Positions 1 through 64,000 of a stretch of DNA of 64,000 nucleotides are shown here, one piece after another. The notes under the pieces were generated by a model. It worked only from the letters and a program-made list of their open reading frames with translations, made no database searches and was not told where the DNA came from. Each line of letters begins with the position of its first letter. Position 1 is the stretch's first letter. Made by a program: the position numbers and the translations under genes. The stretch comes from Arenicola marina (Eukaryota > Annelida > Polychaeta > Arenicolidae): the NCBI GenBank assembly GCA_964019135.1, contig OZ025256.1, forward strand, positions 14,515,911 through 14,579,910. Direction: 5' to 3'.

Positions 1-1052
1 ATTGACGCTGACTGGTCTTGCCATAACTAGAACAGCTTCATATTAATATTATTATGTCATATGATTCCACTGATAGACGCTGATACATACTCAATAATGA
101 CACCACACGAAGCAGGAAGCCGTGACTCTAGTCACGCGGGATTATGTAGGCGATGGGATATTTGATCGTTAAAGGCAGGTGGGGAAAACCTATAATGTTA
201 ATGTCCGGAAAGGGAGAAAAATACGAACAGTACCTATTACATCATGGGCGGATCTAGTACACGAGGTTTTTTTTCTATCCAAGAGAAAAGGCTGAGTGCC
301 TGAAGTAAGCCGATTCCCGAGTAAACTGATATTCTCTCTGCACCGAACTTTAACTCCGGTCCCGACTCAAACGCTGCCACTAATTCAGAAATGCACTGTA
401 CAATAACACCTCCCCCTCCCCCTCCCCCCATGATCGTCAGGAAATTAGTCCCTGAAGCTTGTCATAATTTCTGAGATCTGTTATGGACCATTCTGGGAGA
501 TTCTATATTACTCTCTCCAAATCTTTGGATTGACGATGCGAAGGTGAAATGCCCATCCCTCATTTAAGGGGGCAAGTATAGTGTTATACATCTCGTCCTA
601 AGGTATCAATTAGAGACCGCCTGCCAATGTAGGTCATATCTACGCCTTTTGGTGCTGATTAATTTCTCGTGTCAAATTTATTTTGCATTGTAAACCCAAT
701 GAATTTGATTCCCTGAACCTGTTTGAAATTGCGATTCGAGCACAAACCTACAACACAGACCATTGTAGAACTAATACAAGGAATTGTATTGTGGAATCAT
801 GCCAGTCAATTGCCTACGCACGATGGTAGCTCCTGGATGTTTCATGGACTGCATTATTGTAAATTAATCCCTCAGTTGTTACATTCATAGTGTCTGTGTT
901 ACCTTGTTTGTTTGCGAATAATGGGTGGAAATTAAACTGCTAAGAGACAGACTATGGTCCATGTTACCCCACGGATTGTACTGAATAATAAATGTGACCT
1001 TGCCTCTGCTAGCAAGGTCGTTTCATGCGGGCAGAGAGGGCGACAACTAAGT
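1..1052. other. Non-coding stretch, no gene recognised
   Basis: I see no convincing exon, RNA gene or element end here. A C-rich tract lies near 410-428. The sequence is AT-leaning and mostly unique. Confidence 0.5.
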
Positions 1053-1531
1053 AGAATACAGTAAATGCTAGGATAATGTGAGGGCAAATACAGTGAATGC
1101 TAGGATAATGTGAGGGCAGAATACAGTAAATGCTAGGATAATGTGAGGGCAGAATACAGTAAATGCTAGGATAATGTGAGGGCAAATACAGTGAATGCTA
1201 GGATAATGTGAGGGCAGAATACAGTAAATGCTAGGATAATGTGAGGGCAAATACAGTAAATGCTAGGATAATGTGAGGGCAGAATACAGTAAATGCTAGG
1301 ATAATGTGAGGGCAGAATACAGTAAATGCTAGGATAATGTGAGGGCAGAATACAGTGAATGCTAGGATAATGTGAGGGCAGAATACAGTGAATGCTAGGA
1401 TAATGTGAGGGCAGAATACAGTGAATGCTAGGATAATGTGAGGGCAAATCGTGCTAGGATAATGTGAGGGCAAATCGTGCTAGGATAATGTGAGGGCAAA
1501 TCGTGCTAGGATAATGTGAGGGCAAATCGTG
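1053..1531. repeat. Minisatellite, 31-32 bp unit
   Basis: About 15 units of a 31-32 bp motif containing ATGCTAGGATAATGTGAGGG. Two spacer variants (GGGCAGAATACAGT and GGGCAAATACAGT) are interspersed. The last units, from about 1450, shorten to 26 bp. Open frames on the minus strand through it are periodic peptides with no sign of a real protein. Confidence 0.93.
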
Positions 1532-1854
1532 TAAAGTCGTGCTTATTACCTGAACCTAGATGGCGGCGTTCTTTAGAAAAAGCGCAAGGCTACATTTCAT
1601 TTTAATTCCCCTCCAGCATTGGTTACAAATACCATACATGAATTGACATTGAGAGTTCATAATACGCCAAGGATGATTCTTGCACGTATGTCTGTGGAAG
1701 AACATGTAACGTGTCGTCCCTGGGCCCGCCACTTCGTCCCCCCCCCCCACTCCCCATTGAGCACGTCGTGAAGTCTCATATTGGTCGGTCGGTCTAAGAT
1801 CACATGAAGACCATTTTATGACAAAATAGTTTGGTTGCAATCAGGTTTTACTTT
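1532..1854. other. Spacer between two satellites
   Basis: Unique sequence with a C-run near 1740-1750. No exon or RNA gene recognised. Confidence 0.45.
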
Positions 1855-2792
1855 AGACGTCCCAGGTACGTCTTAATTCAGAAGCCCCACGTACGTCTTA
1901 ATTCAGACGTCGCACGTACGTCTTAATTCAGACGTCGCACGTACGTCTTAATTCAGACGTCGCACGTACGTCCTAATTCAGACGTCGCACGTACGTCCTA
2001 ATTCAGACGTCGCACGTACGTCTTAATTCAGACGTCGCCCGTACGTCCTAATTCAGACGTCGCACGTAGTCCTAATTCAGAAGCCCCACGTACGTCTTAA
2101 TTCAGACGTCCCACGTACGTCCTTATTCAGACGCCCCACGTACGTCTTAATTCAGACGTCGCACGTACGTCCTAATTCAGACGTCCCACGTACGTCCTAA
2201 ATCAGACGTCCCACGTACGTCCTAATTCAGACGACGCACGTACGTCCTAATTCAGACGACGCACGTACGTCCTAATTCAGACGACGCACGTACGTCCTAA
2301 TTCAGACGTCGCACGTACGTCTTAATTCAGACGTCGCACGTACGTCCTAATTCAGACGACGCACGCACGTCTTAATTCAGACGTCGCACGTACGTCTTAA
2401 TTCAGACGTCGCACGTACGTCTTAATTCAGACGTCGCACGTACGTCCCAATTCAGACGACGCACGTACGTCTTAATTCAGACGTCGCACGTACGTCTTAA
2501 TTCAGACGACGCACGTACGTCATAATTCAGACGTCGCACGTAGTCCTAAATCAGACGACGCACGTACGTCCTAATTCAGACGACGCACGTACGTCCTAAT
2601 TCAGACGACGCACGTAGTCCTAAATCAGACGTCCCACGTACGTCCTAATTCAGACGTCGCACGTAGTCCTAATTCAGACGACGCACGTACGTCCTAATTC
2701 AGACGACGCACGTACGTCCTAATTCAGACGACGCACGTAGTCCTAAATCAGACGTCCCACGTACGTCCTAATTCAGACGTCGCACGTACGCG
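1855..2792. repeat. Minisatellite, 25 bp unit with nested palindromes
   Basis: About 37 units of 25 bp. Most contain the palindrome ACGTACGT, the spacer CTTAATTCA or CCTAATTCA, and the palindrome GACGTC (variant GACGAC). Some units lose bases (CACGTAGTCC). The array is dense in CpG against AT-leaning flanks. Confidence 0.95.
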
Positions 2793-4508
2793 TGTTGACA
2801 TGGACAACTGGAATGGTGAACGTCCACCACGCGTCCTAACTTGGTCTGTATTTGTTTCAGGCCGATAAATACATGCATATGAAGTTCATGGGCTTAATGT
2901 AGATCTATGTCGGCGAGCCAGACGTGATATCAAAGATATACTGCGTACCAAACTTAAGCACATGTAAATGTTGGGAGTCACATTTTTCGCTACGGACGCC
3001 ATTTTGGGGGTTCTCCGTTTCCACCATTGGGTGGTTATGATACCCATCGCCATCGTGACCCTGTCATCACTTATCCCATTATATCCTGAATGGATCTCTG
3101 ATATATGTTCACTTCTTTGTTCTACTTATTTATATTAGCATCTTGACGAGAATGCTTCCAACAGAAGATATATACATGGAAGATGTTTGAATAACTACGT
3201 CTTTTAGACCTCGTGCTGAACAGTCACGTCTGGAAACGACGTCCTGAGGACGTCTTCCCGACCAGAGTGTGCCCACCAATCGCAGCGGGAAAAGGATCCC
3301 TTTGTATTCAATGGCTATTATCTGCCATTTTGTTGGGAGGATGCGACTCATATTCTGCGGTACTATGCAATCGATGAAATGATAATTATATGTAATTTAA
3401 TGTCATTTATGCGCGTAAGAAACCGCAATCCATGCAAGGCATATAACAAGTTAGGCACGTATGTTTTGAAAATGAACGTTTTGGTAAGTCATCGGTTGTT
3501 TTTCATTATTTCTATTTGTTCTTTTTCAAATGTTTGTTATTCAAAAGCGCTTTTATATGTTATTTCGTCTTTACACCCAAGCCGGGAGAAAATCCACATA
3601 GTTATTTTTCATAAGTATATCGTCGTGGCACATTCCATTGACGCCTGCGATAAAATACTTCAGTTAATTAAATCACACTGTAGCAATGAAAAACAAAATA
3701 CACGAAACAAGGCAATACTACTAGTTAAATGGACACCAGGTCGCATAGCACGGGCAGTACAGGTTCAAACAGCATAGGAAGAATAATAGTATAAGTATGT
3801 AGAGGCAGGCAGACTTGTACAACAAAGCAGGTGATCCTATCTGCTAATTAATGGTCCGAATAAACAACTAAGCCATATAATACAGCAATCCTGTTTTTAT
3901 TCAATGGCGTAAAGCACAAGACGTCATGGGTCGAGCTCTATGAAATACGAGGGCGGAGGGTTTGCACCTCCCCCCCCCCCACCCTTCCATAATAATTGCA
4001 CCGAACTTTGACCAAAGTATGCGCACCAAGAGACCTCCAATTTCTGAACGGCAATAGTTCAAACCGTCCTGCGCAAGGTGAGTATGTGGGGGTGGGGTGA
4101 CGGTATCGTCTGTCTGTGTTATTCGACATACGGCGCCCCATACGTCCATGGTTACTTCACCGATCACTATTGATTATATTTAACGATCACCGTTATTAAC
4201 AAGAAACGTTATACGAAAATTCTATACATCAATGGTAAATATATCGAATACCGAAAAAATATACCAACACAATATATAGATATATATATATCCATATATC
4301 AGTGATAAATGTAACAAATACACCCACCTAATTCAAACATAATTAATTGTTCGTGTTATAATTAAGCTTATTGTATGCCGTATGACCGACTCGGGCAAGA
4401 AAGGTGACATAACTGTGCGAGCGGCACAGAAAACTCCAAGGTTAATGGCACGGCACGAAGGAGTTATGACAGGTTAACAAGCAAAGCGCGTAATTTCAGT
4501 GCCGCCAC
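2793..4508. other. Intergenic stretch 3' of the amine oxidase
   Basis: No gene recognised. A 132-codon open frame at 3379-3777 (plus) resembles nothing I know. The stretch 3945-4115 is a C-rich/G-rich patch sharing the phrase CACCGAACTTT with 340-352, perhaps a shared dispersed repeat. The part nearest 4508 probably holds the 3' UTR of the minus-strand oxidase gene. Confidence 0.45.
3896..3901 (-). promoter_or_regulatory. Candidate polyadenylation signal of the amine oxidase gene
   Basis: TTTATT on the plus strand reads AATAAA on the minus strand, about 610 bp past the oxidase stop codon. It is the first such hexamer I noticed downstream. No cleavage-site evidence is available. Confidence 0.35.
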
Positions 4509-6470
4509 CTACAGAAAGAGCAGGGAACCAACGGCTGCAATGGCTGCCCAGAGCAGTATGTTGTCACTGCGCATGCTCGGCGTCGAACTGACTAGCGTGA
4601 ACCTACAAGAGCCGTCGTCCATCTGCGCACGCGCATCGTAGTTGTCGGCCTTGATGTATTTGCACCCCCTAGCGGCGAACGGCGGAACGAAGGGCTCCTC
4701 GGCGCACTCCTCAGATTGCCTGAGACAATCCAGAAGTTGCTGCGTCTGGATCAGCCCGGCGTCGTAGGCTCCGTGCAGTAACCCGCTGTAGCTCTTGGAA
4801 GTCGCGTCTCCGGAGAAGTGGATCCGGCCGACAGGGGCGCGCAAGGCCTCATGGGAAAAATCAGAGTATCCGGGAGGCCAGGAACTGAAGCTGCCTCGGA
4901 AGAGCGGGTCGGTGCCCCAGCGAGGGACCAGGATGTTGGCCGGCTCCGGAAGAGAATCCCCGTACATGGCTCTCAGGACGTTCATGATTTCCGCCTGGAT
5001 CTCGGCATCCGACATGCTCTCCATCAGGACGGCCTCCTCGCCGGTCAAGACCACTTGCAGGACCCGGTTCCCGTCCAGCAGTTTGTCGAAGTTCTGCCAG
5101 ATTTGGAAGAAGCCGTATTTCTTCCCGGCGTACACGATAAACTCCGAGTCGTCCCAAAACTGATCGATGTCGTCCGCAAACTTCACATAGATATTGGTGT
5201 AGGCGACGAATGACAGCTGCTGAATGCTGTCGGTCTTCCACCCGGGTAAAGCCGGCACGAAGGTGACGTCACCGCCCTGCAGAACGCCCAAGCTGAAGGT
5301 CACGACGGCATACTCCCCGACATACGTCATCCCAGATGATGACGTCACGATCACGTGTGTGGCGTTCTGCTCCACGCGCTCAACGACCTCATTGAGAACC
5401 AACCGCTCGTCTTGGCTGGTAAGAAACTCCTCCGCTAGCGACGTCACTATCTTCTCCAGGCCGCCATTTTGGTCGATGGAGACGAAATCGACATCTTCAA
5501 AATGGTTGTAGGTTTCCATGAAGTACTTGCGCAGACTGGCCTCCCCCGGTCGAGTCGCCACCTCGAAGTCGATCTCGAAGAACTGGAGGGCGAGGTCCAG
5601 GGCGTCCTGGGGGCTCCAGCCGCCGAGCCGGAGCCCCACCTTCTGGGAGGTGTCCGGGCGGTACAAGCTGCGGTCCTCACGAGACATGTTGTAGGACAAT
5701 TCGCTGGCGAACTCCACCGCGATATCCAGAGCGCCATAGCGCTCCCATGCCTCATCTAGGGAGAACACAAAGTAGCAAAAATAGAAATAAGCTGATTCAG
5801 CAAATTTTCCTTTTCCAGCGAGGTTAATGACCCACGCTACGAGTAATGGCAATAATGCGATTCCTGCAAACTTCATCCGCGGGGTAACAACGCCAAAACA
5901 GCTGATTCAGCCAATTTCTCTTGCAACATTGTTAATTGCCTGTCCTTAAATCAATTCAATTTCATTTAGGAAAAACAGCAACGAAACACATACGCTGGAA
6001 TTTAGCGCTTCCAGTGACCTGGCTGCTTGGTCATAGCTGTCAAATAAAATGCATACACATCATAGTTATTGTCGGCATGACGATAGTAAATATTAAATGC
6101 CAATCTGATATGCGCCACAATATTTTAAAACCCGTGCATTAGAACCAAGTCTAAAACAAACCCGTGACGTCCATGCCCTTTGCGTCCCTGAACGTCGTAG
6201 CATCAAAGTCAGCCGCCACGATTTCCACTCCATACTGCTCTGCCAAGGTCAAGACAGGGTTGTCGAAGGCCCCGTTCAACTTCTTTCCGCCCTGGATGAA
6301 CATTGACCCGGCCTCGATCGTTTGACCTTCAAAGGTGACGGACTTGACCCGACCCCCGATGCGGGATGAACCTTCAATGATGATGAAGTCCTCTTCGCCC
6401 TCCTGCTGGAGGGTCCGGGCGGTTACCATTCCGGAGAGACCTGCTCCCAGCACCAACACCTTGGCGGATT
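4509..6470 (-). CDS. Flavin-dependent polyamine/amine oxidase, two exons seen, 5' exon missing
   Basis: The likely role is FAD-dependent oxidation of polyamines or related amines, releasing H2O2. Exon A is 6470-6162 and the last exon is 5755-4509. The acceptor TTTGCCTTCAG precedes AATCCGCC, the donor is GTTTGT, and the next acceptor is TTCTCCCTAG. Both junctions are phase 1. Exon A opens with the dinucleotide-binding motif VLVLGAGLSG, then EGSSRIGGR. The long exon ends with the family's second FAD motif, HFSGDATSKSYSGLLHGAYD, as in spermine/polyamine oxidases. A hydrophobic C-terminal tail (LLWAAIAAVGSLLFL) suggests a membrane or GPI anchor, so the product is probably secreted or surface-bound. 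About 517 residues are visible. The start and signal-peptide exon should lie above 6470, but I could not find it; SINE and MITE insertions at 6683-7190 may lie in that intron. Exact substrate is not decidable. Confidence 0.85.
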
Positions 6471-6682
6471 CTGAAGGCAAACCATGCATGGAGCATTCAA
6501 AAAGTGTTCACCCTAATGGAGAAATTAATGGAATGGTGTCATTAGAGCCGCTGTTTTGCTGTTATACGTCTAAACTGTGCCAATTAAGGAGCCTGCTGGG
6601 GCGACGAAGGATGAACGGATCACATATGTCCCAGATTAGGTGCCTTCGGACTCGGAATATTTAGATTTAAAGTGGATGGAGA

Positions 6683-7190
6683 TTCGTGGGTTGGTTAGTC
6701 AGGACGCTTTAATCAATTTTGGTCATATCGCGTCAAAGGGAGAAGGGAGGGAGAGTGGAGCTATGTTTCCGGGGTAAACCCCCTACAAAGAAAGCCATGG
6801 GATATTTATCCTGCGACCACACAGACGTGGCCACAGCAGGGCTCGAACCGCCGATCCACGTGCCGTTAGGCTCTCAGGTGACCAGGGGCCGTATTTATAA
6901 TCGCCACTTAGGCTACGCCACTAGACTTAGCGCTAAGTGGAAGATTTGTCGAGCGATTGCCGGGTTCAAAATACATAAGTAGTCTTCCAAAAAATGAATT
7001 TTCTGAATAAAGAAAGTGCTAGAACTATATTGAAGAGAATTTCTTGATCATGAGCACCACCACAACGAGCTGGTGAGGCTAAGACGAAAATGCACTTTTC
7101 GTGCGTAATTTACGAGGGAATTATGAATACGGCCCCAGCAGAGCACTCAATACGAGCGCTCTAGCCCACTGAGCTATCGCGCCGGCCCAA
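6683..7190 (-). mobile_element. tRNA-derived SINE (family A), interrupted by a MITE
   Basis: On the minus strand it starts with a tRNA-like head (GATAGCTCAGTGGGCTAGAG, A-box-like), has a B-box-like GGTTCGAGCCC, and ends in a CCAA-type tail. The target duplication AAAGTGGATGGAGA is perfect at 6669-6682 and 7191-7204. Without the 250-bp insertion at 6886-7135 plus its 3-bp duplication it is 255 bp, matching the other copies. Confidence 0.9.
6886..7135. mobile_element. 250-bp MITE nested in a SINE
   Basis: Terminal inverted repeats GGGCCGTATTTATAA and GGGCCGTATTCATAA (one mismatch in 15) flank the insert. CAG is duplicated on both sides (6883-6885 and 7136-7138). No coding sequence. A 3-bp duplication fits PIF/Harbinger-like elements, but the family is not certain. 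Confidence 0.82.
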
Positions 7191-7204
7191 AAAGTGGATG
7201 GAGA

Positions 7205-8811
7205 GCGCTTATTTTCAAATACACTATTGTTTGTGACTTGATACAACTGCATAAGGCTATGTACCAACACGTACGTAACAACACAATTTAATTGTGCTGC
7301 TGCAGCCCCATCCAACACGGAGTAAACGTAGTCACTCTCCGATCACGGTACCGGGGGGGGGGGGGTGGGGTACGCTCGAAATGAGCCTACTATTGAAGTG
7401 CGGACTTTCCCTTACTTTGATTTTGCCCATTCTGGGCGGCCACTTCACACAGCAGCGTCGCCGCCAAGGTCAAGGTCAAGAGAGACTGCCACAGCGTCAT
7501 CCCGCGTCGTCCTTTCAGAGAAATACAAACAAATATGACAGTACGTTGAAGGAATTAAGCGAGCGTGAATACACACCCGCTGTATTCATTGGTTGTTCGT
7601 ATATCTCCCACTTATTGCGGCCCAAGACATGCTTTAGAAAATCTTCTGAACGAGTTACGTACGCATCAATTGGACCTGTAAACTTTACGTACCAGAATGC
7701 AGCAATTTTTTTCCCCAAGTCGTGTCTCCTTCTCGTGGTATATACCAGCCACCCAACGCACACTCTCTCACGGAGCTACCACCTTACATAGGTATGTATA
7801 CATCGTATTCTATTGGCCGTGTCTGGTGCAGGAGCAGTCATGAACCGTGGCCGACGCGCGCATCCAACCTTGCCCACCACCCCGAGGTGAGAACGATACA
7901 TACAGATATATTGCAGGGATGTTGTAGGGGAGGGAGGACCGGAGGGCGGGGGGGAGGTAAGGGGACCTAACGAGCTGCATTCGAGCGTAGAGGGGGTTGG
8001 TATGCGAGGCCTCCAGCGTCCATTTTCACCCCAACTTTGACCTCGTGTTTCAGACCATCTTGGATGGGGGTCGGGGGGGGGGGGCAAATCTATAGGCAAC
8101 TTTGACCCCGAGACCAGCAATATAATACCGGAGTGAATGTATGGTGCGGATCAAATTAGAGGGTGGGGAGATATTATTTGAATTTGTTTATGCCTGGTCC
8201 ACAATAATTTAAAAGCATGCATTAGGATCTCAGCTGTAGGAACTACAGCAGTTTTTGGCCTCAGAGAGAAGTATGTATCGTATGGACGTCCATGGGGCGT
8301 TAGGAGCAAAAAAACATACCCTGCTACGTACGTAATGCTAACATGCTTGGCTGCACCCCAATAAGCAATACTGGCTGGACTGGGCTACGTATGCGACCGG
8401 TCACCGTGTGACACTGTTGGGGGTCTAGCCGTGGCCAGCCACCCGTTAAAACACCTCCGTCAATTCAACCCTGCATGGTACGGACACAAACACAAAGAGC
8501 TAGAGAAAACTAGGCCCTCGATCACGATCGAATCGACAACTTGAGTAGAATGGGACCGAAGTGTTGTTGTTTACGTGACCCGGTCATGTCATATATGGAC
8601 CATTGACATTTCATATATATTTAGAACTGGTGTGTGTCGTGATGGCCTCAAGTACATGAAGGTTCTTATAAACAGCAGGTTTCTCTGAATTTGTTGAGAC
8701 TGTTTGAGAACTTGGGAGAGTCGTTGAATGAGCCATCGAATAGGTCACCAGGCGAACACACAGGTCGGTCTGTGGGTTTCTCCAGCCAGGTACACTGATC
8801 CCTCTAAAGCT
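7205..8811. other. Non-coding stretch, no gene recognised
   Basis: Contains G-runs near 7350-7370 and 8070-8090. No exon with convincing splice sites was seen on either strand. It could hold the unseen first exon of the amine oxidase, but I found no signal-peptide-like frame with a donor. Confidence 0.4.
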
Positions 8812-9139
8812 GGCCGGTTTCATGTAGCAGTCATAATAGGCAGTCATGAATAGCGCAGTTTACGACCAGGCACGGTCATAGCGCCAAGTCTCGGTTTTAT
8901 GTAGCGGTCATAGCCGCCTACACTTAGTAAATTGTTCATAGTGGCGGTCTTAACTTATGACAGCTACCTACCCCCCAGTCTTAACGAAGCTATGACCGAG
9001 CAAGAGCCATTTGTTAACATGTACAAGTGTGTATTAACTGGCATATTGCAGGATCACGATGCAAGTAAAACGAATATGCACATATTAGGGCAAAAGTAAA
9101 AGTCAACAATGTATTTTAATACTGAGCCATTTAATGCAT

Positions 9140-10615
9140 AGTCATAGCCCAGCAACCAGAGCTATAGCCCGACGCCCGGAGCCATAACCCGACGCCCAGG
9201 GCCTTACCCTGGCGCCCGGAGTCATAGCCCGACGCCCGGAGCCTTACCCCGGTGCCCGGAGCCTTACCCCGGTGCCCGGAGCCTTACCCCGGTGCCCGGA
9301 GCCTTACCCCGACGCCCGGAGCCTTAGCCCCGCCCCCGTGGCCTTACCCCGGCGCCCGGAGCCTTACTCCGGCGCCCGGAGCCATATCCCGGAGCGATAG
9401 CCCGGGGCGATAGCCCGGGACGACAGCCCGGGGCGATAGCCCGCAGCATTAGCTCGGAGCCACAGCCCGAAGCCGTAGCCCGGAACCATAGCCCTGCGAC
9501 CGCTCGGAGCCATAGCCCGGCGCTCGAAGTTATAGCCCGGCGCTCGGAGCCATAGCTCGGCGCCCGGAGCCATAGTCCGGCGCCCGGAGCCTTATACTGG
9601 GGACTGGAGCCATAGCCCGGCGCCCAGAGCCTTACCCCGGCGCCCGGGGCCTTAACCCTGGGACCGGAGTCATAACCCGGAGCGATAGCCCGGAGCCATA
9701 GCCCGGAGCCATAGCCCGAAGCCATAGCCCGGAGCCATATCCCGGAGCGATAGCCCGGAGCTACATCCCGGAGTTATATCATGGAGCCATACCCCGGAGC
9801 CATATCCAGGAACGACAGTCCGGAGCCATAGCCCGGCTTTTAGAGCCATAGCCCGAAGCCATAGCCCGGAGCCATATCAAAGAGCCATATCCAGGAGCTA
9901 TAGCCCGGAGCCATAGCCCGGAACTATAGCCCGGAGTTATATCCCGGTGCCATAGCCCGGAGCCACATCCCGGAGTTATATCCCGGAGCCATAGCTCGGA
10001 GCTACATCCCGAAGTTATATCCCGGAGCCATAGCCCGGAGCCACATCCCGGAGTTATATCCCGGAGCCATAGCTCGGAGCTACATCCCGAAGTTATAGCC
10101 CGGAGCCATAGCCCGGAGCAATTGCCCGGAGCCATAGCCCGGAGCCACATCCCGGAGTTACATCCCCGACCCATAACCCGGAGCTACAGCCCGGAGCCAT
10201 AGGCCGGAGACGTAGCCCGGATTTATATCCCGGAGCCATAGCCCAGAGCCATAGCCCGGAGCCGCAGCCATGGCCCAGCGCTCCGAGCCATAGTCCGGCG
10301 CCCGAAGCCATAGCCCGGCGACCGGAGCCATAGCTCGGAGCTATAGCCCAGAGTTATATCCCGGAGCCATAGCCCGGAACCGTAGCCTGGAGTTATATCC
10401 CGGAGCCATAGCCCAGAGCCGTAGCCCAGAGCCACACCCCAGAGTCATAGCCCGGAGCCATAGCCCAAAGCATAGCCCGGAGCCATAGGCCGGCGCCCAG
10501 AGCCATAGCCCGCGCTTGGAGCCATAGCCCGCCCTTAGACTCATAGCCCGCCCTTGGAGTCGTAGCCCGCGCTTGGAGTCATAGCCCGCGCTTGGAGCCA
10601 TAGCCCAGCGCCCAG
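9140..10615. repeat. Degenerate satellite built on a 13-bp motif
   Basis: The motif AGCCATAGCCCGG and variants (AGCCTTACCCCGG, AGTTATATCCCGG, AGCCACATCCCGG) repeat over about 1.5 kb. In the left third longer GGCGCCCGG spacers alternate with them. Minus-strand open frames such as GLWLRAMAPGY repeats are a by-product. Confidence 0.9.
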
Positions 10616-10619
10616 GGTC

Positions 10620-10856
10620 GAGCTTCAGGAAGCGAGGGCGAGATCGCGAGAGAAAGATCGCCAGGGCGAGATCGCGAGAGGAAGATCGCCAGGGCGAGAT
10701 CGCGAGAACGCAAGAGGAAGATCGCCAGGGCGAAATCGCGAGATCGCGAGAGAAAGATCACCAGGGCGAGATCGCGAGAGAAAGATCACCAGGGCGAGAT
10801 CGCGAGATCGCGAGAGGAAGATCGCCAGGGCGAGATCGCGCCTGGCGAGATCGCGA
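10620..10856. repeat. Short satellite with GATCGC motifs
   Basis: About eight units near 28-36 bp with GGGCGAGATCGCGAGAG and AAGATCGCCA. It directly follows the 13-bp satellite inside the same inverted-repeat element. Confidence 0.88.
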
Positions 10857-11145
10857 GTGACACAAAAATGCTACCATACTGGACTTGTATGATGTCATTG
10901 TTTATACAGTCGGCGTGACGCCATTTCGAGGAAACACCCAGTTATGTCTAAAAATAGATGGTTCTCTACGGTCTTAGTGCCGACCGGCAGCTTTTTTGCT
11001 TATGAAACGCGGATAGTCTTAGTTTATGACCGAGTCGTTAGTATGATCAATTTAGAGTCTTAGCGCTATGTCCGGTCATACGTTAAGACCATTCTTCATG
11101 AAACCGGCCCCTGATCCTTACCGCCCACTTTGCCTTACCGTTGGT

Positions 11146-11276
11146 GACAAACATATTTTCTTGATTGCGCCAAATGTATTTTCTTCATATGGTAGGCTTC
11201 ATATAGGGATAAATGTATTTCCTTCATAGGGACAAAAAGTATTTTCTTCATTCGGACAAATGTATTTTCTTCATTG
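11146..11276. repeat. 23-bp satellite, left remnant split by an LTR element
   Basis: Five to six diverged units of the type GACAAATGTATTTTCTTCAT. The array stops at ATTG, the target duplication of the LTR element, and resumes at 19476 with ATTG. Confidence 0.82.
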
Positions 11277-11716
11277 TGTTGTAGCGACTCGTATCATGTG
11301 GTTTGAACTGGTTTATTTCCTGTAAATACAGATGGCATTGTCAAAGTACGTTAACAATGATAGAGCAGTGGACGGTCTGTCCCTGTCGATACATACAATG
11401 CAAACTCGAATACCTAATAAGAGTTCTAAATATAAAATGAGAATGGATACTAGTAGCATAAATAAAGTACGTAGGCTTACCTGTAAATACAGATGGCATT
11501 GTCAAAGTACGTTAACAATGATAGAGCAGTGGACGGTCTGTCCCTGTCGATACATACAATGCAAACTGCCGGCGTTTCGCGCCAAAGCCTATTTATAGTA
11601 GATAGTTGTGTATTGCAACTAGCAAGAAAGAACCAATCAGTGCGATTGAATCAGGGTCAAGTCAGGTCAGGTAACTATGAATAAATAACGTTGTGCGGAA
11701 GTTATTTCCTGTTACA
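11277..11716 (-). repeat. 3' LTR of the Ty3/Gypsy element
   Basis: 440 bp, the same as the partner at 19036-19475. Inside it a block of roughly 85 bp beginning CCTGTAAATACAGATGGC is present twice, so the LTR carries its own tandem duplication. Confidence 0.93.
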
Positions 11717-12362
11717 TATACCCCTCTGTTTATAAATGTCGTCCCTTGACATTTCATATAAGTTTAAAAGAACGCAGCAAACAGTTACCTCACTATTATG
11801 TTGAGGTCATTCTTAATAACAAATCAGAATCAAGCACGCCTTACATTCACACAGACTACAATTTAAAAATATTAACCCCAACATTTTTGAGGTCATCGCG
11901 CAACACCAGTACATCATTACTACAGATCCATGATAATTAATCCCTTGTCATGGTCTACAATGATAACATTAATATAAAGTGTCGTTATCTAAACACATCA
12001 TTACGCGCTCATCACAGGGGGCTCCACATATATACATCATAGATTCCTTTATACTAATCACTCCACTCAACACTTGTACATTCAGTAGCGCTTTGGTTAC
12101 TTCACATAATTTAAACATTTTACAAAGCATTAACATTCCATCAACATCTATGAAAGTTAGATATTCGATACATATCACCGAGTCTCATCTGACGAATAAT
12201 TCTTGACAGATTAAATTAAGAATTACAATACTCATTTCACCCAAAACATATTTACAAGTTGATTTTCATGCAAGGCATTCTTTACATGCTAATTGACAAT
12301 GAACATTTCAAATTTACACAATACTTGTGAACAAATTTTAATAGTGTTACACCGCATTATAT

Positions 12363-15300
12363 TTACACATAATAAATCTGTTGATATAGTTGATAGTCAC
12401 CAAAACGCGATGGAGCTTTTCTTTCGCGGTTTGATCTACGAACATTCACATTCAACTCAGTTGGGGAGACCGTTTCTTCATTAGTTGTCTCTGAGACACG
12501 TGTGGGATCAGGGGATGAAACACTGGGCGTATGAGATGGCCATGATGCAGGTTGACTGACTGGGCGTGGTGGCGATAACTGGCGCCCGTCACAAGCTGAT
12601 TTACCTACAGTGGGTGTTGATGATGGAGATGAAGGGTGAAGAGATGATGTTGGTAACTCAGCAGAGCTAGCAATTTCAATTTCACCTGGCGCAAGATTAC
12701 GCGGTTGAAATTGGGGATGACTTATAATAGAGGGTTGAAATGGATTCCCACTACGAGCATGTCTCTCCTGTCTGGGTAATGCTGAACTGCGCGTGTCATA
12801 ACGTGGGCGTTCACTGTCTGAGTCTGATGACTCTGTCTCGCTTTCTAAGGTTACCTTCTTGCGCGGAATTGCAGTATTAGAAGATACCTTAGCCTGGGGA
12901 TCAAGCTTGGGACCACGATTGTCAATCAATGATCCCACTGGCAGTAGCATGTTTCTATGGAGGACCCGCTGTTTGCCTGAGGACTCATGTTTGACACAAA
13001 ATACAGGTATCTCTGGGTCAGGCTTCGAGTCAACAAGGTAAACCTCCCTATGCCACTTGTCCGCCAGTTTGTGCGGCCCTGTGAATGCGACTTGTCTGAT
13101 TAAGACTCTGTCGCCGACACTCAGTGTAGCACCATGGACACGTTTGTCATAGCATTGTTTTTGTCTCTCCTGACTAACTTTCGCATTGGATACAGCAACG
13201 TCATAAGCGGTTGTTAATCTTTGCTTTAGTTTCTCCACATAGTTTCCATATTCTGTTTCAACTGTTTGGGCCTTCCCCTTTACCCCCAGTACGATATCTA
13301 CAGGCAACCTCGGTTGTCTGCCGTACATTAGAAAGAAAGGTGAGAACCCAGTGGAGCTATTTTCCGTACAATTGTAAGCGTGTGTAATTGGTCCGACATG
13401 GGCTCTCCAGTTTGACTTCTGGCTGTCTGCCAAAGTTCCCAGCATGCCCAAGAGGGTTCGATTATACCTCTCGCATTGTCCGTTACCCATAGCGTGATAG
13501 GGTGTTGTATGCGACTTTTCAATGCCAGCCAATTTGCACAATTCACTTATAACTTTCGACTCAAAATTTCGACCTTGGTCGCTATGTAATCGTCTTGGAA
13601 AACCATAGTGATTGATAAAATGGTTGAATAGTACTTCAGCAGTGGTCTTTGCTGTTTGATTTCGGGTGGGTACGGCCAAAGCATATCGTGTGAAGTGGTC
13701 AGTGACGACTAGTATGTCTTTTATGCCGCCTTTGGATTCTTCGAGACTTAGGAAATCCATGCATACCAATTCCAGCGGCTGTGTGGTATTAACGGATACC
13801 AAAGGAGCGATCGGTGGAGCCCCTTTACGCCGAATGCAAGTCATGCACTTCCTGAGCCAGTCATTGGCGTCGGCGTACATTCCCGGCCAATAAAAGCGTT
13901 GTTGGAGTAGTTTATTAACTTTGTCACGGCCTAAGTGGCCAAGGTCATCATGCACTCCTCGCAGCGCCACTTCGTGAAGCGATCGAGGAATAACTAACTG
14001 GAAAATTTCATTATTTTGCAGACAGCATTTGCGGTACAAGATGCCATTTTTCATGGTGAGTTTGGTCAACTGACGTTGTAAAATCTTTTCCCGTGATGAG
14101 AGGGAACGATAGTCTTTCATTTTGTGGCCAGATTGATTTGTGATTTGCGAAATAACGTCAGCCAATAATGGGTCTGCGTTTTGTTTCGCTATCCAGTCAT
14201 TTACCGTCATCATTGTCAATGCAGTGTCAGGTATGTTTTCAAGTAAGTGTCCGTCAATCGTCAGGGATTCCACAAGAGGTACTGAAGCACTCAACTGACA
14301 TACTGCCGTTACTACATCATTGGTCAGTTCGCTCTTTGTGATACCTGGAAGGCGCGATAAAGCGTCTGCGTCCACATTCAGTTTTTCACTTCGGTATTTG
14401 ATGTCAAAGTTGAAACTTGCTAAAGCGGAGAGCCAGCGATGTCCAGTGGCGTCCAACTTAGCGGTAGTCAAGACATATGTGAGAGGATTGTTGTCTGTTA
14501 GAACCGTGAATCGACTCCCATACAAATAATCTCTAAACTTGTCTGTTACAGCCCATTTTAACGCCAAAAATTCCAGCTTATGGGCCGGATAGTTGCGTTC
14601 AGATGCAGATAATCCGCGACTGGCGTACGCAATAACTCTTGAGCCATCTCTCTGCTCTTGATACAATACTGCCCCAAGTCCTTCTCCACTAGCATCGACA
14701 TGTACCCGGAATGGCAACGTAAAATCCGCATAGCCAAGAATAGGAGCAGAAGTCATGGATTCAATCAGAGCATGAAAAGCGGACTCTTGAACTTCAGTCC
14801 AGTAAAAGCCCTGTCGTCTGCCAACTGATCTATGTGTCGATGTATGACCAGTGTCACATTTGAGTAAGTCATAGAGTGGTCGTGCAAGTTTGGCGTAGTC
14901 CTTTACGAAACGTCTGTAGCAGCCGGTAAAGCCTAAGAAACTACGAAGCTCTTTCACATTTTGGGGAGTAGGCCAGCGTCTGACGGCAGAGATTTTCTCT
15001 TCATCAGTGCTGATGCCTTCTGCTGAGATAATGTGTCCTAGGTATTTCACCTCTTTCTTAAACAGAGAGCATTTAGAGGGTTTCAGTTTCAGGCCATGTT
15101 GCCGTAGTCTCCGAAAAATGTTTTCTAGATGGATGACATGCTCTTCAAACGTATTTGAGAACACGATGATGTCGTCAAGATATAATAGGCATTGGGTTAG
15201 ATGTAAATCACCCATGCAAGCTTCCATTAATCGCTGGAATTTTGCGGGCGCGTTTACCATACCATAGGGCAACCGGTTAAATTCATAGAATCCCAGGGGG

Positions 15301-16448
15301 CCCGCTGTGAATGCAGTTTTATGTTTGTCTTTCTCGCATAGTTCCATTTGCCAGTACCCGGCTTTTAAATCTAAGGTTGAGAACCAGCGTGCTCCAGCCA
15401 GTGTTTGTACTGTTTCTTCAATACGGGGCAAAGGATGCGCATCTTTGATGGTCTTTGCATTTAGCTTTCTGTAATCTATGCAAAAGCGCAACGAGCCATC
15501 TTTCTTTCTAACCAGCACGACTGGAGAGGCATAGGGACTGGAGCTGGGTCTTATCACCCCTGAGCTCAGCATCTCTTGCACATGCTCACGAACCTCCTGT
15601 ATCATGTTAGGAGGGATAGGCCGATAACGCTCTTTGAAGGGAGTGTCATCGTTAAGATTTATAGGATATTGCATACGATCGGTATGGCCAAGCTCATTGT
15701 CGGATAGAGCAAATATATCCTGCCACTTTTCCAACATTCCCCGCACTAGTTGTGTGCCATTTTCATCGGCTTTGAGATGTTGAAGGTCAAAATGATCAAC
15801 AACAGAATTTGAGTTTACCTCCTTGATTGCATCAGTATTGTTTTGGCAAAATGCCTTTACTTGGGGAACAGTAGGCACCATAGTAACTTGCCTCAATTCG
15901 GCTACAGTTGTTTTAGCTGGGATGGTTATTACTTTGTTAGTCAAGTTATGTATTTCTACACCAACCCTGGAGGCAGATGAAGAGTGGCTGACGATAGACT
16001 GTAGGGTTGGTACAAGTGTTAGGCCGTTAGGCAGCGTGGGGTAATCACCGTCCTCGCTCACCGTCAAAATGTTGCCTACTGGACCAGCCCTAATGATACC
16101 ATGTATAAGCATTTTACTTTCACCAGGGATAATCACTTGTTTGTGACATTGTACAGTGCCCACCTTACCATCATGATCGATGGATTTTTGCCTCATCTGA
16201 CAGCTTTGTATAGCACGATGCCATTCTTGGACGTTCACTGTCACATCCCCAGTAACTTCTATGATTCGATTTATAACGTTTGTGCCAATGATAACTGGGA
16301 CAGAAGAGTTGTAGGTAGTATCAGGGACCACTAACACAGGAGTTGGGATTACCAAGGATTCACCAAACACGGTATCTGGGATCTCAACGTTTACATTGAC
16401 GACTCCGTCATATAATATGGATTGTCCACCCGCTCCCTCAATGTTCAA
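12363..16448 (-). CDS. pol: Ty3/Gypsy pol polyprotein (protease, RT, RNase H, integrase)
   Basis: The listed frame begins at its first Met inside the aspartic protease. The same frame continues upstream through the protease motif LLDTGSQ near 16520-16540, so Met is not the true start. Next come reverse transcriptase with YLDD, an RNase H region, the HHCC integrase zinc finger, an integrase core with the D-D-E residues, and a GPY/F-like stretch. The tail ends in RRSNRERKAPSRFG, common in animal Gypsy pol. gag and pol lie in different frames, a layout for which the family commonly uses programmed frameshifting. It looks whole. Confidence 0.93.
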   Translation of the reverse strand: MNIEGAGGQSILYDGVVNVNVEIPDTVFGESLVIPTPVLVVPDTTYNSSVPVIIGTNVINRIIEVTGDVTVNVQEWHRAIQSCQMRQKSIDHDGKVGTVQCHKQVIIPGESKMLIHGIIRAGPVGNILTVSEDGDYPTLPNGLTLVPTLQSIVSHSSSASRVGVEIHNLTNKVITIPAKTTVAELRQVTMVPTVPQVKAFCQNNTDAIKEVNSNSVVDHFDLQHLKADENGTQLVRGMLEKWQDIFALSDNELGHTDRMQYPINLNDDTPFKERYRPIPPNMIQEVREHVQEMLSSGVIRPSSSPYASPVVLVRKKDGSLRFCIDYRKLNAKTIKDAHPLPRIEETVQTLAGARWFSTLDLKAGYWQMELCEKDKHKTAFTAGPLGFYEFNRLPYGMVNAPAKFQRLMEACMGDLHLTQCLLYLDDIIVFSNTFEEHVIHLENIFRRLRQHGLKLKPSKCSLFKKEVKYLGHIISAEGISTDEEKISAVRRWPTPQNVKELRSFLGFTGCYRRFVKDYAKLARPLYDLLKCDTGHTSTHRSVGRRQGFYWTEVQESAFHALIESMTSAPILGYADFTLPFRVHVDASGEGLGAVLYQEQRDGSRVIAYASRGLSASERNYPAHKLEFLALKWAVTDKFRDYLYGSRFTVLTDNNPLTYVLTTAKLDATGHRWLSALASFNFDIKYRSEKLNVDADALSRLPGITKSELTNDVVTAVCQLSASVPLVESLTIDGHLLENIPDTALTMMTVNDWIAKQNADPLLADVISQITNQSGHKMKDYRSLSSREKILQRQLTKLTMKNGILYRKCCLQNNEIFQLVIPRSLHEVALRGVHDDLGHLGRDKVNKLLQQRFYWPGMYADANDWLRKCMTCIRRKGAPPIAPLVSVNTTQPLELVCMDFLSLEESKGGIKDILVVTDHFTRYALAVPTRNQTAKTTAEVLFNHFINHYGFPRRLHSDQGRNFESKVISELCKLAGIEKSHTTPYHAMGNGQCERYNRTLLGMLGTLADSQKSNWRAHVGPITHAYNCTENSSTGFSPFFLMYGRQPRLPVDIVLGVKGKAQTVETEYGNYVEKLKQRLTTAYDVAVSNAKVSQERQKQCYDKRVHGATLSVGDRVLIRQVAFTGPHKLADKWHREVYLVDSKPDPEIPVFCVKHESSGKQRVLHRNMLLPVGSLIDNRGPKLDPQAKVSSNTAIPRKKVTLESETESSDSDSERPRYDTRSSALPRQERHARSGNPFQPSIISHPQFQPRNLAPGEIEIASSAELPTSSLHPSSPSSTPTVGKSACDGRQLSPPRPVSQPASWPSHTPSVSSPDPTRVSETTNEETVSPTELNVNVRRSNRERKAPSRFGDYQLYQQIYYV

Positions 16449-16612
16449 AAACGCATCCAGTGGTAATATTTCAGTAGCCAGATTTTCTTGTACAAACCAT
16501 TTTGCAACCGTGGTTACTTGTGACCCTGTGTCAAGGAGAGCTTGGCATGAGACATTTTCAATTTGAATTTCTACTAAATTCGATTTTCCGAAGAGATCTA
16601 CTTTGGGGAGAT

Positions 16613-17884
16613 TTAATGTGGATGTGTTCCTAACGCACTCCGTGTTCTTCCCTCCGACACGGGTGTCTCTTGGTTTAAAGGAAAACCGTTAATGTGTATC
16701 TTTGCTCGACATTTTGATACATCATGTCCCCTTCTTTCGCATCTGGTGCACTTAACCACTTGTTTGTGGGGGGAACGTTTTTCGCCAGGTCCGTAGGATG
16801 CCTGTTGAGGCCCCCTTTGTTCCAAATAGCGAACCCTACTCGAAATCCCAGTGACCGAAACTTCGAGTTTAGCAACCTGATCTTTAAGTTGGGACAACTT
16901 TGTTAGTACCTCATTATTGGTGTCTATCTGCTGAGGAGCAATCATTTTGTTACGATCAGAAACTTTGCTGGAAGTGCTATATTCATGTTCGGCTGTCCTT
17001 ATGGCTTTCACCAAGTCTTCGTACGACAAGCCAGCGTCAAATTTATGCCTAGTGGCATTTTTGAGTTTTTCATTGACAAGTCCCAGCCAAAACTGGGTAC
17101 GTAGCATGCTTTTGGCAAGTGGCTCGCTAACTCCGACCTTGTCTTTTATTTGTGACAGTAATTCTTCCAGCCTACAACCCCAGATTGTTGGTGATTCGCT
17201 AGATTTTTGTTTGGCACTATAAAATTCCTGATACAATTGTTCCAGAGACAGGATGTTTCCAAAGATAACATCAAACTTTGTTAAAAGGTCAACTACAGTT
17301 ACCCGCTCACCCTGGTATCTCATGACTTGGGCAGCGGTACCTCTCAACGAGCGCCGTACGGCTTGAAGAATTGAGCCTGTTGAATAACCCTCTGTTATCA
17401 AACATCGAACTTCATATTTCCACTGTTCATATGTTAGTTCGCCTTTCCCAGCATCTCCTGAGAAATTCGGGATTTTAACAAAGTGATCATGAGGGGGGTT
17501 TACTGGATGGGTGGACTCACTGGATGAAATGTCAGGGGATTGGGATTGTGCATGGCGGGTGTCCTGCAATCTAGTTATCTGCAGCTCTTGTTCAGCTCCC
17601 GCGATTCTCAGCATAGGAGTTTGACCACATACCGAGCGGCCAGATGCTTCAGACACCGCTTTAGGTACACATTCAGCATTTTTAAATAAAATGTATGCTG
17701 TGCCTTTAAAGGCGCGAGATTCCCTATCATAAACAAGAAGTATGTCCTCTACATCACCCACATCGCCATAAGCGTTTTCAAGGTCACTTGCAGAGGTGTC
17801 AGAAGACAAACCAGAAATATAAAGTGCACGTTCGTGCGAAGTCATTTTGCCCAAAATGGCCCCGATTGGGTATCCAACTGCCAA
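16613..17884 (-). CDS. gag: Gypsy Gag with N-terminal RRM-like domain and CCHC knuckle
   Basis: 423 residues. Residues about 18-95 have the beta-alpha-beta-beta-alpha-beta order of an RRM, with RNP2-like LYISGL and RNP1-like FKGTAYILF. A capsid-like region follows (about 135-330; landmarks KIPNFSGD, SLRGTAAQVM, FDVIFGN, RLEELL) that recalls vertebrate PNMA proteins. A coiled-coil-like stretch comes next. A CX2CX4HX4C zinc knuckle (CTRCERRGHDVSKC) closes the RNA-binding part. PNMA similarity is from memory of the family, not an alignment. Confidence 0.85.
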   Translation of the reverse strand: MAVGYPIGAILGKMTSHERALYISGLSSDTSASDLENAYGDVGDVEDILLVYDRESRAFKGTAYILFKNAECVPKAVSEASGRSVCGQTPMLRIAGAEQELQITRLQDTRHAQSQSPDISSSESTHPVNPPHDHFVKIPNFSGDAGKGELTYEQWKYEVRCLITEGYSTGSILQAVRRSLRGTAAQVMRYQGERVTVVDLLTKFDVIFGNILSLEQLYQEFYSAKQKSSESPTIWGCRLEELLSQIKDKVGVSEPLAKSMLRTQFWLGLVNEKLKNATRHKFDAGLSYEDLVKAIRTAEHEYSTSSKVSDRNKMIAPQQIDTNNEVLTKLSQLKDQVAKLEVSVTGISSRVRYLEQRGPQQASYGPGEKRSPHKQVVKCTRCERRGHDVSKCRAKIHINGFPLNQETPVSEGRTRSALGTHPH

Positions 17885-19035
17885 ATATCAATATCAAATA
17901 TAGTCAGTCGGAAATGAAATACTAACTGTCCAACAATCATTAGATAAGGACAGGTCAAGCTGGTCTATATTAGGTCATAAAACTACTAAAATGACTGATC
18001 AGAAAAAGGGGTAAGCAATTGAATGAGTAAAGTTGGTGTAAAGGGTTAGACTTGTTGATCAATGGAATATGAACAAGGTGTCTGGATGGTAACTTTAAAC
18101 TAATGACAACGCTACACGAGTTTTTACACTGACACCTTAATTACCTACAAGTGCAAGTTTCATGCCTCTATATACTTTGTAATATTATTTAACACCAGAA
18201 TTTACACTCATAAAACAAATAATGTCACATTCATAGCACAGTCACTCATTTCACTTCATGTCATACCGTGAATTGCCGCCTTTCACTAAACATACGAGAA
18301 GGAACATTGGGACTCTCGTTTAATGAGATAGAAAAGTCCAATAAGTAATGTTCATTACTGATGATAACATAAAATGACCGCAATTTCAGAAAACGGTACT
18401 TGGTCACCTGGTCACCAGAAAGGACGTTCACAAATTGTCAATCAAGATAACAGGTTTAAAAAAATATGCACTCACTCATGGCGGTTAGGGATGCTTCCTA
18501 ATCAGTAGTGGATCCCGTTGTCCAGGTTCGCCGTGTTGTGAAGAGCTGAGAGCCTTTGTGATGTATCAGCTGTTGAAGAAATGCACTGAGTTTCACCCAG
18601 TGACCGCAATCGGGTCTGATCTGCGGGGGCGGTAGTTCGCTCGGTTTACTGAACACAGGTACTGCTCAGCGGGGTCCAGGGTCAGCGGTCTGCTTGTCCC
18701 GGACACGATGCACTCCGTCGTCACACGGTCGCTGCCACCACAGTGCTGCTCATCGGGCGGCCTGGTTCCTCATGACAGCTTCGGTACACGGAGTTGAGCA
18801 ATTACCTCACAAATACGAGGTCGCCGTTGATTTTGGCATGGTAAAGGGTCAACTGTGAGCTGAGACGTAGTTATGCGGAACAATTAAAGGTCTTACATTT
18901 AGGTATCCAAGGGTAAACAAAGTTATTTCAATATACTTCATAAACCCGGAACCGTATTGCCTTTGAGCTGGCCGGCACAGCTTCGCATAAACTATTATTA
19001 CCAAAAGCCAATTAAAGTCCCATCGGTGACGCCAT
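17885..19035 (-). other. Leader between 5' LTR and gag
   Basis: About 1.15 kb without a long open frame. The primer-binding-like site is at its LTR-proximal end (19018-19034). Nothing else recognised. Confidence 0.6.
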
Positions 19036-19475
19036 TGTTGTAGCGACTCGTATCATGTGGTTTGAACTGGTTTATTTCCTGTAAATACAGATGGCATTGT
19101 CAAAGTACGTTAACAATGATAGAGCAGTGGACGGTCTGTCCCTGTCGATACATACAATGCAAACTCGAATACCTAATAAGAGTTCTAAATATAAAATGAG
19201 AATGGATACTAGTAGCATAAATAAAGTACGTAGGCTTACCTGTAAATACAGATGGCATTGTCAAAGTACGTTAACAATGATAGAGCAGTGGACGGTCTGT
19301 CCCTGTCGATACATACAATGCAAACTGCCGGCGTTTCGCGCCAAAGCCTATTTATAGTAGATAGTTGTGTATTGCAACTAGCAAGAAAGAACCAATCAGT
19401 GCGATTGAATCAGGGTCAAGTCAGGTCAGGTAACTATGAATAAATAACGTTGTGCGGAAGTTATTTCCTGTTACA
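19036..19475 (-). repeat. 5' LTR of the Ty3/Gypsy element
   Basis: 440 bp, with no difference from the 3' LTR that I can see. The target duplication ATTG follows at 19476-19479. Confidence 0.93.
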
Positions 19476-20451
19476 ATTGCAACAAACGTATTGGCTTCGT
19501 TGCAATAAATGCGTTACCTTCGGTGCGACAAGTTTCCTGGGTTCTGTGTAACAAACGTCTTAGCGTCAGTGCGACACACGTCTTTTTCTTCAATGCAACA
19601 AATCAATTGTCTTCCTTGATTTTGAAATTTCTTGGCTTCCTTGCGAAAAACGTCTTTTCTTCATCGCGACAAACGTCTTTTCTTCATCGCGACAAATGTC
19701 TTTTCTTCATCGCGACAAATGTCTTTTCTTCCTTGAGACAAATGTCTTTTCTTCCTTGCGACAAATGTTTTTTCTTCATCGCGACAAACGTCTTTTCTTC
19801 ATCGCGACAAACGTCTTTTCTTCATCGCGACAAATGTCTTTTCTTCATCGCGACAAACGTCTTTTCTTCATCGCGACAAACGTCTTTTCTTCATCGCGAC
19901 AAACGTCTTTTCTTCATCGCGACAAACGTCTTTTCTTCATCGCGACAAATGTCTTTTCTTCATCGCGACAAACGTCTTTTCTTCATCGCGACAAACGTCT
20001 TTTCTTCATCGCGACAAATGTCTTTTCTTCCTTGAGACAAATGTCTTTTCTTCCTTGCGACAAATGTTTTTTCTTCATCGCGACAAACGTCTTTTCTTCA
20101 TCGCGACAAATGTATTTTCTTTATTGCGACAAACCTTCGTGTCACTGCGACACACGCCTTCGTGTCACTGCGACACACGCCTTCGTGTCACTGCGACACA
20201 CACCTTCGTGTCACTGCGACACACAGCTTCGTGTCACTGCGACACACAGCTTCGTGTCACTGCGACACACGCCTTCGTGTCACTGCGACACACGCCTTCG
20301 TGTCACTGCGACACACAGCTTCATGTCACTGCGACACACGCCTTCGTGTCACTGCGACACACGCCTTCGTGTCACTGCGACACACGCCTTCGTGTCACTG
20401 CGACACACGCCTTCGTGTCACTGCGACACACATCGCGAAGTCCTCGTGTCA
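19476..20451. repeat. 23-bp satellite, main part, two subfamilies
   Basis: Roughly 42 units of 23 bp. The left half has GACAAACGTCTTTTCTTCAT units, the right half (from about 20130) GACACACGCCTTCGTGTCAC units. The subfamilies share phase and the GACA-ACG skeleton, so the right block is a later homogenised variant. Since 23 is not a multiple of 3 all plus frames give similar open peptides. Confidence 0.95.
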
Positions 20452-21001
20452 TTGAAACATAGGCTTTCGTTTAATCGATAGATTTAGTGTTTCAAAACAT
20501 TATGCCACACCCAACAGACACAAGAAGTAACGTTCAATGTTGTTTATTAGCTGCCCTGAAATAATACCTCTGCTACTTTTAGAGAATCAGTTGGGAAAGA
20601 TATGTAACAACGTACTGTGTTATGGTCGACCTAAGTCTTATGGAAATCTGCGATCCTCAAAATCTTTAGCTTATTCCGTTCCTTCGCTCGATAACAAAGA
20701 GAATACGAAGGGAGGAGATGTCTGCACACCTTCTGTTCTGCAAGCAAACAATTCAACCAGCCCTGTCACTGCGGTAATTCATGTCACGAAGAGCGTTTTT
20801 TTAATATTTAAGAAACATGTTGCCAGCTGCATTGAAATGGTGCGTGACCGTAGACACTGAGCGTTTTAGACCATTTTTGTGCGCGAAGAGTAAAATGAGC
20901 CAGAAACCATCAGAGGCAAAGAAATTGATTGAGCTAAACATGATTCAAATGCAGAGATCAGGGCGCGAACCCACGACCTGTTGATACCAACTGCGCCAGG
21001 G
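20452..21001. other. Unique stretch, no gene recognised
   Basis: A 107-codon plus frame at 20537-20860 has no recognisable motif or flanking splice pattern. A tRNA-like fragment lies at the right end (20960-21001). Confidence 0.4.
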
Positions 21002-21285
21002 TTGGTTGGTTGGTTATTCAGGACGCTTTAACCACTTTTGGTCACATCGCGTCAATAATAGAAGGAAGGCAGAGTGGAGCCATGCCCCCGGGGTAACCCC
21101 CTACTCTTTACGAAGAAAGATATGGCATCCTCTGTATCCTGCGACCACACAGACATGGCCACAGCAGGGTCCGAACCACCGATCTACGTGCCGTTAGGCT
21201 CTCAGGAGGCCAGGGCACTCAATGCGACCCACTGAGCTATCGGAGCGGCCCCCTGCGCCAGGGAGGCTGGCGGACATGCCGAGTC
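20960..21285 (-). other. tRNA-like fragment split by a SINE
   Basis: On the minus strand CCCTGGCGCAGTTGG (A-box-like) is followed by GTGGGTTCGCGCCCTG (B-box-like). A family A SINE sits exactly between two copies of CTGCGCCAGGG within this fragment. The middle is too short for a normal cloverleaf, so I read it as an old SINE head or tRNA relic and not an active tRNA. Confidence 0.5.
21002..21252 (-). mobile_element. tRNA-derived SINE, family A
   Basis: 251 bp, minus orientation, with a tRNA-like head at the right end and a TTGGTTGG tail at the left (plus-strand view). The perfect 11-bp target duplication CTGCGCCAGGG is at 20991-21001 and 21253-21263. Confidence 0.92.
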
Positions 21286-22880
21286 ATCCCACTCTCCAGT
21301 CCGGACAGGACAGTCTCATGTAGCATTGGGGTGGGCAACTGATACATCTGGGAAACTGGGATTTGATAATGAAATACATGATTACGCCTTACGCCTTAAT
21401 ACAAGTACCCGCTCACACAAAAGTTAAATCAGAAATCATTGTTCTTCGCAAGAAATATTGAAGCAGTACAAAAATAATATCAGCATGAACAATACGGTCA
21501 GACACGCGTAGTAGTACAAACATATGTAAGTGTATTCGAAGAATCATGCTGCCTTTCTGTAATAAACTCTATGCTGTAAACACCTTGTGGTCTCTTGTAA
21601 CCGGGCTTCAGTAGCACTCATCAAGCAATCTCACTCGCCCCTTTCACTTAAAGCAATATACTTACATGCGCCATCTTAGATTTGTTGCATTTTAGAATTA
21701 AGACTAAAAGTATCTCAATATCTATGAAGCATATGTTTTATATCTCTTTGAGTCTGTAAAACAAACATTTCAACATAAAACTGCGCGGTTTATTTTGTAT
21801 CGCGCGCGGACGTGATAGCAAGCCGCGGTCGACATCACACACAAAATAGCGAACTGCGAACAGGCGCGTAGGGATATAAAGCCGGGCACCAACTTCTGCT
21901 CCGTTGACCAAAATGGTTCTCTCATGACAGCCCGCAGGCTTTCAGGAGTTATATTCAAGACAGAATGTACTTATTTGACATAGAGAAGAGGTTGGTAATA
22001 CAAAAACTTACTGAATATATTGCTTTAAGTCGCGAAACCGTTTCACACAGGATCATATTGCGCAATGCCAACTATGAAAGGCACAACAAACTAAATAACA
22101 ACTTTCTGACGCGATGCTTAAATGTACAGTTTCACAATGATGATAATATCATAAATAATGATCTCAAACATACAATCAACAGTCATGTTCCCTCACATTC
22201 TTTTGTCCTAAACAACAGATCAGAATCGACTTAGAGTTATGTTCCTGTCACGGGTGATAACGCGGAATGTCCCGGAGACCACGCACCATATTCTAGGATA
22301 TTTCACGTTTTTTGATACAATGGCTCTCAACATGGCTGATTACCAAAAAGTCTCACGTTACGACACCTTTTGTTAGTGAGCTAGATATTTGTTTGTGTAT
22401 TTTTAACTGAAAACAAGTTAGCTGCCAAAATTTTGATTCCTGAATCACGTGACCTATAATGCTATATCTTGTCCTTCTGAGGCTACGTGAAAACTATCTG
22501 GCATGAACACCAACAACTTCCACATTCAGCAGGACTTGTTCCTTGGAATGGCGGCTAACACCGTCTAACACCGTGCTTTAATGTCCTTGACTGTTATTCA
22601 AACATTTAAAACAATGCTTCCCGCTAAAGCCACAAGCTCACAAGCGCAATGTCTGTACCTGAGAACTTGGAGCAGCCCACTTTGAGCTGTGTCCCTCCCC
22701 CCCAAATACACTGCCCAGCTCCCCCCCCCCCCCCACTCCTCTTGTTGTATCTGTCACTCAAGCAAATATCTCCTCTCCACAACTGCATCAATTACCCCTT
22801 TCTTTCCGTCTCGACTTTTTCCATAATAATTGCCCAAGCTAATATTCCTCCATTCACCATACTGATGAGAACATAAATGG
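21264..22880. other. Stretch downstream of TAF5L, no gene recognised
   Basis: It lies 3' of TAF5L (minus). No AATAAA on the minus strand is close to the satellite; the nearest one I see is near 21788. A C-run sits at 22718-22734. No exon recognised. Confidence 0.4.
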
Positions 22881-25800
22881 TACAATGCGGTCACAAGGCC
22901 GAGGCTCCCACAGCCAGTAACAAGTCACACGTTGTATATTGCAGGTACAATGCGGTCACAAGGCCGAGGCTCCCACAGCCAGTAACAAGTCACACGTTGT
23001 ATATTGCAGGTACAATGCGGTCACAAGGCCGAGGCTCCTACAGCCAGTAACAAGTCACACGTTGTATATTGCAGGTACAATGTGGTCACAAGGCCGAGGC
23101 TCCTACAGCCAGTAACAAGTCACACGTTGTATATTGTAGGTACAATGCGGTCACAAGGCCGAGGCTCCTACAGCCAGTAACAAGTCACACGTTGTATATT
23201 GCAGGTACAATGTGGTCACAAGGCCGAGGCTCCTACAGCCAGTAACAAGTCACACGTTGTATATTGCAGGTACAATGCGGTCACAAGGCCGAGGCTCCTA
23301 CAGCCAGTAACAAGTCACACGTTGTATATTGTAGGTACAATTCGGTCACAAGGCCGAGGCTCCTACAGCCAGTAACAAGTCACACGTTGTATATTGCAGG
23401 TACAATGTGGTCACAAGGCCGAGGCCCCTACAGCCAGTAACAAGTCACACGTTGTATATTGCAGGTACAATGTGGTCACAAGGCCGAGGCTCCTACAGCC
23501 AGTAACAAGTCACACGTTGTATATTGCAGGTACAATGCAGTCACAAGGCCGAGGCTCCTACAGCCAGTAACAAGTCACACGTTGTATATTGCAGGTACAA
23601 TGTGGTCACAAGGCCGAGGCTCCTACAGCCAGTAGCAAGTCACACGTTGTATATTGTAGGTACAATTCGGTCACAAGGCCGAGGCTCCTACAGCCAGTAA
23701 CAAGTCACACGTTGTATATTGCAGGTACAATGCGGTCACTAGGCCGAGGCTCCTACAGCCAGTAGCAAGTCACACGTTGTATATTGCAGGTACAATGCAG
23801 TCACAAGGCCGAGGCTCCTACAGCCAGTAACAAGTCACACGTTGTATATTGCAGGTACAATGCGGTCACTAGGCCGAGGCTCCTACAGCCAGTAGCAAGT
23901 CACACGTTGTATATTGCAGGTACAATGCAGTCACAAGGCCGAGGCTCCTACAGCCAGTAACAAGTCACACGTTGTATATTGCAGGTACAATGCGGTCACA
24001 AGGCCGAGGCTCCTACAGCCAGTAACAAGTCACACGTTGTATATTGCAGGTACAATGTGGTCACAAGGCCGAGGCTCCTACAGCCAGTAGCAAGTCACAC
24101 GTTGTATATTGCAGGTACAATGCAGTCACAAGGCCGAGGCTCCTACAGCCAGTAACAAGTCACACGTTGTATATTGCAGGTACAATGCGGTCACAAGGCC
24201 GAGGCTCCTACAGCCAGTAACAAGTCACACGTTGTATATTGCAGGTACAATGCAGTCACAAGGCCGAGGCTCCTACAGCCAGTAACAAGTCACACGTTGT
24301 ATATTGCAGGTACAATGCGGTCACAAGGCCGAGGCTCCTACAGCCAGTAACAAGTCACACGTTGTATATTGCAGGTACAATGTGGTCACAAGGCCGAGGC
24401 TCCTACAGCCAGTAGCAAGTCACACGTTGTATATTGCAGGTACAATGCAGTCACAAGGCCGAGGCTCCTACAGCCAGTAACAAGTCACACGTTGTATATT
24501 GCAGGTACAATGCGGTCACAAGGCCGAGGCTCCTACAGCCAGTAACAAGTCACACGTTGTATATTGCAGGTACAATGCGGTCACAAGGCCGAGGCTCCTA
24601 CAGCCAGTAACAAGTCACACGTTGTATATTGCAGGTACAATGCGGTCACAAGGCTGAGGCTCCTACAGCCAGTAACAAGTCACACGTTGTATATTGCAGG
24701 TACAATGCGGTCACAAGGCCGAGGCTCCTGCAGCCAGTAACAAGTCACACGTTGTATATTGCAGGTACAATGCGGTCACAAGGCCGAGGCTCCTACAGCC
24801 AGTAACAAGTCACACGTTGTATATTGCAGGTACAATGCGGTCACAAGGCTGAGGCTCCTACAGCCAGTAACAAGTCACACGTTGTATATTGCAGGTACAA
24901 TGCGGTCACAAGGCTGAGGCTCCTACAGCCAGTAACAAGTCACACGTTGTATATTGCAGGTACAATGCGGTCACAAGGCCGAGGCTCCTGCAGCCAGTAA
25001 CAAGTCACACGTTGTATATTGCAGGTACAATGCGGTCACAAGGCCGAGGCTCCTGCAGCCAGTAACAAGTCACACGTTGTATATTGCAGGTACAATGCGG
25101 TCACAAGGCCGAGGCTCCTACAGCCAGTAACAAGTCACACGTTGTATATTGCAGGTACAATGTGGTCACAAGGCCGAGGCTCCTACAGCCAGTAACAAGT
25201 CACACGTTGTATATTGCAGGTACAATGCGGTCACAAGGCCGAGACTCCTACAGCCAGTAACAAGTCACACGTTGTATATTGCAGGTACAATGTGGTCACA
25301 AGGCCGAGGCTCCTACAGCCAGTAACAAGTCACACGTTGTATATTGCAGGTACAATGCGGTCACAAGGCCGAGGCTCCTACAGCCAGTAGCAAGTCACAC
25401 GTTGTATATTGCAGGTACAATGTGGTCACAAGGCCGAGGCTCCTACAGCCAGTAGCAAGTCACACGTTGTATATTGCAGGTACAATGTGGTCACAAGGCC
25501 GAGGCTCCTACAGCCAGTAACAAGTCACACGTTGTATATTGCAGGTACAATGCGGTCACAAGGCCGAGGCTCCTACAGCCAGTAGCAAGTCACACGTTGT
25601 ATATTGCAGGTACAATGCGGTCTCAAGGCCGAGGCTCCTACAGCCAGTAACAAGTCACACGTTGTATATTGCAGGTACAATGCGGTCACAGGGCCGAGGC
25701 TCCTACAGCCAGTAACAAGTCACACGTTGTATATTGCAGGTACAATGCGGTCACAGGGCCGAGGCTCCTACAGCCAGTAACAAGTCACACGTTGTATATT

Positions 25801-26975
25801 GCAGGTACAATGTGGTTACAAGGCCGAGGCTCCTACAGCCAGTAACAAGTCACACGTTGTATATTGCAGGTACAATGCGGTCTCAAGGCCGAGGCTCCTA
25901 CAGCCAGTAACAAGTCACACGTTGTATATTGCAGGTACAATGTGGTCACAAGGCCGAGGCTCCTACAGCCAGTAACAAGTCACACGTTGTATATTGCAGG
26001 TACAATGCGGTCACAAGGCCGAGGCTCCTACAGCCAGTAGCAAGTCACACGTTGTATATTGCAGGTACAATGTGGTCACAAGGCCGAGGCTCCTACAGCC
26101 AGTAGCAAGTCACACGTTGTATATTGCAGGTACAATGCGGTCACAAGGCCGAGGCTCCTACAGCCAGTAGCAAGTCACACGTTGTATATTGCAGGTACAA
26201 TGCGGTCACAAGGCCGAGGCTCCTACAGCCAGTAACAAGTCACACGTTGTATATTGCAGGTACAATGCAGTCACAAGGCCGAGGCTCCTACAGCCAGTAA
26301 CAAGTCACACGTTGTATATTGCAGGTACAATGCGGTCACAAGGCCGAGGCTCCTACAGCCAGTAACAAGTCACACGTTGTATATTGCAGGTACAATGCGG
26401 TCACAAGGCCGAGGCTCCTACAGCCAGTAACAAGTCACACGTTGTATATTGCAGGTACAATGCGGTCACAAGGCCGAGGCTCCTACAGCCAGTAACAAGT
26501 CACACGTTGTATATTGCAGGTACAATGCGGTCACAAGGCCGAGGCTCCTACAGCCAGTAACAAGTCACACGTTGTATATTGCAGGTACAATGCAGTCACA
26601 AGGCCGAGGCTCCTACAGCCAGTAACAAGTCACACGTTGTATATTGCAGGTACAATGCGGTCACAAGGCCGAGGCTCCTACAGCCAGTAGCAAGTCACAC
26701 GTTGTATATTGCAGGTACAATGCGGTCACAAGGCCGAGGCTCCTACAGCCAGTAACAAGTCACACGTTGTATATTGCAGGTACAATGCGGTCACAAGGCC
26801 GAGGCTCCTACAGCCAGTAACAAGTCACACGTTGTATATTGCAGGTACAATGCGGTCACAAGGCCGAGGCTCCTACAGCCAGTAACAAGTCACACGTTGT
26901 ATATTGCAGGTACAATGCGGTCACAAGGCCGAGGCTCCTACAGCCAGTAACAAGTCACACGTTGTATATTGCAGG
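22881..26975. repeat. 65-bp satellite, 63 units, carrying the TAF5L stop codon
   Basis: 4095 bp is exactly 63 x 65; every unit appears to be 65 bp, differing only by substitutions (for example TGCGG/TGTGG/TGCAG and TAACAAG/TAGCAAG). In the gene's sense the unit starts CCTGCAATATACAACG and includes the codons for the last 17 residues of TAF5L plus TGA. Only the unit next to 26976 is joined to the real exon; the other 62 run downstream of the stop as 3' UTR or flank. Confidence 0.95.
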
Positions 26976-29900
26976 TGGTGTAGCGTGGTGCCTTTCGACC
27001 CCAAGGAACGCAGCAGCTCAGGCGAAGAGTGGCTCTCCCTAGCGGGGAAGACAATAAACATACGATATAGATTCGTTGCTATGGTAACGGATCAATGTTC
27101 CATGGAAGTAGAATATGACCAGCGAAGTCACGTGACTACAAATGTATAGTTACTGCACCAAATAGATTATTTTGGTAAATGCACCGCGTGAGTAGTAAGT
27201 GAGCGACACGGAAACAATGAAAAACAACCCTAATTACATATAAGGTATATCTTGCAACATCACAGAAACTATTTCAAGGCATAACGCACACAATCATCCA
27301 CATGTTTAATCATGTCGAACAGAATTATATATTAAGACGTTCCCCACACTGCAATATATTTCCGTAAAAGTAAAGGATCTGGTAAAGGCTATTTGGTAAA
27401 TTCCTTCTAATATAAGACCGAACCTGAGGGTCAGACTCACCCGGGGGTGGAGGGGTCACTGATCGTGCTGGGGGTGTGCACGTCCCATATCTTGACCGCT
27501 CCGTCAAGGCCACCTGAAGTTCAAGGTCAAGGGGCTTTGAACTCATATCTTAACTCATTCAACTCATTCAACTAGACTTATATTTTGACGTTTTGGGTAA
27601 TCTTACAAGCCCTTCATTGAGCGAGCCACAGATTTCCACACCACTTAAAGCTGCTCATACAGCAAACTCCGAAACCAACATTATGAGCTATGACCTTAGA
27701 CAAGAATGGCCGTATGCGCACGGACGTGGTAACAACATAGCCGCGCGAGAATTGAATTTAAATGGTCTAATTGCAAGATTACCCGGTGAAAACTTGACAG
27801 TGCGATGGCAAATCAAGCATGGATGTAGCTGATACTTGAAATTGCGGGCTTTAGAAGGCGATATTGCAGAAAATACGACACAAAATACCAACATTAGGTT
27901 GCTGCTGATAATATCGCCCAAAACCGTGTGGATTAGCGGTGTACAGTTGGCAGTGTGCAGCTGGAATCAGGGACTGTGTCAAAATTTTCCATGGGGAAAA
28001 ATAAGCGCCGTAGAAGCAGTAGCGGTGCAAAAAGCGACGCAGACATCGAAAAGAATCAACGCACGCTCGCTTCCTGGTTTGAGAAAGAAGACGTCTCCGA
28101 CGACACATTACTAGAAAGCAACAAGATGGCAGACACAGAAAAGCTGGATCACATCATAGGACTAGTGTCGTGTCTGCCTGAAATACGGGCCGCTGTAACT
28201 ACACTAAAGAAAGACGTGCAGGACCTGAAAGAAGCGGTTCAGTTTAACAGCGGGCGGACCGATGCACTCGAGAAAGAAAACACGACCCTCAAGGAAAAGG
28301 TAAAGGCTTTGGAGCAACGTAATGCCGGTGCTGAGCTTGAGGAGCTGAAACATCAACATGAGAAGCTGCAGAGTGAGGTGCAGGCCCTGGAGCAGTACAG
28401 CCGACGGGAAAATCTGGTGTTTTACGGTGTGAAGGAGGTAGCAGGTGACGTCCAAGAAGATTGTAGCCGCATCATACTGGATATCCTTAAGACGAAGTTA
28501 GGAATACAAGCTGCAGATGATATCAAGCTTCAACGCTGTCACCGACTTGGAAAAAGGCCGGCGACAGGAGCTACACAGGGACGCGGCAGGCCAATCATCG
28601 CGCGTTTCGCGTTCTTTAAAGATCGTGAGGAGGCTTGGAAAAACAAGAAGTCTCTTCGTGGGAGCAACGTGTTTGTGGAAGAGGATTTCCCAAGAGTGAT
28701 CCAGGAGGAACGACGGCGTCTGCTGCCAGCTCTGAAGGCAGCCAGGGCAGATGGGGCGCGCGCTACTCTGTCGGGGAATATTCTGGTGATAAACGGCAGC
28801 AGGTATTCCATACGGACGCTCCATTTAATGCCGGAAGGTTGGTCGAAGTGCGTTGTGGATCGAGTTGAAAGTGGAACTTCGAGACTGTGATTGAATTTTG
28901 TGCCCTAAAGAAATTAATTGTCAGAGGTGTGTTGACCGTGGAGACGGTCCCTCGCGGAGTATTTTTTGCTACCCAGTATTTGAGCTCACTGGAATGGGCG
29001 GGCATTCATGCATAACATCTGCTATGAGATATGAGTTTATTTTAGCCCAGCCGGGCGAGCGAAGCTGATTCTCGCGAGCTGTGCGTACTGTACTGCATTT
29101 TGAGTTAATCTGTATCCTGTCACTGGTACATTTAAGCCCCCCCATTTAACGATTATTTAGCGATTACGTCCTATTTTCTAATTTTCTTATAGTTAGATGC
29201 AGTACGGCCTGTATAACATCAACAATACGAAAGAACACTCCTTTCAAAAATTAAATGGTCCTTTTTTTCCTGCATATGTTTAAATCTGAATACCACTCTA
29301 ATTCATGGCAGCACTTATCAGATTATGGCAAAGCGGTTGCGTTATTGTGTTTTGAAACGTTTCTACTCTGGATGGTTGTATAGAAATCTGTAGTTTAAAT
29401 GCACGTGGGCTGGGTTCCCCTCTGAAACGTGCAGATGTTATGAGTTGGTTGCAAGAGAAAAAATTTTCAATTTGTTGTCTTCAGGATGTGCATTTTGATA
29501 AGGTAACGCAAACTAAATTAGAGGATGAGTATAATGCTACATTCTTCATAAACTCGCCATCGTCCCGTTCACGTGGAGTTGCCATAATATTAAAGAAACA
29601 ATTTGAGTATATTGTACATAATGTTTATAGAGATGAAGATGGCAACGTGTTGATATTGGATATAACTATGTGTAACAATAGATTAACTCTTGGTTGTATT
29701 TATGGACCGAACAAAGATAGGCCTGAGTTTTATGAGAACCTGAAATGTAGAATTAACTCGTTTGAAAATTCTAGTGCAATAATATGTGGTGACTGGAATT
29801 TGGTCTTATCACAAGAGAAGGATACAACCGGATATAAAAATGAGAACAATGTTAAAGCGCGAACGGTTTTACTAAATATGATGGAGGAGTTGGAGTTGTT

Positions 29901-32900
29901 TGATTACTGGCGTGTCTGCCGCCCGACAATGCGGAGGTTCACTTGGACCAACCAACAAAGGAAATCACAACGAGCGAGGTTAGACTTCTTTTTGACCTCA
30001 AGCGATATTAACTCCATGTTGAGGGGAACCTCTATTATTTCAGGCTACAGAACTGATCATTCTTTGGTAGTCATAAAGGTTGACTTTTGTTTAGCACCCA
30101 GGGGTAAAGGCTACTGGAAATTTAATAATTCTTTACTGAAAGACCTAGAATATTGTAAATTGGTACGGGAATGGGTCAAGGAAACAGTAGATTTTTATCA
30201 CAATGAACTGGATGACCAACTGTTGTTTGAAATGATTAAACTGGAGATTCGAGGTCGTACTATCAGTTACTGTAGTCATAAAAAGAACCTTTCGCTAAAA
30301 AGAGAATCTATTCTAGAAACCCAAATCAATCAAATAGAGTCTGCAAGTAACCAAACTGATTTATTATCGTTGGAGGAACTAAAATTCGATCTGGAGCAAC
30401 TTAGGCTAGCTAAGGTGAGGGGAAATATTATGCGGTCCAGGGTTAAATGGTATGAAGAGGGTGAGAAAGCCAGCCAGTATTTTTGTAGTTTAGAGAAGCG
30501 GAATTATATAAGTAAGTTAATAAACAGATTAGTAGTGGATGGGGTAGAAGTAAATACACCGAAGGAAGTTTTGATAGAACTTAGAAAATATTATGAGACA
30601 CTGTATTCGAATGCCGATGATCAGAGGCAAGAGTCTTTATTTGATACGTTTTTACAATCGGCTAACGTTAAAAAGTTAACTGATCAACAATGTGAGCTTT
30701 GTGAAGGCAATATTACAATACAAGAAATAAAGCTGATTGTTAAAAATATGAAAAATAATAAAACCCCGGGCAGCGATGGTTTCCCCATCGACTTTTACAA
30801 AGTATTTTGGAGGGAATTAGGGGCCTATCTGTGTCGCAGTCTTGAACATGCTTTTTGTGTAGAGGAGTTGTCTATTAGTCGGAGGCAAGGGGTAATCACG
30901 TGTTTACCTAAAGGGGATAAACCCAAGGAATTTTTAAAAAATTGGCGACCTATATCTCTACTAAATGTGGATTTCAAGATTCTGACAGGGGTTTTAGCAC
31001 ATAGAATGAAACAAGTTTTACCTGACATAATTAGCAGTGACCAGAAGGGTTTTTTAAAGGGGCGATTTATAGGTGAAAACACACGGTTAGTCTATGATAT
31101 GATGCACTATATGGTAAATAATAACAGGACTGGCATGTTACTTTTAATAGACTTTGAAAAGGCATTTGATACGTTAAGTTGGAGATATATTAACCGAGTT
31201 TTTGAAGCATACGGTTTCGGTCCATCGTTTATTAAATGGTTTAATTTGATATATAAACAGCCTAGTAGTTGCGTAATAAACAATGGCAACTTTTCAGAAA
31301 GGTTTACTCTAGAGAGAGGTTGCAGACAAGGTGACCCCTTGTCACCATACATCTTTATTCTAGCTATAGAACCACTTGCTATGTATTTGAAAAACGACTC
31401 TTCAGTAAAAGGTATTGTAATTAAATGTACACAGTTTCTTATAGGTCAGTACGCGGATGATACATTCTTGATGTTGGACGGAAGCGAAAAGTCAGTAAGA
31501 CGAGTGTTAAAAATTATGGAGTTGTTTTATAGGGTGTCTGGCTTGCGTATGAATATTGATAAAACAAAAGCGGTATGGTTTGGAAAAAAACGGGATGTTA
31601 ATTTCTGTAAAGATATAGCACTGGACTGGGCTGATGAATTTACATTGTTGGGTATTAAATTTACACTAGATTTGGATAGAATTATATCATTAAACTACGA
31701 CAGTAAACTAGTAGAATTCAGTAGAATATTACAAGCATATGGCAAGCGAAACCTGTCACTCAGGGGAAGGGTGATGGTAGTAAAGTCTTTAGCGTTACCT
31801 AAGCTGGTGCATGTTATATCGGCCTTACCCACGCCGGGACAGGCGTATATGGACAAGTTCACCAGTGCAATCCGCAATTACATTTGGAAAGGTAGAAAAT
31901 CCAAAGTTTCGATGAATCAGATTTGCCAGTCCATTGAAGCTGGAGGTGTAGGTAACACTCATGTTCCGTCATTCTTTAAAGCGCTTAAGCTTGCATGGAT
32001 TCCACGCCTTATAAATACTTCTGGGACGTGGCAACAACATTTTCAAGATACCATTTGTGAGGAAAAAAAGTTGTTGTGGGAGCTAGATCCTCGATCGTTA
32101 GTACCATATTGTAAAGTTCGAAATCCTTTTTGGGCCGAGGTCGTGAAAGCCTGGTATTTCTATCTGAAAACCCAAAGTGGAGATTCTAGTTACGACGTAT
32201 ATAGGTATCCAATTTGGAACACGTATTTTCTAACCAACCAAAACGTAATTTCCAGGAAAAAAGAGTTCATAAACAAAGGGCTGTGTTATTTTAAGGATTT
32301 ACTTAATGATAACGGAGATCTACTTGGATGGGTAGAATTTAAGGAGCGCTACAATACAAGTATAAATTTTGCTGACTTTTATAGCCTTATGCATTGTCTT
32401 CCAAGAGAGTGGAAGCAGACATGTAGCACATATCAAGAAATTGCGGTAAATTTTGAAAATACTTGTTTGGAGAAGGTATCCCGAGAGAAACGAATATGTC
32501 ATTATATCTATAATAATCTTGTCAAGTGTCTTAAGGTTAATAAACGCAATGAAACTAAATGGGAAGGAGAACTTCGATGTACCATCTCAGCCCCTGAATG
32601 GAAATGTTTTTATAAATTGCCGTACATAGCTACTATTGATGAGCGATTAAGGAGCTTTCAATTTGACATACTGCATCATACTACCGCCACAAATGTATAT
32701 CTTAAGACCTGCAAGATACGAGAGAATGACAATTGTTCGTTTTGTCACACAGACCCGGAAACTATAATGCATCTTTTTTGCGAGTGTCCCTATATAAAGC
32801 AACTTTGGGTAACATTGGTCACATGGTTGGAACAGTACATTGAAATTAACATTGTTAATTTGTTTTCAAAGAAAATAATCTTGCTTGGAATCTCTAAGAA

Positions 32901-33203
32901 TAAATATGGCAATCTTTTCAACCATATACTATTGATCATTAAAAGATATATATATGGTAGTAAATGAAAAGGTAGTAAGCCGTCTTTTCAAGGGTGTAAA
33001 AATGCAATCAAGTTTTACTATCAAATAGAAAAATATATTTCGCATGATAAAGGCGGGTACAGTTTAACGATTTTCGATAACAAATGGAGTCCTTTGCGAC
33101 ATGCCCTCGATTGCCAGTAAACTACGGTAGAGACATTATTTTTGTTTACTATGAAACCACCGCTACGTTTTGGTTATTATGTAATGTGTTTGTGCTGCCT
33201 ATG

Positions 33204-33234
<31 letters not shown>

Positions 33235-36200
33235 ATTATGAGCTTTCATCACAACGTCCTGGACACATTGCCTCACTGTGAGAATTTTAACCATGTCCGT
33301 AGATATGCTATTATCTGTTAAACGGCAAAAAGGTGCAGCACAGTTTTGGTGACGTAGTACACAAGAACGCCACACTCTCGCACACGAGATGTACCAATCT
33401 GACCCAAAAAGACCCAGTATAACAAGATGTTATTTATTGCAAACAAGAGGTGCTCTTAGAGCCTACACAACCAGGTGGGTCTACAAGTCAAAGGGGGCTA
33501 CTTTTCTATTCCAAATGCCAATATGCCGACCCATAACATGATACGTGCCCCATAATTGACATGGTATGGCGGTATAGTGATGGTATAAAAATCTTTAACC
33601 AGGGCTTCATTGAAGCTCATATAAATCAAAGCATTGTTAGAGTTGCACATCGAGCTTTTTCCCGCCCAAAACTAAAGAATCAACACACAAATAAGAATCA
33701 GTTCTTGAATCATCCAAGATTTCTGTTGTCTATATTCCACGCAAACCAGGCTGCCAAATGGAGTCTCTGAGCCTTGCCCGTGATATCAATTTACCACAGG
33801 TTCTCAACTTAGTGGTAGACGTCATCAGTGTTTGTGTGCTTCACGACGCTCTGTTATAAGTAGCAGTGCCGCGACAGAGTTCCGCGGTGTCCCGGGATAG
33901 ACACGTTTGCCACACCACAGCCAAAACGGCGATGTTTATTAGGTTTCTAAATTTATGGAATGAAACAATTGAGTTTTCTGCAAATTGTGATATATATGTC
34001 GCCTGGGCTTAGTTTTGGCGGGACAGAGCTCGATATGCAACTCCAACTGATTGGGCGGATGGCGGATGTCACGTGACGTCTGATGGACTTACCGGAAGCC
34101 AACACTGTGCTCTCCCCGTTAAAGGTCAGAGAATGGATGACCTCTGTGTGACCTTTGAAGTCCCGCAACAATGACCCTGAACTGAGATCCCAGACCTTGA
34201 CCCTCTTATCTTCACCTGACGGAGGGAAGGATTAACATCAATAAGACCACAAAAATGTCACAAAATCAAAATGTCCAACATGTCCATCGCTAGATGGCGC
34301 CACTGTATGTCGACCAACAAGCCATTGCAGCCAATGACATGATACGAGACCGAGACGCCTCCTAACGACACCGCGGGGTCACCACGTGGCGTGGTAGTAG
34401 CGTGGTCGCCTATTGTCAAGCGAGCTCTGCTAAGCCATCCCAGGCGATCGGTGCGGGGTTCGAGCCTCACAGCCCAGGCGATCGGTGCGGGGTTCGAGCC
34501 TCACAGCCCAGGCGGTCGGTGCGGGGTTCGAGCCTCACAGCCCAGGCGATCGGTGCGGGGTTCGAACCTCCCAGCCCAGGCGACCGGTGCGGGGTTCGAG
34601 CCTCACAGCCCAAGCGACCGGTGCGGGGTTCGAGCCTCACATACCAGGCGACCGGTGCGGGGAGCGAGCCTCACAGCCCAAGCGGTCGGTGCGGGGTTCG
34701 AGCCTCACAGCCCAGGCGGTCGGTGCGGGGTTCGAGCCTCAAAGCCCAAGCGGCCGGTGCGGGGTTCGAGCCTCACAGCCCAGGCGGCCGGTGCGGGGAG
34801 CGAGCCTCACAGCCCAAGCGGTCGGTGCGGGGTTCGAGCCTCACAGCCCAGGCGGTCGGTGCGGGGTTCGAGCCTCACAGCCCAAGCGGTCGGTGCGGGG
34901 TTCGAGCCTCACAGCCCAAGCGACCGGTGCGGGGTTCGAGTCTCACAGCCCAGGCGGCCGGTGCGGGGTTCGAGCCTCACAGCCCAGGCGGCCGGTGCGG
35001 GGTTCGAGCCTCACAGCCCAAGCGGTCGGTGCGGGGTTCGAGCCTCACAGCCCAAGCGGTCGGTGCGGGGTTCGAGCCTCACAGCCCAGGCGGCCTCACA
35101 GCCCAAGCGACCGGTGCGGGGTTCGAGCCTCACAGCCCAGGCGGCCGGTGCGGGGTTCGAGCCTCACAGCCCAGGCGGTCGGTGCGGGGTTCGAGCCTCA
35201 CAGCCCAAGCGGTCGGTGCGGGGTTCGAGCATCACAGCCCAAGCGGTCGGTGCGGGGTTCGAGCCTCACAGCCCAGGCGGCCGGTGCGGGGTTCGAGCCT
35301 CACAGCCCAGGCGGTCGGTGCGGGGTTCGAGCCTCACAGCCCAGGCGACCGGTGCGGGGTTCGAGCCTCACAGCCCAGGCGGCCGGTGCGGGGTTCGAGC
35401 CTGACAGCCCAAGCGGTCGGTGCGGGGTTCGAGCCTCACAGCCCAAGCGACCGGTGCGGGGTTCGAGCCTCACAGCCCAGGCGGCCGGTGCGGGGAGCGA
35501 GCCTCACAGCCCCAGCGACCGGTGCGGGGTTCGAGCCTCACAGCCCAGGCGGTCGGTGCGGGGTTCGAGCCTCACAGCCCAAGCGGTCGGTGCGGGGTTC
35601 GAGCCTCACAGCCCAAGCGACCGGTGCGGGGTTCGAGCCTCACAGCCCAGGCGGCCGGTGCGGGGTTCGAGCCTCACAGCCCAGGCGACCGGTGCGGGGT
35701 TCGCGGCTCACAGCCCAGGCGGTCGGTGCGGGGTTCGAGCCTCACAGCCCAAGCGGTCGGTGCGGGGTTCGAGCCTCACAGCCCAGGCGGCCGGTGCGGG
35801 GTTCGAGCCTCACAGCCCAGGCGACCGGTGCGGGGTTCGCGGCTCACAGCCCAGGCGGTCGGTGCGGGGTTCGAGCCTCACAGCCCAGGCGGTCGGTGCG
35901 GGGTTCGAGCCTCACAGCCCAAGCGGTCGGTGCGGGGTTCGAGCCTCACAGCCCAAGCGGGCGGTGCGGGGTTCGAGCCTCACAGCCCAAGCGGTCGGTG
36001 CGGGGTTCGAGCCTCACAGCCCAGGCGGTCGGTGCGGGGTTCGAGCCTCACAGCCCAGGCGGCCGGTGCGGGGTTCGAGCCTCACAGCCCAGGCGACCGG
36101 TGCGGGGTTCGCGGCTCACAGCCCAGGCGGTCGGTGCGGGGTTCGAGCCTCACAGCCCAAGCGGTCGGTGCGGGGTTCGAGCCTCACAGCCCAGGCGGCC

Positions 36201-39200
36201 GGTGCGGGGTTCGAGCCTCACAGCCCAGGCGACCGTTGCGGGGTTCGCGGCTCACAGCCCAGGCGACCGGTGCGGGGTTCGAGCCTCACAGCCCAAGCGG
36301 TCGGTGCGGGGTTCGAGCCTCACAGCCCAGGCGGCCGGTGCGGGGTTCGAGCCTCATAGCCCAGGCGGCCGGTGCGGGGTTCGAGCCTCACAGCCCAAGC
36401 GGTCGGTGCGGGGTTCGAGCATCACAGCCCAGGCGGCCGGTGCGGGGTTCGAGCCTCACAGCCCAGGCGATCGGTGCGGGGTTCGAGCCTCACAGCCCAA
36501 GCGGTCGGTGCGGGGTTCGAGCCTCACAGCCCAAGCGGTCGGTGCGGGGTTCGAGCCTCACAGCCCAAGCGGTCGGTGCGGGGTTCGAGCCTCACAGCCC
36601 AAGCGGTCGGTGCGGGGTTCGAGCCTCACAGCCCAAGCGGTCGGTGCGGGGTTCGAGCCTCACAGCCCAAGCGGTCGGTGCGGGGTTCGAGCCTCACAGC
36701 CCAAGCGACCGGTGCGGGGTTCGAGCCTCACAGCCCCAGCGACCGGTGCGGGGTTCGAGCCTCACAGCCCAGGCGGTCGGTGCGGGGTTCGAGCCTCACA
36801 GCCCAAGCGGTCGGTGCGGGGTTCGAGCCTCACAGCCCAAGCGACCGGTGCGGGGTTCGAGCCTCACAGCCCAGGCGGCCGGTGCGGGGTTCGAGCCTCA
36901 CAGCCCAGGCGACCGGTGCGGGGTTCGAGGCTCACAGCCCAGGCGGTCGGTGCGGGGTTCAAGCCTCACAGCCCAAGCGGTCGGTGCGGGGTTCGAGCCT
37001 CACAGCCCAGGCGGCCGGTGCGGGGTTCGAGCCTCACAGCCCAGGCGGTCGGTGCGGGGTTCGAGCCTCACAGCCCAGGCGGTCGGTGCGGGGTTCGAGC
37101 CTCACAGCCCAGGCGGCCGGTGCGGGGTTCGAGCCTCACAGCCCAGGCGGTCGGTGCGGGGTTCGAGCCTCACAGCCCAGGCGGTCGGTGCGGGGTTCGA
37201 GCCTCACAGCCCAAGCGGCCGGTGCGGGGTTCGAGCCTCACAGCCCAGGCGGTCGGTGCGGGGTTCGAGCATCACAGCCCAGGCGGTCGGTGCGGGGTTC
37301 GAGCCTCACAGCCCAGGCGGTCGGTGCGGGGTTCGAGCCTCACAGCCCAAGCGGTCGGTACGGGGTTCGAGCCTCACAGCCCAAGCGGTCGGTGCGGGGT
37401 TCGAGCCTCACAGCCCAAGCGGTCGGTGCGGGGTTCGAGCATCACAGCCCAAGCGGTCGGTGCGGGGTTCGAGCCTCACAGCCCAGGCGGTCGGTGCGGG
37501 GTTCGAGCATCACAGCCCAGGCGGCCGGTGCGGGGTTCGAGCCTCACAGCCCAGGCGGTCGGTGCGGGGTTCGAGCATCACAGCCCAGGCGGTCGGTGCG
37601 GGGTTCGAGCCTCACAGCCCAAGCGGTCGGTGCGGGGTTCGAGCATCACAGCCCAAGCGGTCGGTGCGGGGTTCGAGCCTCACAGCCCAGGCGGTCGGTG
37701 CGGGGTTCGAGCATCACAGCCCAGGCGGCCGGTGCGGGGTTCGAGCCTCACAGCCCAGGCGGCCTCACAGCCCAGGCGGCCGGTGCGGGGTTCGAGCCTC
37801 ACAGCCCAGGCGGCCGGTGCGGGGTTCGAGCCTCACAGCCCAGGCGACCGGTGCGGGGTTCGAGCCTCACAGCCCAGGCGGCCTCACAGCCCAGGCGGCC
37901 GGTGCGGGGTTCGAGCCTCACAGCCCAGGCGGTCGGTGCGGGGTTCGAGCCTCACAGCCCAGGCGACCGGTGCGGGGTTCGAGCCTCACAGCCCAGGCGG
38001 TCGGTGCGGGGTTCGAGCATCACAGCCCAGGCGGCCGGTGCGGGGTTCGAGCCTCACAGCCCAGGCGGCCTCACAGCCCAGGCGGCCGGTGCGGGGTTCG
38101 AGCCTCACAGCCCAGGCGGTCGGTGCGGGGTTCGAGCCTCACAGCCCAGGCGACCGGTGCGGGGTTCGAGCCTCACAGCCCAGGCGGTCGGTGCGGGGTT
38201 CGAGCCTCACAGCCCAGGCGGTCGGTGCGGGGTTCGAGCCTCACAGCCCAAGCGGCCGGTGCGGGGTTCGAGCATCACAGCCCAGGCGGCCGGTGCGGGG
38301 TTCGAGCCTCACAGCCCAAGCGGTCGGTGCGGGGTTCGAGCCTCACAGCCCAGGCGGCCGGTGCGGGGTTCGAGCCTCACAGCCCAAGCGGTCGGTGCGG
38401 GGTTCGAGCCTCACAGCCCAGGCGGCCGGTGCGGGGTTCGAGCCTCACAGCCCAAGCGGTCGGTGCGGGGTTCGAGCATCACAGCCCAGGCGGCCGGTGC
38501 GGGGTTCGAGCCTCACAGCCCAGGCGGTCGGTGCGGGGTTCGAGCCTCCCAGCCCAGGCGGTCGGTGCGGGGTTCGAACCTCCCAGCCCAGGCGACCGGT
38601 GCGGGGTTCGAGCCTCACAGCCCAAGCGGTCGGTGCGGGGTTCGAGCATCACAGCCCAGGCGGCCGGTGCGGGGTTCGAGCCTCACAGCCCAGGCGGTCG
38701 GTGCGGGGTTCGAGCCTCACAGCCCAAGCGGCCGGTGCGGGGTTCGAGCCTCACAGCCCAGGCGGTCGGTGCGGGGTTCGAGCCTCACAGCCCAAGCGGT
38801 CGGTGCGGGGTTCGAGCCTCACAGCCCAGGCGGCCGGTGCGGGGTTCGAGCCTCACAGCCCAGGCGGTCGGTGCGGGGTTCGAGCCTCACAGCCCAAGCG
38901 GCCGGTGCGGGGTTCGAGCCTCACGGCCCAAGCGGTCGGTGCGGGGTTCGAGCCTCACAGCCCAAGCGACCGGTGCGGGGTTCGAGCATCACAGCCCAGG
39001 CGGCCGGTGCGGGGTTCGAGCCTCACAGCCCAAGCGGTCGGTGCGGGGTTCGAGCATCACAGCCCAGGCGGCCGGTGCGGGGTTCGAGCCTCACAGCCCA
39101 GGCGGTCGGTGCGGGGTTCGAGCCTCACAGCCCAAGCGGCCGGTGCGGGGTTCGAGCCTCACAGCCCAGGCGGTCGGTGCGGGGTTCGAGCCTCACAGCC

Positions 39201-42200
39201 CAAGCGGTCGGTGCGGGGTTCGAGCATCACAGCCCAGGCGGCCGGTGCGGGGTTCGAGCCTCACAGCCCAGGCGGTCGGTGCGGGGTTCGAGCCTCACAG
39301 CCCAAGCGGCCGGTGCGGGGTTCGAGCCTCACAGCCCAAGCGGTCGGTGCGGGGTTCGAGCCTCACAGCCCAAGCGACCGGTGCGGGGTTCGAGCCTCAC
39401 AGCCCAGGCGGCCGGTGCGGGGTTCGAGCCTCACAGCCCAGGCGACCGGTGCGGGGTTCGCGGCTCACAGCCCAGGCGGTCGGTGCGGGGTTCGAGCCTC
39501 ACAGCCCAAGCGGTCGGTGCGGGGTTCGAGCCTCACAGCCCAGGCGGCCGGTGCGGGGTTCGAGCCTCACAGCCCAGGCGGTCGGTGCGGGGTTCGAGCC
39601 TCACAGCCCAGGCGGTCGGTGCGGGGTTCGAGCCTCACAGCCCAAGCGGCCGGTGCGGGGTTCGAGCCTCACAGCCCAGGCGGTCGGTGCGGGGTTCGAG
39701 CCTCACAGCCCAGGCGACCGGTGCGGGGTTCGAGCCTCACAGCCCAAGCGGTCGGTGCGGGGTTTGAGCCTCACAGCCCAGGCGACCGGTGCGGGGTTCG
39801 AGCCTCACAGCCCAGGCGACCGGTGCGGGGTTCGAGCCTCACAGCCCAAGCGGTCGGTGCGGGGTTCGAGCCTCACAGCCCAAGCGACCGGTGCGGGGTT
39901 CGAGCATCACAGCCCAAGCGGTCGGTGCGGGGAGCGAGCCTCACAGCCCAGGCGACCGGTGCGGGGTTCGAGCCTCACAGCCCAAGCGGTCGGTGCGGGG
40001 TTCGAGCCTCACAGCCCAGGCGGTCGGTGCGGGGTTCGAGCCTCACAGCCCAGGCGACCGGTGCGGGGTTCGAGCCTCACAGCCCAAGCGGTCGGTGCGG
40101 GGTTCGAGCATCACAGCCCAGGCGGCCGGTGCGGGGTTCGAGCCTCACAGCCCAGGCGACCGGTGCGGGGTTCGAGCCTCACAGCCCAAGCGGTCGGTGC
40201 GGGGTTCGAGCCTCACAGCCCAGGCGGTCGGTGCGGGGAGCGAGCCTCACAGCCCAGGCGGTCGGTGCGGGGTTCGAGCCTCACAGCCCAGGCGGTCGGT
40301 GCGGGGTTCGAGCCTCACAGCCCAAGCGGTCGGTGCGGGGTTCGAGCCTCACAGCCCAAGCGGTCGGTGCGGGGTTCGAGCCTCACAGCCCAGGCGGCCG
40401 GTGCGGGGTTCGAGCCTCACAGCCCAAGCGGTCGGTGCGGGGTTCGAGCCTCACAGCCCAAGCGGCCGGTGCGGGGTTCGAGCCTCACAGCCCAGGCGGC
40501 CGGTGCGGGGTTCGAGCCTCACAGCCCAAGCGGTCGGTGCGGGGTTCGAGCCTCACAGCCCAAGCGACCGGTGCGGGGTTCGAGCCTCACAGCCCAGGCG
40601 GCCGGTGCGGGGTTCGAGCCTCACAGCCCAGGCGACCGGTGCGGGGTTCGCGGCTCACAGCCCAGGCGGTCGGTGCGGGGTTCGAGCCTCACAGCCCAAG
40701 CGGTCGGTGCGGGGTTCGAGCCTCACAGCCCAGGCGGCCGGTGCGGGGTTCGAGCCTCACAGCCCAGGCGGTCGGTGCGGGGTTCGAGCCTCACAGCCCA
40801 GGCGGCCGGTGCGGGGTTCGAGCCTCACAGCCCAAGCGACCGGTGCGGGGTTCGAGCCTCACAGCCCCAGCGACCGGTGCGGGGTTCGAGCATCACAGCC
40901 CAGGCGGCCGGTGCGGGGTTCGAGCCTCACAGCCCAGGCGGTCGGTGCGGGGTTCGAGCCTCACAGCCCAAGCGGCCGGTGCGGGGTTCGAGCCTCACAG
41001 CCCAGGCGGCCGGTGCGGGGTTCGAGCCTCACAGCCCAGGCGACCGGTGCGGGGTTCGAGCATCACAGCCCAAGCGACCGGTGCGGGGTTCGAGCCTCAC
41101 AGCCCCAGCGACCGGTGCGGGGTTCGAGCATCACAGCCCAGGCGGCCGGTGCGGGGTTCGAGCCTCACAGCCCAAGCGGTCGGTGCGGGGTTCGAGCCTC
41201 ACAGCCCAGGCGACCGGTGCGGGGTTCGAGCCTCACAGCCCAGGCGGCCGGTGCGGGGAGCGAGCCTCACAGCCCCAGCGACCGGTGCGGGGTTCGAGCC
41301 TCACAGCCCAGGCGGTCGGTGCGGGGTTCGAGCCTCACAGCCCAAGCGGTCGGTGCGGGGTTCGAGCCTCACAGCCCAGGCGGTCGGTGCAGGGTTCGAG
41401 CCTCACAGCCCAGGCGGTCGGTGCGGGGTTCGAGCCTCACAGCCCAAGCGGCCGGTGCGGGGTTCGAGCCTCACAGCCCAGGCGGTCGGTGCGGGGTTCG
41501 AGCCTCACAGCCCAGGCGACCGGTGCGGGGTTCGAGCCTCACAGCCCAAGCGGTCGGTGCGGGGTTTGAGCCTCACAGCCCAGGCGACCGGTGCGGGGTT
41601 CGAGCCTCACAGCCCAGGCGACCGGTGCGGGGTTCGAGCCTCACAGCCCAAGCGGTCGGTGCGGGGTTTGAGCCTCACAGCCCAGGCGGTCGGTGCGGGG
41701 TTCGAGCCTCACAGCCCAAGCGGTCGGTGCGGGGTTCGAGCCTCACAGCCCAGGCGGCCGGTGCGGGGTTCGAGCCTCACAGCCCAAGCGGTCGGTGCGG
41801 GGTTCGAGCCTCACAGCCCAAGCGGTCGGTGCGGGGTTCGAGCCTCACAGCCCAAGCGGTCGGTGCGGGGTTCGAGCCTCACAGCCCAGGCGGCCTCACA
41901 GCCCAAGCGACCGGTGCGGGGTTCGAGCCTCACAGCCCAGGCGGCCGGTGCGGGGTTCGAGCCTCACAGCCCAAGCGGTCGGTGCGGGGTTCGAGCCTCA
42001 CAGCCCAAGCGGTCGGTGCGGGGTTCGAGCCTCACAGCCCAAGCGGTCGGTGCGGGGTTCGAGCCTCACAGCCCAGGCGGCCTCACAGCCCAGGCGGCCG
42101 GTGCGGGGTTCGAGCCTCACAGCCCAAGCGGTCGGTGCGGGGTTCGAGCCTCACAGCCCAAGCGGTCGGTGCGGGGTTCGAGCCTCACAGCCCAAGCGGT

Positions 42201-45200
42201 CGGTGCGGGGAGCGAGCCTCACAGCCCAAGTGGTCGGTGCGGGGTTCGAGCCTCACAGCCCAAGCGGTCGGTGCGGCGTTCGAGCCTCACAGCCCAGGCG
42301 ACCGGTGCGGGGTACGAGCCTCCCAGCCCAAGCGGTCGGTGCGGGGTTCGAACCTCCCAGCCCAGGCGACCGGTGCGGGGTTCGAGCCTCCCAGCCCAAG
42401 CGGTCGGTGCGGGGTTCGAACCTCCCAGCCCAGGCGACCGGTGCGGGGTTCGAGCCTCACAGCCCAAGCGGTCGGTGCGGGGTTCGAGCCTCACAGCCCA
42501 GGCGACCGGTGCGGGGTTCGCGGCTCACAGCCCAAGCGGTCGGTGCGGGGTTCGAGCCTCACTTGTGCAACCAGGACAAATATAGTAGTGGGTGACTCCA
42601 GGAAACATGGCTCTTTTCTAGCATGACCCTTGCAGTGATATCATATACAGAAATTAAACGATGTTTGTCTTTAAGCCAGTTTTGCATACGAAAGGGTTAA
42701 ATTAGGTCAAGAAACCTCCGGGGACTCTAAGTGATTTAGGTGAAATATGCCGCAGATTCGATCGCTCGTAATTTTTACGAACAAATGTTACGATAGTGAA
42801 ATGACCCCCAGACTTGGCCAAGATGGCAGCCTTGTTGCCGTGGAAGAGGCGGACCCCCCTCCCCCGCCCACCCCCCCCCCCACCCCCTCTGGTGACCACA
42901 CCTACCTGCCGGGGCCAGCATGCGGCCGTCCGGGGAGAAGGCCAGAGCCAAGATGGCGGCCTTGTGGCCGTGGAAGAGGCGGACCCCCCCCCCCCACCCC
43001 CCCCAACCCCCTGGTGACCACACCTACCTGCCGGGGCCAGCATGCGGCCGTCCGGGGAGAAGGCCAGAGCCAAGATGGCGGCCTTGTGGCCGTGGAAGAG
43101 GCGGACCCCCCCCCCCACCCCCCCAACCCCCTGGTGACCACACCTACCTGCCGGGGCCAGCATGCGGCCGTCCGGGGAGAAGGCCAGAGCCAAGATGGCG
43201 GCCTTGTGGCCGTGGAAGAGGCGGACCCACCCCCCCAACCCCCTGGTGACCACACCTACTTGCCGAGGCCAGCATGCGGCCGTCCGGGGAGAAGGCCAGA
43301 GCCAAGATGGCGGCCTTGTGGCCGTGGAAGAGGCGGACCCCCCCCCCCCACCCCCCCAACCCCCTGGTGACCACACCTACCTGCCGGGGCCAGCATGCGG
43401 CCGTCCGGGGAGAAGGCCAGAGCCAAGATGGCGGCCTTGTGGCCGTGGAAGAGGCGGACCCCCCCCCCCACCCCCCCACCCCCTGGTGACCACACCTACC
43501 TGCCGAGGCCAGCATGCGGCCGTCCGGGGAGAAGGCCAGAGCCAAGATGGCGGCCTTGTGGCCGTGGAAGAGGCGGACGGACTTGCCCTCGTGGACGCTC
43601 CACAGACGCACGGAGCGGTCGCTGGACCCCGTTGCTAGGTAACTGCCGTTCGGGTGGAACTTGACACACTGTGCGAGAGGGATATGAGAAAAAAAGCAAG
43701 TCTACATTACTCCGTGGTCAATATCAGGCAAGCAATTTAATTTTGCTTATTTATTTTCACAAGGAAAGCAATGTAAATAATGTTAAAATATCACAAAGGA
43801 ATGAACACCAGAGGGGCGAAAATTAATCTTAATTAACGTCTACCATTTACTATAATAATCAAAGTCGTGGATTATACCATAGAAGATGGATCAGTTATTT
43901 TATCCTTGAGTTGGCGTCTTCACATTTCACCTAGTCAACGCATTGAACAATTAGCGAGAAGCAATTAACAAATTCACATAAAAAAGCAGCGGAGGAAGAA
44001 GAAGTGAGAATTTGAATAGTGACGTGAAATAGTCGGAAGGTCGGGATGCTGAAGGAGAGACCTGTTACTATAAGACATTTGAGAAAAACAATTCCCAAAT
44101 TTACATAAAAATTCAGGGGGGGGATGAAGAAGTGAGAACATGGAAAGTAACGTGAAGTAGTCGGAAGTTAGGGATGATGAAGGACAGACCTGTTACTAGG
44201 GGGGGGGGGTACCCCCTCTGAATCGCGAAACTCCAACAATTAGAGAGAGCGCTATTGAATCTCCAAAATTAGGACATTTTAAAGCTGGGCGCGAAAAACA
44301 CGCCTTAATAGTGATATCGCGAATATCGAAGAATTCGCAAACTGCTATAACGGATCGCGGTAAATAGGCAAAGGGTCTCCGCGTTGAACCAGGAATTGTA
44401 CGGATAACGATCCCCAAAAATTGCCAACAGCTAATCGCGAATCTCCAAGAATTCCTGGTTTATTATCGCGGAGATCAGAAAAGGTACCCCCCCGCCCCAC
44501 ACACACACACTTACTACAACACTTACGTCGACGTCTGCGGTGTGACCGAGGAAGGACCGCAGCGGGAAGGTGCGGTCTGTGGCCCACACCTTGGCCGTCC
44601 GGTCGTGCGAACACGTGGCGAAGTACCCGCCGACAGGACTACAGGGAAGCCGAGTATCACCAGCAATAATCAATAAAGGTCATTTATACCATCCATATAT
44701 CATATATAGCCCTACATTAAGGCCAGCGCTCTGACCGGACGGCGAGTTCAGGACGTTCCCAAGGAAATAGTCAATCCATCATGCAAATAACGATTAATAA
44801 CTACATGAATATTACACTGATTAGCGGTTGGCTGGTTGGTTTATTGTCGTATATAAGGCCGTCGGCCCATATTACAAAAAGACGTCATGTCTCATCTATT
44901 AGGAAGGAGATGGAGATGGAAAGAAACATGTGCAAAAATATATGTACAACAACAATATATGAAAAAACCGTTTTGTCCCCAAATAAAGTTTCATAAACCC
45001 TAAAATGATTTCCTTATATTATCGGCTTTGACTATATAACATGCAAGCTTCAGCGGGTCGCCCATATTAAGATTACTTCATTGTGACTACCATATTATCA
45101 CTTTACCTGGCCTCCACGCCCCAGATGGGATAGTTGTGCCCCTGATATACAGCACGGTGTGTGTTGGTTGTGCGCTCCCAGATCCGAACTGAAACAGTAA

Positions 45201-48200
45201 ACACCCCTTGATTTGATTTTTTAAAAGAGAACGCTGTAACCTCTGCAGATCATATAGCGACAAGGATGGTGTATATTCAGGACGCTTTAACCATTTTGGT
45301 CATATCGCGTCAATGGGAGAAGGAAGGGAGAGTGGAGCCATATCCCCGGGGGTAACCCCCTACTCTTTGCGAAGAAGGACATGGGATCTTTATCCTGCGA
45401 CCACACAGACATAGCCACAGCGGTGCTCGAACCACCGATCCACGTGCTGTTAGGCTCTCAGGAGGCCAGAGCACTGAAGGCGAGCGCTCTAGCCCACTGA
45501 GCTATCGCGCCGGCCCCTATATAGCGACAACGAGAAGGCAGGTACAGCATACAGGAACCATGTCCATGTACTGTCTGGGAGGACACACATGGGATCTTTA
45601 TACTGCACAAGCATACATTTGCACGTGTGGGATTCGAACCACGCACCGGCCGCTTAGGCTGGCCCGGCAGAGCACATTCGACAATGGCCGATAATTCCAG
45701 CCACTAGGCCACGGGGTGACCAAAAATGACCCCTTGAAAAACATTTTTGGGTTACAATGAAAAGCTTTGTCACAATTTTATTTCATTTTGAAAGACCTAT
45801 TTTTATCGTAGTCTATATGGATTTGTCGTATTTAAGAAAAATTGTATATACATATAACATATAAATAAACTGTAGCAATATAAAGGTGTTGCACCCACCC
45901 GTCGTGTCGGCCGAGGCTGACAGAATAAACTGTAGCAATATAAAGGTGTTGCACTTACCCGTCGTGTCGGCCGAGGCTGACAGAATAAACCGTAGCAATA
46001 TAAAGGTGTTGCACTTACCCGTCGTGTCGGCCGAGGCTGACAGAATAAACTGTAGCAATATAAAGGTGTTGCACCCACCCGTCGTGTCGGCCGAGGCTGA
46101 CAGAATAAACTGTAGCAATATAAAGGTGTTGCACTTACCCGTCGTGTCGGCCGAGGCTGACAGAATAAACTGTAGCAATATAAAGGTGTTGCACCCACCC
46201 GTCGTGTCGGCCGAGGCTGACAGAATAAACTGTAGCAATATAAAGGTGTTGCACTTACCCGTCGTGTCGGCCGAGGCTGACAGAATAAACTGTAGCAATA
46301 TAAAGGTGTTGCACCCACCCGTCGTGTCGGCCGAGGCTGACAGAATAAACTGTAGCAATATAAAGGTGTTGCACTTACCCGTCGTGTCGGCCGAGGCTGA
46401 CAGAATAAACCGTAGCAATATAAAGGTGTTGCACTTACCCGTCGTGTCGGCCGAGGCTGACAGAATAAACTGTAGCAATATAAAGGTGTTGCACCCACCC
46501 GTCGTGTCGGCCGAGGCTGACAGAATAAACTGTAGCAATATAAAGGTGTTGCACTTACCCGTCGTGTCGGCCGAGGCTGACAGAATAAACTGTAGCAATA
46601 TAAAGGTGTTGCACCCACCCGTCGTGTCGGCCGAGGCTGACAGAATAAACTGTAGCAATATAAAGGTGTTGCACTTACCCGTCGTGTCGGCCGAGGCTGA
46701 CAGAATAAACCGTAGCAAAAAAATATAAAGGTGTTGCACTTACCCGTCGTGTCGGCCGAGGCTGACAGAATAAACTGTAGCAATATAAAGGTGTTGCACC
46801 CACCCGTCGTGTCGGCCGAGGCTGACAGAATAAACTCTACCAATATAAAGGTGTTGCACTTACCCGTCGTGTCGGCCGAGGCTGACAGAATAAACTGTAG
46901 CAATATAAAGGTGTTGCACCCACCCGTCGTGTCGGCCGAGGCTGACAGAATAAACTGTAGCAATATAAAGGTGTTGCACTTACCCGTCGTGTCGGCCGAG
47001 GCTGACAGAATAAACTGTAGCAATATAAAGGTGTTGCACTTACCGTCGTGTCGGCCGAGGCTGACAGAATAAACTCTACCAATATAAAGGTGTTGCACTT
47101 ACCCGTTGTGTCGGCCGAGGCTGACAGAATAAACTCTAGCAATATAAAGGTGTTGCACTTACCCGTTGTGTCGGCCGAGGCTGACAGAATAAACTCTACC
47201 AATATAAAGGTGTTGCACTTACCCGTTGTGTCGGCCGAGGCTGACAGAATAAACTGTACCAATATAAAGGTGTTGCACTTACCCGTCGTGTCGGCCGAGG
47301 CTGACAGAATAAACTTGTCGTCGCACGTGAAGCTGACGTCATAGACGGACGCGCTGTGACCACGCAGACAGATCATCTCCTTATCAGACTTAAGCTCGAC
47401 CGACAACCTGCCGCGGGTGAAAACAGTGAAGCAATGTGTTATTTTACGGTTATACATTCTACTTTTTTACTATAAATGATCTTCATGCCATAATCTAACT
47501 TTAGGCCACACATATGCCACAATAGATCTTTATGGCAAAATCTGATTTAGGGCCTGAGTCTTTTTTGCTGCCATAATCTGATTTTTGCTGTCATTGTAAT
47601 TAGGTTGCTAAATCGAGTTTCAGTATATTCTGTGACGATATATAATGACATGACGCTCTGTAGTTTGATTCGGCCAGAATCCATGGGTTTACTAGCCTGG
47701 ACTGACCTAGAACAACAGCTTCCACATTGAAAAGTGGACCGGGCGACGGACGTGAAGAGGAACACGTGTGTTCATAAAAGACACACGACGCACGCAGACG
47801 CGGAGACGGATGCAGAAAAACGGACCGTGTGTTCGCTGCTTAAGACTCACCTCCTCTTCTCCGTGACGTCATCCTCGTAGTCCAGCGCCAGGTGGAGGTT
47901 GCTGACGCACACGGCGGGGACCTCGGACCGGATCCTCTCCGGAGTCAAACTCCACATCCGGATCACCGAGTCCTCGAACCCCCCACACAGCACGGAGCGA
48001 TCAGAGGCCACGGCCGCCCCGCACATCCTGCCAGGGGGAGAGAAAGTCATCTGGATTCTGTGTTTAATCCATCCATACATGTGACTTACACCTCAACCAG
48101 ATAAGGCCGCCCCGCACATCCTGCCCGGGGGAGAGAAAGTCCTCTGGATTCTGTGTTTAATCCATCCATACATGTAACTTACACCTCAACCAGATAAGGC

Positions 48201-51200
48201 CGCCCCGCACATCCTGCCCGGGGGAGAGAAAGTCATCTGGATTCTGTGTTTAATCAATCCATACATGTAACTTACACCTCAACCAGATAAGGCCGCCCCG
48301 CACATCCTGCCCGGGGGAGAGAAAGTCCTCTGGATTCTGTGTTTAAGCCATCCATACATGTAACTTACACCTCAACCAGATAAGGCCGCCCCCGGACATC
48401 CTGCCAGGGGGAGAGAAAGTCCTCTGGATTCTGTGTTTAATCCATCCATACATGTAACTTACACCTCAACCAGATAAGGCCGCCCCGCACATCAGGCCAG
48501 GGGGAGAGAAAGTCCTCTGGATTCTGTGTTTAATCCATCCATACATGTAACTTACACCTCAACCAGATAAGGCCGCCCCGCACATCAGGCCAGGGGGAGA
48601 GAAAGCCCTCTGGATTCTGTGTTTAATCCATCCATACATGTAACTTACACCTCAACCAGATAAGGCCGCCCCGCACATCAGGCCAGGGGGAGAGAAAGCC
48701 CTCTGGATTCTGTGTTTAATCCATCCATACATGTAACTTACACCTCAACCAGATAAGGCCGCCCCGCACATCAGGCCAGGGGGAGAGAAAGCCCTCTGGA
48801 TTCTGTGTTTAATCCATCCATACATGTAACTTACACCTCAACCAGATAAGGCCGCCCCGCACATCAGGCCAGGGGGAGAGAAAGCCCTCTGGATTCTGTG
48901 TTTAATCCATCCATACATGTAACTTACACCTCAACCAGATAAGGCCGCCCCGCACATCAGGCCAGGGGGAGAGAAAGCCCTCTGGATTCTGTGTTTAATC
49001 CATCCATACATGTAACTTACACCTCAACCAGATAAGGCCGCCCCGCACATCAGGCCAGGGGGAGAGAAAGCCCTCTGGATTCTGTGTTTAATCCATCCAT
49101 ACATGTAACTTACACCTCAACCAGATAAGGCCGCCCCGCACATCAGGCCAGGGGGAGAGAAAGCCCTCTGGATTCTGTGTTTAATCCATCCATACATGTA
49201 ACTTACACCTCAACCAGATAAGGCCGCCCCGCACATCAGGCCAGGGGGAGAGAAAGCCCTCTGGATTCTGTGTTTAATCCATCCATACATGTAACTTACA
49301 CCTCAACCAGATAAGGCCGCCCCGCACATCAGGCCAGGGGGAGAGAAAGCCCTCTGGATTCTGTGTTTAATCCATCCATACATGTAACTTACACCTCAAC
49401 CAGATAAGGCCGCCCCGCACATCAGGCCAGGGGGAGAGAAAGCCCTCTGGATTCTGTGTTTAATCCATCCATACATGTAACTTACACCTCAACCAGATAA
49501 GGCCGCCCCGCACATCAGGCCAGGGGGAGAGAAAGTCATCTGGATTCTGTGTTTAATCCATCCATACATGTAACTTACACCTCAACCAGATAAGGCCGCC
49601 CCGCACATCAGGCCAGGGGGAGAGAAAGCCCTCTGGATTCTGTGTTTAATCCATCCATACATGTAACTTACACCTCAACCAGATAAGGCCGCCCCGCACA
49701 TCAGGCCAGGGGGAGAGAAAGCCCTCTGGATTCTGTGTTTAATCCATCCATACATGTAACTTACACCTCAACCAGATAAGGCCGCCCCGCACATCAGGCC
49801 AGGGGGAGAGAAAGCCCTCTGGATTCTGTGTTTAATCCATCCATACATGTAACTTACACCTCAACCAGATAAGGCCGCCCCGCACATCAGGCCAGGGGGA
49901 GAGAAAGCCCTCTGGATTCTGTGTTTAATCCATCTATACATGTAACTTACACCTCAACCAGATAAGGCCGCCCCGCACATCAGGCCAGGGGGAGAGAAAG
50001 CCCTCTGGATTCTGTGTTTAATCCATCCATACATGTAACTTACACCTCAACCAGATAAGGCCGCCCCGCACATCAGGCCAGGGGGAGAGAAAGCCCTCTG
50101 GATTCTGTGTTTAATCCATCCATACATGTAACTTACACCTCAACCAGATAAGGCCGCCCCGCACATCAGGCCAGGGGGAGAGAAAGCCCTCTGGATTCTG
50201 TGTTTAATCCATCCATACATGTAACTTACACCTCAACCAGATAAGGCCGCCCCGCACATCAGGCCAGGGGGAGAGAAAGCCCTCTGGATTCTGTGTTTAA
50301 TCCATCCATACATGTAACTTACACCTCAACCAGATAAGGCCGCCCCGCACATCAGGCCAGGGGGAGAGAAAGCCCTCTGGATTCTGTGTTTAATCCATCC
50401 ATACATGTAACTTACACCTCAACCAGATAAGGCCGCCCCGCACATCAGGCCAGGGGGAGAGAAAGCCCTCTGGATTCTGTGTTTAATCCATCCATACATG
50501 TAACTTACACCTCAACCAGATAAGGCCGCCCCGCACATCAGGCCAGGGGGAGAGAAAGCCCTCTGGATTCTGTGTTTAATCCATCCATACACGTAACTTA
50601 CACCTTAAACAGGTACGCCGCCCCCGGACATCCTGCCATTTTAGGGTACGTGTGTACACATATACAGTAGGTCGAGAGAGAGGGTGAGGGGTAGAAAATG
50701 TTCCTCGACAGATTTTTTCTTTCAATTTTCTCTGAATAAACATTGTTTATAGACCTAGACTTATTAAAAATGTCATTAAAAAAATAGGTTACTTTACTAA
50801 TACTAAAAAAAATTCTGCCCATTTTTGTCAAATTGGCATGTCAAAATGCTATAAAATGACTTCCTTTTTTTAAACTTCCCTCGACCCCCACCCCCCCCCC
50901 TCAAAAAAAAAATAAACTGCTCGACAGACCCAGCAAAACAACTGCCGGCTGAAGCCAATTGTAATAAAGACATAAACAGCAGAAAGCAAAATAAAGATAT
51001 GTTACTTAAGTAAATTTTCCTCTGTAAGCTCGATTAATTGGCCAAAAATGCGTATTACATTCTTGTCTTTTGGCGCGTATATATGCAAATTTGGCAGAGG
51101 AAATAATATTTTATGTGACATGGTTCGATATTTGTTGTCATAAGAATCTGCCAAACAAAAATTCTGAATCTGTTTCTAGGAACATCCGCTAGGCGCGCCA

Positions 51201-54200
51201 CGGCCCCCCATTCTCGACTTTAAATCCTCCTGTAATGTGACAAAAACTATTATTACACATTCCTCATATTTAGAGTTGGGGCTAATAGCTTAGATCTCCA
51301 ACCCGGATCTGTTGATCTGAAGATGAGCGCTACCTGCTGAGCTACGGAGGCTCCCCCTGGGGGCCGCTATGAGACTTACCCCTGGTGAGCATTCTGGACA
51401 CTGTAGAGGCAGACGGAGGGCAGACACGGACGGCCGTTCCGGATCGTATCCATGCACTTCTGCAAGGAGCTGGCCGTCACCTCGGCGGGCTTGCTGTCAT
51501 CTGGAGCGGCGGTCTCGGACGGTGGCGCCTCCTCGGGGTCACCATCGTCATCTTCTTCCAGGAGAGGCAGGGAGGCGGCGAGACTCGCTGGTGTAACCAC
51601 ACACACAAAGATTGACATACTGAGATACTATTGGTGTCCTAGGCGGGACCCGGGCTCGACCCCAGGATTCTTTATCATAATCAATTAGTATGATTATGTC
51701 AGTCTATATATTCATCAGACTAATATATATTCATCAGACTAATATATATTCATCAGACTAATATATATTCATCAGAATGGTTTCCCTGTGAATTAACCAG
51801 TAAATGATACTGCATACCTCCCATCAGACTCATATATATTCATCAGAATCTTACATATTTACATTATATATGTTTATTCGTACTCGGAGTACAGATTCAT
51901 CAGGTAATTTGGTATTACCTAAATATTGTAGTGATTCATTTTATCTAACACATAATGCCATGATAGAAGTATGTAACGCTGGAGCATATACAAGTGTAAA
52001 AATAGATCATAACCTTACTAATAGACCTCACCAACCTTGGACACTGATGTGTTGGTTAAAGATCTGTAGCAGCAGGACATTTTCATCACTCTGCAACACA
52101 AGATGAAGCGTGTTACACCAAAGGCACAAGCCCCAAGGCGAACCGGCATCGGAGGAAATATAATCCTACAGTATCTCTTACAGCTTGAATGGTTTCCCTG
52201 CGAATTAACCAGTAAATGATAATGCATACCTCCTATCGTGTGTCATGAGGTTTATAAAATATAACCATTAAATTAATGAATGGAATAATCGCCAGATTCA
52301 GAAGTCAAGCACGATCAAGAGTCGAAACCTGATCTGGAGCCCAGTATGTACCCCAAAAAGAGACATGTGAACAAACCTTAAGGTATCGCAGGAGGTAGTC
52401 TAGCGTCTCATCTGACATCGTGACCCGGTACTTGTGTTCTCTATAAACAGGAAGCGTTAACATTATTAACAGTGCAATGGATACTATGAAGATATCATGA
52501 ATGAATTGGTGTGTCGGGCGGGTCTCACTTTATAGCGAAAAGACAATACCTTGCGAAAAATGACATGCCAATAAATCCTCAGTTGAAGCTGCTGGTCAGC
52601 CTAATTGGGTTTCTAATGTCTTCACTGCTCTTAAGAATGAAAAATATATTGTCTAACCAGGTTTGTCAACGTTCAACAAATATTTCTACAATTAACCCCG
52701 TTCAGTGATCGGAGGGTTGCCGCCATGTTATATACATGTTTGCGTTATGAGGTCTTTTCGCAAATAAATACTCGTTTCGCTATGGAAGGCCAACCTATGC
52801 ATAAACGTCGAAGAACCAACACGTACAAAACCAACACGTAGGTCTGTAACACGTTACTGTTTTAGCCTATCACAGCGCTGGATTTGATACACGAAGCAAA
52901 TGTACACGTCAGTTAGCTACGTGTTAATTTACTACGCCGAACTTCGACGTAGCAAAGTAACACGAAGCGGTGCACTACGATTTACGTCGAAGTTCGACGT
53001 ACAAAAACTACGTCGAAGTTCGACGTCCAAAAACTACGTCGAAGTTCGACGTACAAAAACTACGTCGAAGTTCGACGTACACAAACTACGTCGAAGTTCG
53101 ACGTTAAAATAGTACGTCGAACTTCGACGTAACCGTATTAATGGTTCTACCTCGGCGTAGTAAATTAACACGTAGCTGACTGACGTGTACATTTGCTTCG
53201 TGTATCAAATCCAGCGCTGTGATAGGCTAAAACGGTAACGTGTTACAGACCTACGTGTTGGTTTTGTACGTGTTGGTTCTTCGACGTTTATGCATAGGTT
53301 GGCCTTCCATATTTCGCAGCCTGGACTTCATAACGCCAACGCGTAAATTGCGGCTCTTGTCTATATAGACACAGGGACGCAGCAGCGAACTGTTTTCATA
53401 AGATACATATACACAGACTTTCAGGCGTCACATGTCCCATTTACGCCGATTAAATTGTCGCGTAATCGTCTTTCTGCGAAAAAGACCTCATAACGCAAAC
53501 ATGTATGTAATATTGCATGTCCAAACATGGAGGCAGCCCATTGCCTTTCGCCGTGAAAAAGTCGACAAAAACTTGTACCATCAGTTACGGTAATATTTTT
53601 CGTTCTTACGAGCAGTAAAGACATTAGAAACGCAATCAGCTTGATCAGCAGCTTCAACTGAGGATTTATTGGCATTTAAGCTGTCTTTTCGCTATAAAGT
53701 GAGACCGTGTCGGGCCAGCTTTATGCACACATGGGTAATACTGGGCCACGAAATCTCCTGACACAATATGATTATAATTTATTATACGTCTGTATGTCCA
53801 AGAAAATATTTTTAACAGAGCATCAATTTATGGCTAAACTGGTTGGTTGGTTATTCAGGACGTTTTAACCACATTTGGTCATATAGCGTCAATGGGAGAA
53901 GGAAGGGAGAGTGGAGCCATGTCCCCGGGGGTAACCCCCTACTCTTTGCGAAGAAGGACATGTGATCTTTGTCCTGCGACCACACAGACATGGCCACAGC
54001 GGGGCTCGAACCACCGATCCACGTGCCGTTAGGCTCTCGGGTTACCAGAGCGCTCAATGCGAGCGCTCCAGCCCACTGAGCTACCGGGCCGGCCCCACGG
54101 CCAAACTGAGTCTTACACAGCAGATTCCGAAATAATCAGCAAAATAGCCAACGACAGGGCATCGATGTGACAAGCACTAACGGCTTCAGGTATGCTTATC

Positions 54201-57200
54201 CAATCCTAAGCGCAAATGCCGAGAAATAAATCAGAATAATTCAATTACAACATAATAATAACCCAGCACAGACGAACAGGTGCCAAGCAACCAACACATG
54301 ACAACCGATCAACAATGCAAAGATTATTGTACCTGAATTCCATGACCAGAGCATCGCCCACCACATCCTCTTTGCTGTACATACGCTTGAGTCGGTCTAG
54401 TATCGTCACTGATTCTTCGCAGCCCAGGAAGGGACTGTGGTGGCGAGTGTAGAACTTGTGCGCTGAGGAAGAAGCGGAATCAAAGAACCTATCACCTATC
54501 AAATGGCGACATTTTAAATTATGCATTGAACGAAATTCAGAGAATGGTCCCTCCTTTGGTTGCTTTAACGGGGATTCATGAATTTGGAGAATCCTAAATC
54601 CTTACTGCACATCAGTCCCAGTGTGTAATGATGCTGAATATGACTTCAGCCATTTATACAGTTACTAATGCATTACATTTACATGTAAAAGAAGAACACA
54701 AATGATGCACCAGGTAAACATGAAACTGAGAAAATAAATATAGACTATGGCATCTCATAAATATATTGACATCCAGCTCATTGTGTCTCAAAAAGAATAA
54801 AGCTCACATGAGACATAAAGGCTAAGGCTTACCTGGAGTTTTCTGTCCATTACATAGCAGTTCTAGGTAGATGTGTACAAACAGTGGGTAGAGCAATGGT
54901 CGAAGCTCTGCTCTGTAAGGCTCCACAGCCTCTCCAATGAACGCCTTGATTCTGGCGAATACCATTGAGCAAGATCAATATAAACTTGCAGAAAATAAAT
55001 TATTTATTTAAAATAACCCCTACATGTTCACATACTATAGGTAGCTGTTTATGCCAACCATATAGAAGTATCACTTTTCCAATTTTTTTTAGACAAAGTA
55101 GTACAATATGTTATAATTCATAAAATAACTAAGCAAATAGTATAAATTAATGTTCTCCTATAAATATAGAAAATTAATAAACATTGTTCAACATTGACAG
55201 GATATGAATTTACTGAGGCTTTAGTTTAGGGAGAGTTTACTGTATGCCTATTATACATGATCATGTTCCTAGCTCTTTCTTAGGAGTGGTTGAAATCAGC
55301 AAAATGTCGACCATGTAAACATTGCATGCTATGCGCTTTTAGATTGGACTTACCTTGAATATTGCTGGTCACATGCCGTCGTATCGCCAGATACACTGCT
55401 ATAAGCCATGTAGTTGCCGATGCTACTTCTTGCAATGGCACACAAATCCACTGCCAGTTCCTGTTTGTTCACATTGTGCTTTAGTTCTCTTTTCTGGGGG
55501 ATGTCTGAAGGGTCCTGCAAGAGAATCCACAACAGTGAAATGGAAACTTAATACAGTGGTCCCTGCATATAATAAGTTATGAGCTTCTCTACAGGCACAA
55601 ACAAATGTTATGCATGTCAATATCAGATATGATTTAATTAAAACTGATGCCTGGGCCATTTATATGACCAGCAAATAATCTGATCTCATTATTAACATTG
55701 TGTTGCAGCTGATTGGCTGTGAGCAAACAATACATTGTGTCATCTGACTGGCTCATAAGAAACAGAGATCATGGTTAATTACACACTTTGTCTAATTTGA
55801 TATTAGTAGGGCTGTGTTAAGGAGTTAAATCAATACATATATAAACACTGGCAGGATTCCAAGCACATGTGTCAATGCTATTAAAAGCCACAGAGCTAGA
55901 CAAGCCATTACCAGCATTATAGGCACCCCCAAATCTGTTGAGATTGCTCATGTTTACCGGTATTTACATAGTTCTTTATCGTAACTACAATGTATATAGA
56001 TGTGATATATTTGTGGTCCTGACATTGACAATCTTCTCTGAGACTGGCCAATGAGGCTATAAACAAAGGGTATTCTATAAGTTAGGTCTCATTAAAAAAA
56101 AAGATTTGGTATGGTATAAATGAAGAGTTCTACAGCACATGGACCACTGTACTTTCAATAAATCTTTCATTTACTCTTCTTCTGAGAATATACATCTATA
56201 TAGTAACTTTCCATTGACAACAATGGTGAATGATTTTCCATCAATCGAAAGGAAGGAATTCGTAAGAATTGTATTGTATAATGAAACCTTCTTTCCTCCA
56301 ATCGAGACAGAACATTCCTGAAGAAGAGCCATGGGGAAGAGACCAAGCTCATCCATATTGGATTTATCAATCTTTATATATTTGATAACTGTGACTACCA
56401 ATCAGTAGGTCTCATTATTGATTGTAACTGATACTCCACTCAGCATGAAAGACCCCATCATGCTGACTCCTGCTGAGCAGTAAGGAGTAAGGACAATTTA
56501 CCAGCCTTTGGCCAGTGATACTGATAGTGGATTAGTGGAGAATGGTGTTGGGTTAGAGGGGTGGAGTACAGGCTGGTAATGGGTTGGGTAGGGATGGTAG
56601 GTTGATCTGCCTATCTGTTTGGGCTATAGCCAGAGTAGGCTCATCACAGCTAATCACCTGGTTGTGATTGGCTGTACTCAAATCTGCTGAAAGCTGTCGC
56701 TACTAGCCCCATGTGACATTGTTGGGTTTATACAACAGTGCTACATCCTGAACTGTACCGCTCAAACAGGTATGGCCAGAAATGGTTTGGATGTCTAAAA
56801 CTTTTCTTTAGTGTAGCAATTACAAATTACTTGTTTTGTGGTTGAATTTAATGTATCTGTAATTACAATGATACCCTTTAAATATTGTCGAATGACTAGA
56901 TGGCTCTCTTCCTTCTGCCACATTGCTTATGCAGTGAAATTACATATACGTACAGTTGTCAAGACTGCACCATTGGCTTGGTGGCGCTTTAAACACCTAG
57001 CCGGTGACACACAATAAAAAAAATACTATCTGGCTAAAGAATGACAAAGTACTAAATAAATTACAAGAATGTGTAATCTCAAGTGATTTTATTGGAATAT
57101 GTTCACTCTTTCGGTTTACATGTATGCATATTTTATTGTAATAGGCATATCTCTAGGTATATAGACAGGACAGCCATACTACCAGAACGGCTGTATGGTC

Positions 57201-58077
57201 TCCTCACCCCCTAGTATTGGTGGGAGGAAGGGGATGGTGAGGGGGAGCAATCATCTGATCTCAGAAAGGCAAGACTCAGATCGTCTGTTTCTGGTTGAGT
57301 TGTTATCAAAGAATGCCAATTTATCCATTTTCACACCTAACCCCAGTAATAATCTGCCAGTATGTACCTCCCTACCTCCACCCCCCACTGCATGTAGTAT
57401 ACACAGGATCATGGCTAGCCAATGGACCCAGCTGCCAGCTTCACACACTTTTCCTGCCTCCATCCCCCTCCCACCCCTGTAGACCACTACCCCACCCACC
57501 CTAGTCCTGCAAGCAAGCCGCTGTAGCGGCTGTACAGCGACTGGACCCATAGGCCATACTGTCTATAGACCGAACGGCTGTACTACCAGAACAGCTGTAT
57601 GGTCTCTACACCCTTTAGTATGGGTTGGGGAAGGAGGTGGTGGGGGTGAAAGCTTTGAATTGGAATCCTCTGATCCCAGAAAGGCATGACTTGTAAATGT
57701 CTATAAAATATTGCATTGAAAAATCCTTAAATTGTCTTTCTCGGGTTGAGTTATTATAAAAAAAATGCCAATTATTTCATTTTGATACCAAACTCCAGTG
57801 TGAGTCTCCCCTTCTGCCACCCCCCACTGCACAGTATGCATATGGCCCGCCAATCAACTCAGGCGCTCAATTAGAATTAGGCCTACTTCAAACGAATCAA
57901 AGTTCAATTAGATGATTGGCCTTGTCGCACAAGTCAAGTCACTTGACAAGTGCACAAGCAAACAAGTCATCCAAAACAAACACCCGCCTTTCCTGGGTTA
58001 ACACTTACAAGATATTGCCTTCTCTTAAGGTAGTGCGTCATTATCGATGATATTTGTTCATTTCGAATTCTTTTCAT
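26921..58077 (-). CDS. TAF5L: TAF5-like WD40 subunit of SAGA/PCAF, 15 coding exons
   Basis: TAF5L replaces TAF5 as the WD40 scaffold in SAGA/PCAF-type histone acetyltransferase complexes (nuclear). Exons (high to low): 58009-58077, 55354-55514, 54833-54951, 54333-54462, 52377-52440, 52036-52090, 51380-51587, 47851-48027, 47283-47407, 45107-45188, 44527-44638, 43500-43668, 34093-34215, 27441-27513, 26921-27038. All introns are GT-AG and all phases agree, giving 1785 nt, 594 aa (human 589). It starts MKRIRNEQISSIMTHYLKRR, very like human MKRVRTEQ with its LisH-like helix. The TAF5 N-terminal domain follows (LLYPLFVHIYLELL, residues about 77-199), then an acidic linker (about 200-225). WD40 blades occupy about 270-594, with landmarks GFEDSVIRMWS, LRGHSASVYDVSF, YQGHNYPIWGV, CSHDRTAKVW, LGHTADVD, SVRLFHGHKAA, GEDKRVKVWD, FKGHTEVIHSL and GLDGAVKIWDV. 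The C-terminus LLLAVGASAL matches the family's last strand. Four exons are continuous with satellites. TAF5 itself is less likely because the protein is short and the start fits TAF5L. Confidence 0.95.
27991..28890 (+). CDS. LINE ORF1 (L1-type nucleic-acid-binding protein)
   Basis: The start at 27991 (CCATGGGG, strong context) is preferred over an in-frame ATG 12 codons upstream; this gives 299 aa. There is a basic N-terminus (KNKRRR), then a heptad-rich coiled coil (about residues 55-130). An L1 ORF1p-like RRM and C-terminal domain follow, marked by YSRRENLVFYGV, KLQRCHRLGK and RPIIARFAFFKDRE. It binds the LINE RNA in the retrotransposition particle. No interruption seen. Confidence 0.88.
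   Translation: MGKNKRRRSSSGAKSDADIEKNQRTLASWFEKEDVSDDTLLESNKMADTEKLDHIIGLVSCLPEIRAAVTTLKKDVQDLKEAVQFNSGRTDALEKENTTLKEKVKALEQRNAGAELEELKHQHEKLQSEVQALEQYSRRENLVFYGVKEVAGDVQEDCSRIILDILKTKLGIQAADDIKLQRCHRLGKRPATGATQGRGRPIIARFAFFKDREEAWKNKKSLRGSNVFVEEDFPRVIQEERRRLLPALKAARADGARATLSGNILVINGSRYSIRTLHLMPEGWSKCVVDRVESGTSRL
29356..32967 (+). CDS. LINE ORF2 (APE endonuclease and reverse transcriptase)
   Basis: The frame is open from 29356 without an ATG until 29440, yet the endonuclease motif CSLNARGL lies before that ATG, so the true start is non-ATG or was lost. Endonuclease landmarks are LQDVH (usually QETH), IYGPN, GDWN, RLDFFL and TDHSLV. Reverse transcriptase has TPGSDGFPIDFYK, LLLIDFEKAFDT, RQGDPLSPYIF and YADD. 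A C-terminal zinc-binding motif CSFCHTDPETIMHLFCEC is typical of L1/Tx1 ORF2. A TGA ends the frame at 32965-32967, but the same frame then encodes 50 more family-like codons (FYYQIEKYI, KWSPL) to a TAA at 33118-33120. I infer a single late nonsense change that trims the tail. Confidence 0.9.
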   Translation, partial: NVSTLDGCIEICSLNARGLGSPLKRADVMSWLQEKKFSICCLQDVHFDKVTQTKLEDEYNATFFINSPSSRSRGVAIILKKQFEYIVHNVYRDEDGNVLILDITMCNNRLTLGCIYGPNKDRPEFYENLKCRINSFENSSAIICGDWNLVLSQEKDTTGYKNENNVKARTVLLNMMEELELFDYWRVCRPTMRRFTWTNQQRKSQRARLDFFLTSSDINSMLRGTSIISGYRTDHSLVVIKVDFCLAPRGKGYWKFNNSLLKDLEYCKLVREWVKETVDFYHNELDDQLLFEMIKLEIRGRTISYCSHKKNLSLKRESILETQINQIESASNQTDLLSLEELKFDLEQLRLAKVRGNIMRSRVKWYEEGEKASQYFCSLEKRNYISKLINRLVVDGVEVNTPKEVLIELRKYYETLYSNADDQRQESLFDTFLQSANVKKLTDQQCELCEGNITIQEIKLIVKNMKNNKTPGSDGFPIDFYKVFWRELGAYLCRSLEHAFCVEELSISRRQGVITCLPKGDKPKEFLKNWRPISLLNVDFKILTGVLAHRMKQVLPDIISSDQKGFLKGRFIGENTRLVYDMMHYMVNNNRTGMLLLIDFEKAFDTLSWRYINRVFEAYGFGPSFIKWFNLIYKQPSSCVINNGNFSERFTLERGCRQGDPLSPYIFILAIEPLAMYLKNDSSVKGIVIKCTQFLIGQYADDTFLMLDGSEKSVRRVLKIMELFYRVSGLRMNIDKTKAVWFGKKRDVNFCKDIALDWADEFTLLGIKFTLDLDRIISLNYDSKLVEFSRILQAYGKRNLSLRGRVMVVKSLALPKLVHVISALPTPGQAYMDKFTSAIRNYIWKGRKSKVSMNQICQSIEAGGVGNTHVPSFFKALKLAWIPRLINTSGTWQQHFQDTICEEKKLLWELDPRSLVPYCKVRNPFWAEVVKAWYFYLKTQSGDSSYDVYRYPIWNTYFLTNQNVISRKKEFINKGLCYFKDLLNDNGDLLGWVEFKERYNTSINFADFYSLMHCLPREWKQTCSTYQEIAVNFENTCLEKVSREKRICHYIYNNLVKCLKVNKRNETKWEGELRCTISAPEWKCFYKLPYIATIDERLRSFQFDILHHTTATNVYLKTCKIRENDNCSFCHTDPETIMHLFCECPYIKQLWVTLVTWLEQYIEINIVNLFSKKIILLGISKNKYGNLFNHILLIIKRYIYGSK
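33245..34092. other. TAF5L intron between the LINE and exon 13
   Basis: Unique intronic sequence. No element end, exon or RNA gene recognised. Confidence 0.5.
34378..42640 (+). mobile_element. Family B tRNA-like SINE blown apart by its own internal satellite
   Basis: The left end (34378-34438; GTGGTAGTAGCGTGGTCGCC, then ATTGTCAAGCGAGCTCTGC) resembles the head of the SINE at 45545-45722 (minus) and of that at 63040-63160. The right end resumes with TTGTGCAACCAGGACAAATA. Between them the segment that in the other copies reads AAGCGGCCGGTGCGTGGTTC is present about 239 times. The SINE-to-satellite order follows from the conserved ends. Confidence 0.72.
34439..42562. repeat. 34-bp satellite, about 239 units, each with a pol III B-box-like core
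   Basis: The unit is GGTGCGGGGTTCGAGCCTCA plus CAGCCCAAGCGGTC or CAGCCCAGGCGGCC. The core GGTTCGAGCCT is close to the tRNA B box GGTTCGANTCC. Variants alternate A/G (CCAAGC/CCAGGC), GGTC/GGCC/GACC, and GTTCGAGC/GAGCGAGC/GTTCGCGG. A few short units of 17 bp, exactly half, read CCCAGGCGGCCTCACAG (for example near 35085, 37756, 38062, 41886, 42076). No plus frame has a stop in the unit, and 34 is not a multiple of 3, so kilobase-long spurious frames appear. It lies in the TAF5L intron between exons 12 and 13. Confidence 0.97.
42820..43576 (-). repeat. 112-122 bp repeat of the TAF5L exon 12 end with its splice donor
   Basis: The true exon 12 ends at 43500 with CTCGGCAG and donor GTAGGT. Its last ~80 nt plus donor recur five more times downstream, with anchors at 42920, 43042, 43162, 43274 and 43395; a truncated sixth copy lies near 42822. 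Most extra copies read CCCCGGCAG (Pro) where the true exon reads CTCGGCAG (Ser). After each donor is a G-run block, GGGGGTTGGGGG type, on the gene's sense strand. Blade residues such as VRLFHGHKAAI and LAFSPDGRML are repeated unbroken. Confidence 0.93.
43970..44198. repeat. Imperfect ~118-bp tandem duplication
   Basis: The phrase GAAGAAGTGAGAA, then GTGACGTGAAATAGTCGGAAG or GTAACGTGAAGTAGTCGGAAG, then GACCTGTTACTA, occurs twice. It abuts the G-tract MITE at 44199, in the intron between TAF5L exons 11 and 12. Confidence 0.75.
44199..44493 (-). mobile_element. MITE with G-tract ends, copy 1
   Basis: About 295 bp. The left end GGGGGGTACCCCCTCTGA and the right end (complement GGGGGGTACCTTTTCTGA) form imperfect inverted repeats. 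The interior (CTGCTATAACGGATCGCGG, GGATAACGATCCCC) matches 60612-60920 in opposite orientation. No coding capacity; family unknown. Confidence 0.75.
45264..45518 (-). mobile_element. tRNA-derived SINE, family A
   Basis: 255 bp in the intron between TAF5L exons 9 and 10, in the same transcriptional orientation as the gene. Target duplication ATATAGCGACAA at 45252-45263 and 45519-45530 (overlapping by a base at the right edge). The head has GATAGCTCAGTGGGCTAGAG on the minus strand. Confidence 0.92.
45545..45722 (-). mobile_element. tRNA-like SINE, family B
   Basis: The minus strand begins GGTCACCCCGTGGCCTAGTGG (A-box-like) and has GTGGTTCGAATCCCAC (B-box-like). The stretch CTAAGCGGCCGGTGCGTGG is the ancestor-like form of the 34-bp satellite unit at 34439-42562. 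The left boundary is approximate. Confidence 0.75.
45865..47313 (-). repeat. 60-bp satellite of the TAF5L exon 9 end, donor and an acceptor-like site
   Basis: About 24 units. On the gene's sense strand each has 31 nt of exon 9 end (TTTATTCTGTCAGCCTCGGC and on, encoding FILSASADTT), then GTAAGTGCAAC or GTGGGTGCAAC, then TATTGCTACAG before the next exon copy. Each unit is thus formally a 31-nt micro-exon and a 29-nt GT-AG interval. GTGGGT and GTAAGT units alternate in the distal part, with a third marker (CGTAGCAAT) recurring every five or seven units. 60 is a multiple of 3 and the exon frame stays open into the array. Confidence 0.95.
48010..50640 (-). repeat. 93-bp satellite of the TAF5L exon 8 acceptor
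   Basis: The true acceptor (CTCTCCCCCTGGCAG, exon starts GATGTGCGGGG) plus 16 nt of exon recurs 28 times upstream in the gene's sense. The four units next to the exon and the far-end unit (near 50633) keep the AG. The roughly 23 interior units read CTGGCCTGATG and lack it. Each unit also has GAGGTGTAAGTTAC, a donor-like site 31 nt after the acceptor position, leaving 62 nt to the next. Confidence 0.95.
51288..51356 (-). other. Degraded tRNA-like sequence
   Basis: The minus strand reads GCCTCCGTAGCTCAGCAGG (A-box-like) and CCGGGTTGGAGATC, a damaged B box. The stems do not close well. It is probably a tRNA pseudogene or SINE head in the intron between TAF5L exons 7 and 8. Confidence 0.45.
51710..51776. 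repeat. 19-bp tandem repeat
   Basis: Three to four units of CATCAGACTAATATATATT in the intron between TAF5L exons 6 and 7. Confidence 0.85.
51773..52234. repeat. Direct repeat of ~45 bp on both sides of TAF5L exon 6
   Basis: GAATGGTTTCCCTGTGAATT at about 51775-51820 recurs with few changes at about 52187-52232, each followed by AACCAGTAAATGATA and CATACCTCC. The small exon 52036-52090 lies between, about 412 bp from repeat to repeat. Confidence 0.8.
52521..53706. mobile_element. MULE-like non-autonomous element, almost one long palindrome
   Basis: Starts GGTCTCACTTTATAGCG and ends with its complement. A 9-bp flanking duplication GTGTCGGGC is at 52511-52519 and 53707-53715, a size typical of Mutator-like elements. 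The outer arms (about 52521-52645 and 53580-53706) and inner arms (about 52785-52950 and 53140-53310) pair with moderate divergence. The centre is a short tandem array at 52975-53110. No transposase frame. It is in the intron between TAF5L exons 4 and 5. Confidence 0.85.
52975..53115. repeat. 26-bp tandem array at the palindrome centre
   Basis: Five units of about 26 bp built on ACGTCGAAGTTCGACGT, itself nearly self-complementary, with a CAAAAACT spacer. Confidence 0.85.
53842..54096 (-). mobile_element. tRNA-derived SINE, family A
   Basis: 255 bp. The target duplication is ATGGCTAAACTG (53830-53841) against ACGGCCAAACTG (54097-54108), two changes in 12, so it is somewhat older than the other copies. 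It lies about 135 bp from the MULE-like element. Confidence 0.9.
55515..58008. other. TAF5L intron 1, with a diverged ~390-bp-spaced duplication
   Basis: Blocks 57165-57420 and 57555-57860 share an ordered series of phrases (ACCAGAACGGCTGTATGGTC, AGAAAGGCA, GGTTGAGTT, ATGCCAATT, CCCCCCACTGCA), indicating an old duplication. The rest is AT-rich and unique. No exon recognised. Confidence 0.7.
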
Positions 58078-59399
58078 CTTTCAACAATCTAACAACAGAC
58101 CGATATCACATGAAAAGTACAAAACCCAAGTATTTTTTCGAGCTTGTTTTGTGCGGAAATTATTATTCTTCCTTCATTCTTGAAGAGCCTACTTGTATAA
58201 GTCCCATGGCTCCGTGTTTACGATTGGACGAAAATGCTCTCAGGTGTTCCACGGCGTCCAATGAAATCCCTTGGTATATCAGTCACCACACGCTCACACC
58301 ATCGACATGTAGTCCGCGCATGTAAACGAGCTGGTTAACCAGTACGCTGTGCACATCACGACCATTTAACTGGCTTCAGGTAATGAAACTTAGTAACATT
58401 TCGATCTTATTACATATTTATTGGGATAATGACGAGTTGCAGCCGGCTTGTGTGGTAGCTAATTTGGGAAACAGTCGCGTTTGAACGTTTGACAATGAGG
58501 TAGTTGAATGTACTGGTGACCCAGTACGGTGGGAGCCGCGCGTGACGATGTTTACATCATGTTGTCGCTTTGCCCTCGGCAGGCAGGGTCGCATGCCGGC
58601 GTCGCATGCCGGGGTCGCATGCCTCCGTTGATCAGCTCTAGGCCTTTATACATGCTCCGACTATAGGTTAAGACAGCGTAGAAGTTGGCTTTCGTTGTCA
58701 GTTTAATCGGTCTCCCCAAGGGAATATTATACCATTCTGTGACAGGTAAGGACGTGTGGTAATCTGGTAACGTGGCGCAGCTTGTACAAGCCTAAATATA
58801 GGCCTATATATAATGTACTTATATAGCCGTCGAGTTCAGCCGTTGGTGCGACGTGACACCGTGGCTCCGAGGGTTTAGGCCCCCACCGAAACCCCTGTTG
58901 AGTGTGAAGGTCTGTCTGTCTGTTTTGGGTGTGGACCAGACCTATGGTTTGGCTGCATGAGCCTTGTTGAGTCCCAGTCTTCCGAAGATCCTAGGCTTTT
59001 GCCTGTTCAAGGCTGTTGTAGTAAAAAGGCTGCATGAAACCGTTTGGACAAAGTGAAATTCTGAACTCCGCCTGGATATTTTTCATTAGCCTCCTAAAGG
59101 GATAATCCCTCTGGAGAATTTCTTGGAGTGAAATCACTGGAGGATCAACAAATCCAACCTTTCCTGTATGTATAGGCTGACGCTGCCGGGGGTGGGGGGA
59201 GGGGGGGGGGGGTGGGGGCATCGCCGGATCACACAAAAAAACATGTAACACTGCAACAAGGTGGTCTTTCCACTGCCTTGATTTTAGTAGCTAGGCCTCT
59301 TATTCGGTCCTTGTTCCATGTTAGAGCGAACTGAGATTTACTAAATTATTTCCCTTGTAATGCATGTTGTAATAGATGTTCTTGAATTTTGTTCCCCAG
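58078..59399. promoter_or_regulatory. Divergent TAF5L / FDFT1 promoter region
   Basis: The start codons are about 1.35 kb apart and point away from each other. A GATTGG (inverted CCAAT-like) motif lies near 58212-58217. Three spaced copies of GTCGCATGCC lie at about 58588-58621. A donor-like CTGTGACAG/GTAAGG at 58745 could end a non-coding FDFT1 exon, and the acceptor GTTCCCCAG at 59391-59399 could begin the exon with the start codon. A further block (58746-59390) holds a G-run at 59190-59220. TSS positions are not visible. Confidence 0.5.
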
Positions 59400-59426
59400 G
59401 TTTGGACTTGACGTGTATGTGTTGCC

Positions 59427-62400
59427 ATGGAGATATTGAAGTCCATAGCCCACCCTGATGAGGTGTACGCCCTTGTCAAATTCAAGGTCGGCGGCTGCGA
59501 GGCTGTCATGCCCAAGTGCGATATGGTCAGTTTGATGAATTGTATGCATTTATTCGTTTTCGGCCATAAGTGCAGATAGTACTGTACGCGTGTGTGGTAT
59601 CCCAGGTCCAATGCTTTTGCGCCATACTGTAGTTTGCGCGCGTGAGTTGCTATAGCAACCACAGCGGTGATGTCACCGCTTGGATTGAGTTTGAAGTCAG
59701 TTAGTCAGTCAGCGGCGTTGCGGGAGGACGGGTTTTAGCTAGCCAGCTAGGAGGGATTTACGTTGGATTCACCGCCCTGCGGAGCAAGGGGCTGGCAGCA
59801 GTTTCACCAACTGCTGCCAGGTAAGTGACACCGATAACGGAGTTCGTAACTTGTGTTTTATTTGGGTTTAAGGGTGTTTAAATAAATCATCGAAACTTTA
59901 ACCACTTCGTTTCGCCTCAGTGCCTTCGCCACCACGTGTTAACGCAAGACCGAATTCGGAACGAACACCCAGTTGGGGTTGTCGAAATTAAGTTTAGAAG
60001 TAATTAGAATAACACAACGAGAAGTACATTAAAGTAAAGTAAAGACACCCCCCCCCATTCCTAAAATATCACACGTGCATTATGATTCCGTAATTCTAGC
60101 AGTCGCCAGGGATTGTGTATGAGTGTAAATGTGACCGCCAGGGTACCACTCCATAAATAGGGTAGCGTGACAAATAAAAGTTCTTCTTGTCAGATACTCT
60201 CGTGTGAGCGTCATGGTTAAGATATCGCCCCGCAGGGACATGCCGCCCGGCAAGACAGCACAGATATGTTAACATGCCCTTGATATGTTAACATGCCCTT
60301 GATATGTTAACATGCCCTTGATTAGTTAGTCCTTTTCTTTCTTTATAATATGACTGACACCTTTCAGTCGATGTCTGTGCTTTCAGAATGAGCTTAGTCC
60401 CGAATTGAGAAAATGCTACGAGTTTCTCAACAAAACCAGCAGAAGTTTCGCGGCCGTAATACAAGCTCTGGACGGGGAACTGAGGTACGAGTGTCGAGAG
60501 TGTGCAATTACGGTGTGTGTGGAGGGGGGGAGGGGGGCAAGGTGGGGGGGGGTCGTGTTCCTAAATCCCCAGGAATGAATTTTGTTATTCCCAGGTCACG
60601 ATGATTTAAATGGGGGTGGGGGGGGGGGCGGGAGGGGATACATTTTCCGATATCCGCGATTGGCATCCAGGAATTCTAGGAGATTCGCGATTAGCTATAG
60701 GCAATTTTAGGGGATCGTTATCCGTACAATTCCTGGTTCAACGCGCAGACCCTTTGCCTGTTTACCGCGATCCGTTATAGCAGTCTGTGAATTCCTCGAT
60801 ATCACCATTAAGCCAGTTTTTTTCGCGCCCAGCTTTAAAATGTCATATTCTTGGAGATTCGATATTGCTCTCCATAATTCTTGGGGAATCGCGATTCAGA
60901 GGGGGTAACCCCCCCCCCCCTCCCCTCTCAATACATGCTAGAAATTGGCGATTTCACAATTCAAAATTCAATATAAAACTCTCACTTCACGCCTAATAAA
61001 AATTCTTGATCACGACGAGCGGCTAATGTCCCATTCCCAGTTGACGAAGAATTATTTTCCTCATTCCCAGTTCGCACGGTTCACAAATGAAAAGCTCATT
61101 CCCGAGGAACCGAAATCCCCCTTTGCCCCACCCCGTAATTACTTCCGCCTTTGTCGAAATGTACTATGTACGTCCCCCTGATCCCCCCCCCACCCCCCGA
61201 CGCCCGCCCCCCTCCCTCAACACACCGCGCCACCTCTATCTACCCTAGAGATTAGAGATACATATACAGTTGGTGTGTTCTTCTTTGGGTATCTAAATGT
61301 AGTTGTCCTGACCAACGAAGACCTACACATCGAGGGTCGTTCAAATTACAGATCCAAGTTTTTGAAAACGAGGCAATGCGGGCGGTGGAGGGGAGGGGGG
61401 GGGGGAGGGGGAGTGCATCTCCAGGACCGACAATGTTCGCCTGAGGAGGTGAGGTGGAGTGGGGGGGCGTATCTAAATGTAGTTGTCCTGACCAACGAAG
61501 ACCTACACATCGAGGGTCGTTCAAATTACAGATCCAAGTTTTTGAAAACGAGGCAATGCGGGCGGTGGAGGGGAGGGGGGGGGGGGAGGGGGAGTGCATC
61601 TCCAGGACCGACAATGTTCGCCTGAGGAGGTGAGGTGGAGTGGGGGGGCGTATCTAAATGTAGTTGTCCTGACCAACGAAGACCTACACATCGAGGGTCG
61701 TTCAAATTACAGATCCAAGTTTTTGAAAACGAGGCAATGCGGGCGGTGGAGGGGAGGGGGGGGGGGAGGGGGAGTGCATCTCCAGGACCGACAATGTTCG
61801 CCTGAGGAGGTGAGGTGGAGTGGGGGGGCGTATCTAAATGTAGTTGTCCTGACCAACGAAGACCTACACATCGAGGGTCGTTCAAATTACAGATCCAAGT
61901 TTTTGAAAACGAGACAATGCGGGCGGTGGAGGGGGGGGGGGGGGGGGGGAGTGCATCTCCAGGACCGACAATGTTCGCCTGAGGAGGTGAGGTGGAGTGG
62001 GGGGGCGGGGATGGATGTGGGGCAATGCTCCACACAGACGTCCGCGCCTTGGATGCATAGACTCGCATGTGGACCGGACCCTCGATAATGCATTACCCCC
62101 TATATATGCGTGCTTTACTTCCATTGCCATGCAGGCACGCCATTTGTGTAGACAAATTATTGAAATACTGGTGCAAACTTATATGCATGGATGAATCTAG
62201 GCTCCGCATATGTACCATGGGCGTTGTGCCTAAAGTACTTAATAAACATTTTACCATTTACCATACCATACCAGGCACGCCATTTGCCTGTTCTACCTCG
62301 TGCTGAGAGCCCTGGACACCGTGGAGGACGACATGACTATCCCGCTGGACAAAAAGATCCCCATGCTGAAGGCCTTCCACCAGAATCTCACCGACCCCCA

Positions 62401-64000
62401 GTGGAAGTTCATGGACAGCCAGGAGAAGGACAGGGTAGTCCTGGAGGAGTTCCCCGTGGTACGCTAGCGCAACTACCTCCATTCCCTCCGGGGGGGACAT
62501 TTCATAGCTCAGTGGGCTCCCGGGGGAAGGGGAGGGTACTTAATACATTGCTGGGTTTGGGGGGGGGGGGGGGTCCGCGAAAAAGCCCCCCCCCCTTTTT
62601 TCTTTCAATGCGCTCAGAAGCGGCGTGTTATTGCTGACAGCCGGTCGAAATGGCCATTTTTGGTTCGGTTTATTTATTTTTCCGGCAAAGTTTTGAAATA
62701 TCCGCTGTATCTGCGGTATCTTTTTCATCACAAATGTCCGCTCTCTCAGGCATCCAGGGGCACCCGCCGGACCTCCCCCACCACCAGATTTGTATAATAG
62801 GGCCCCCCCCCCCGGGAGTGGGTTAGAGCGCTTTCTCTGGCCACCTGAGAGCCCATAGGTGGTTTGAACCCTGCTGTGGTCATGTCTGTGTGTTCGCAGA
62901 TTAAAGATCCCCTGTACTTCTTTGCAAAGAGAAGGGTGTTACCCCGGAGACATGGCTCCGCTCTTCCCTTCCTTCTCCCATTGACGCGACATGAGCACAA
63001 GTGGTTAAAGCGTCCTGAATATGCAACCACTCTTGGGTCTCCCTGTGGCGTTCGGCTTGTCGAGTGTGCTCGCTAGAACCAGCCGAATAAGCGGCTGTTG
63101 CGTGGTTCGAACCCCACATGTACAAATATCTATATTTGTACACGATGCACATCCTTCGTGAAACATGTTTCCTGGTATGGTATTTAATCTCATCATGATT
63201 ATCTGTATCGCAAGATAAGTCTCGGTGAGAAAAGTCACGTGAAATGTTGTTTTTGTGTAATTGGTCTGCGGAATGTTTATGTGACTCAGTTATCGTTTTT
63301 TCACTATAGATATCAGCAGAGTTTCGGAACTTGAAACCCATTTACCAGGACGTCATATCAGATATCTGCCAGAAGATGGGGCGAGGGATGACAGTCTATC
63401 TGGATCGGTCTCCGGACACCATTGAGGAATGGAATGAGGTACCGCGACACCTCACATTTACCTTGTGTCCGTATTTTCACCTTGGGCGTTAAAGTCCCTA
63501 CTTATTATCATTGTCTCAAGATGGCTCAATCTTAAAGCCAGCGAACTCGAGTATTGCGGTAAATGTACTACGCGAGTAATACGTGAGCTATACAGAAACA
63601 ATGATTATCGCTAACATTTGAAGAACGACCGTAATAATGGACTCTTACTGCAATTGAATTCTCCCTCTATTAACACGATTGTTAGTTTTGCCGCATCATC
63701 GACCGACATCTACATCTATAACTGTTTCATTATCACCACCACGAGCATGGATTCTCCATATATTAAAGATGTTTTAATGTCACCGACTGCAGCCTTGAAG
63801 TCTCCATATATTAAAGATGTTTCAATATCACCATAACGGGCATTAAAGTCTCCATACATTAACGTTTTTCAGTATTGCCATTACGTGGCTGGGTTAGTGG
63901 GCATCGGACTATCACAGCTATTTTCGGCCTCGGAGCTGGAAGATCCCATCGTGGGTGAAGACAAAGACCTCGCCAACTCCATGGGACTCTTTCTTCAGAA
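59427..64000 (+). CDS. FDFT1: Squalene synthase, first five coding exons (3' cut by the window)
   Basis: Joins two farnesyl diphosphates through presqualene diphosphate to squalene, at the ER, as the first committed sterol step. Exons: 59427-59525, 60387-60484, 62275-62458, 63310-63438, 63873-64000 (incomplete). All have GT-AG borders with agreeing phases. The start has a strong context (GTTGCCATGG), and the N-terminus [19 protein letters not shown] parallels human MEFVKCLGHPEEFYNLVRF. Exon 3 has the first aspartate-rich motif ALDTVEDD, with D80, D84 and D85 at the human numbers. Exon 5 begins exactly at Y171 ([12 protein letters not shown]), a residue known to be catalytic, and runs to SMGLFLQK at residue 212. 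The second DxxED motif and the C-terminal membrane anchor lie outside. Introns 2-4 carry a satellite, MITE, SINEs and junction duplications. Confidence 0.97.
59646..59675. promoter_or_regulatory. X-box-like palindrome and CRE-like site in FDFT1 intron 1
   Basis: GTTGCTATAGCAAC (59646-59659) is a perfect 14-bp palindrome two bases from the RFX consensus GTTGCCATGGCAAC. TGATGTCA follows at 59668-59675, one base from a CRE. Such pairs are frequent in core promoters. This is inference from motif matching only. Confidence 0.35.
59792..59821 (+). other. 12-bp perfect hairpin abutting a donor-like site
   Basis: CTGGCAGCAGTT, loop TCACC, then AACTGCTGCCAG, immediately followed by GTAAGTGAC at 59821. 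With the X-box/CRE-like pair 120-150 bp upstream this could be the end of an alternative non-coding first exon. It contains no ATG. Alternatively it is part of an unrecognised mobile element. Confidence 0.5.
60263..60321. repeat. 19-bp tandem repeat
   Basis: Three units of GATATGTTAACATGCCCTT in FDFT1 intron 1. Confidence 0.93.
60612..60920 (+). mobile_element. MITE with G-tract ends, copy 2
   Basis: The same element as 44199-44493 in opposite orientation (shared CGCGATCCGTTATAGCAG, GGGGATCGTTATCCGTACAA), in FDFT1 intron 2. The left edge is blurred by a G-rich tract, the right edge is GAGGGGGTAACCCCC. Confidence 0.7.
61289..62008. repeat. 180-bp satellite, four units
   Basis: GTATCTAAATGTAGTTGTCC recurs at 61289, 61469, 61650 and 61830. 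Units are nearly identical and differ mainly in G-run length (GGAGGGGAGGGGGG tract). It lies in FDFT1 intron 2 with a purine-rich core and does not include exon sequence. Confidence 0.95.
62124..62146 (+). other. Decoy copy of the FDFT1 exon 3 acceptor
   Basis: CAGGCACGCCATTTG at 62132 duplicates the true junction at 62272, exactly 140 bp downstream, including 12 nt of exon 3. The copy keeps the AG. The 140 nt between are free of in-frame stops in the upstream reading phase, but use of the copy would shift the downstream frame and meet a TGA. Confidence 0.75.
62459..62800. other. FDFT1 intron 3, G-run rich part
   Basis: Two opposed G/C runs (62561-62572 and 62587-62596) could form a hairpin. 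No exon or element end is recognised before the SINE. Confidence 0.4.
62801..63030 (+). mobile_element. tRNA-derived SINE, family A, plus orientation
   Basis: The body matches the other copies in reverse (GGTTAGAGCGC, GAGAGCC, GTGGTTTGAACCCTG, GTTACCCCGGAGACATGGCTC, ATTGACGCGACATGA, AAAGCGTCCTGAATA). The head is disrupted by a C-run, so the left edge is approximate. It lies in FDFT1 intron 3. Confidence 0.85.
63040..63160 (+). mobile_element. tRNA-like SINE, family B, plus orientation
   Basis: TGGCGTTCGGCTTGTCGAGTG, then CAGCCGAATAAGCGGCTG and GCGTGGTTCGAACCCCACA. This is the same segment series as 45545-45722 and the edges of the 34-bp array. The boundaries are approximate. Confidence 0.65.
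63725..63895 (+). repeat. 48-bp repeat running into FDFT1 exon 5
   Basis: Units start TCTCCATATATTAAAGATG at about 63751 and 63799, and a third (TCTCCATACATTAACG) begins at 63850. Its second half is the real acceptor and exon start, TTTTTCAG/TATTGCCATTACG. The same half in earlier units reads TTTCAATATCACCATAACGG and TTTTAATGTCACCGACTGC, and a further partial unit (TTTCATTATCACC) lies before 63751. Upstream copies lack the AG. Confidence 0.72.

What the first reader, a model, noticed from the sequence alone, without database searches (positions are those of the whole stretch)
22881..50640. Four satellites in one gene are each rooted in an exon boundary
In TAF5L the 65-, ~120-, 60- and 93-bp arrays begin inside coding exons 15, 12, 9 and 8 and extend away from the exon. 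Three of them carry the splice junction and one the stop codon. The periods and sequences are unrelated, so these are four independent events. Random intronic minisatellites would rarely all start within an exon. Either the boundary seeds replication or repair slippage, or selection removes all tandem growth except what leaves the outermost exon copy intact. Host exon junctions as seeds for satellites is a pattern I do not know as a described phenomenon.
Basis: partly seen in the sequence, partly recalled or inferred. Interest (0 to 1): 0.9.

Follow-up and report, generated by a model that had tools for sequence, protein, structure and literature searches.

The report
Tandem repeats rooted at exon ends
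Four unrelated short-repeat arrays in one gene each start inside the end of an exon and spread into non-coding DNA; this is a striking example of a kind of repeat already reported in lancelet genes, in which the exon-attached copy stays intact while the rest are free to expand.

Summary
On the minus strand a 15-exon TAF5L-like gene carries four arrays: 93 bp at the exon 8 acceptor, 60 bp at the exon 9 donor, about 120 bp at the exon 12 donor, 65 bp over the exon 15 stop codon. Each overlaps its exon by 16-79 nt and runs away from it. With the exon-attached copies, exons 7-15 form one open frame.

The claim of an undescribed phenomenon is wrong. Tandem repeats spanning exon-intron boundaries are published in amphioxus as "mirages" (Adh3, globins, PGBD5), and human CBS carries a comparable 31-bp VNTR.

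Boundary seeding is not established. The junction sits anywhere in the unit (0.17-0.86). Four of eight in-gene arrays are exon-rooted against 0.9-1.3 expected by uniform placement (P 0.006-0.026) and 1.7-2.2 after GC matching (P 0.04-0.11), in a gene picked after the fact. One array spans no splice junction.

Best explanation: slippage or microhomology duplications straddling a coding edge, later expanded and homogenised, tolerated because the outermost copy keeps the exon. Beyond the published cases I read: four in one gene, a stop-codon case, up to 63 copies. Species identity and genome-wide enrichment could not be tested.

The parts
47851..48027 (-). TAF5L-like coding exon 8; its first 16 nt and acceptor are the outermost copy of the 93-bp array
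   Evidence: splice signals CAG|G...|GTGAGT and open frame with E7 and E9
48012..50640 (-). 93-bp array, 28 units plus a distal partial copy, extending into intron 7; acceptor AG kept in the 5 units at the exon (attached copy included) and in the distal partial copy, replaced by CCT in 23 of 28 units
   Evidence: TRF 48012-50632; unit tables; partial copy
47283..47407 (-). TAF5L-like coding exon 9; its last 33 nt and donor are the outermost copy of the 60-bp array
45864..47315 (-). 60-bp array, 24 units, extending into intron 9; 16 units with GTAAGT and 8 with GTGGGT donors; 8-nt direct repeat AGTTTATT at the two outer borders
   Evidence: TRF; units; microhomology
43500..43668 (-). TAF5L-like coding exon 12; its last 79 nt and donor are the outermost copy of the ~120-bp array
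42817..43578 (-). ~120-bp array, 6 full units (112-130 bp) and a partial of about 37 nt, extending into intron 12; GT donor in 6 of 6
   Evidence: TRF; units
26921..27038 (-). TAF5L-like last coding exon 15 ending in TGA; its last 56 nt including the stop are the outermost copy of the 65-bp array
22879..26976 (-). 65-bp array, 63 units, extending 3' of the stop codon; no splice junction involved
   Evidence: TRF; units
34439..42562 (.). 34-bp array, 240.9 copies, in intron 12; not exon-rooted (nearest exon edge E13 at 34215); unit resembles part of a tRNA-like repeat in intron 9
   Evidence: TRF; 29 of 36 aligned positions identical
43962..44198 (.). 128-bp tandem duplication, 1.9 copies, inside intron 11; not exon-rooted
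   Evidence: TRF

Best explanation
These are four separate minisatellites, three of the 'mirage' type and one at the stop codon. Step 1 (inferred; the border repeat of the 60-bp array supports it): a short segment that happened to straddle a coding edge was tandemly duplicated by slippage or microhomology-mediated repair. Step 2 (shown as a pattern, mechanism inferred): the duplicate grew by unequal exchange or conversion into 6 to 63 similar units. Step 3 (inferred from the anatomy): because the unit contains the edge, the copy attached to the exon body still supplies an intact exon, splice site or stop, and all further copies fall into intron or 3' DNA, so the array is tolerated. Duplications wholly inside an exon would alter the protein and be removed. 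Exon ends, richer in GC than the introns of this gene (0.56 v 0.40), may be over-represented among the seeds, but no seeding by the junction itself is needed.
For: The attached copies give one open frame E7-E15. Inner copies evolve without visible coding constraint: variable sites 18 of 101 exon-derived v 20 of 117 other, pooled over the 60-, 65- and 93-bp arrays, attached copies left out, 120-bp array not counted. Inner copies lose features that the attached copy keeps: acceptor AG in 23 of 28 units of the 93-bp array; Ser codon changed to Pro in 4 of 5 inner 120-bp units. The junction position in the unit is spread (0.17, 0.55, 0.66, 0.86; KS against uniform p 0.77, n=4, low power), as for random straddling. 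An 8-nt direct repeat sits at the two outer borders of the 60-bp array (0.00045 of 20,000 random breakpoint pairs); the 65-bp array has 3 nt (0.065). The 65-bp array spans a stop codon and no splice junction, so splice signals are not required. GC: exon ends 0.56, introns without arrays 0.40. Similar structures with apparently normal splicing are published (PMC3087553, PMC3902484, passages).
Against: Uniform placement with exon-internal units forbidden, which is the selection-only model, still expects only 0.87 to 1.34 exon-edge arrays among 8, P 0.006 to 0.026 (units swallowing a whole exon counted as edge there). A residual excess at exon edges is therefore possible. It shrinks to P 0.037 to 0.11 only after GC matching, which is conservative because part of each unit is exon. 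The birth microhomology cannot be read for the 93- and 120-bp arrays, whose distal ends are partial copies, and the 3 nt of the 65-bp array are unremarkable. No transcript or second haplotype was available.
Confidence: 0.72

Rival explanations
1. Exon edges actively seed tandem duplication. In a genome with very divergent introns between haplotypes, repair by strand invasion works only where alleles match, in exons, and stalls or re-invades at the edge of homology, copying the exon end plus adjoining DNA again and again.
For: 4 of 8 in-gene arrays at edges, P 0.006-0.026 under uniform placement; recurrence in other amphioxus genes (passages); two donor types in the 60-bp array (16 GTAAGT, 8 GTGGGT) could be two parental alleles.
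Against: GC-matched P 0.037-0.11; junction position in the unit not fixed; high heterozygosity of lancelet genomes is recalled, not measured here; allele mixing untestable without a second haplotype.
Confidence: 0.15
2. A splice-linked process (splice-site motif, transcription or R-loop at the junction) causes the duplication.
For: Three of four arrays carry a splice site.
Against: The 65-bp array spans a stop codon and no splice junction; donors and an acceptor are both involved; junction offset in the unit varies 0.17-0.86.
Confidence: 0.04
3. Chance clustering of ordinary minisatellites in a repeat-rich gene, noticed after the fact, with no biological preference at all.
For: P 0.037-0.11 with GC-matched placement; 4 of the 8 in-gene arrays are not exon-rooted.
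Against: Independent reports of the same structure in several amphioxus genes (passages); uniform-placement P 0.006-0.026.
Confidence: 0.07
4. Assembly artefact: the arrays are mis-assembled or over-expanded.
For: Copy number cannot be checked without reads; a published amphioxus mirage was aberrantly assembled in a genome draft (PMC3087553, supplementary legend seen).
Against: No N in the window; the 60-, 93- and 65-bp arrays hold 8, 10 and 18 distinct units; the exon-rooted position does not depend on copy number.
Confidence: 0.02

Closest known systems
Amphioxus 'mirages' (Adh3, Canestro et al. 2002 as cited in PMC3087553; globins BflGb6 and BflGb9; PGBD5, and troponin C as cited in PMC3902484)
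   Same: Minisatellite-like tandem duplication that includes an exon-intron boundary, at either side of an exon; splice signals in many but not all units; end copies excluded from homogenisation in BflGb6 (passages)
   Different: Here four in one gene, 6 to 63 units (6 and 3 repeat units in the two BflGb6 haplotypes), and one array at the stop codon rather than at a splice junction
Human CBS: 31-bp VNTR c.1444_1467+7(16_21) and c.844_845ins68
   Same: The published name puts the VNTR unit across 24 exonic and 7 intronic nt, 16-21 copies; [quoted passage not shown]
   Different: Shorter unit, one VNTR and one simple duplication, human gene; population data exist there and not here
Intron gain by tandem duplication across an exon-intron boundary (potato RdRp, PMC4974935, abstract; human segmental duplications, PMC2812944, passages)
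   Same: Tandem duplication at the exon-intron boundary that carries splice signals
   Different: There new introns arose or are proposed; here no new intron is needed for the frame

Membership tests
amphioxus mirage | Tandem repeat unit contains an exon-intron boundary | tested here: met
   3 of 4 arrays (E8 acceptor, E9 and E12 donors); the fourth (E15) spans CDS end and 3' DNA and does not meet it, so it is not filed as a mirage in the strict sense
amphioxus mirage | Unit length in the published range (10-72 bp Adh3, 150-160 bp globins, 60 and 108 bp PGBD5) | tested here: met
   60, 65, 93, ~120 bp lie within or between the published values
amphioxus mirage | Many but not all units keep AG/GT splice signals | tested here: met
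   93 bp: 5 of 28 keep the acceptor AG; 60 bp: 16 of 24 GTAAGT and 8 GTGGGT; 120 bp: 6 of 6 GT
amphioxus mirage | Cluster ends escape homogenisation | tested here: inconclusive
   Differences from the consensus: 93 bp, five exon-side units 4-8 and the distal unit 4, the 22 between 0-2; 65 bp, the attached unit equals the consensus; 60 bp, 0-3 throughout
amphioxus mirage | Does not disturb mRNA splicing | not testable with these tools
   No transcripts; only the open frame E7-E15 with attached copies is shown
amphioxus mirage | Copy number varies between haplotypes or somatically | not testable with these tools
   One haplotype only; no genome held
amphioxus mirage | Host is a cephalochordate | not testable with these tools
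TAF5L (host gene) | Best match to TAF5L rather than TAF5 | tested here: inconclusive
   C-terminal half: TAF5L 1.2e-85, TAF5 2.6e-78; N-terminal half: TAF5 1.9e-29, TAF5L 7e-28

The most novel reading that the evidence does not exclude
Coding edges, not splice sites as such, are hot spots for the birth of minisatellites, because recombination or repair in a genome with highly divergent non-coding haplotypes is confined to conserved exons and breaks down at their edges. The stop-codon array would then be the same process as the splice-junction arrays.
Probability: 0.15. Interest if true: 0.75.

Novelty: new member of a known kind. Interest (0 to 1): 0.38.

Why it matters
It is a rich natural case, with four separate arrays covering acceptor, donor and stop codon in one gene, for asking how genes tolerate rows of decoy splice sites and whether exon ends are preferred birthplaces of minisatellites. 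Published work (PMC3087553) proposes such arrays as a route to new introns. The stop-codon array would widen the definition from splice junction to coding edge.

Tried and rejected
Rfam (gathering thresholds) and ARAGORN gave 0 matches, so the tRNA-like repeat is not called as a tRNA. Reading-frame preservation of the periods (60, 93, 120 divisible by 3) was looked at and dropped: 65 is not, the 120-bp units vary in length, and only 3 of 23 decoy donors at E9 and 1 of 5 at E12 (+240 nt) give a longer full-length reading. The 93- and 120-bp arrays end in partial copies (about 22 and 37 nt, by eye), so their birth microhomology could not be read. A first null with 6 in-gene arrays gave P 1.0e-3 to 6.2e-3 and 0.025 to 0.064 with GC matching; it left out the 128-bp and 19-bp arrays, so the 8-array version is the one relied on. 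The whole-window null (13 arrays, P 6.3e-4 and 6.9e-4) counted exons of this gene only and is too favourable; for it, short TRF rows and overlapping rows of one array were dropped. ORF 60354-60575 gave 0 Pfam matches; its reading as a squalene synthase exon is by eye.

Papers: passages seen of PMC3087553, PMC2812944, PMC3902484, PMC2630376; abstract and outline of PMC4974935. The 2002 Adh paper was not held and is known here only through papers that cite it. Searches for prior work; apart from the passages named, only listings were seen.
Full report
The observation. The host gene lies on the minus strand. Its exon translations match human TAF5L and its paralogue TAF5 (C-terminal half: TAF5L 1.2e-85, TAF5 2.6e-78; N-terminal half: TAF5 1.9e-29, TAF5L 7e-28). 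In one search two other WD40 proteins, 2ymu and 7big, rank above TAF5L by E-value; both match in six stretches. I placed 15 coding exons by splice signals and frame. E7 to E15 read as one open frame to the stop; E1 to E6 are provisional, because E3 as drawn breaks the frame.

Where the arrays sit. The 93-bp array overlaps the first 16 nt of E8 with its acceptor and extends upstream into intron 7. The 60-bp array overlaps the last 33 nt of E9 with its donor and extends into intron 9. The ~120-bp array overlaps the last 79 nt of E12 with its donor and extends into intron 12. The 65-bp array overlaps the last 56 nt of E15 including TGA and extends 3' of the stop. In 4 of 4 the exon-attached copy completes the open frame. 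The units are unrelated: of 10 pairs among five units (the 34-bp one included) 9 score within the range of 100 shuffles, and 65 v 120 bp scores 23 against a maximum of 21, the two sharing a 10-nt word. Separate origins are likely.

Is it more than chance? Eight TRF arrays with score >=100 and period >=10 lie in the gene (the 65-bp one at its end); four are exon-rooted. I collapsed each array to one unit, placed units at random in the gene and left out exon-internal placements. Expected exon-edge arrays are 0.87 (inserted LINE kept) to 1.34 (LINE removed), P(>=4 of 8) 0.0057 to 0.026. With placements matched for GC within 0.06 the expectation is 1.80 to 2.19 and P 0.043 to 0.109; within 0.10 it is 1.70 to 2.08 and P 0.037 to 0.093. 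Earlier versions with six arrays gave smaller P (1.0e-3 to 6.2e-3 unmatched; 0.025 to 0.064 matched). The reason that GC matters: exon ends have GC 0.56, introns outside arrays 0.40. The gene was picked after it was seen, so these values overstate the case; GC matching errs the other way, since part of each unit is exon. The window alone cannot settle enrichment.

Does the junction seed the array? If it did, the junction might be expected to have a preferred place in the unit. The overlaps are 0.17, 0.55, 0.66 and 0.86 of the unit, not distinguishable from uniform (KS p 0.77, n=4, low power). The E15 array spans no splice junction. Both donor and acceptor sides occur. These points favour random straddling over a splice-linked trigger.

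How the arrays evolve. Inner copies show no visible coding constraint: variable sites are 2 of 31 exon-derived v 5 of 29 other (60 bp), 11 of 53 v 3 of 12 (65 bp), 5 of 17 v 12 of 76 (93 bp), pooled 18 of 101 v 20 of 117 (attached copies left out, 120-bp array not counted). Mean pairwise identity is 0.976, 0.974 and 0.966 for the 65-, 93- and 60-bp arrays, so expansion or homogenisation is recent or ongoing. In the 93-bp array the five units at the exon, attached one included, and the distal partial copy keep the acceptor AG; the other 23 units have CCT instead. Use of any of the five live decoy acceptors would bring an early stop (residue 76 or 86 against 393 of the E7-E15 reading). The disarmed block may reflect selection, but it looks like one change spread by homogenisation and cannot be tested as such. 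At E9 three of 23 decoy donors and at E12 one of five (+240 nt) would keep a full-length reading. In the 120-bp array four of five inner units change a Ser codon to Pro that the attached copy keeps.

Birth. The two outer borders of the 60-bp array share the 8-nt direct repeat AGTTTATT, one in the exon and one in the intron (as much or more in 0.00045 of 20,000 random breakpoint pairs); the 65-bp array shares 3 nt (0.065). That fits slippage or microhomology-mediated duplication for the first and says little for the second. The other two end in partial copies and cannot be read.

Known or new. It is. [quoted passage not shown] It takes the name mirages from an earlier Adh3 report, shows both exon sides affected, and notes that many but not all units keep splice signals, that regular splicing seems undisturbed, and that cluster ends escape homogenisation (passages). 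PMC3902484 reports 60- and 108-bp cases in lancelet PGBD5 and cites Adh and troponin C (passages). Outside lancelets, human CBS has a 31-bp VNTR named c.1444_1467+7(16_21) and a 68-bp duplication of an intron-exon junction (passages), and potato RdRp has a duplication across an intron-exon boundary that made a new intron (abstract). Compared with these, this locus has four arrays in one gene, up to 63 copies, and a stop-codon member that spans no splice junction. I have seen only passages of these papers and the 2002 paper was not held, so I do not claim that such a stop-codon case is absent from print.

Mechanism. I commit to random tandem duplication across a coding edge, helped by short direct repeats and perhaps by the higher GC of exon ends, followed by ordinary minisatellite growth, and tolerated because the outermost copy keeps the exon whole. 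The attached-copy logic is shown by the sequence; birth and growth are inferred; normal splicing is assumed from the published cases. A boundary-specific seeding process remains possible and is the most interesting reading left: in a genome whose introns differ strongly between haplotypes (recalled for lancelets, not measured here), repair confined to matching exons could fail at their edges and copy them repeatedly.

Limits.

Noticed in passing
34439-42562: An 8.1-kb array of about 241 copies of a 34-bp unit in intron 12; the unit matches 29 of 36 positions of a tRNA-like repeat in intron 9 near 45.6 kb, so it seems to be grown from part of a SINE-like element (SINE and B-box reading by eye).
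   Followed up: partly
27937-32967: A LINE with a 1203-codon open ORF (endonuclease, reverse transcriptase, zinc-binding domain) and an upstream 317-codon ORF lies in intron 13 in the opposite orientation to the gene.
   Followed up: partly
12366-17887: A Ty3-type element on the minus strand; its gag-like ORF (16616-17887) carries an N-terminal RNA recognition motif (RRM_1, 1.7e-10) before a PNMA-like and zinc-finger part, a combination that strikes me as unusual.
   Followed up: no
4512-6507: A flavin amine oxidase gene in at least two pieces on the minus strand (Amino_oxidase 3.8e-43 and 4.5e-15).
   Followed up: no
62246-62464: A squalene synthase exon on the plus strand (SQS_PSY 4.9e-07), with a likely upstream exon near 60.4 kb by eye; a 180-bp x 4 array (61289-62007) lies between them and overlaps neither.
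   Followed up: partly
9143-10840: A 13/20-bp array (to 10611) next to a 28/36-bp array of different sequence (from 10635).
   Followed up: no
48012-50640: The distal partial copy of the 93-bp array and one unit near the exon (about 48.4 kb) share the same changes (ATGTCCGGGGG) although about 2.2 kb apart, as if the uniform inner block had expanded between two once adjacent units.
   Followed up: partly
52565-53675: The 26-bp array in intron 4 lies at the centre of a nested inverted repeat (arms of 83 nt at 90%, 37 nt at 92% and 160 nt at 99% complementarity), which looks like a non-autonomous DNA transposon.
   Followed up: partly
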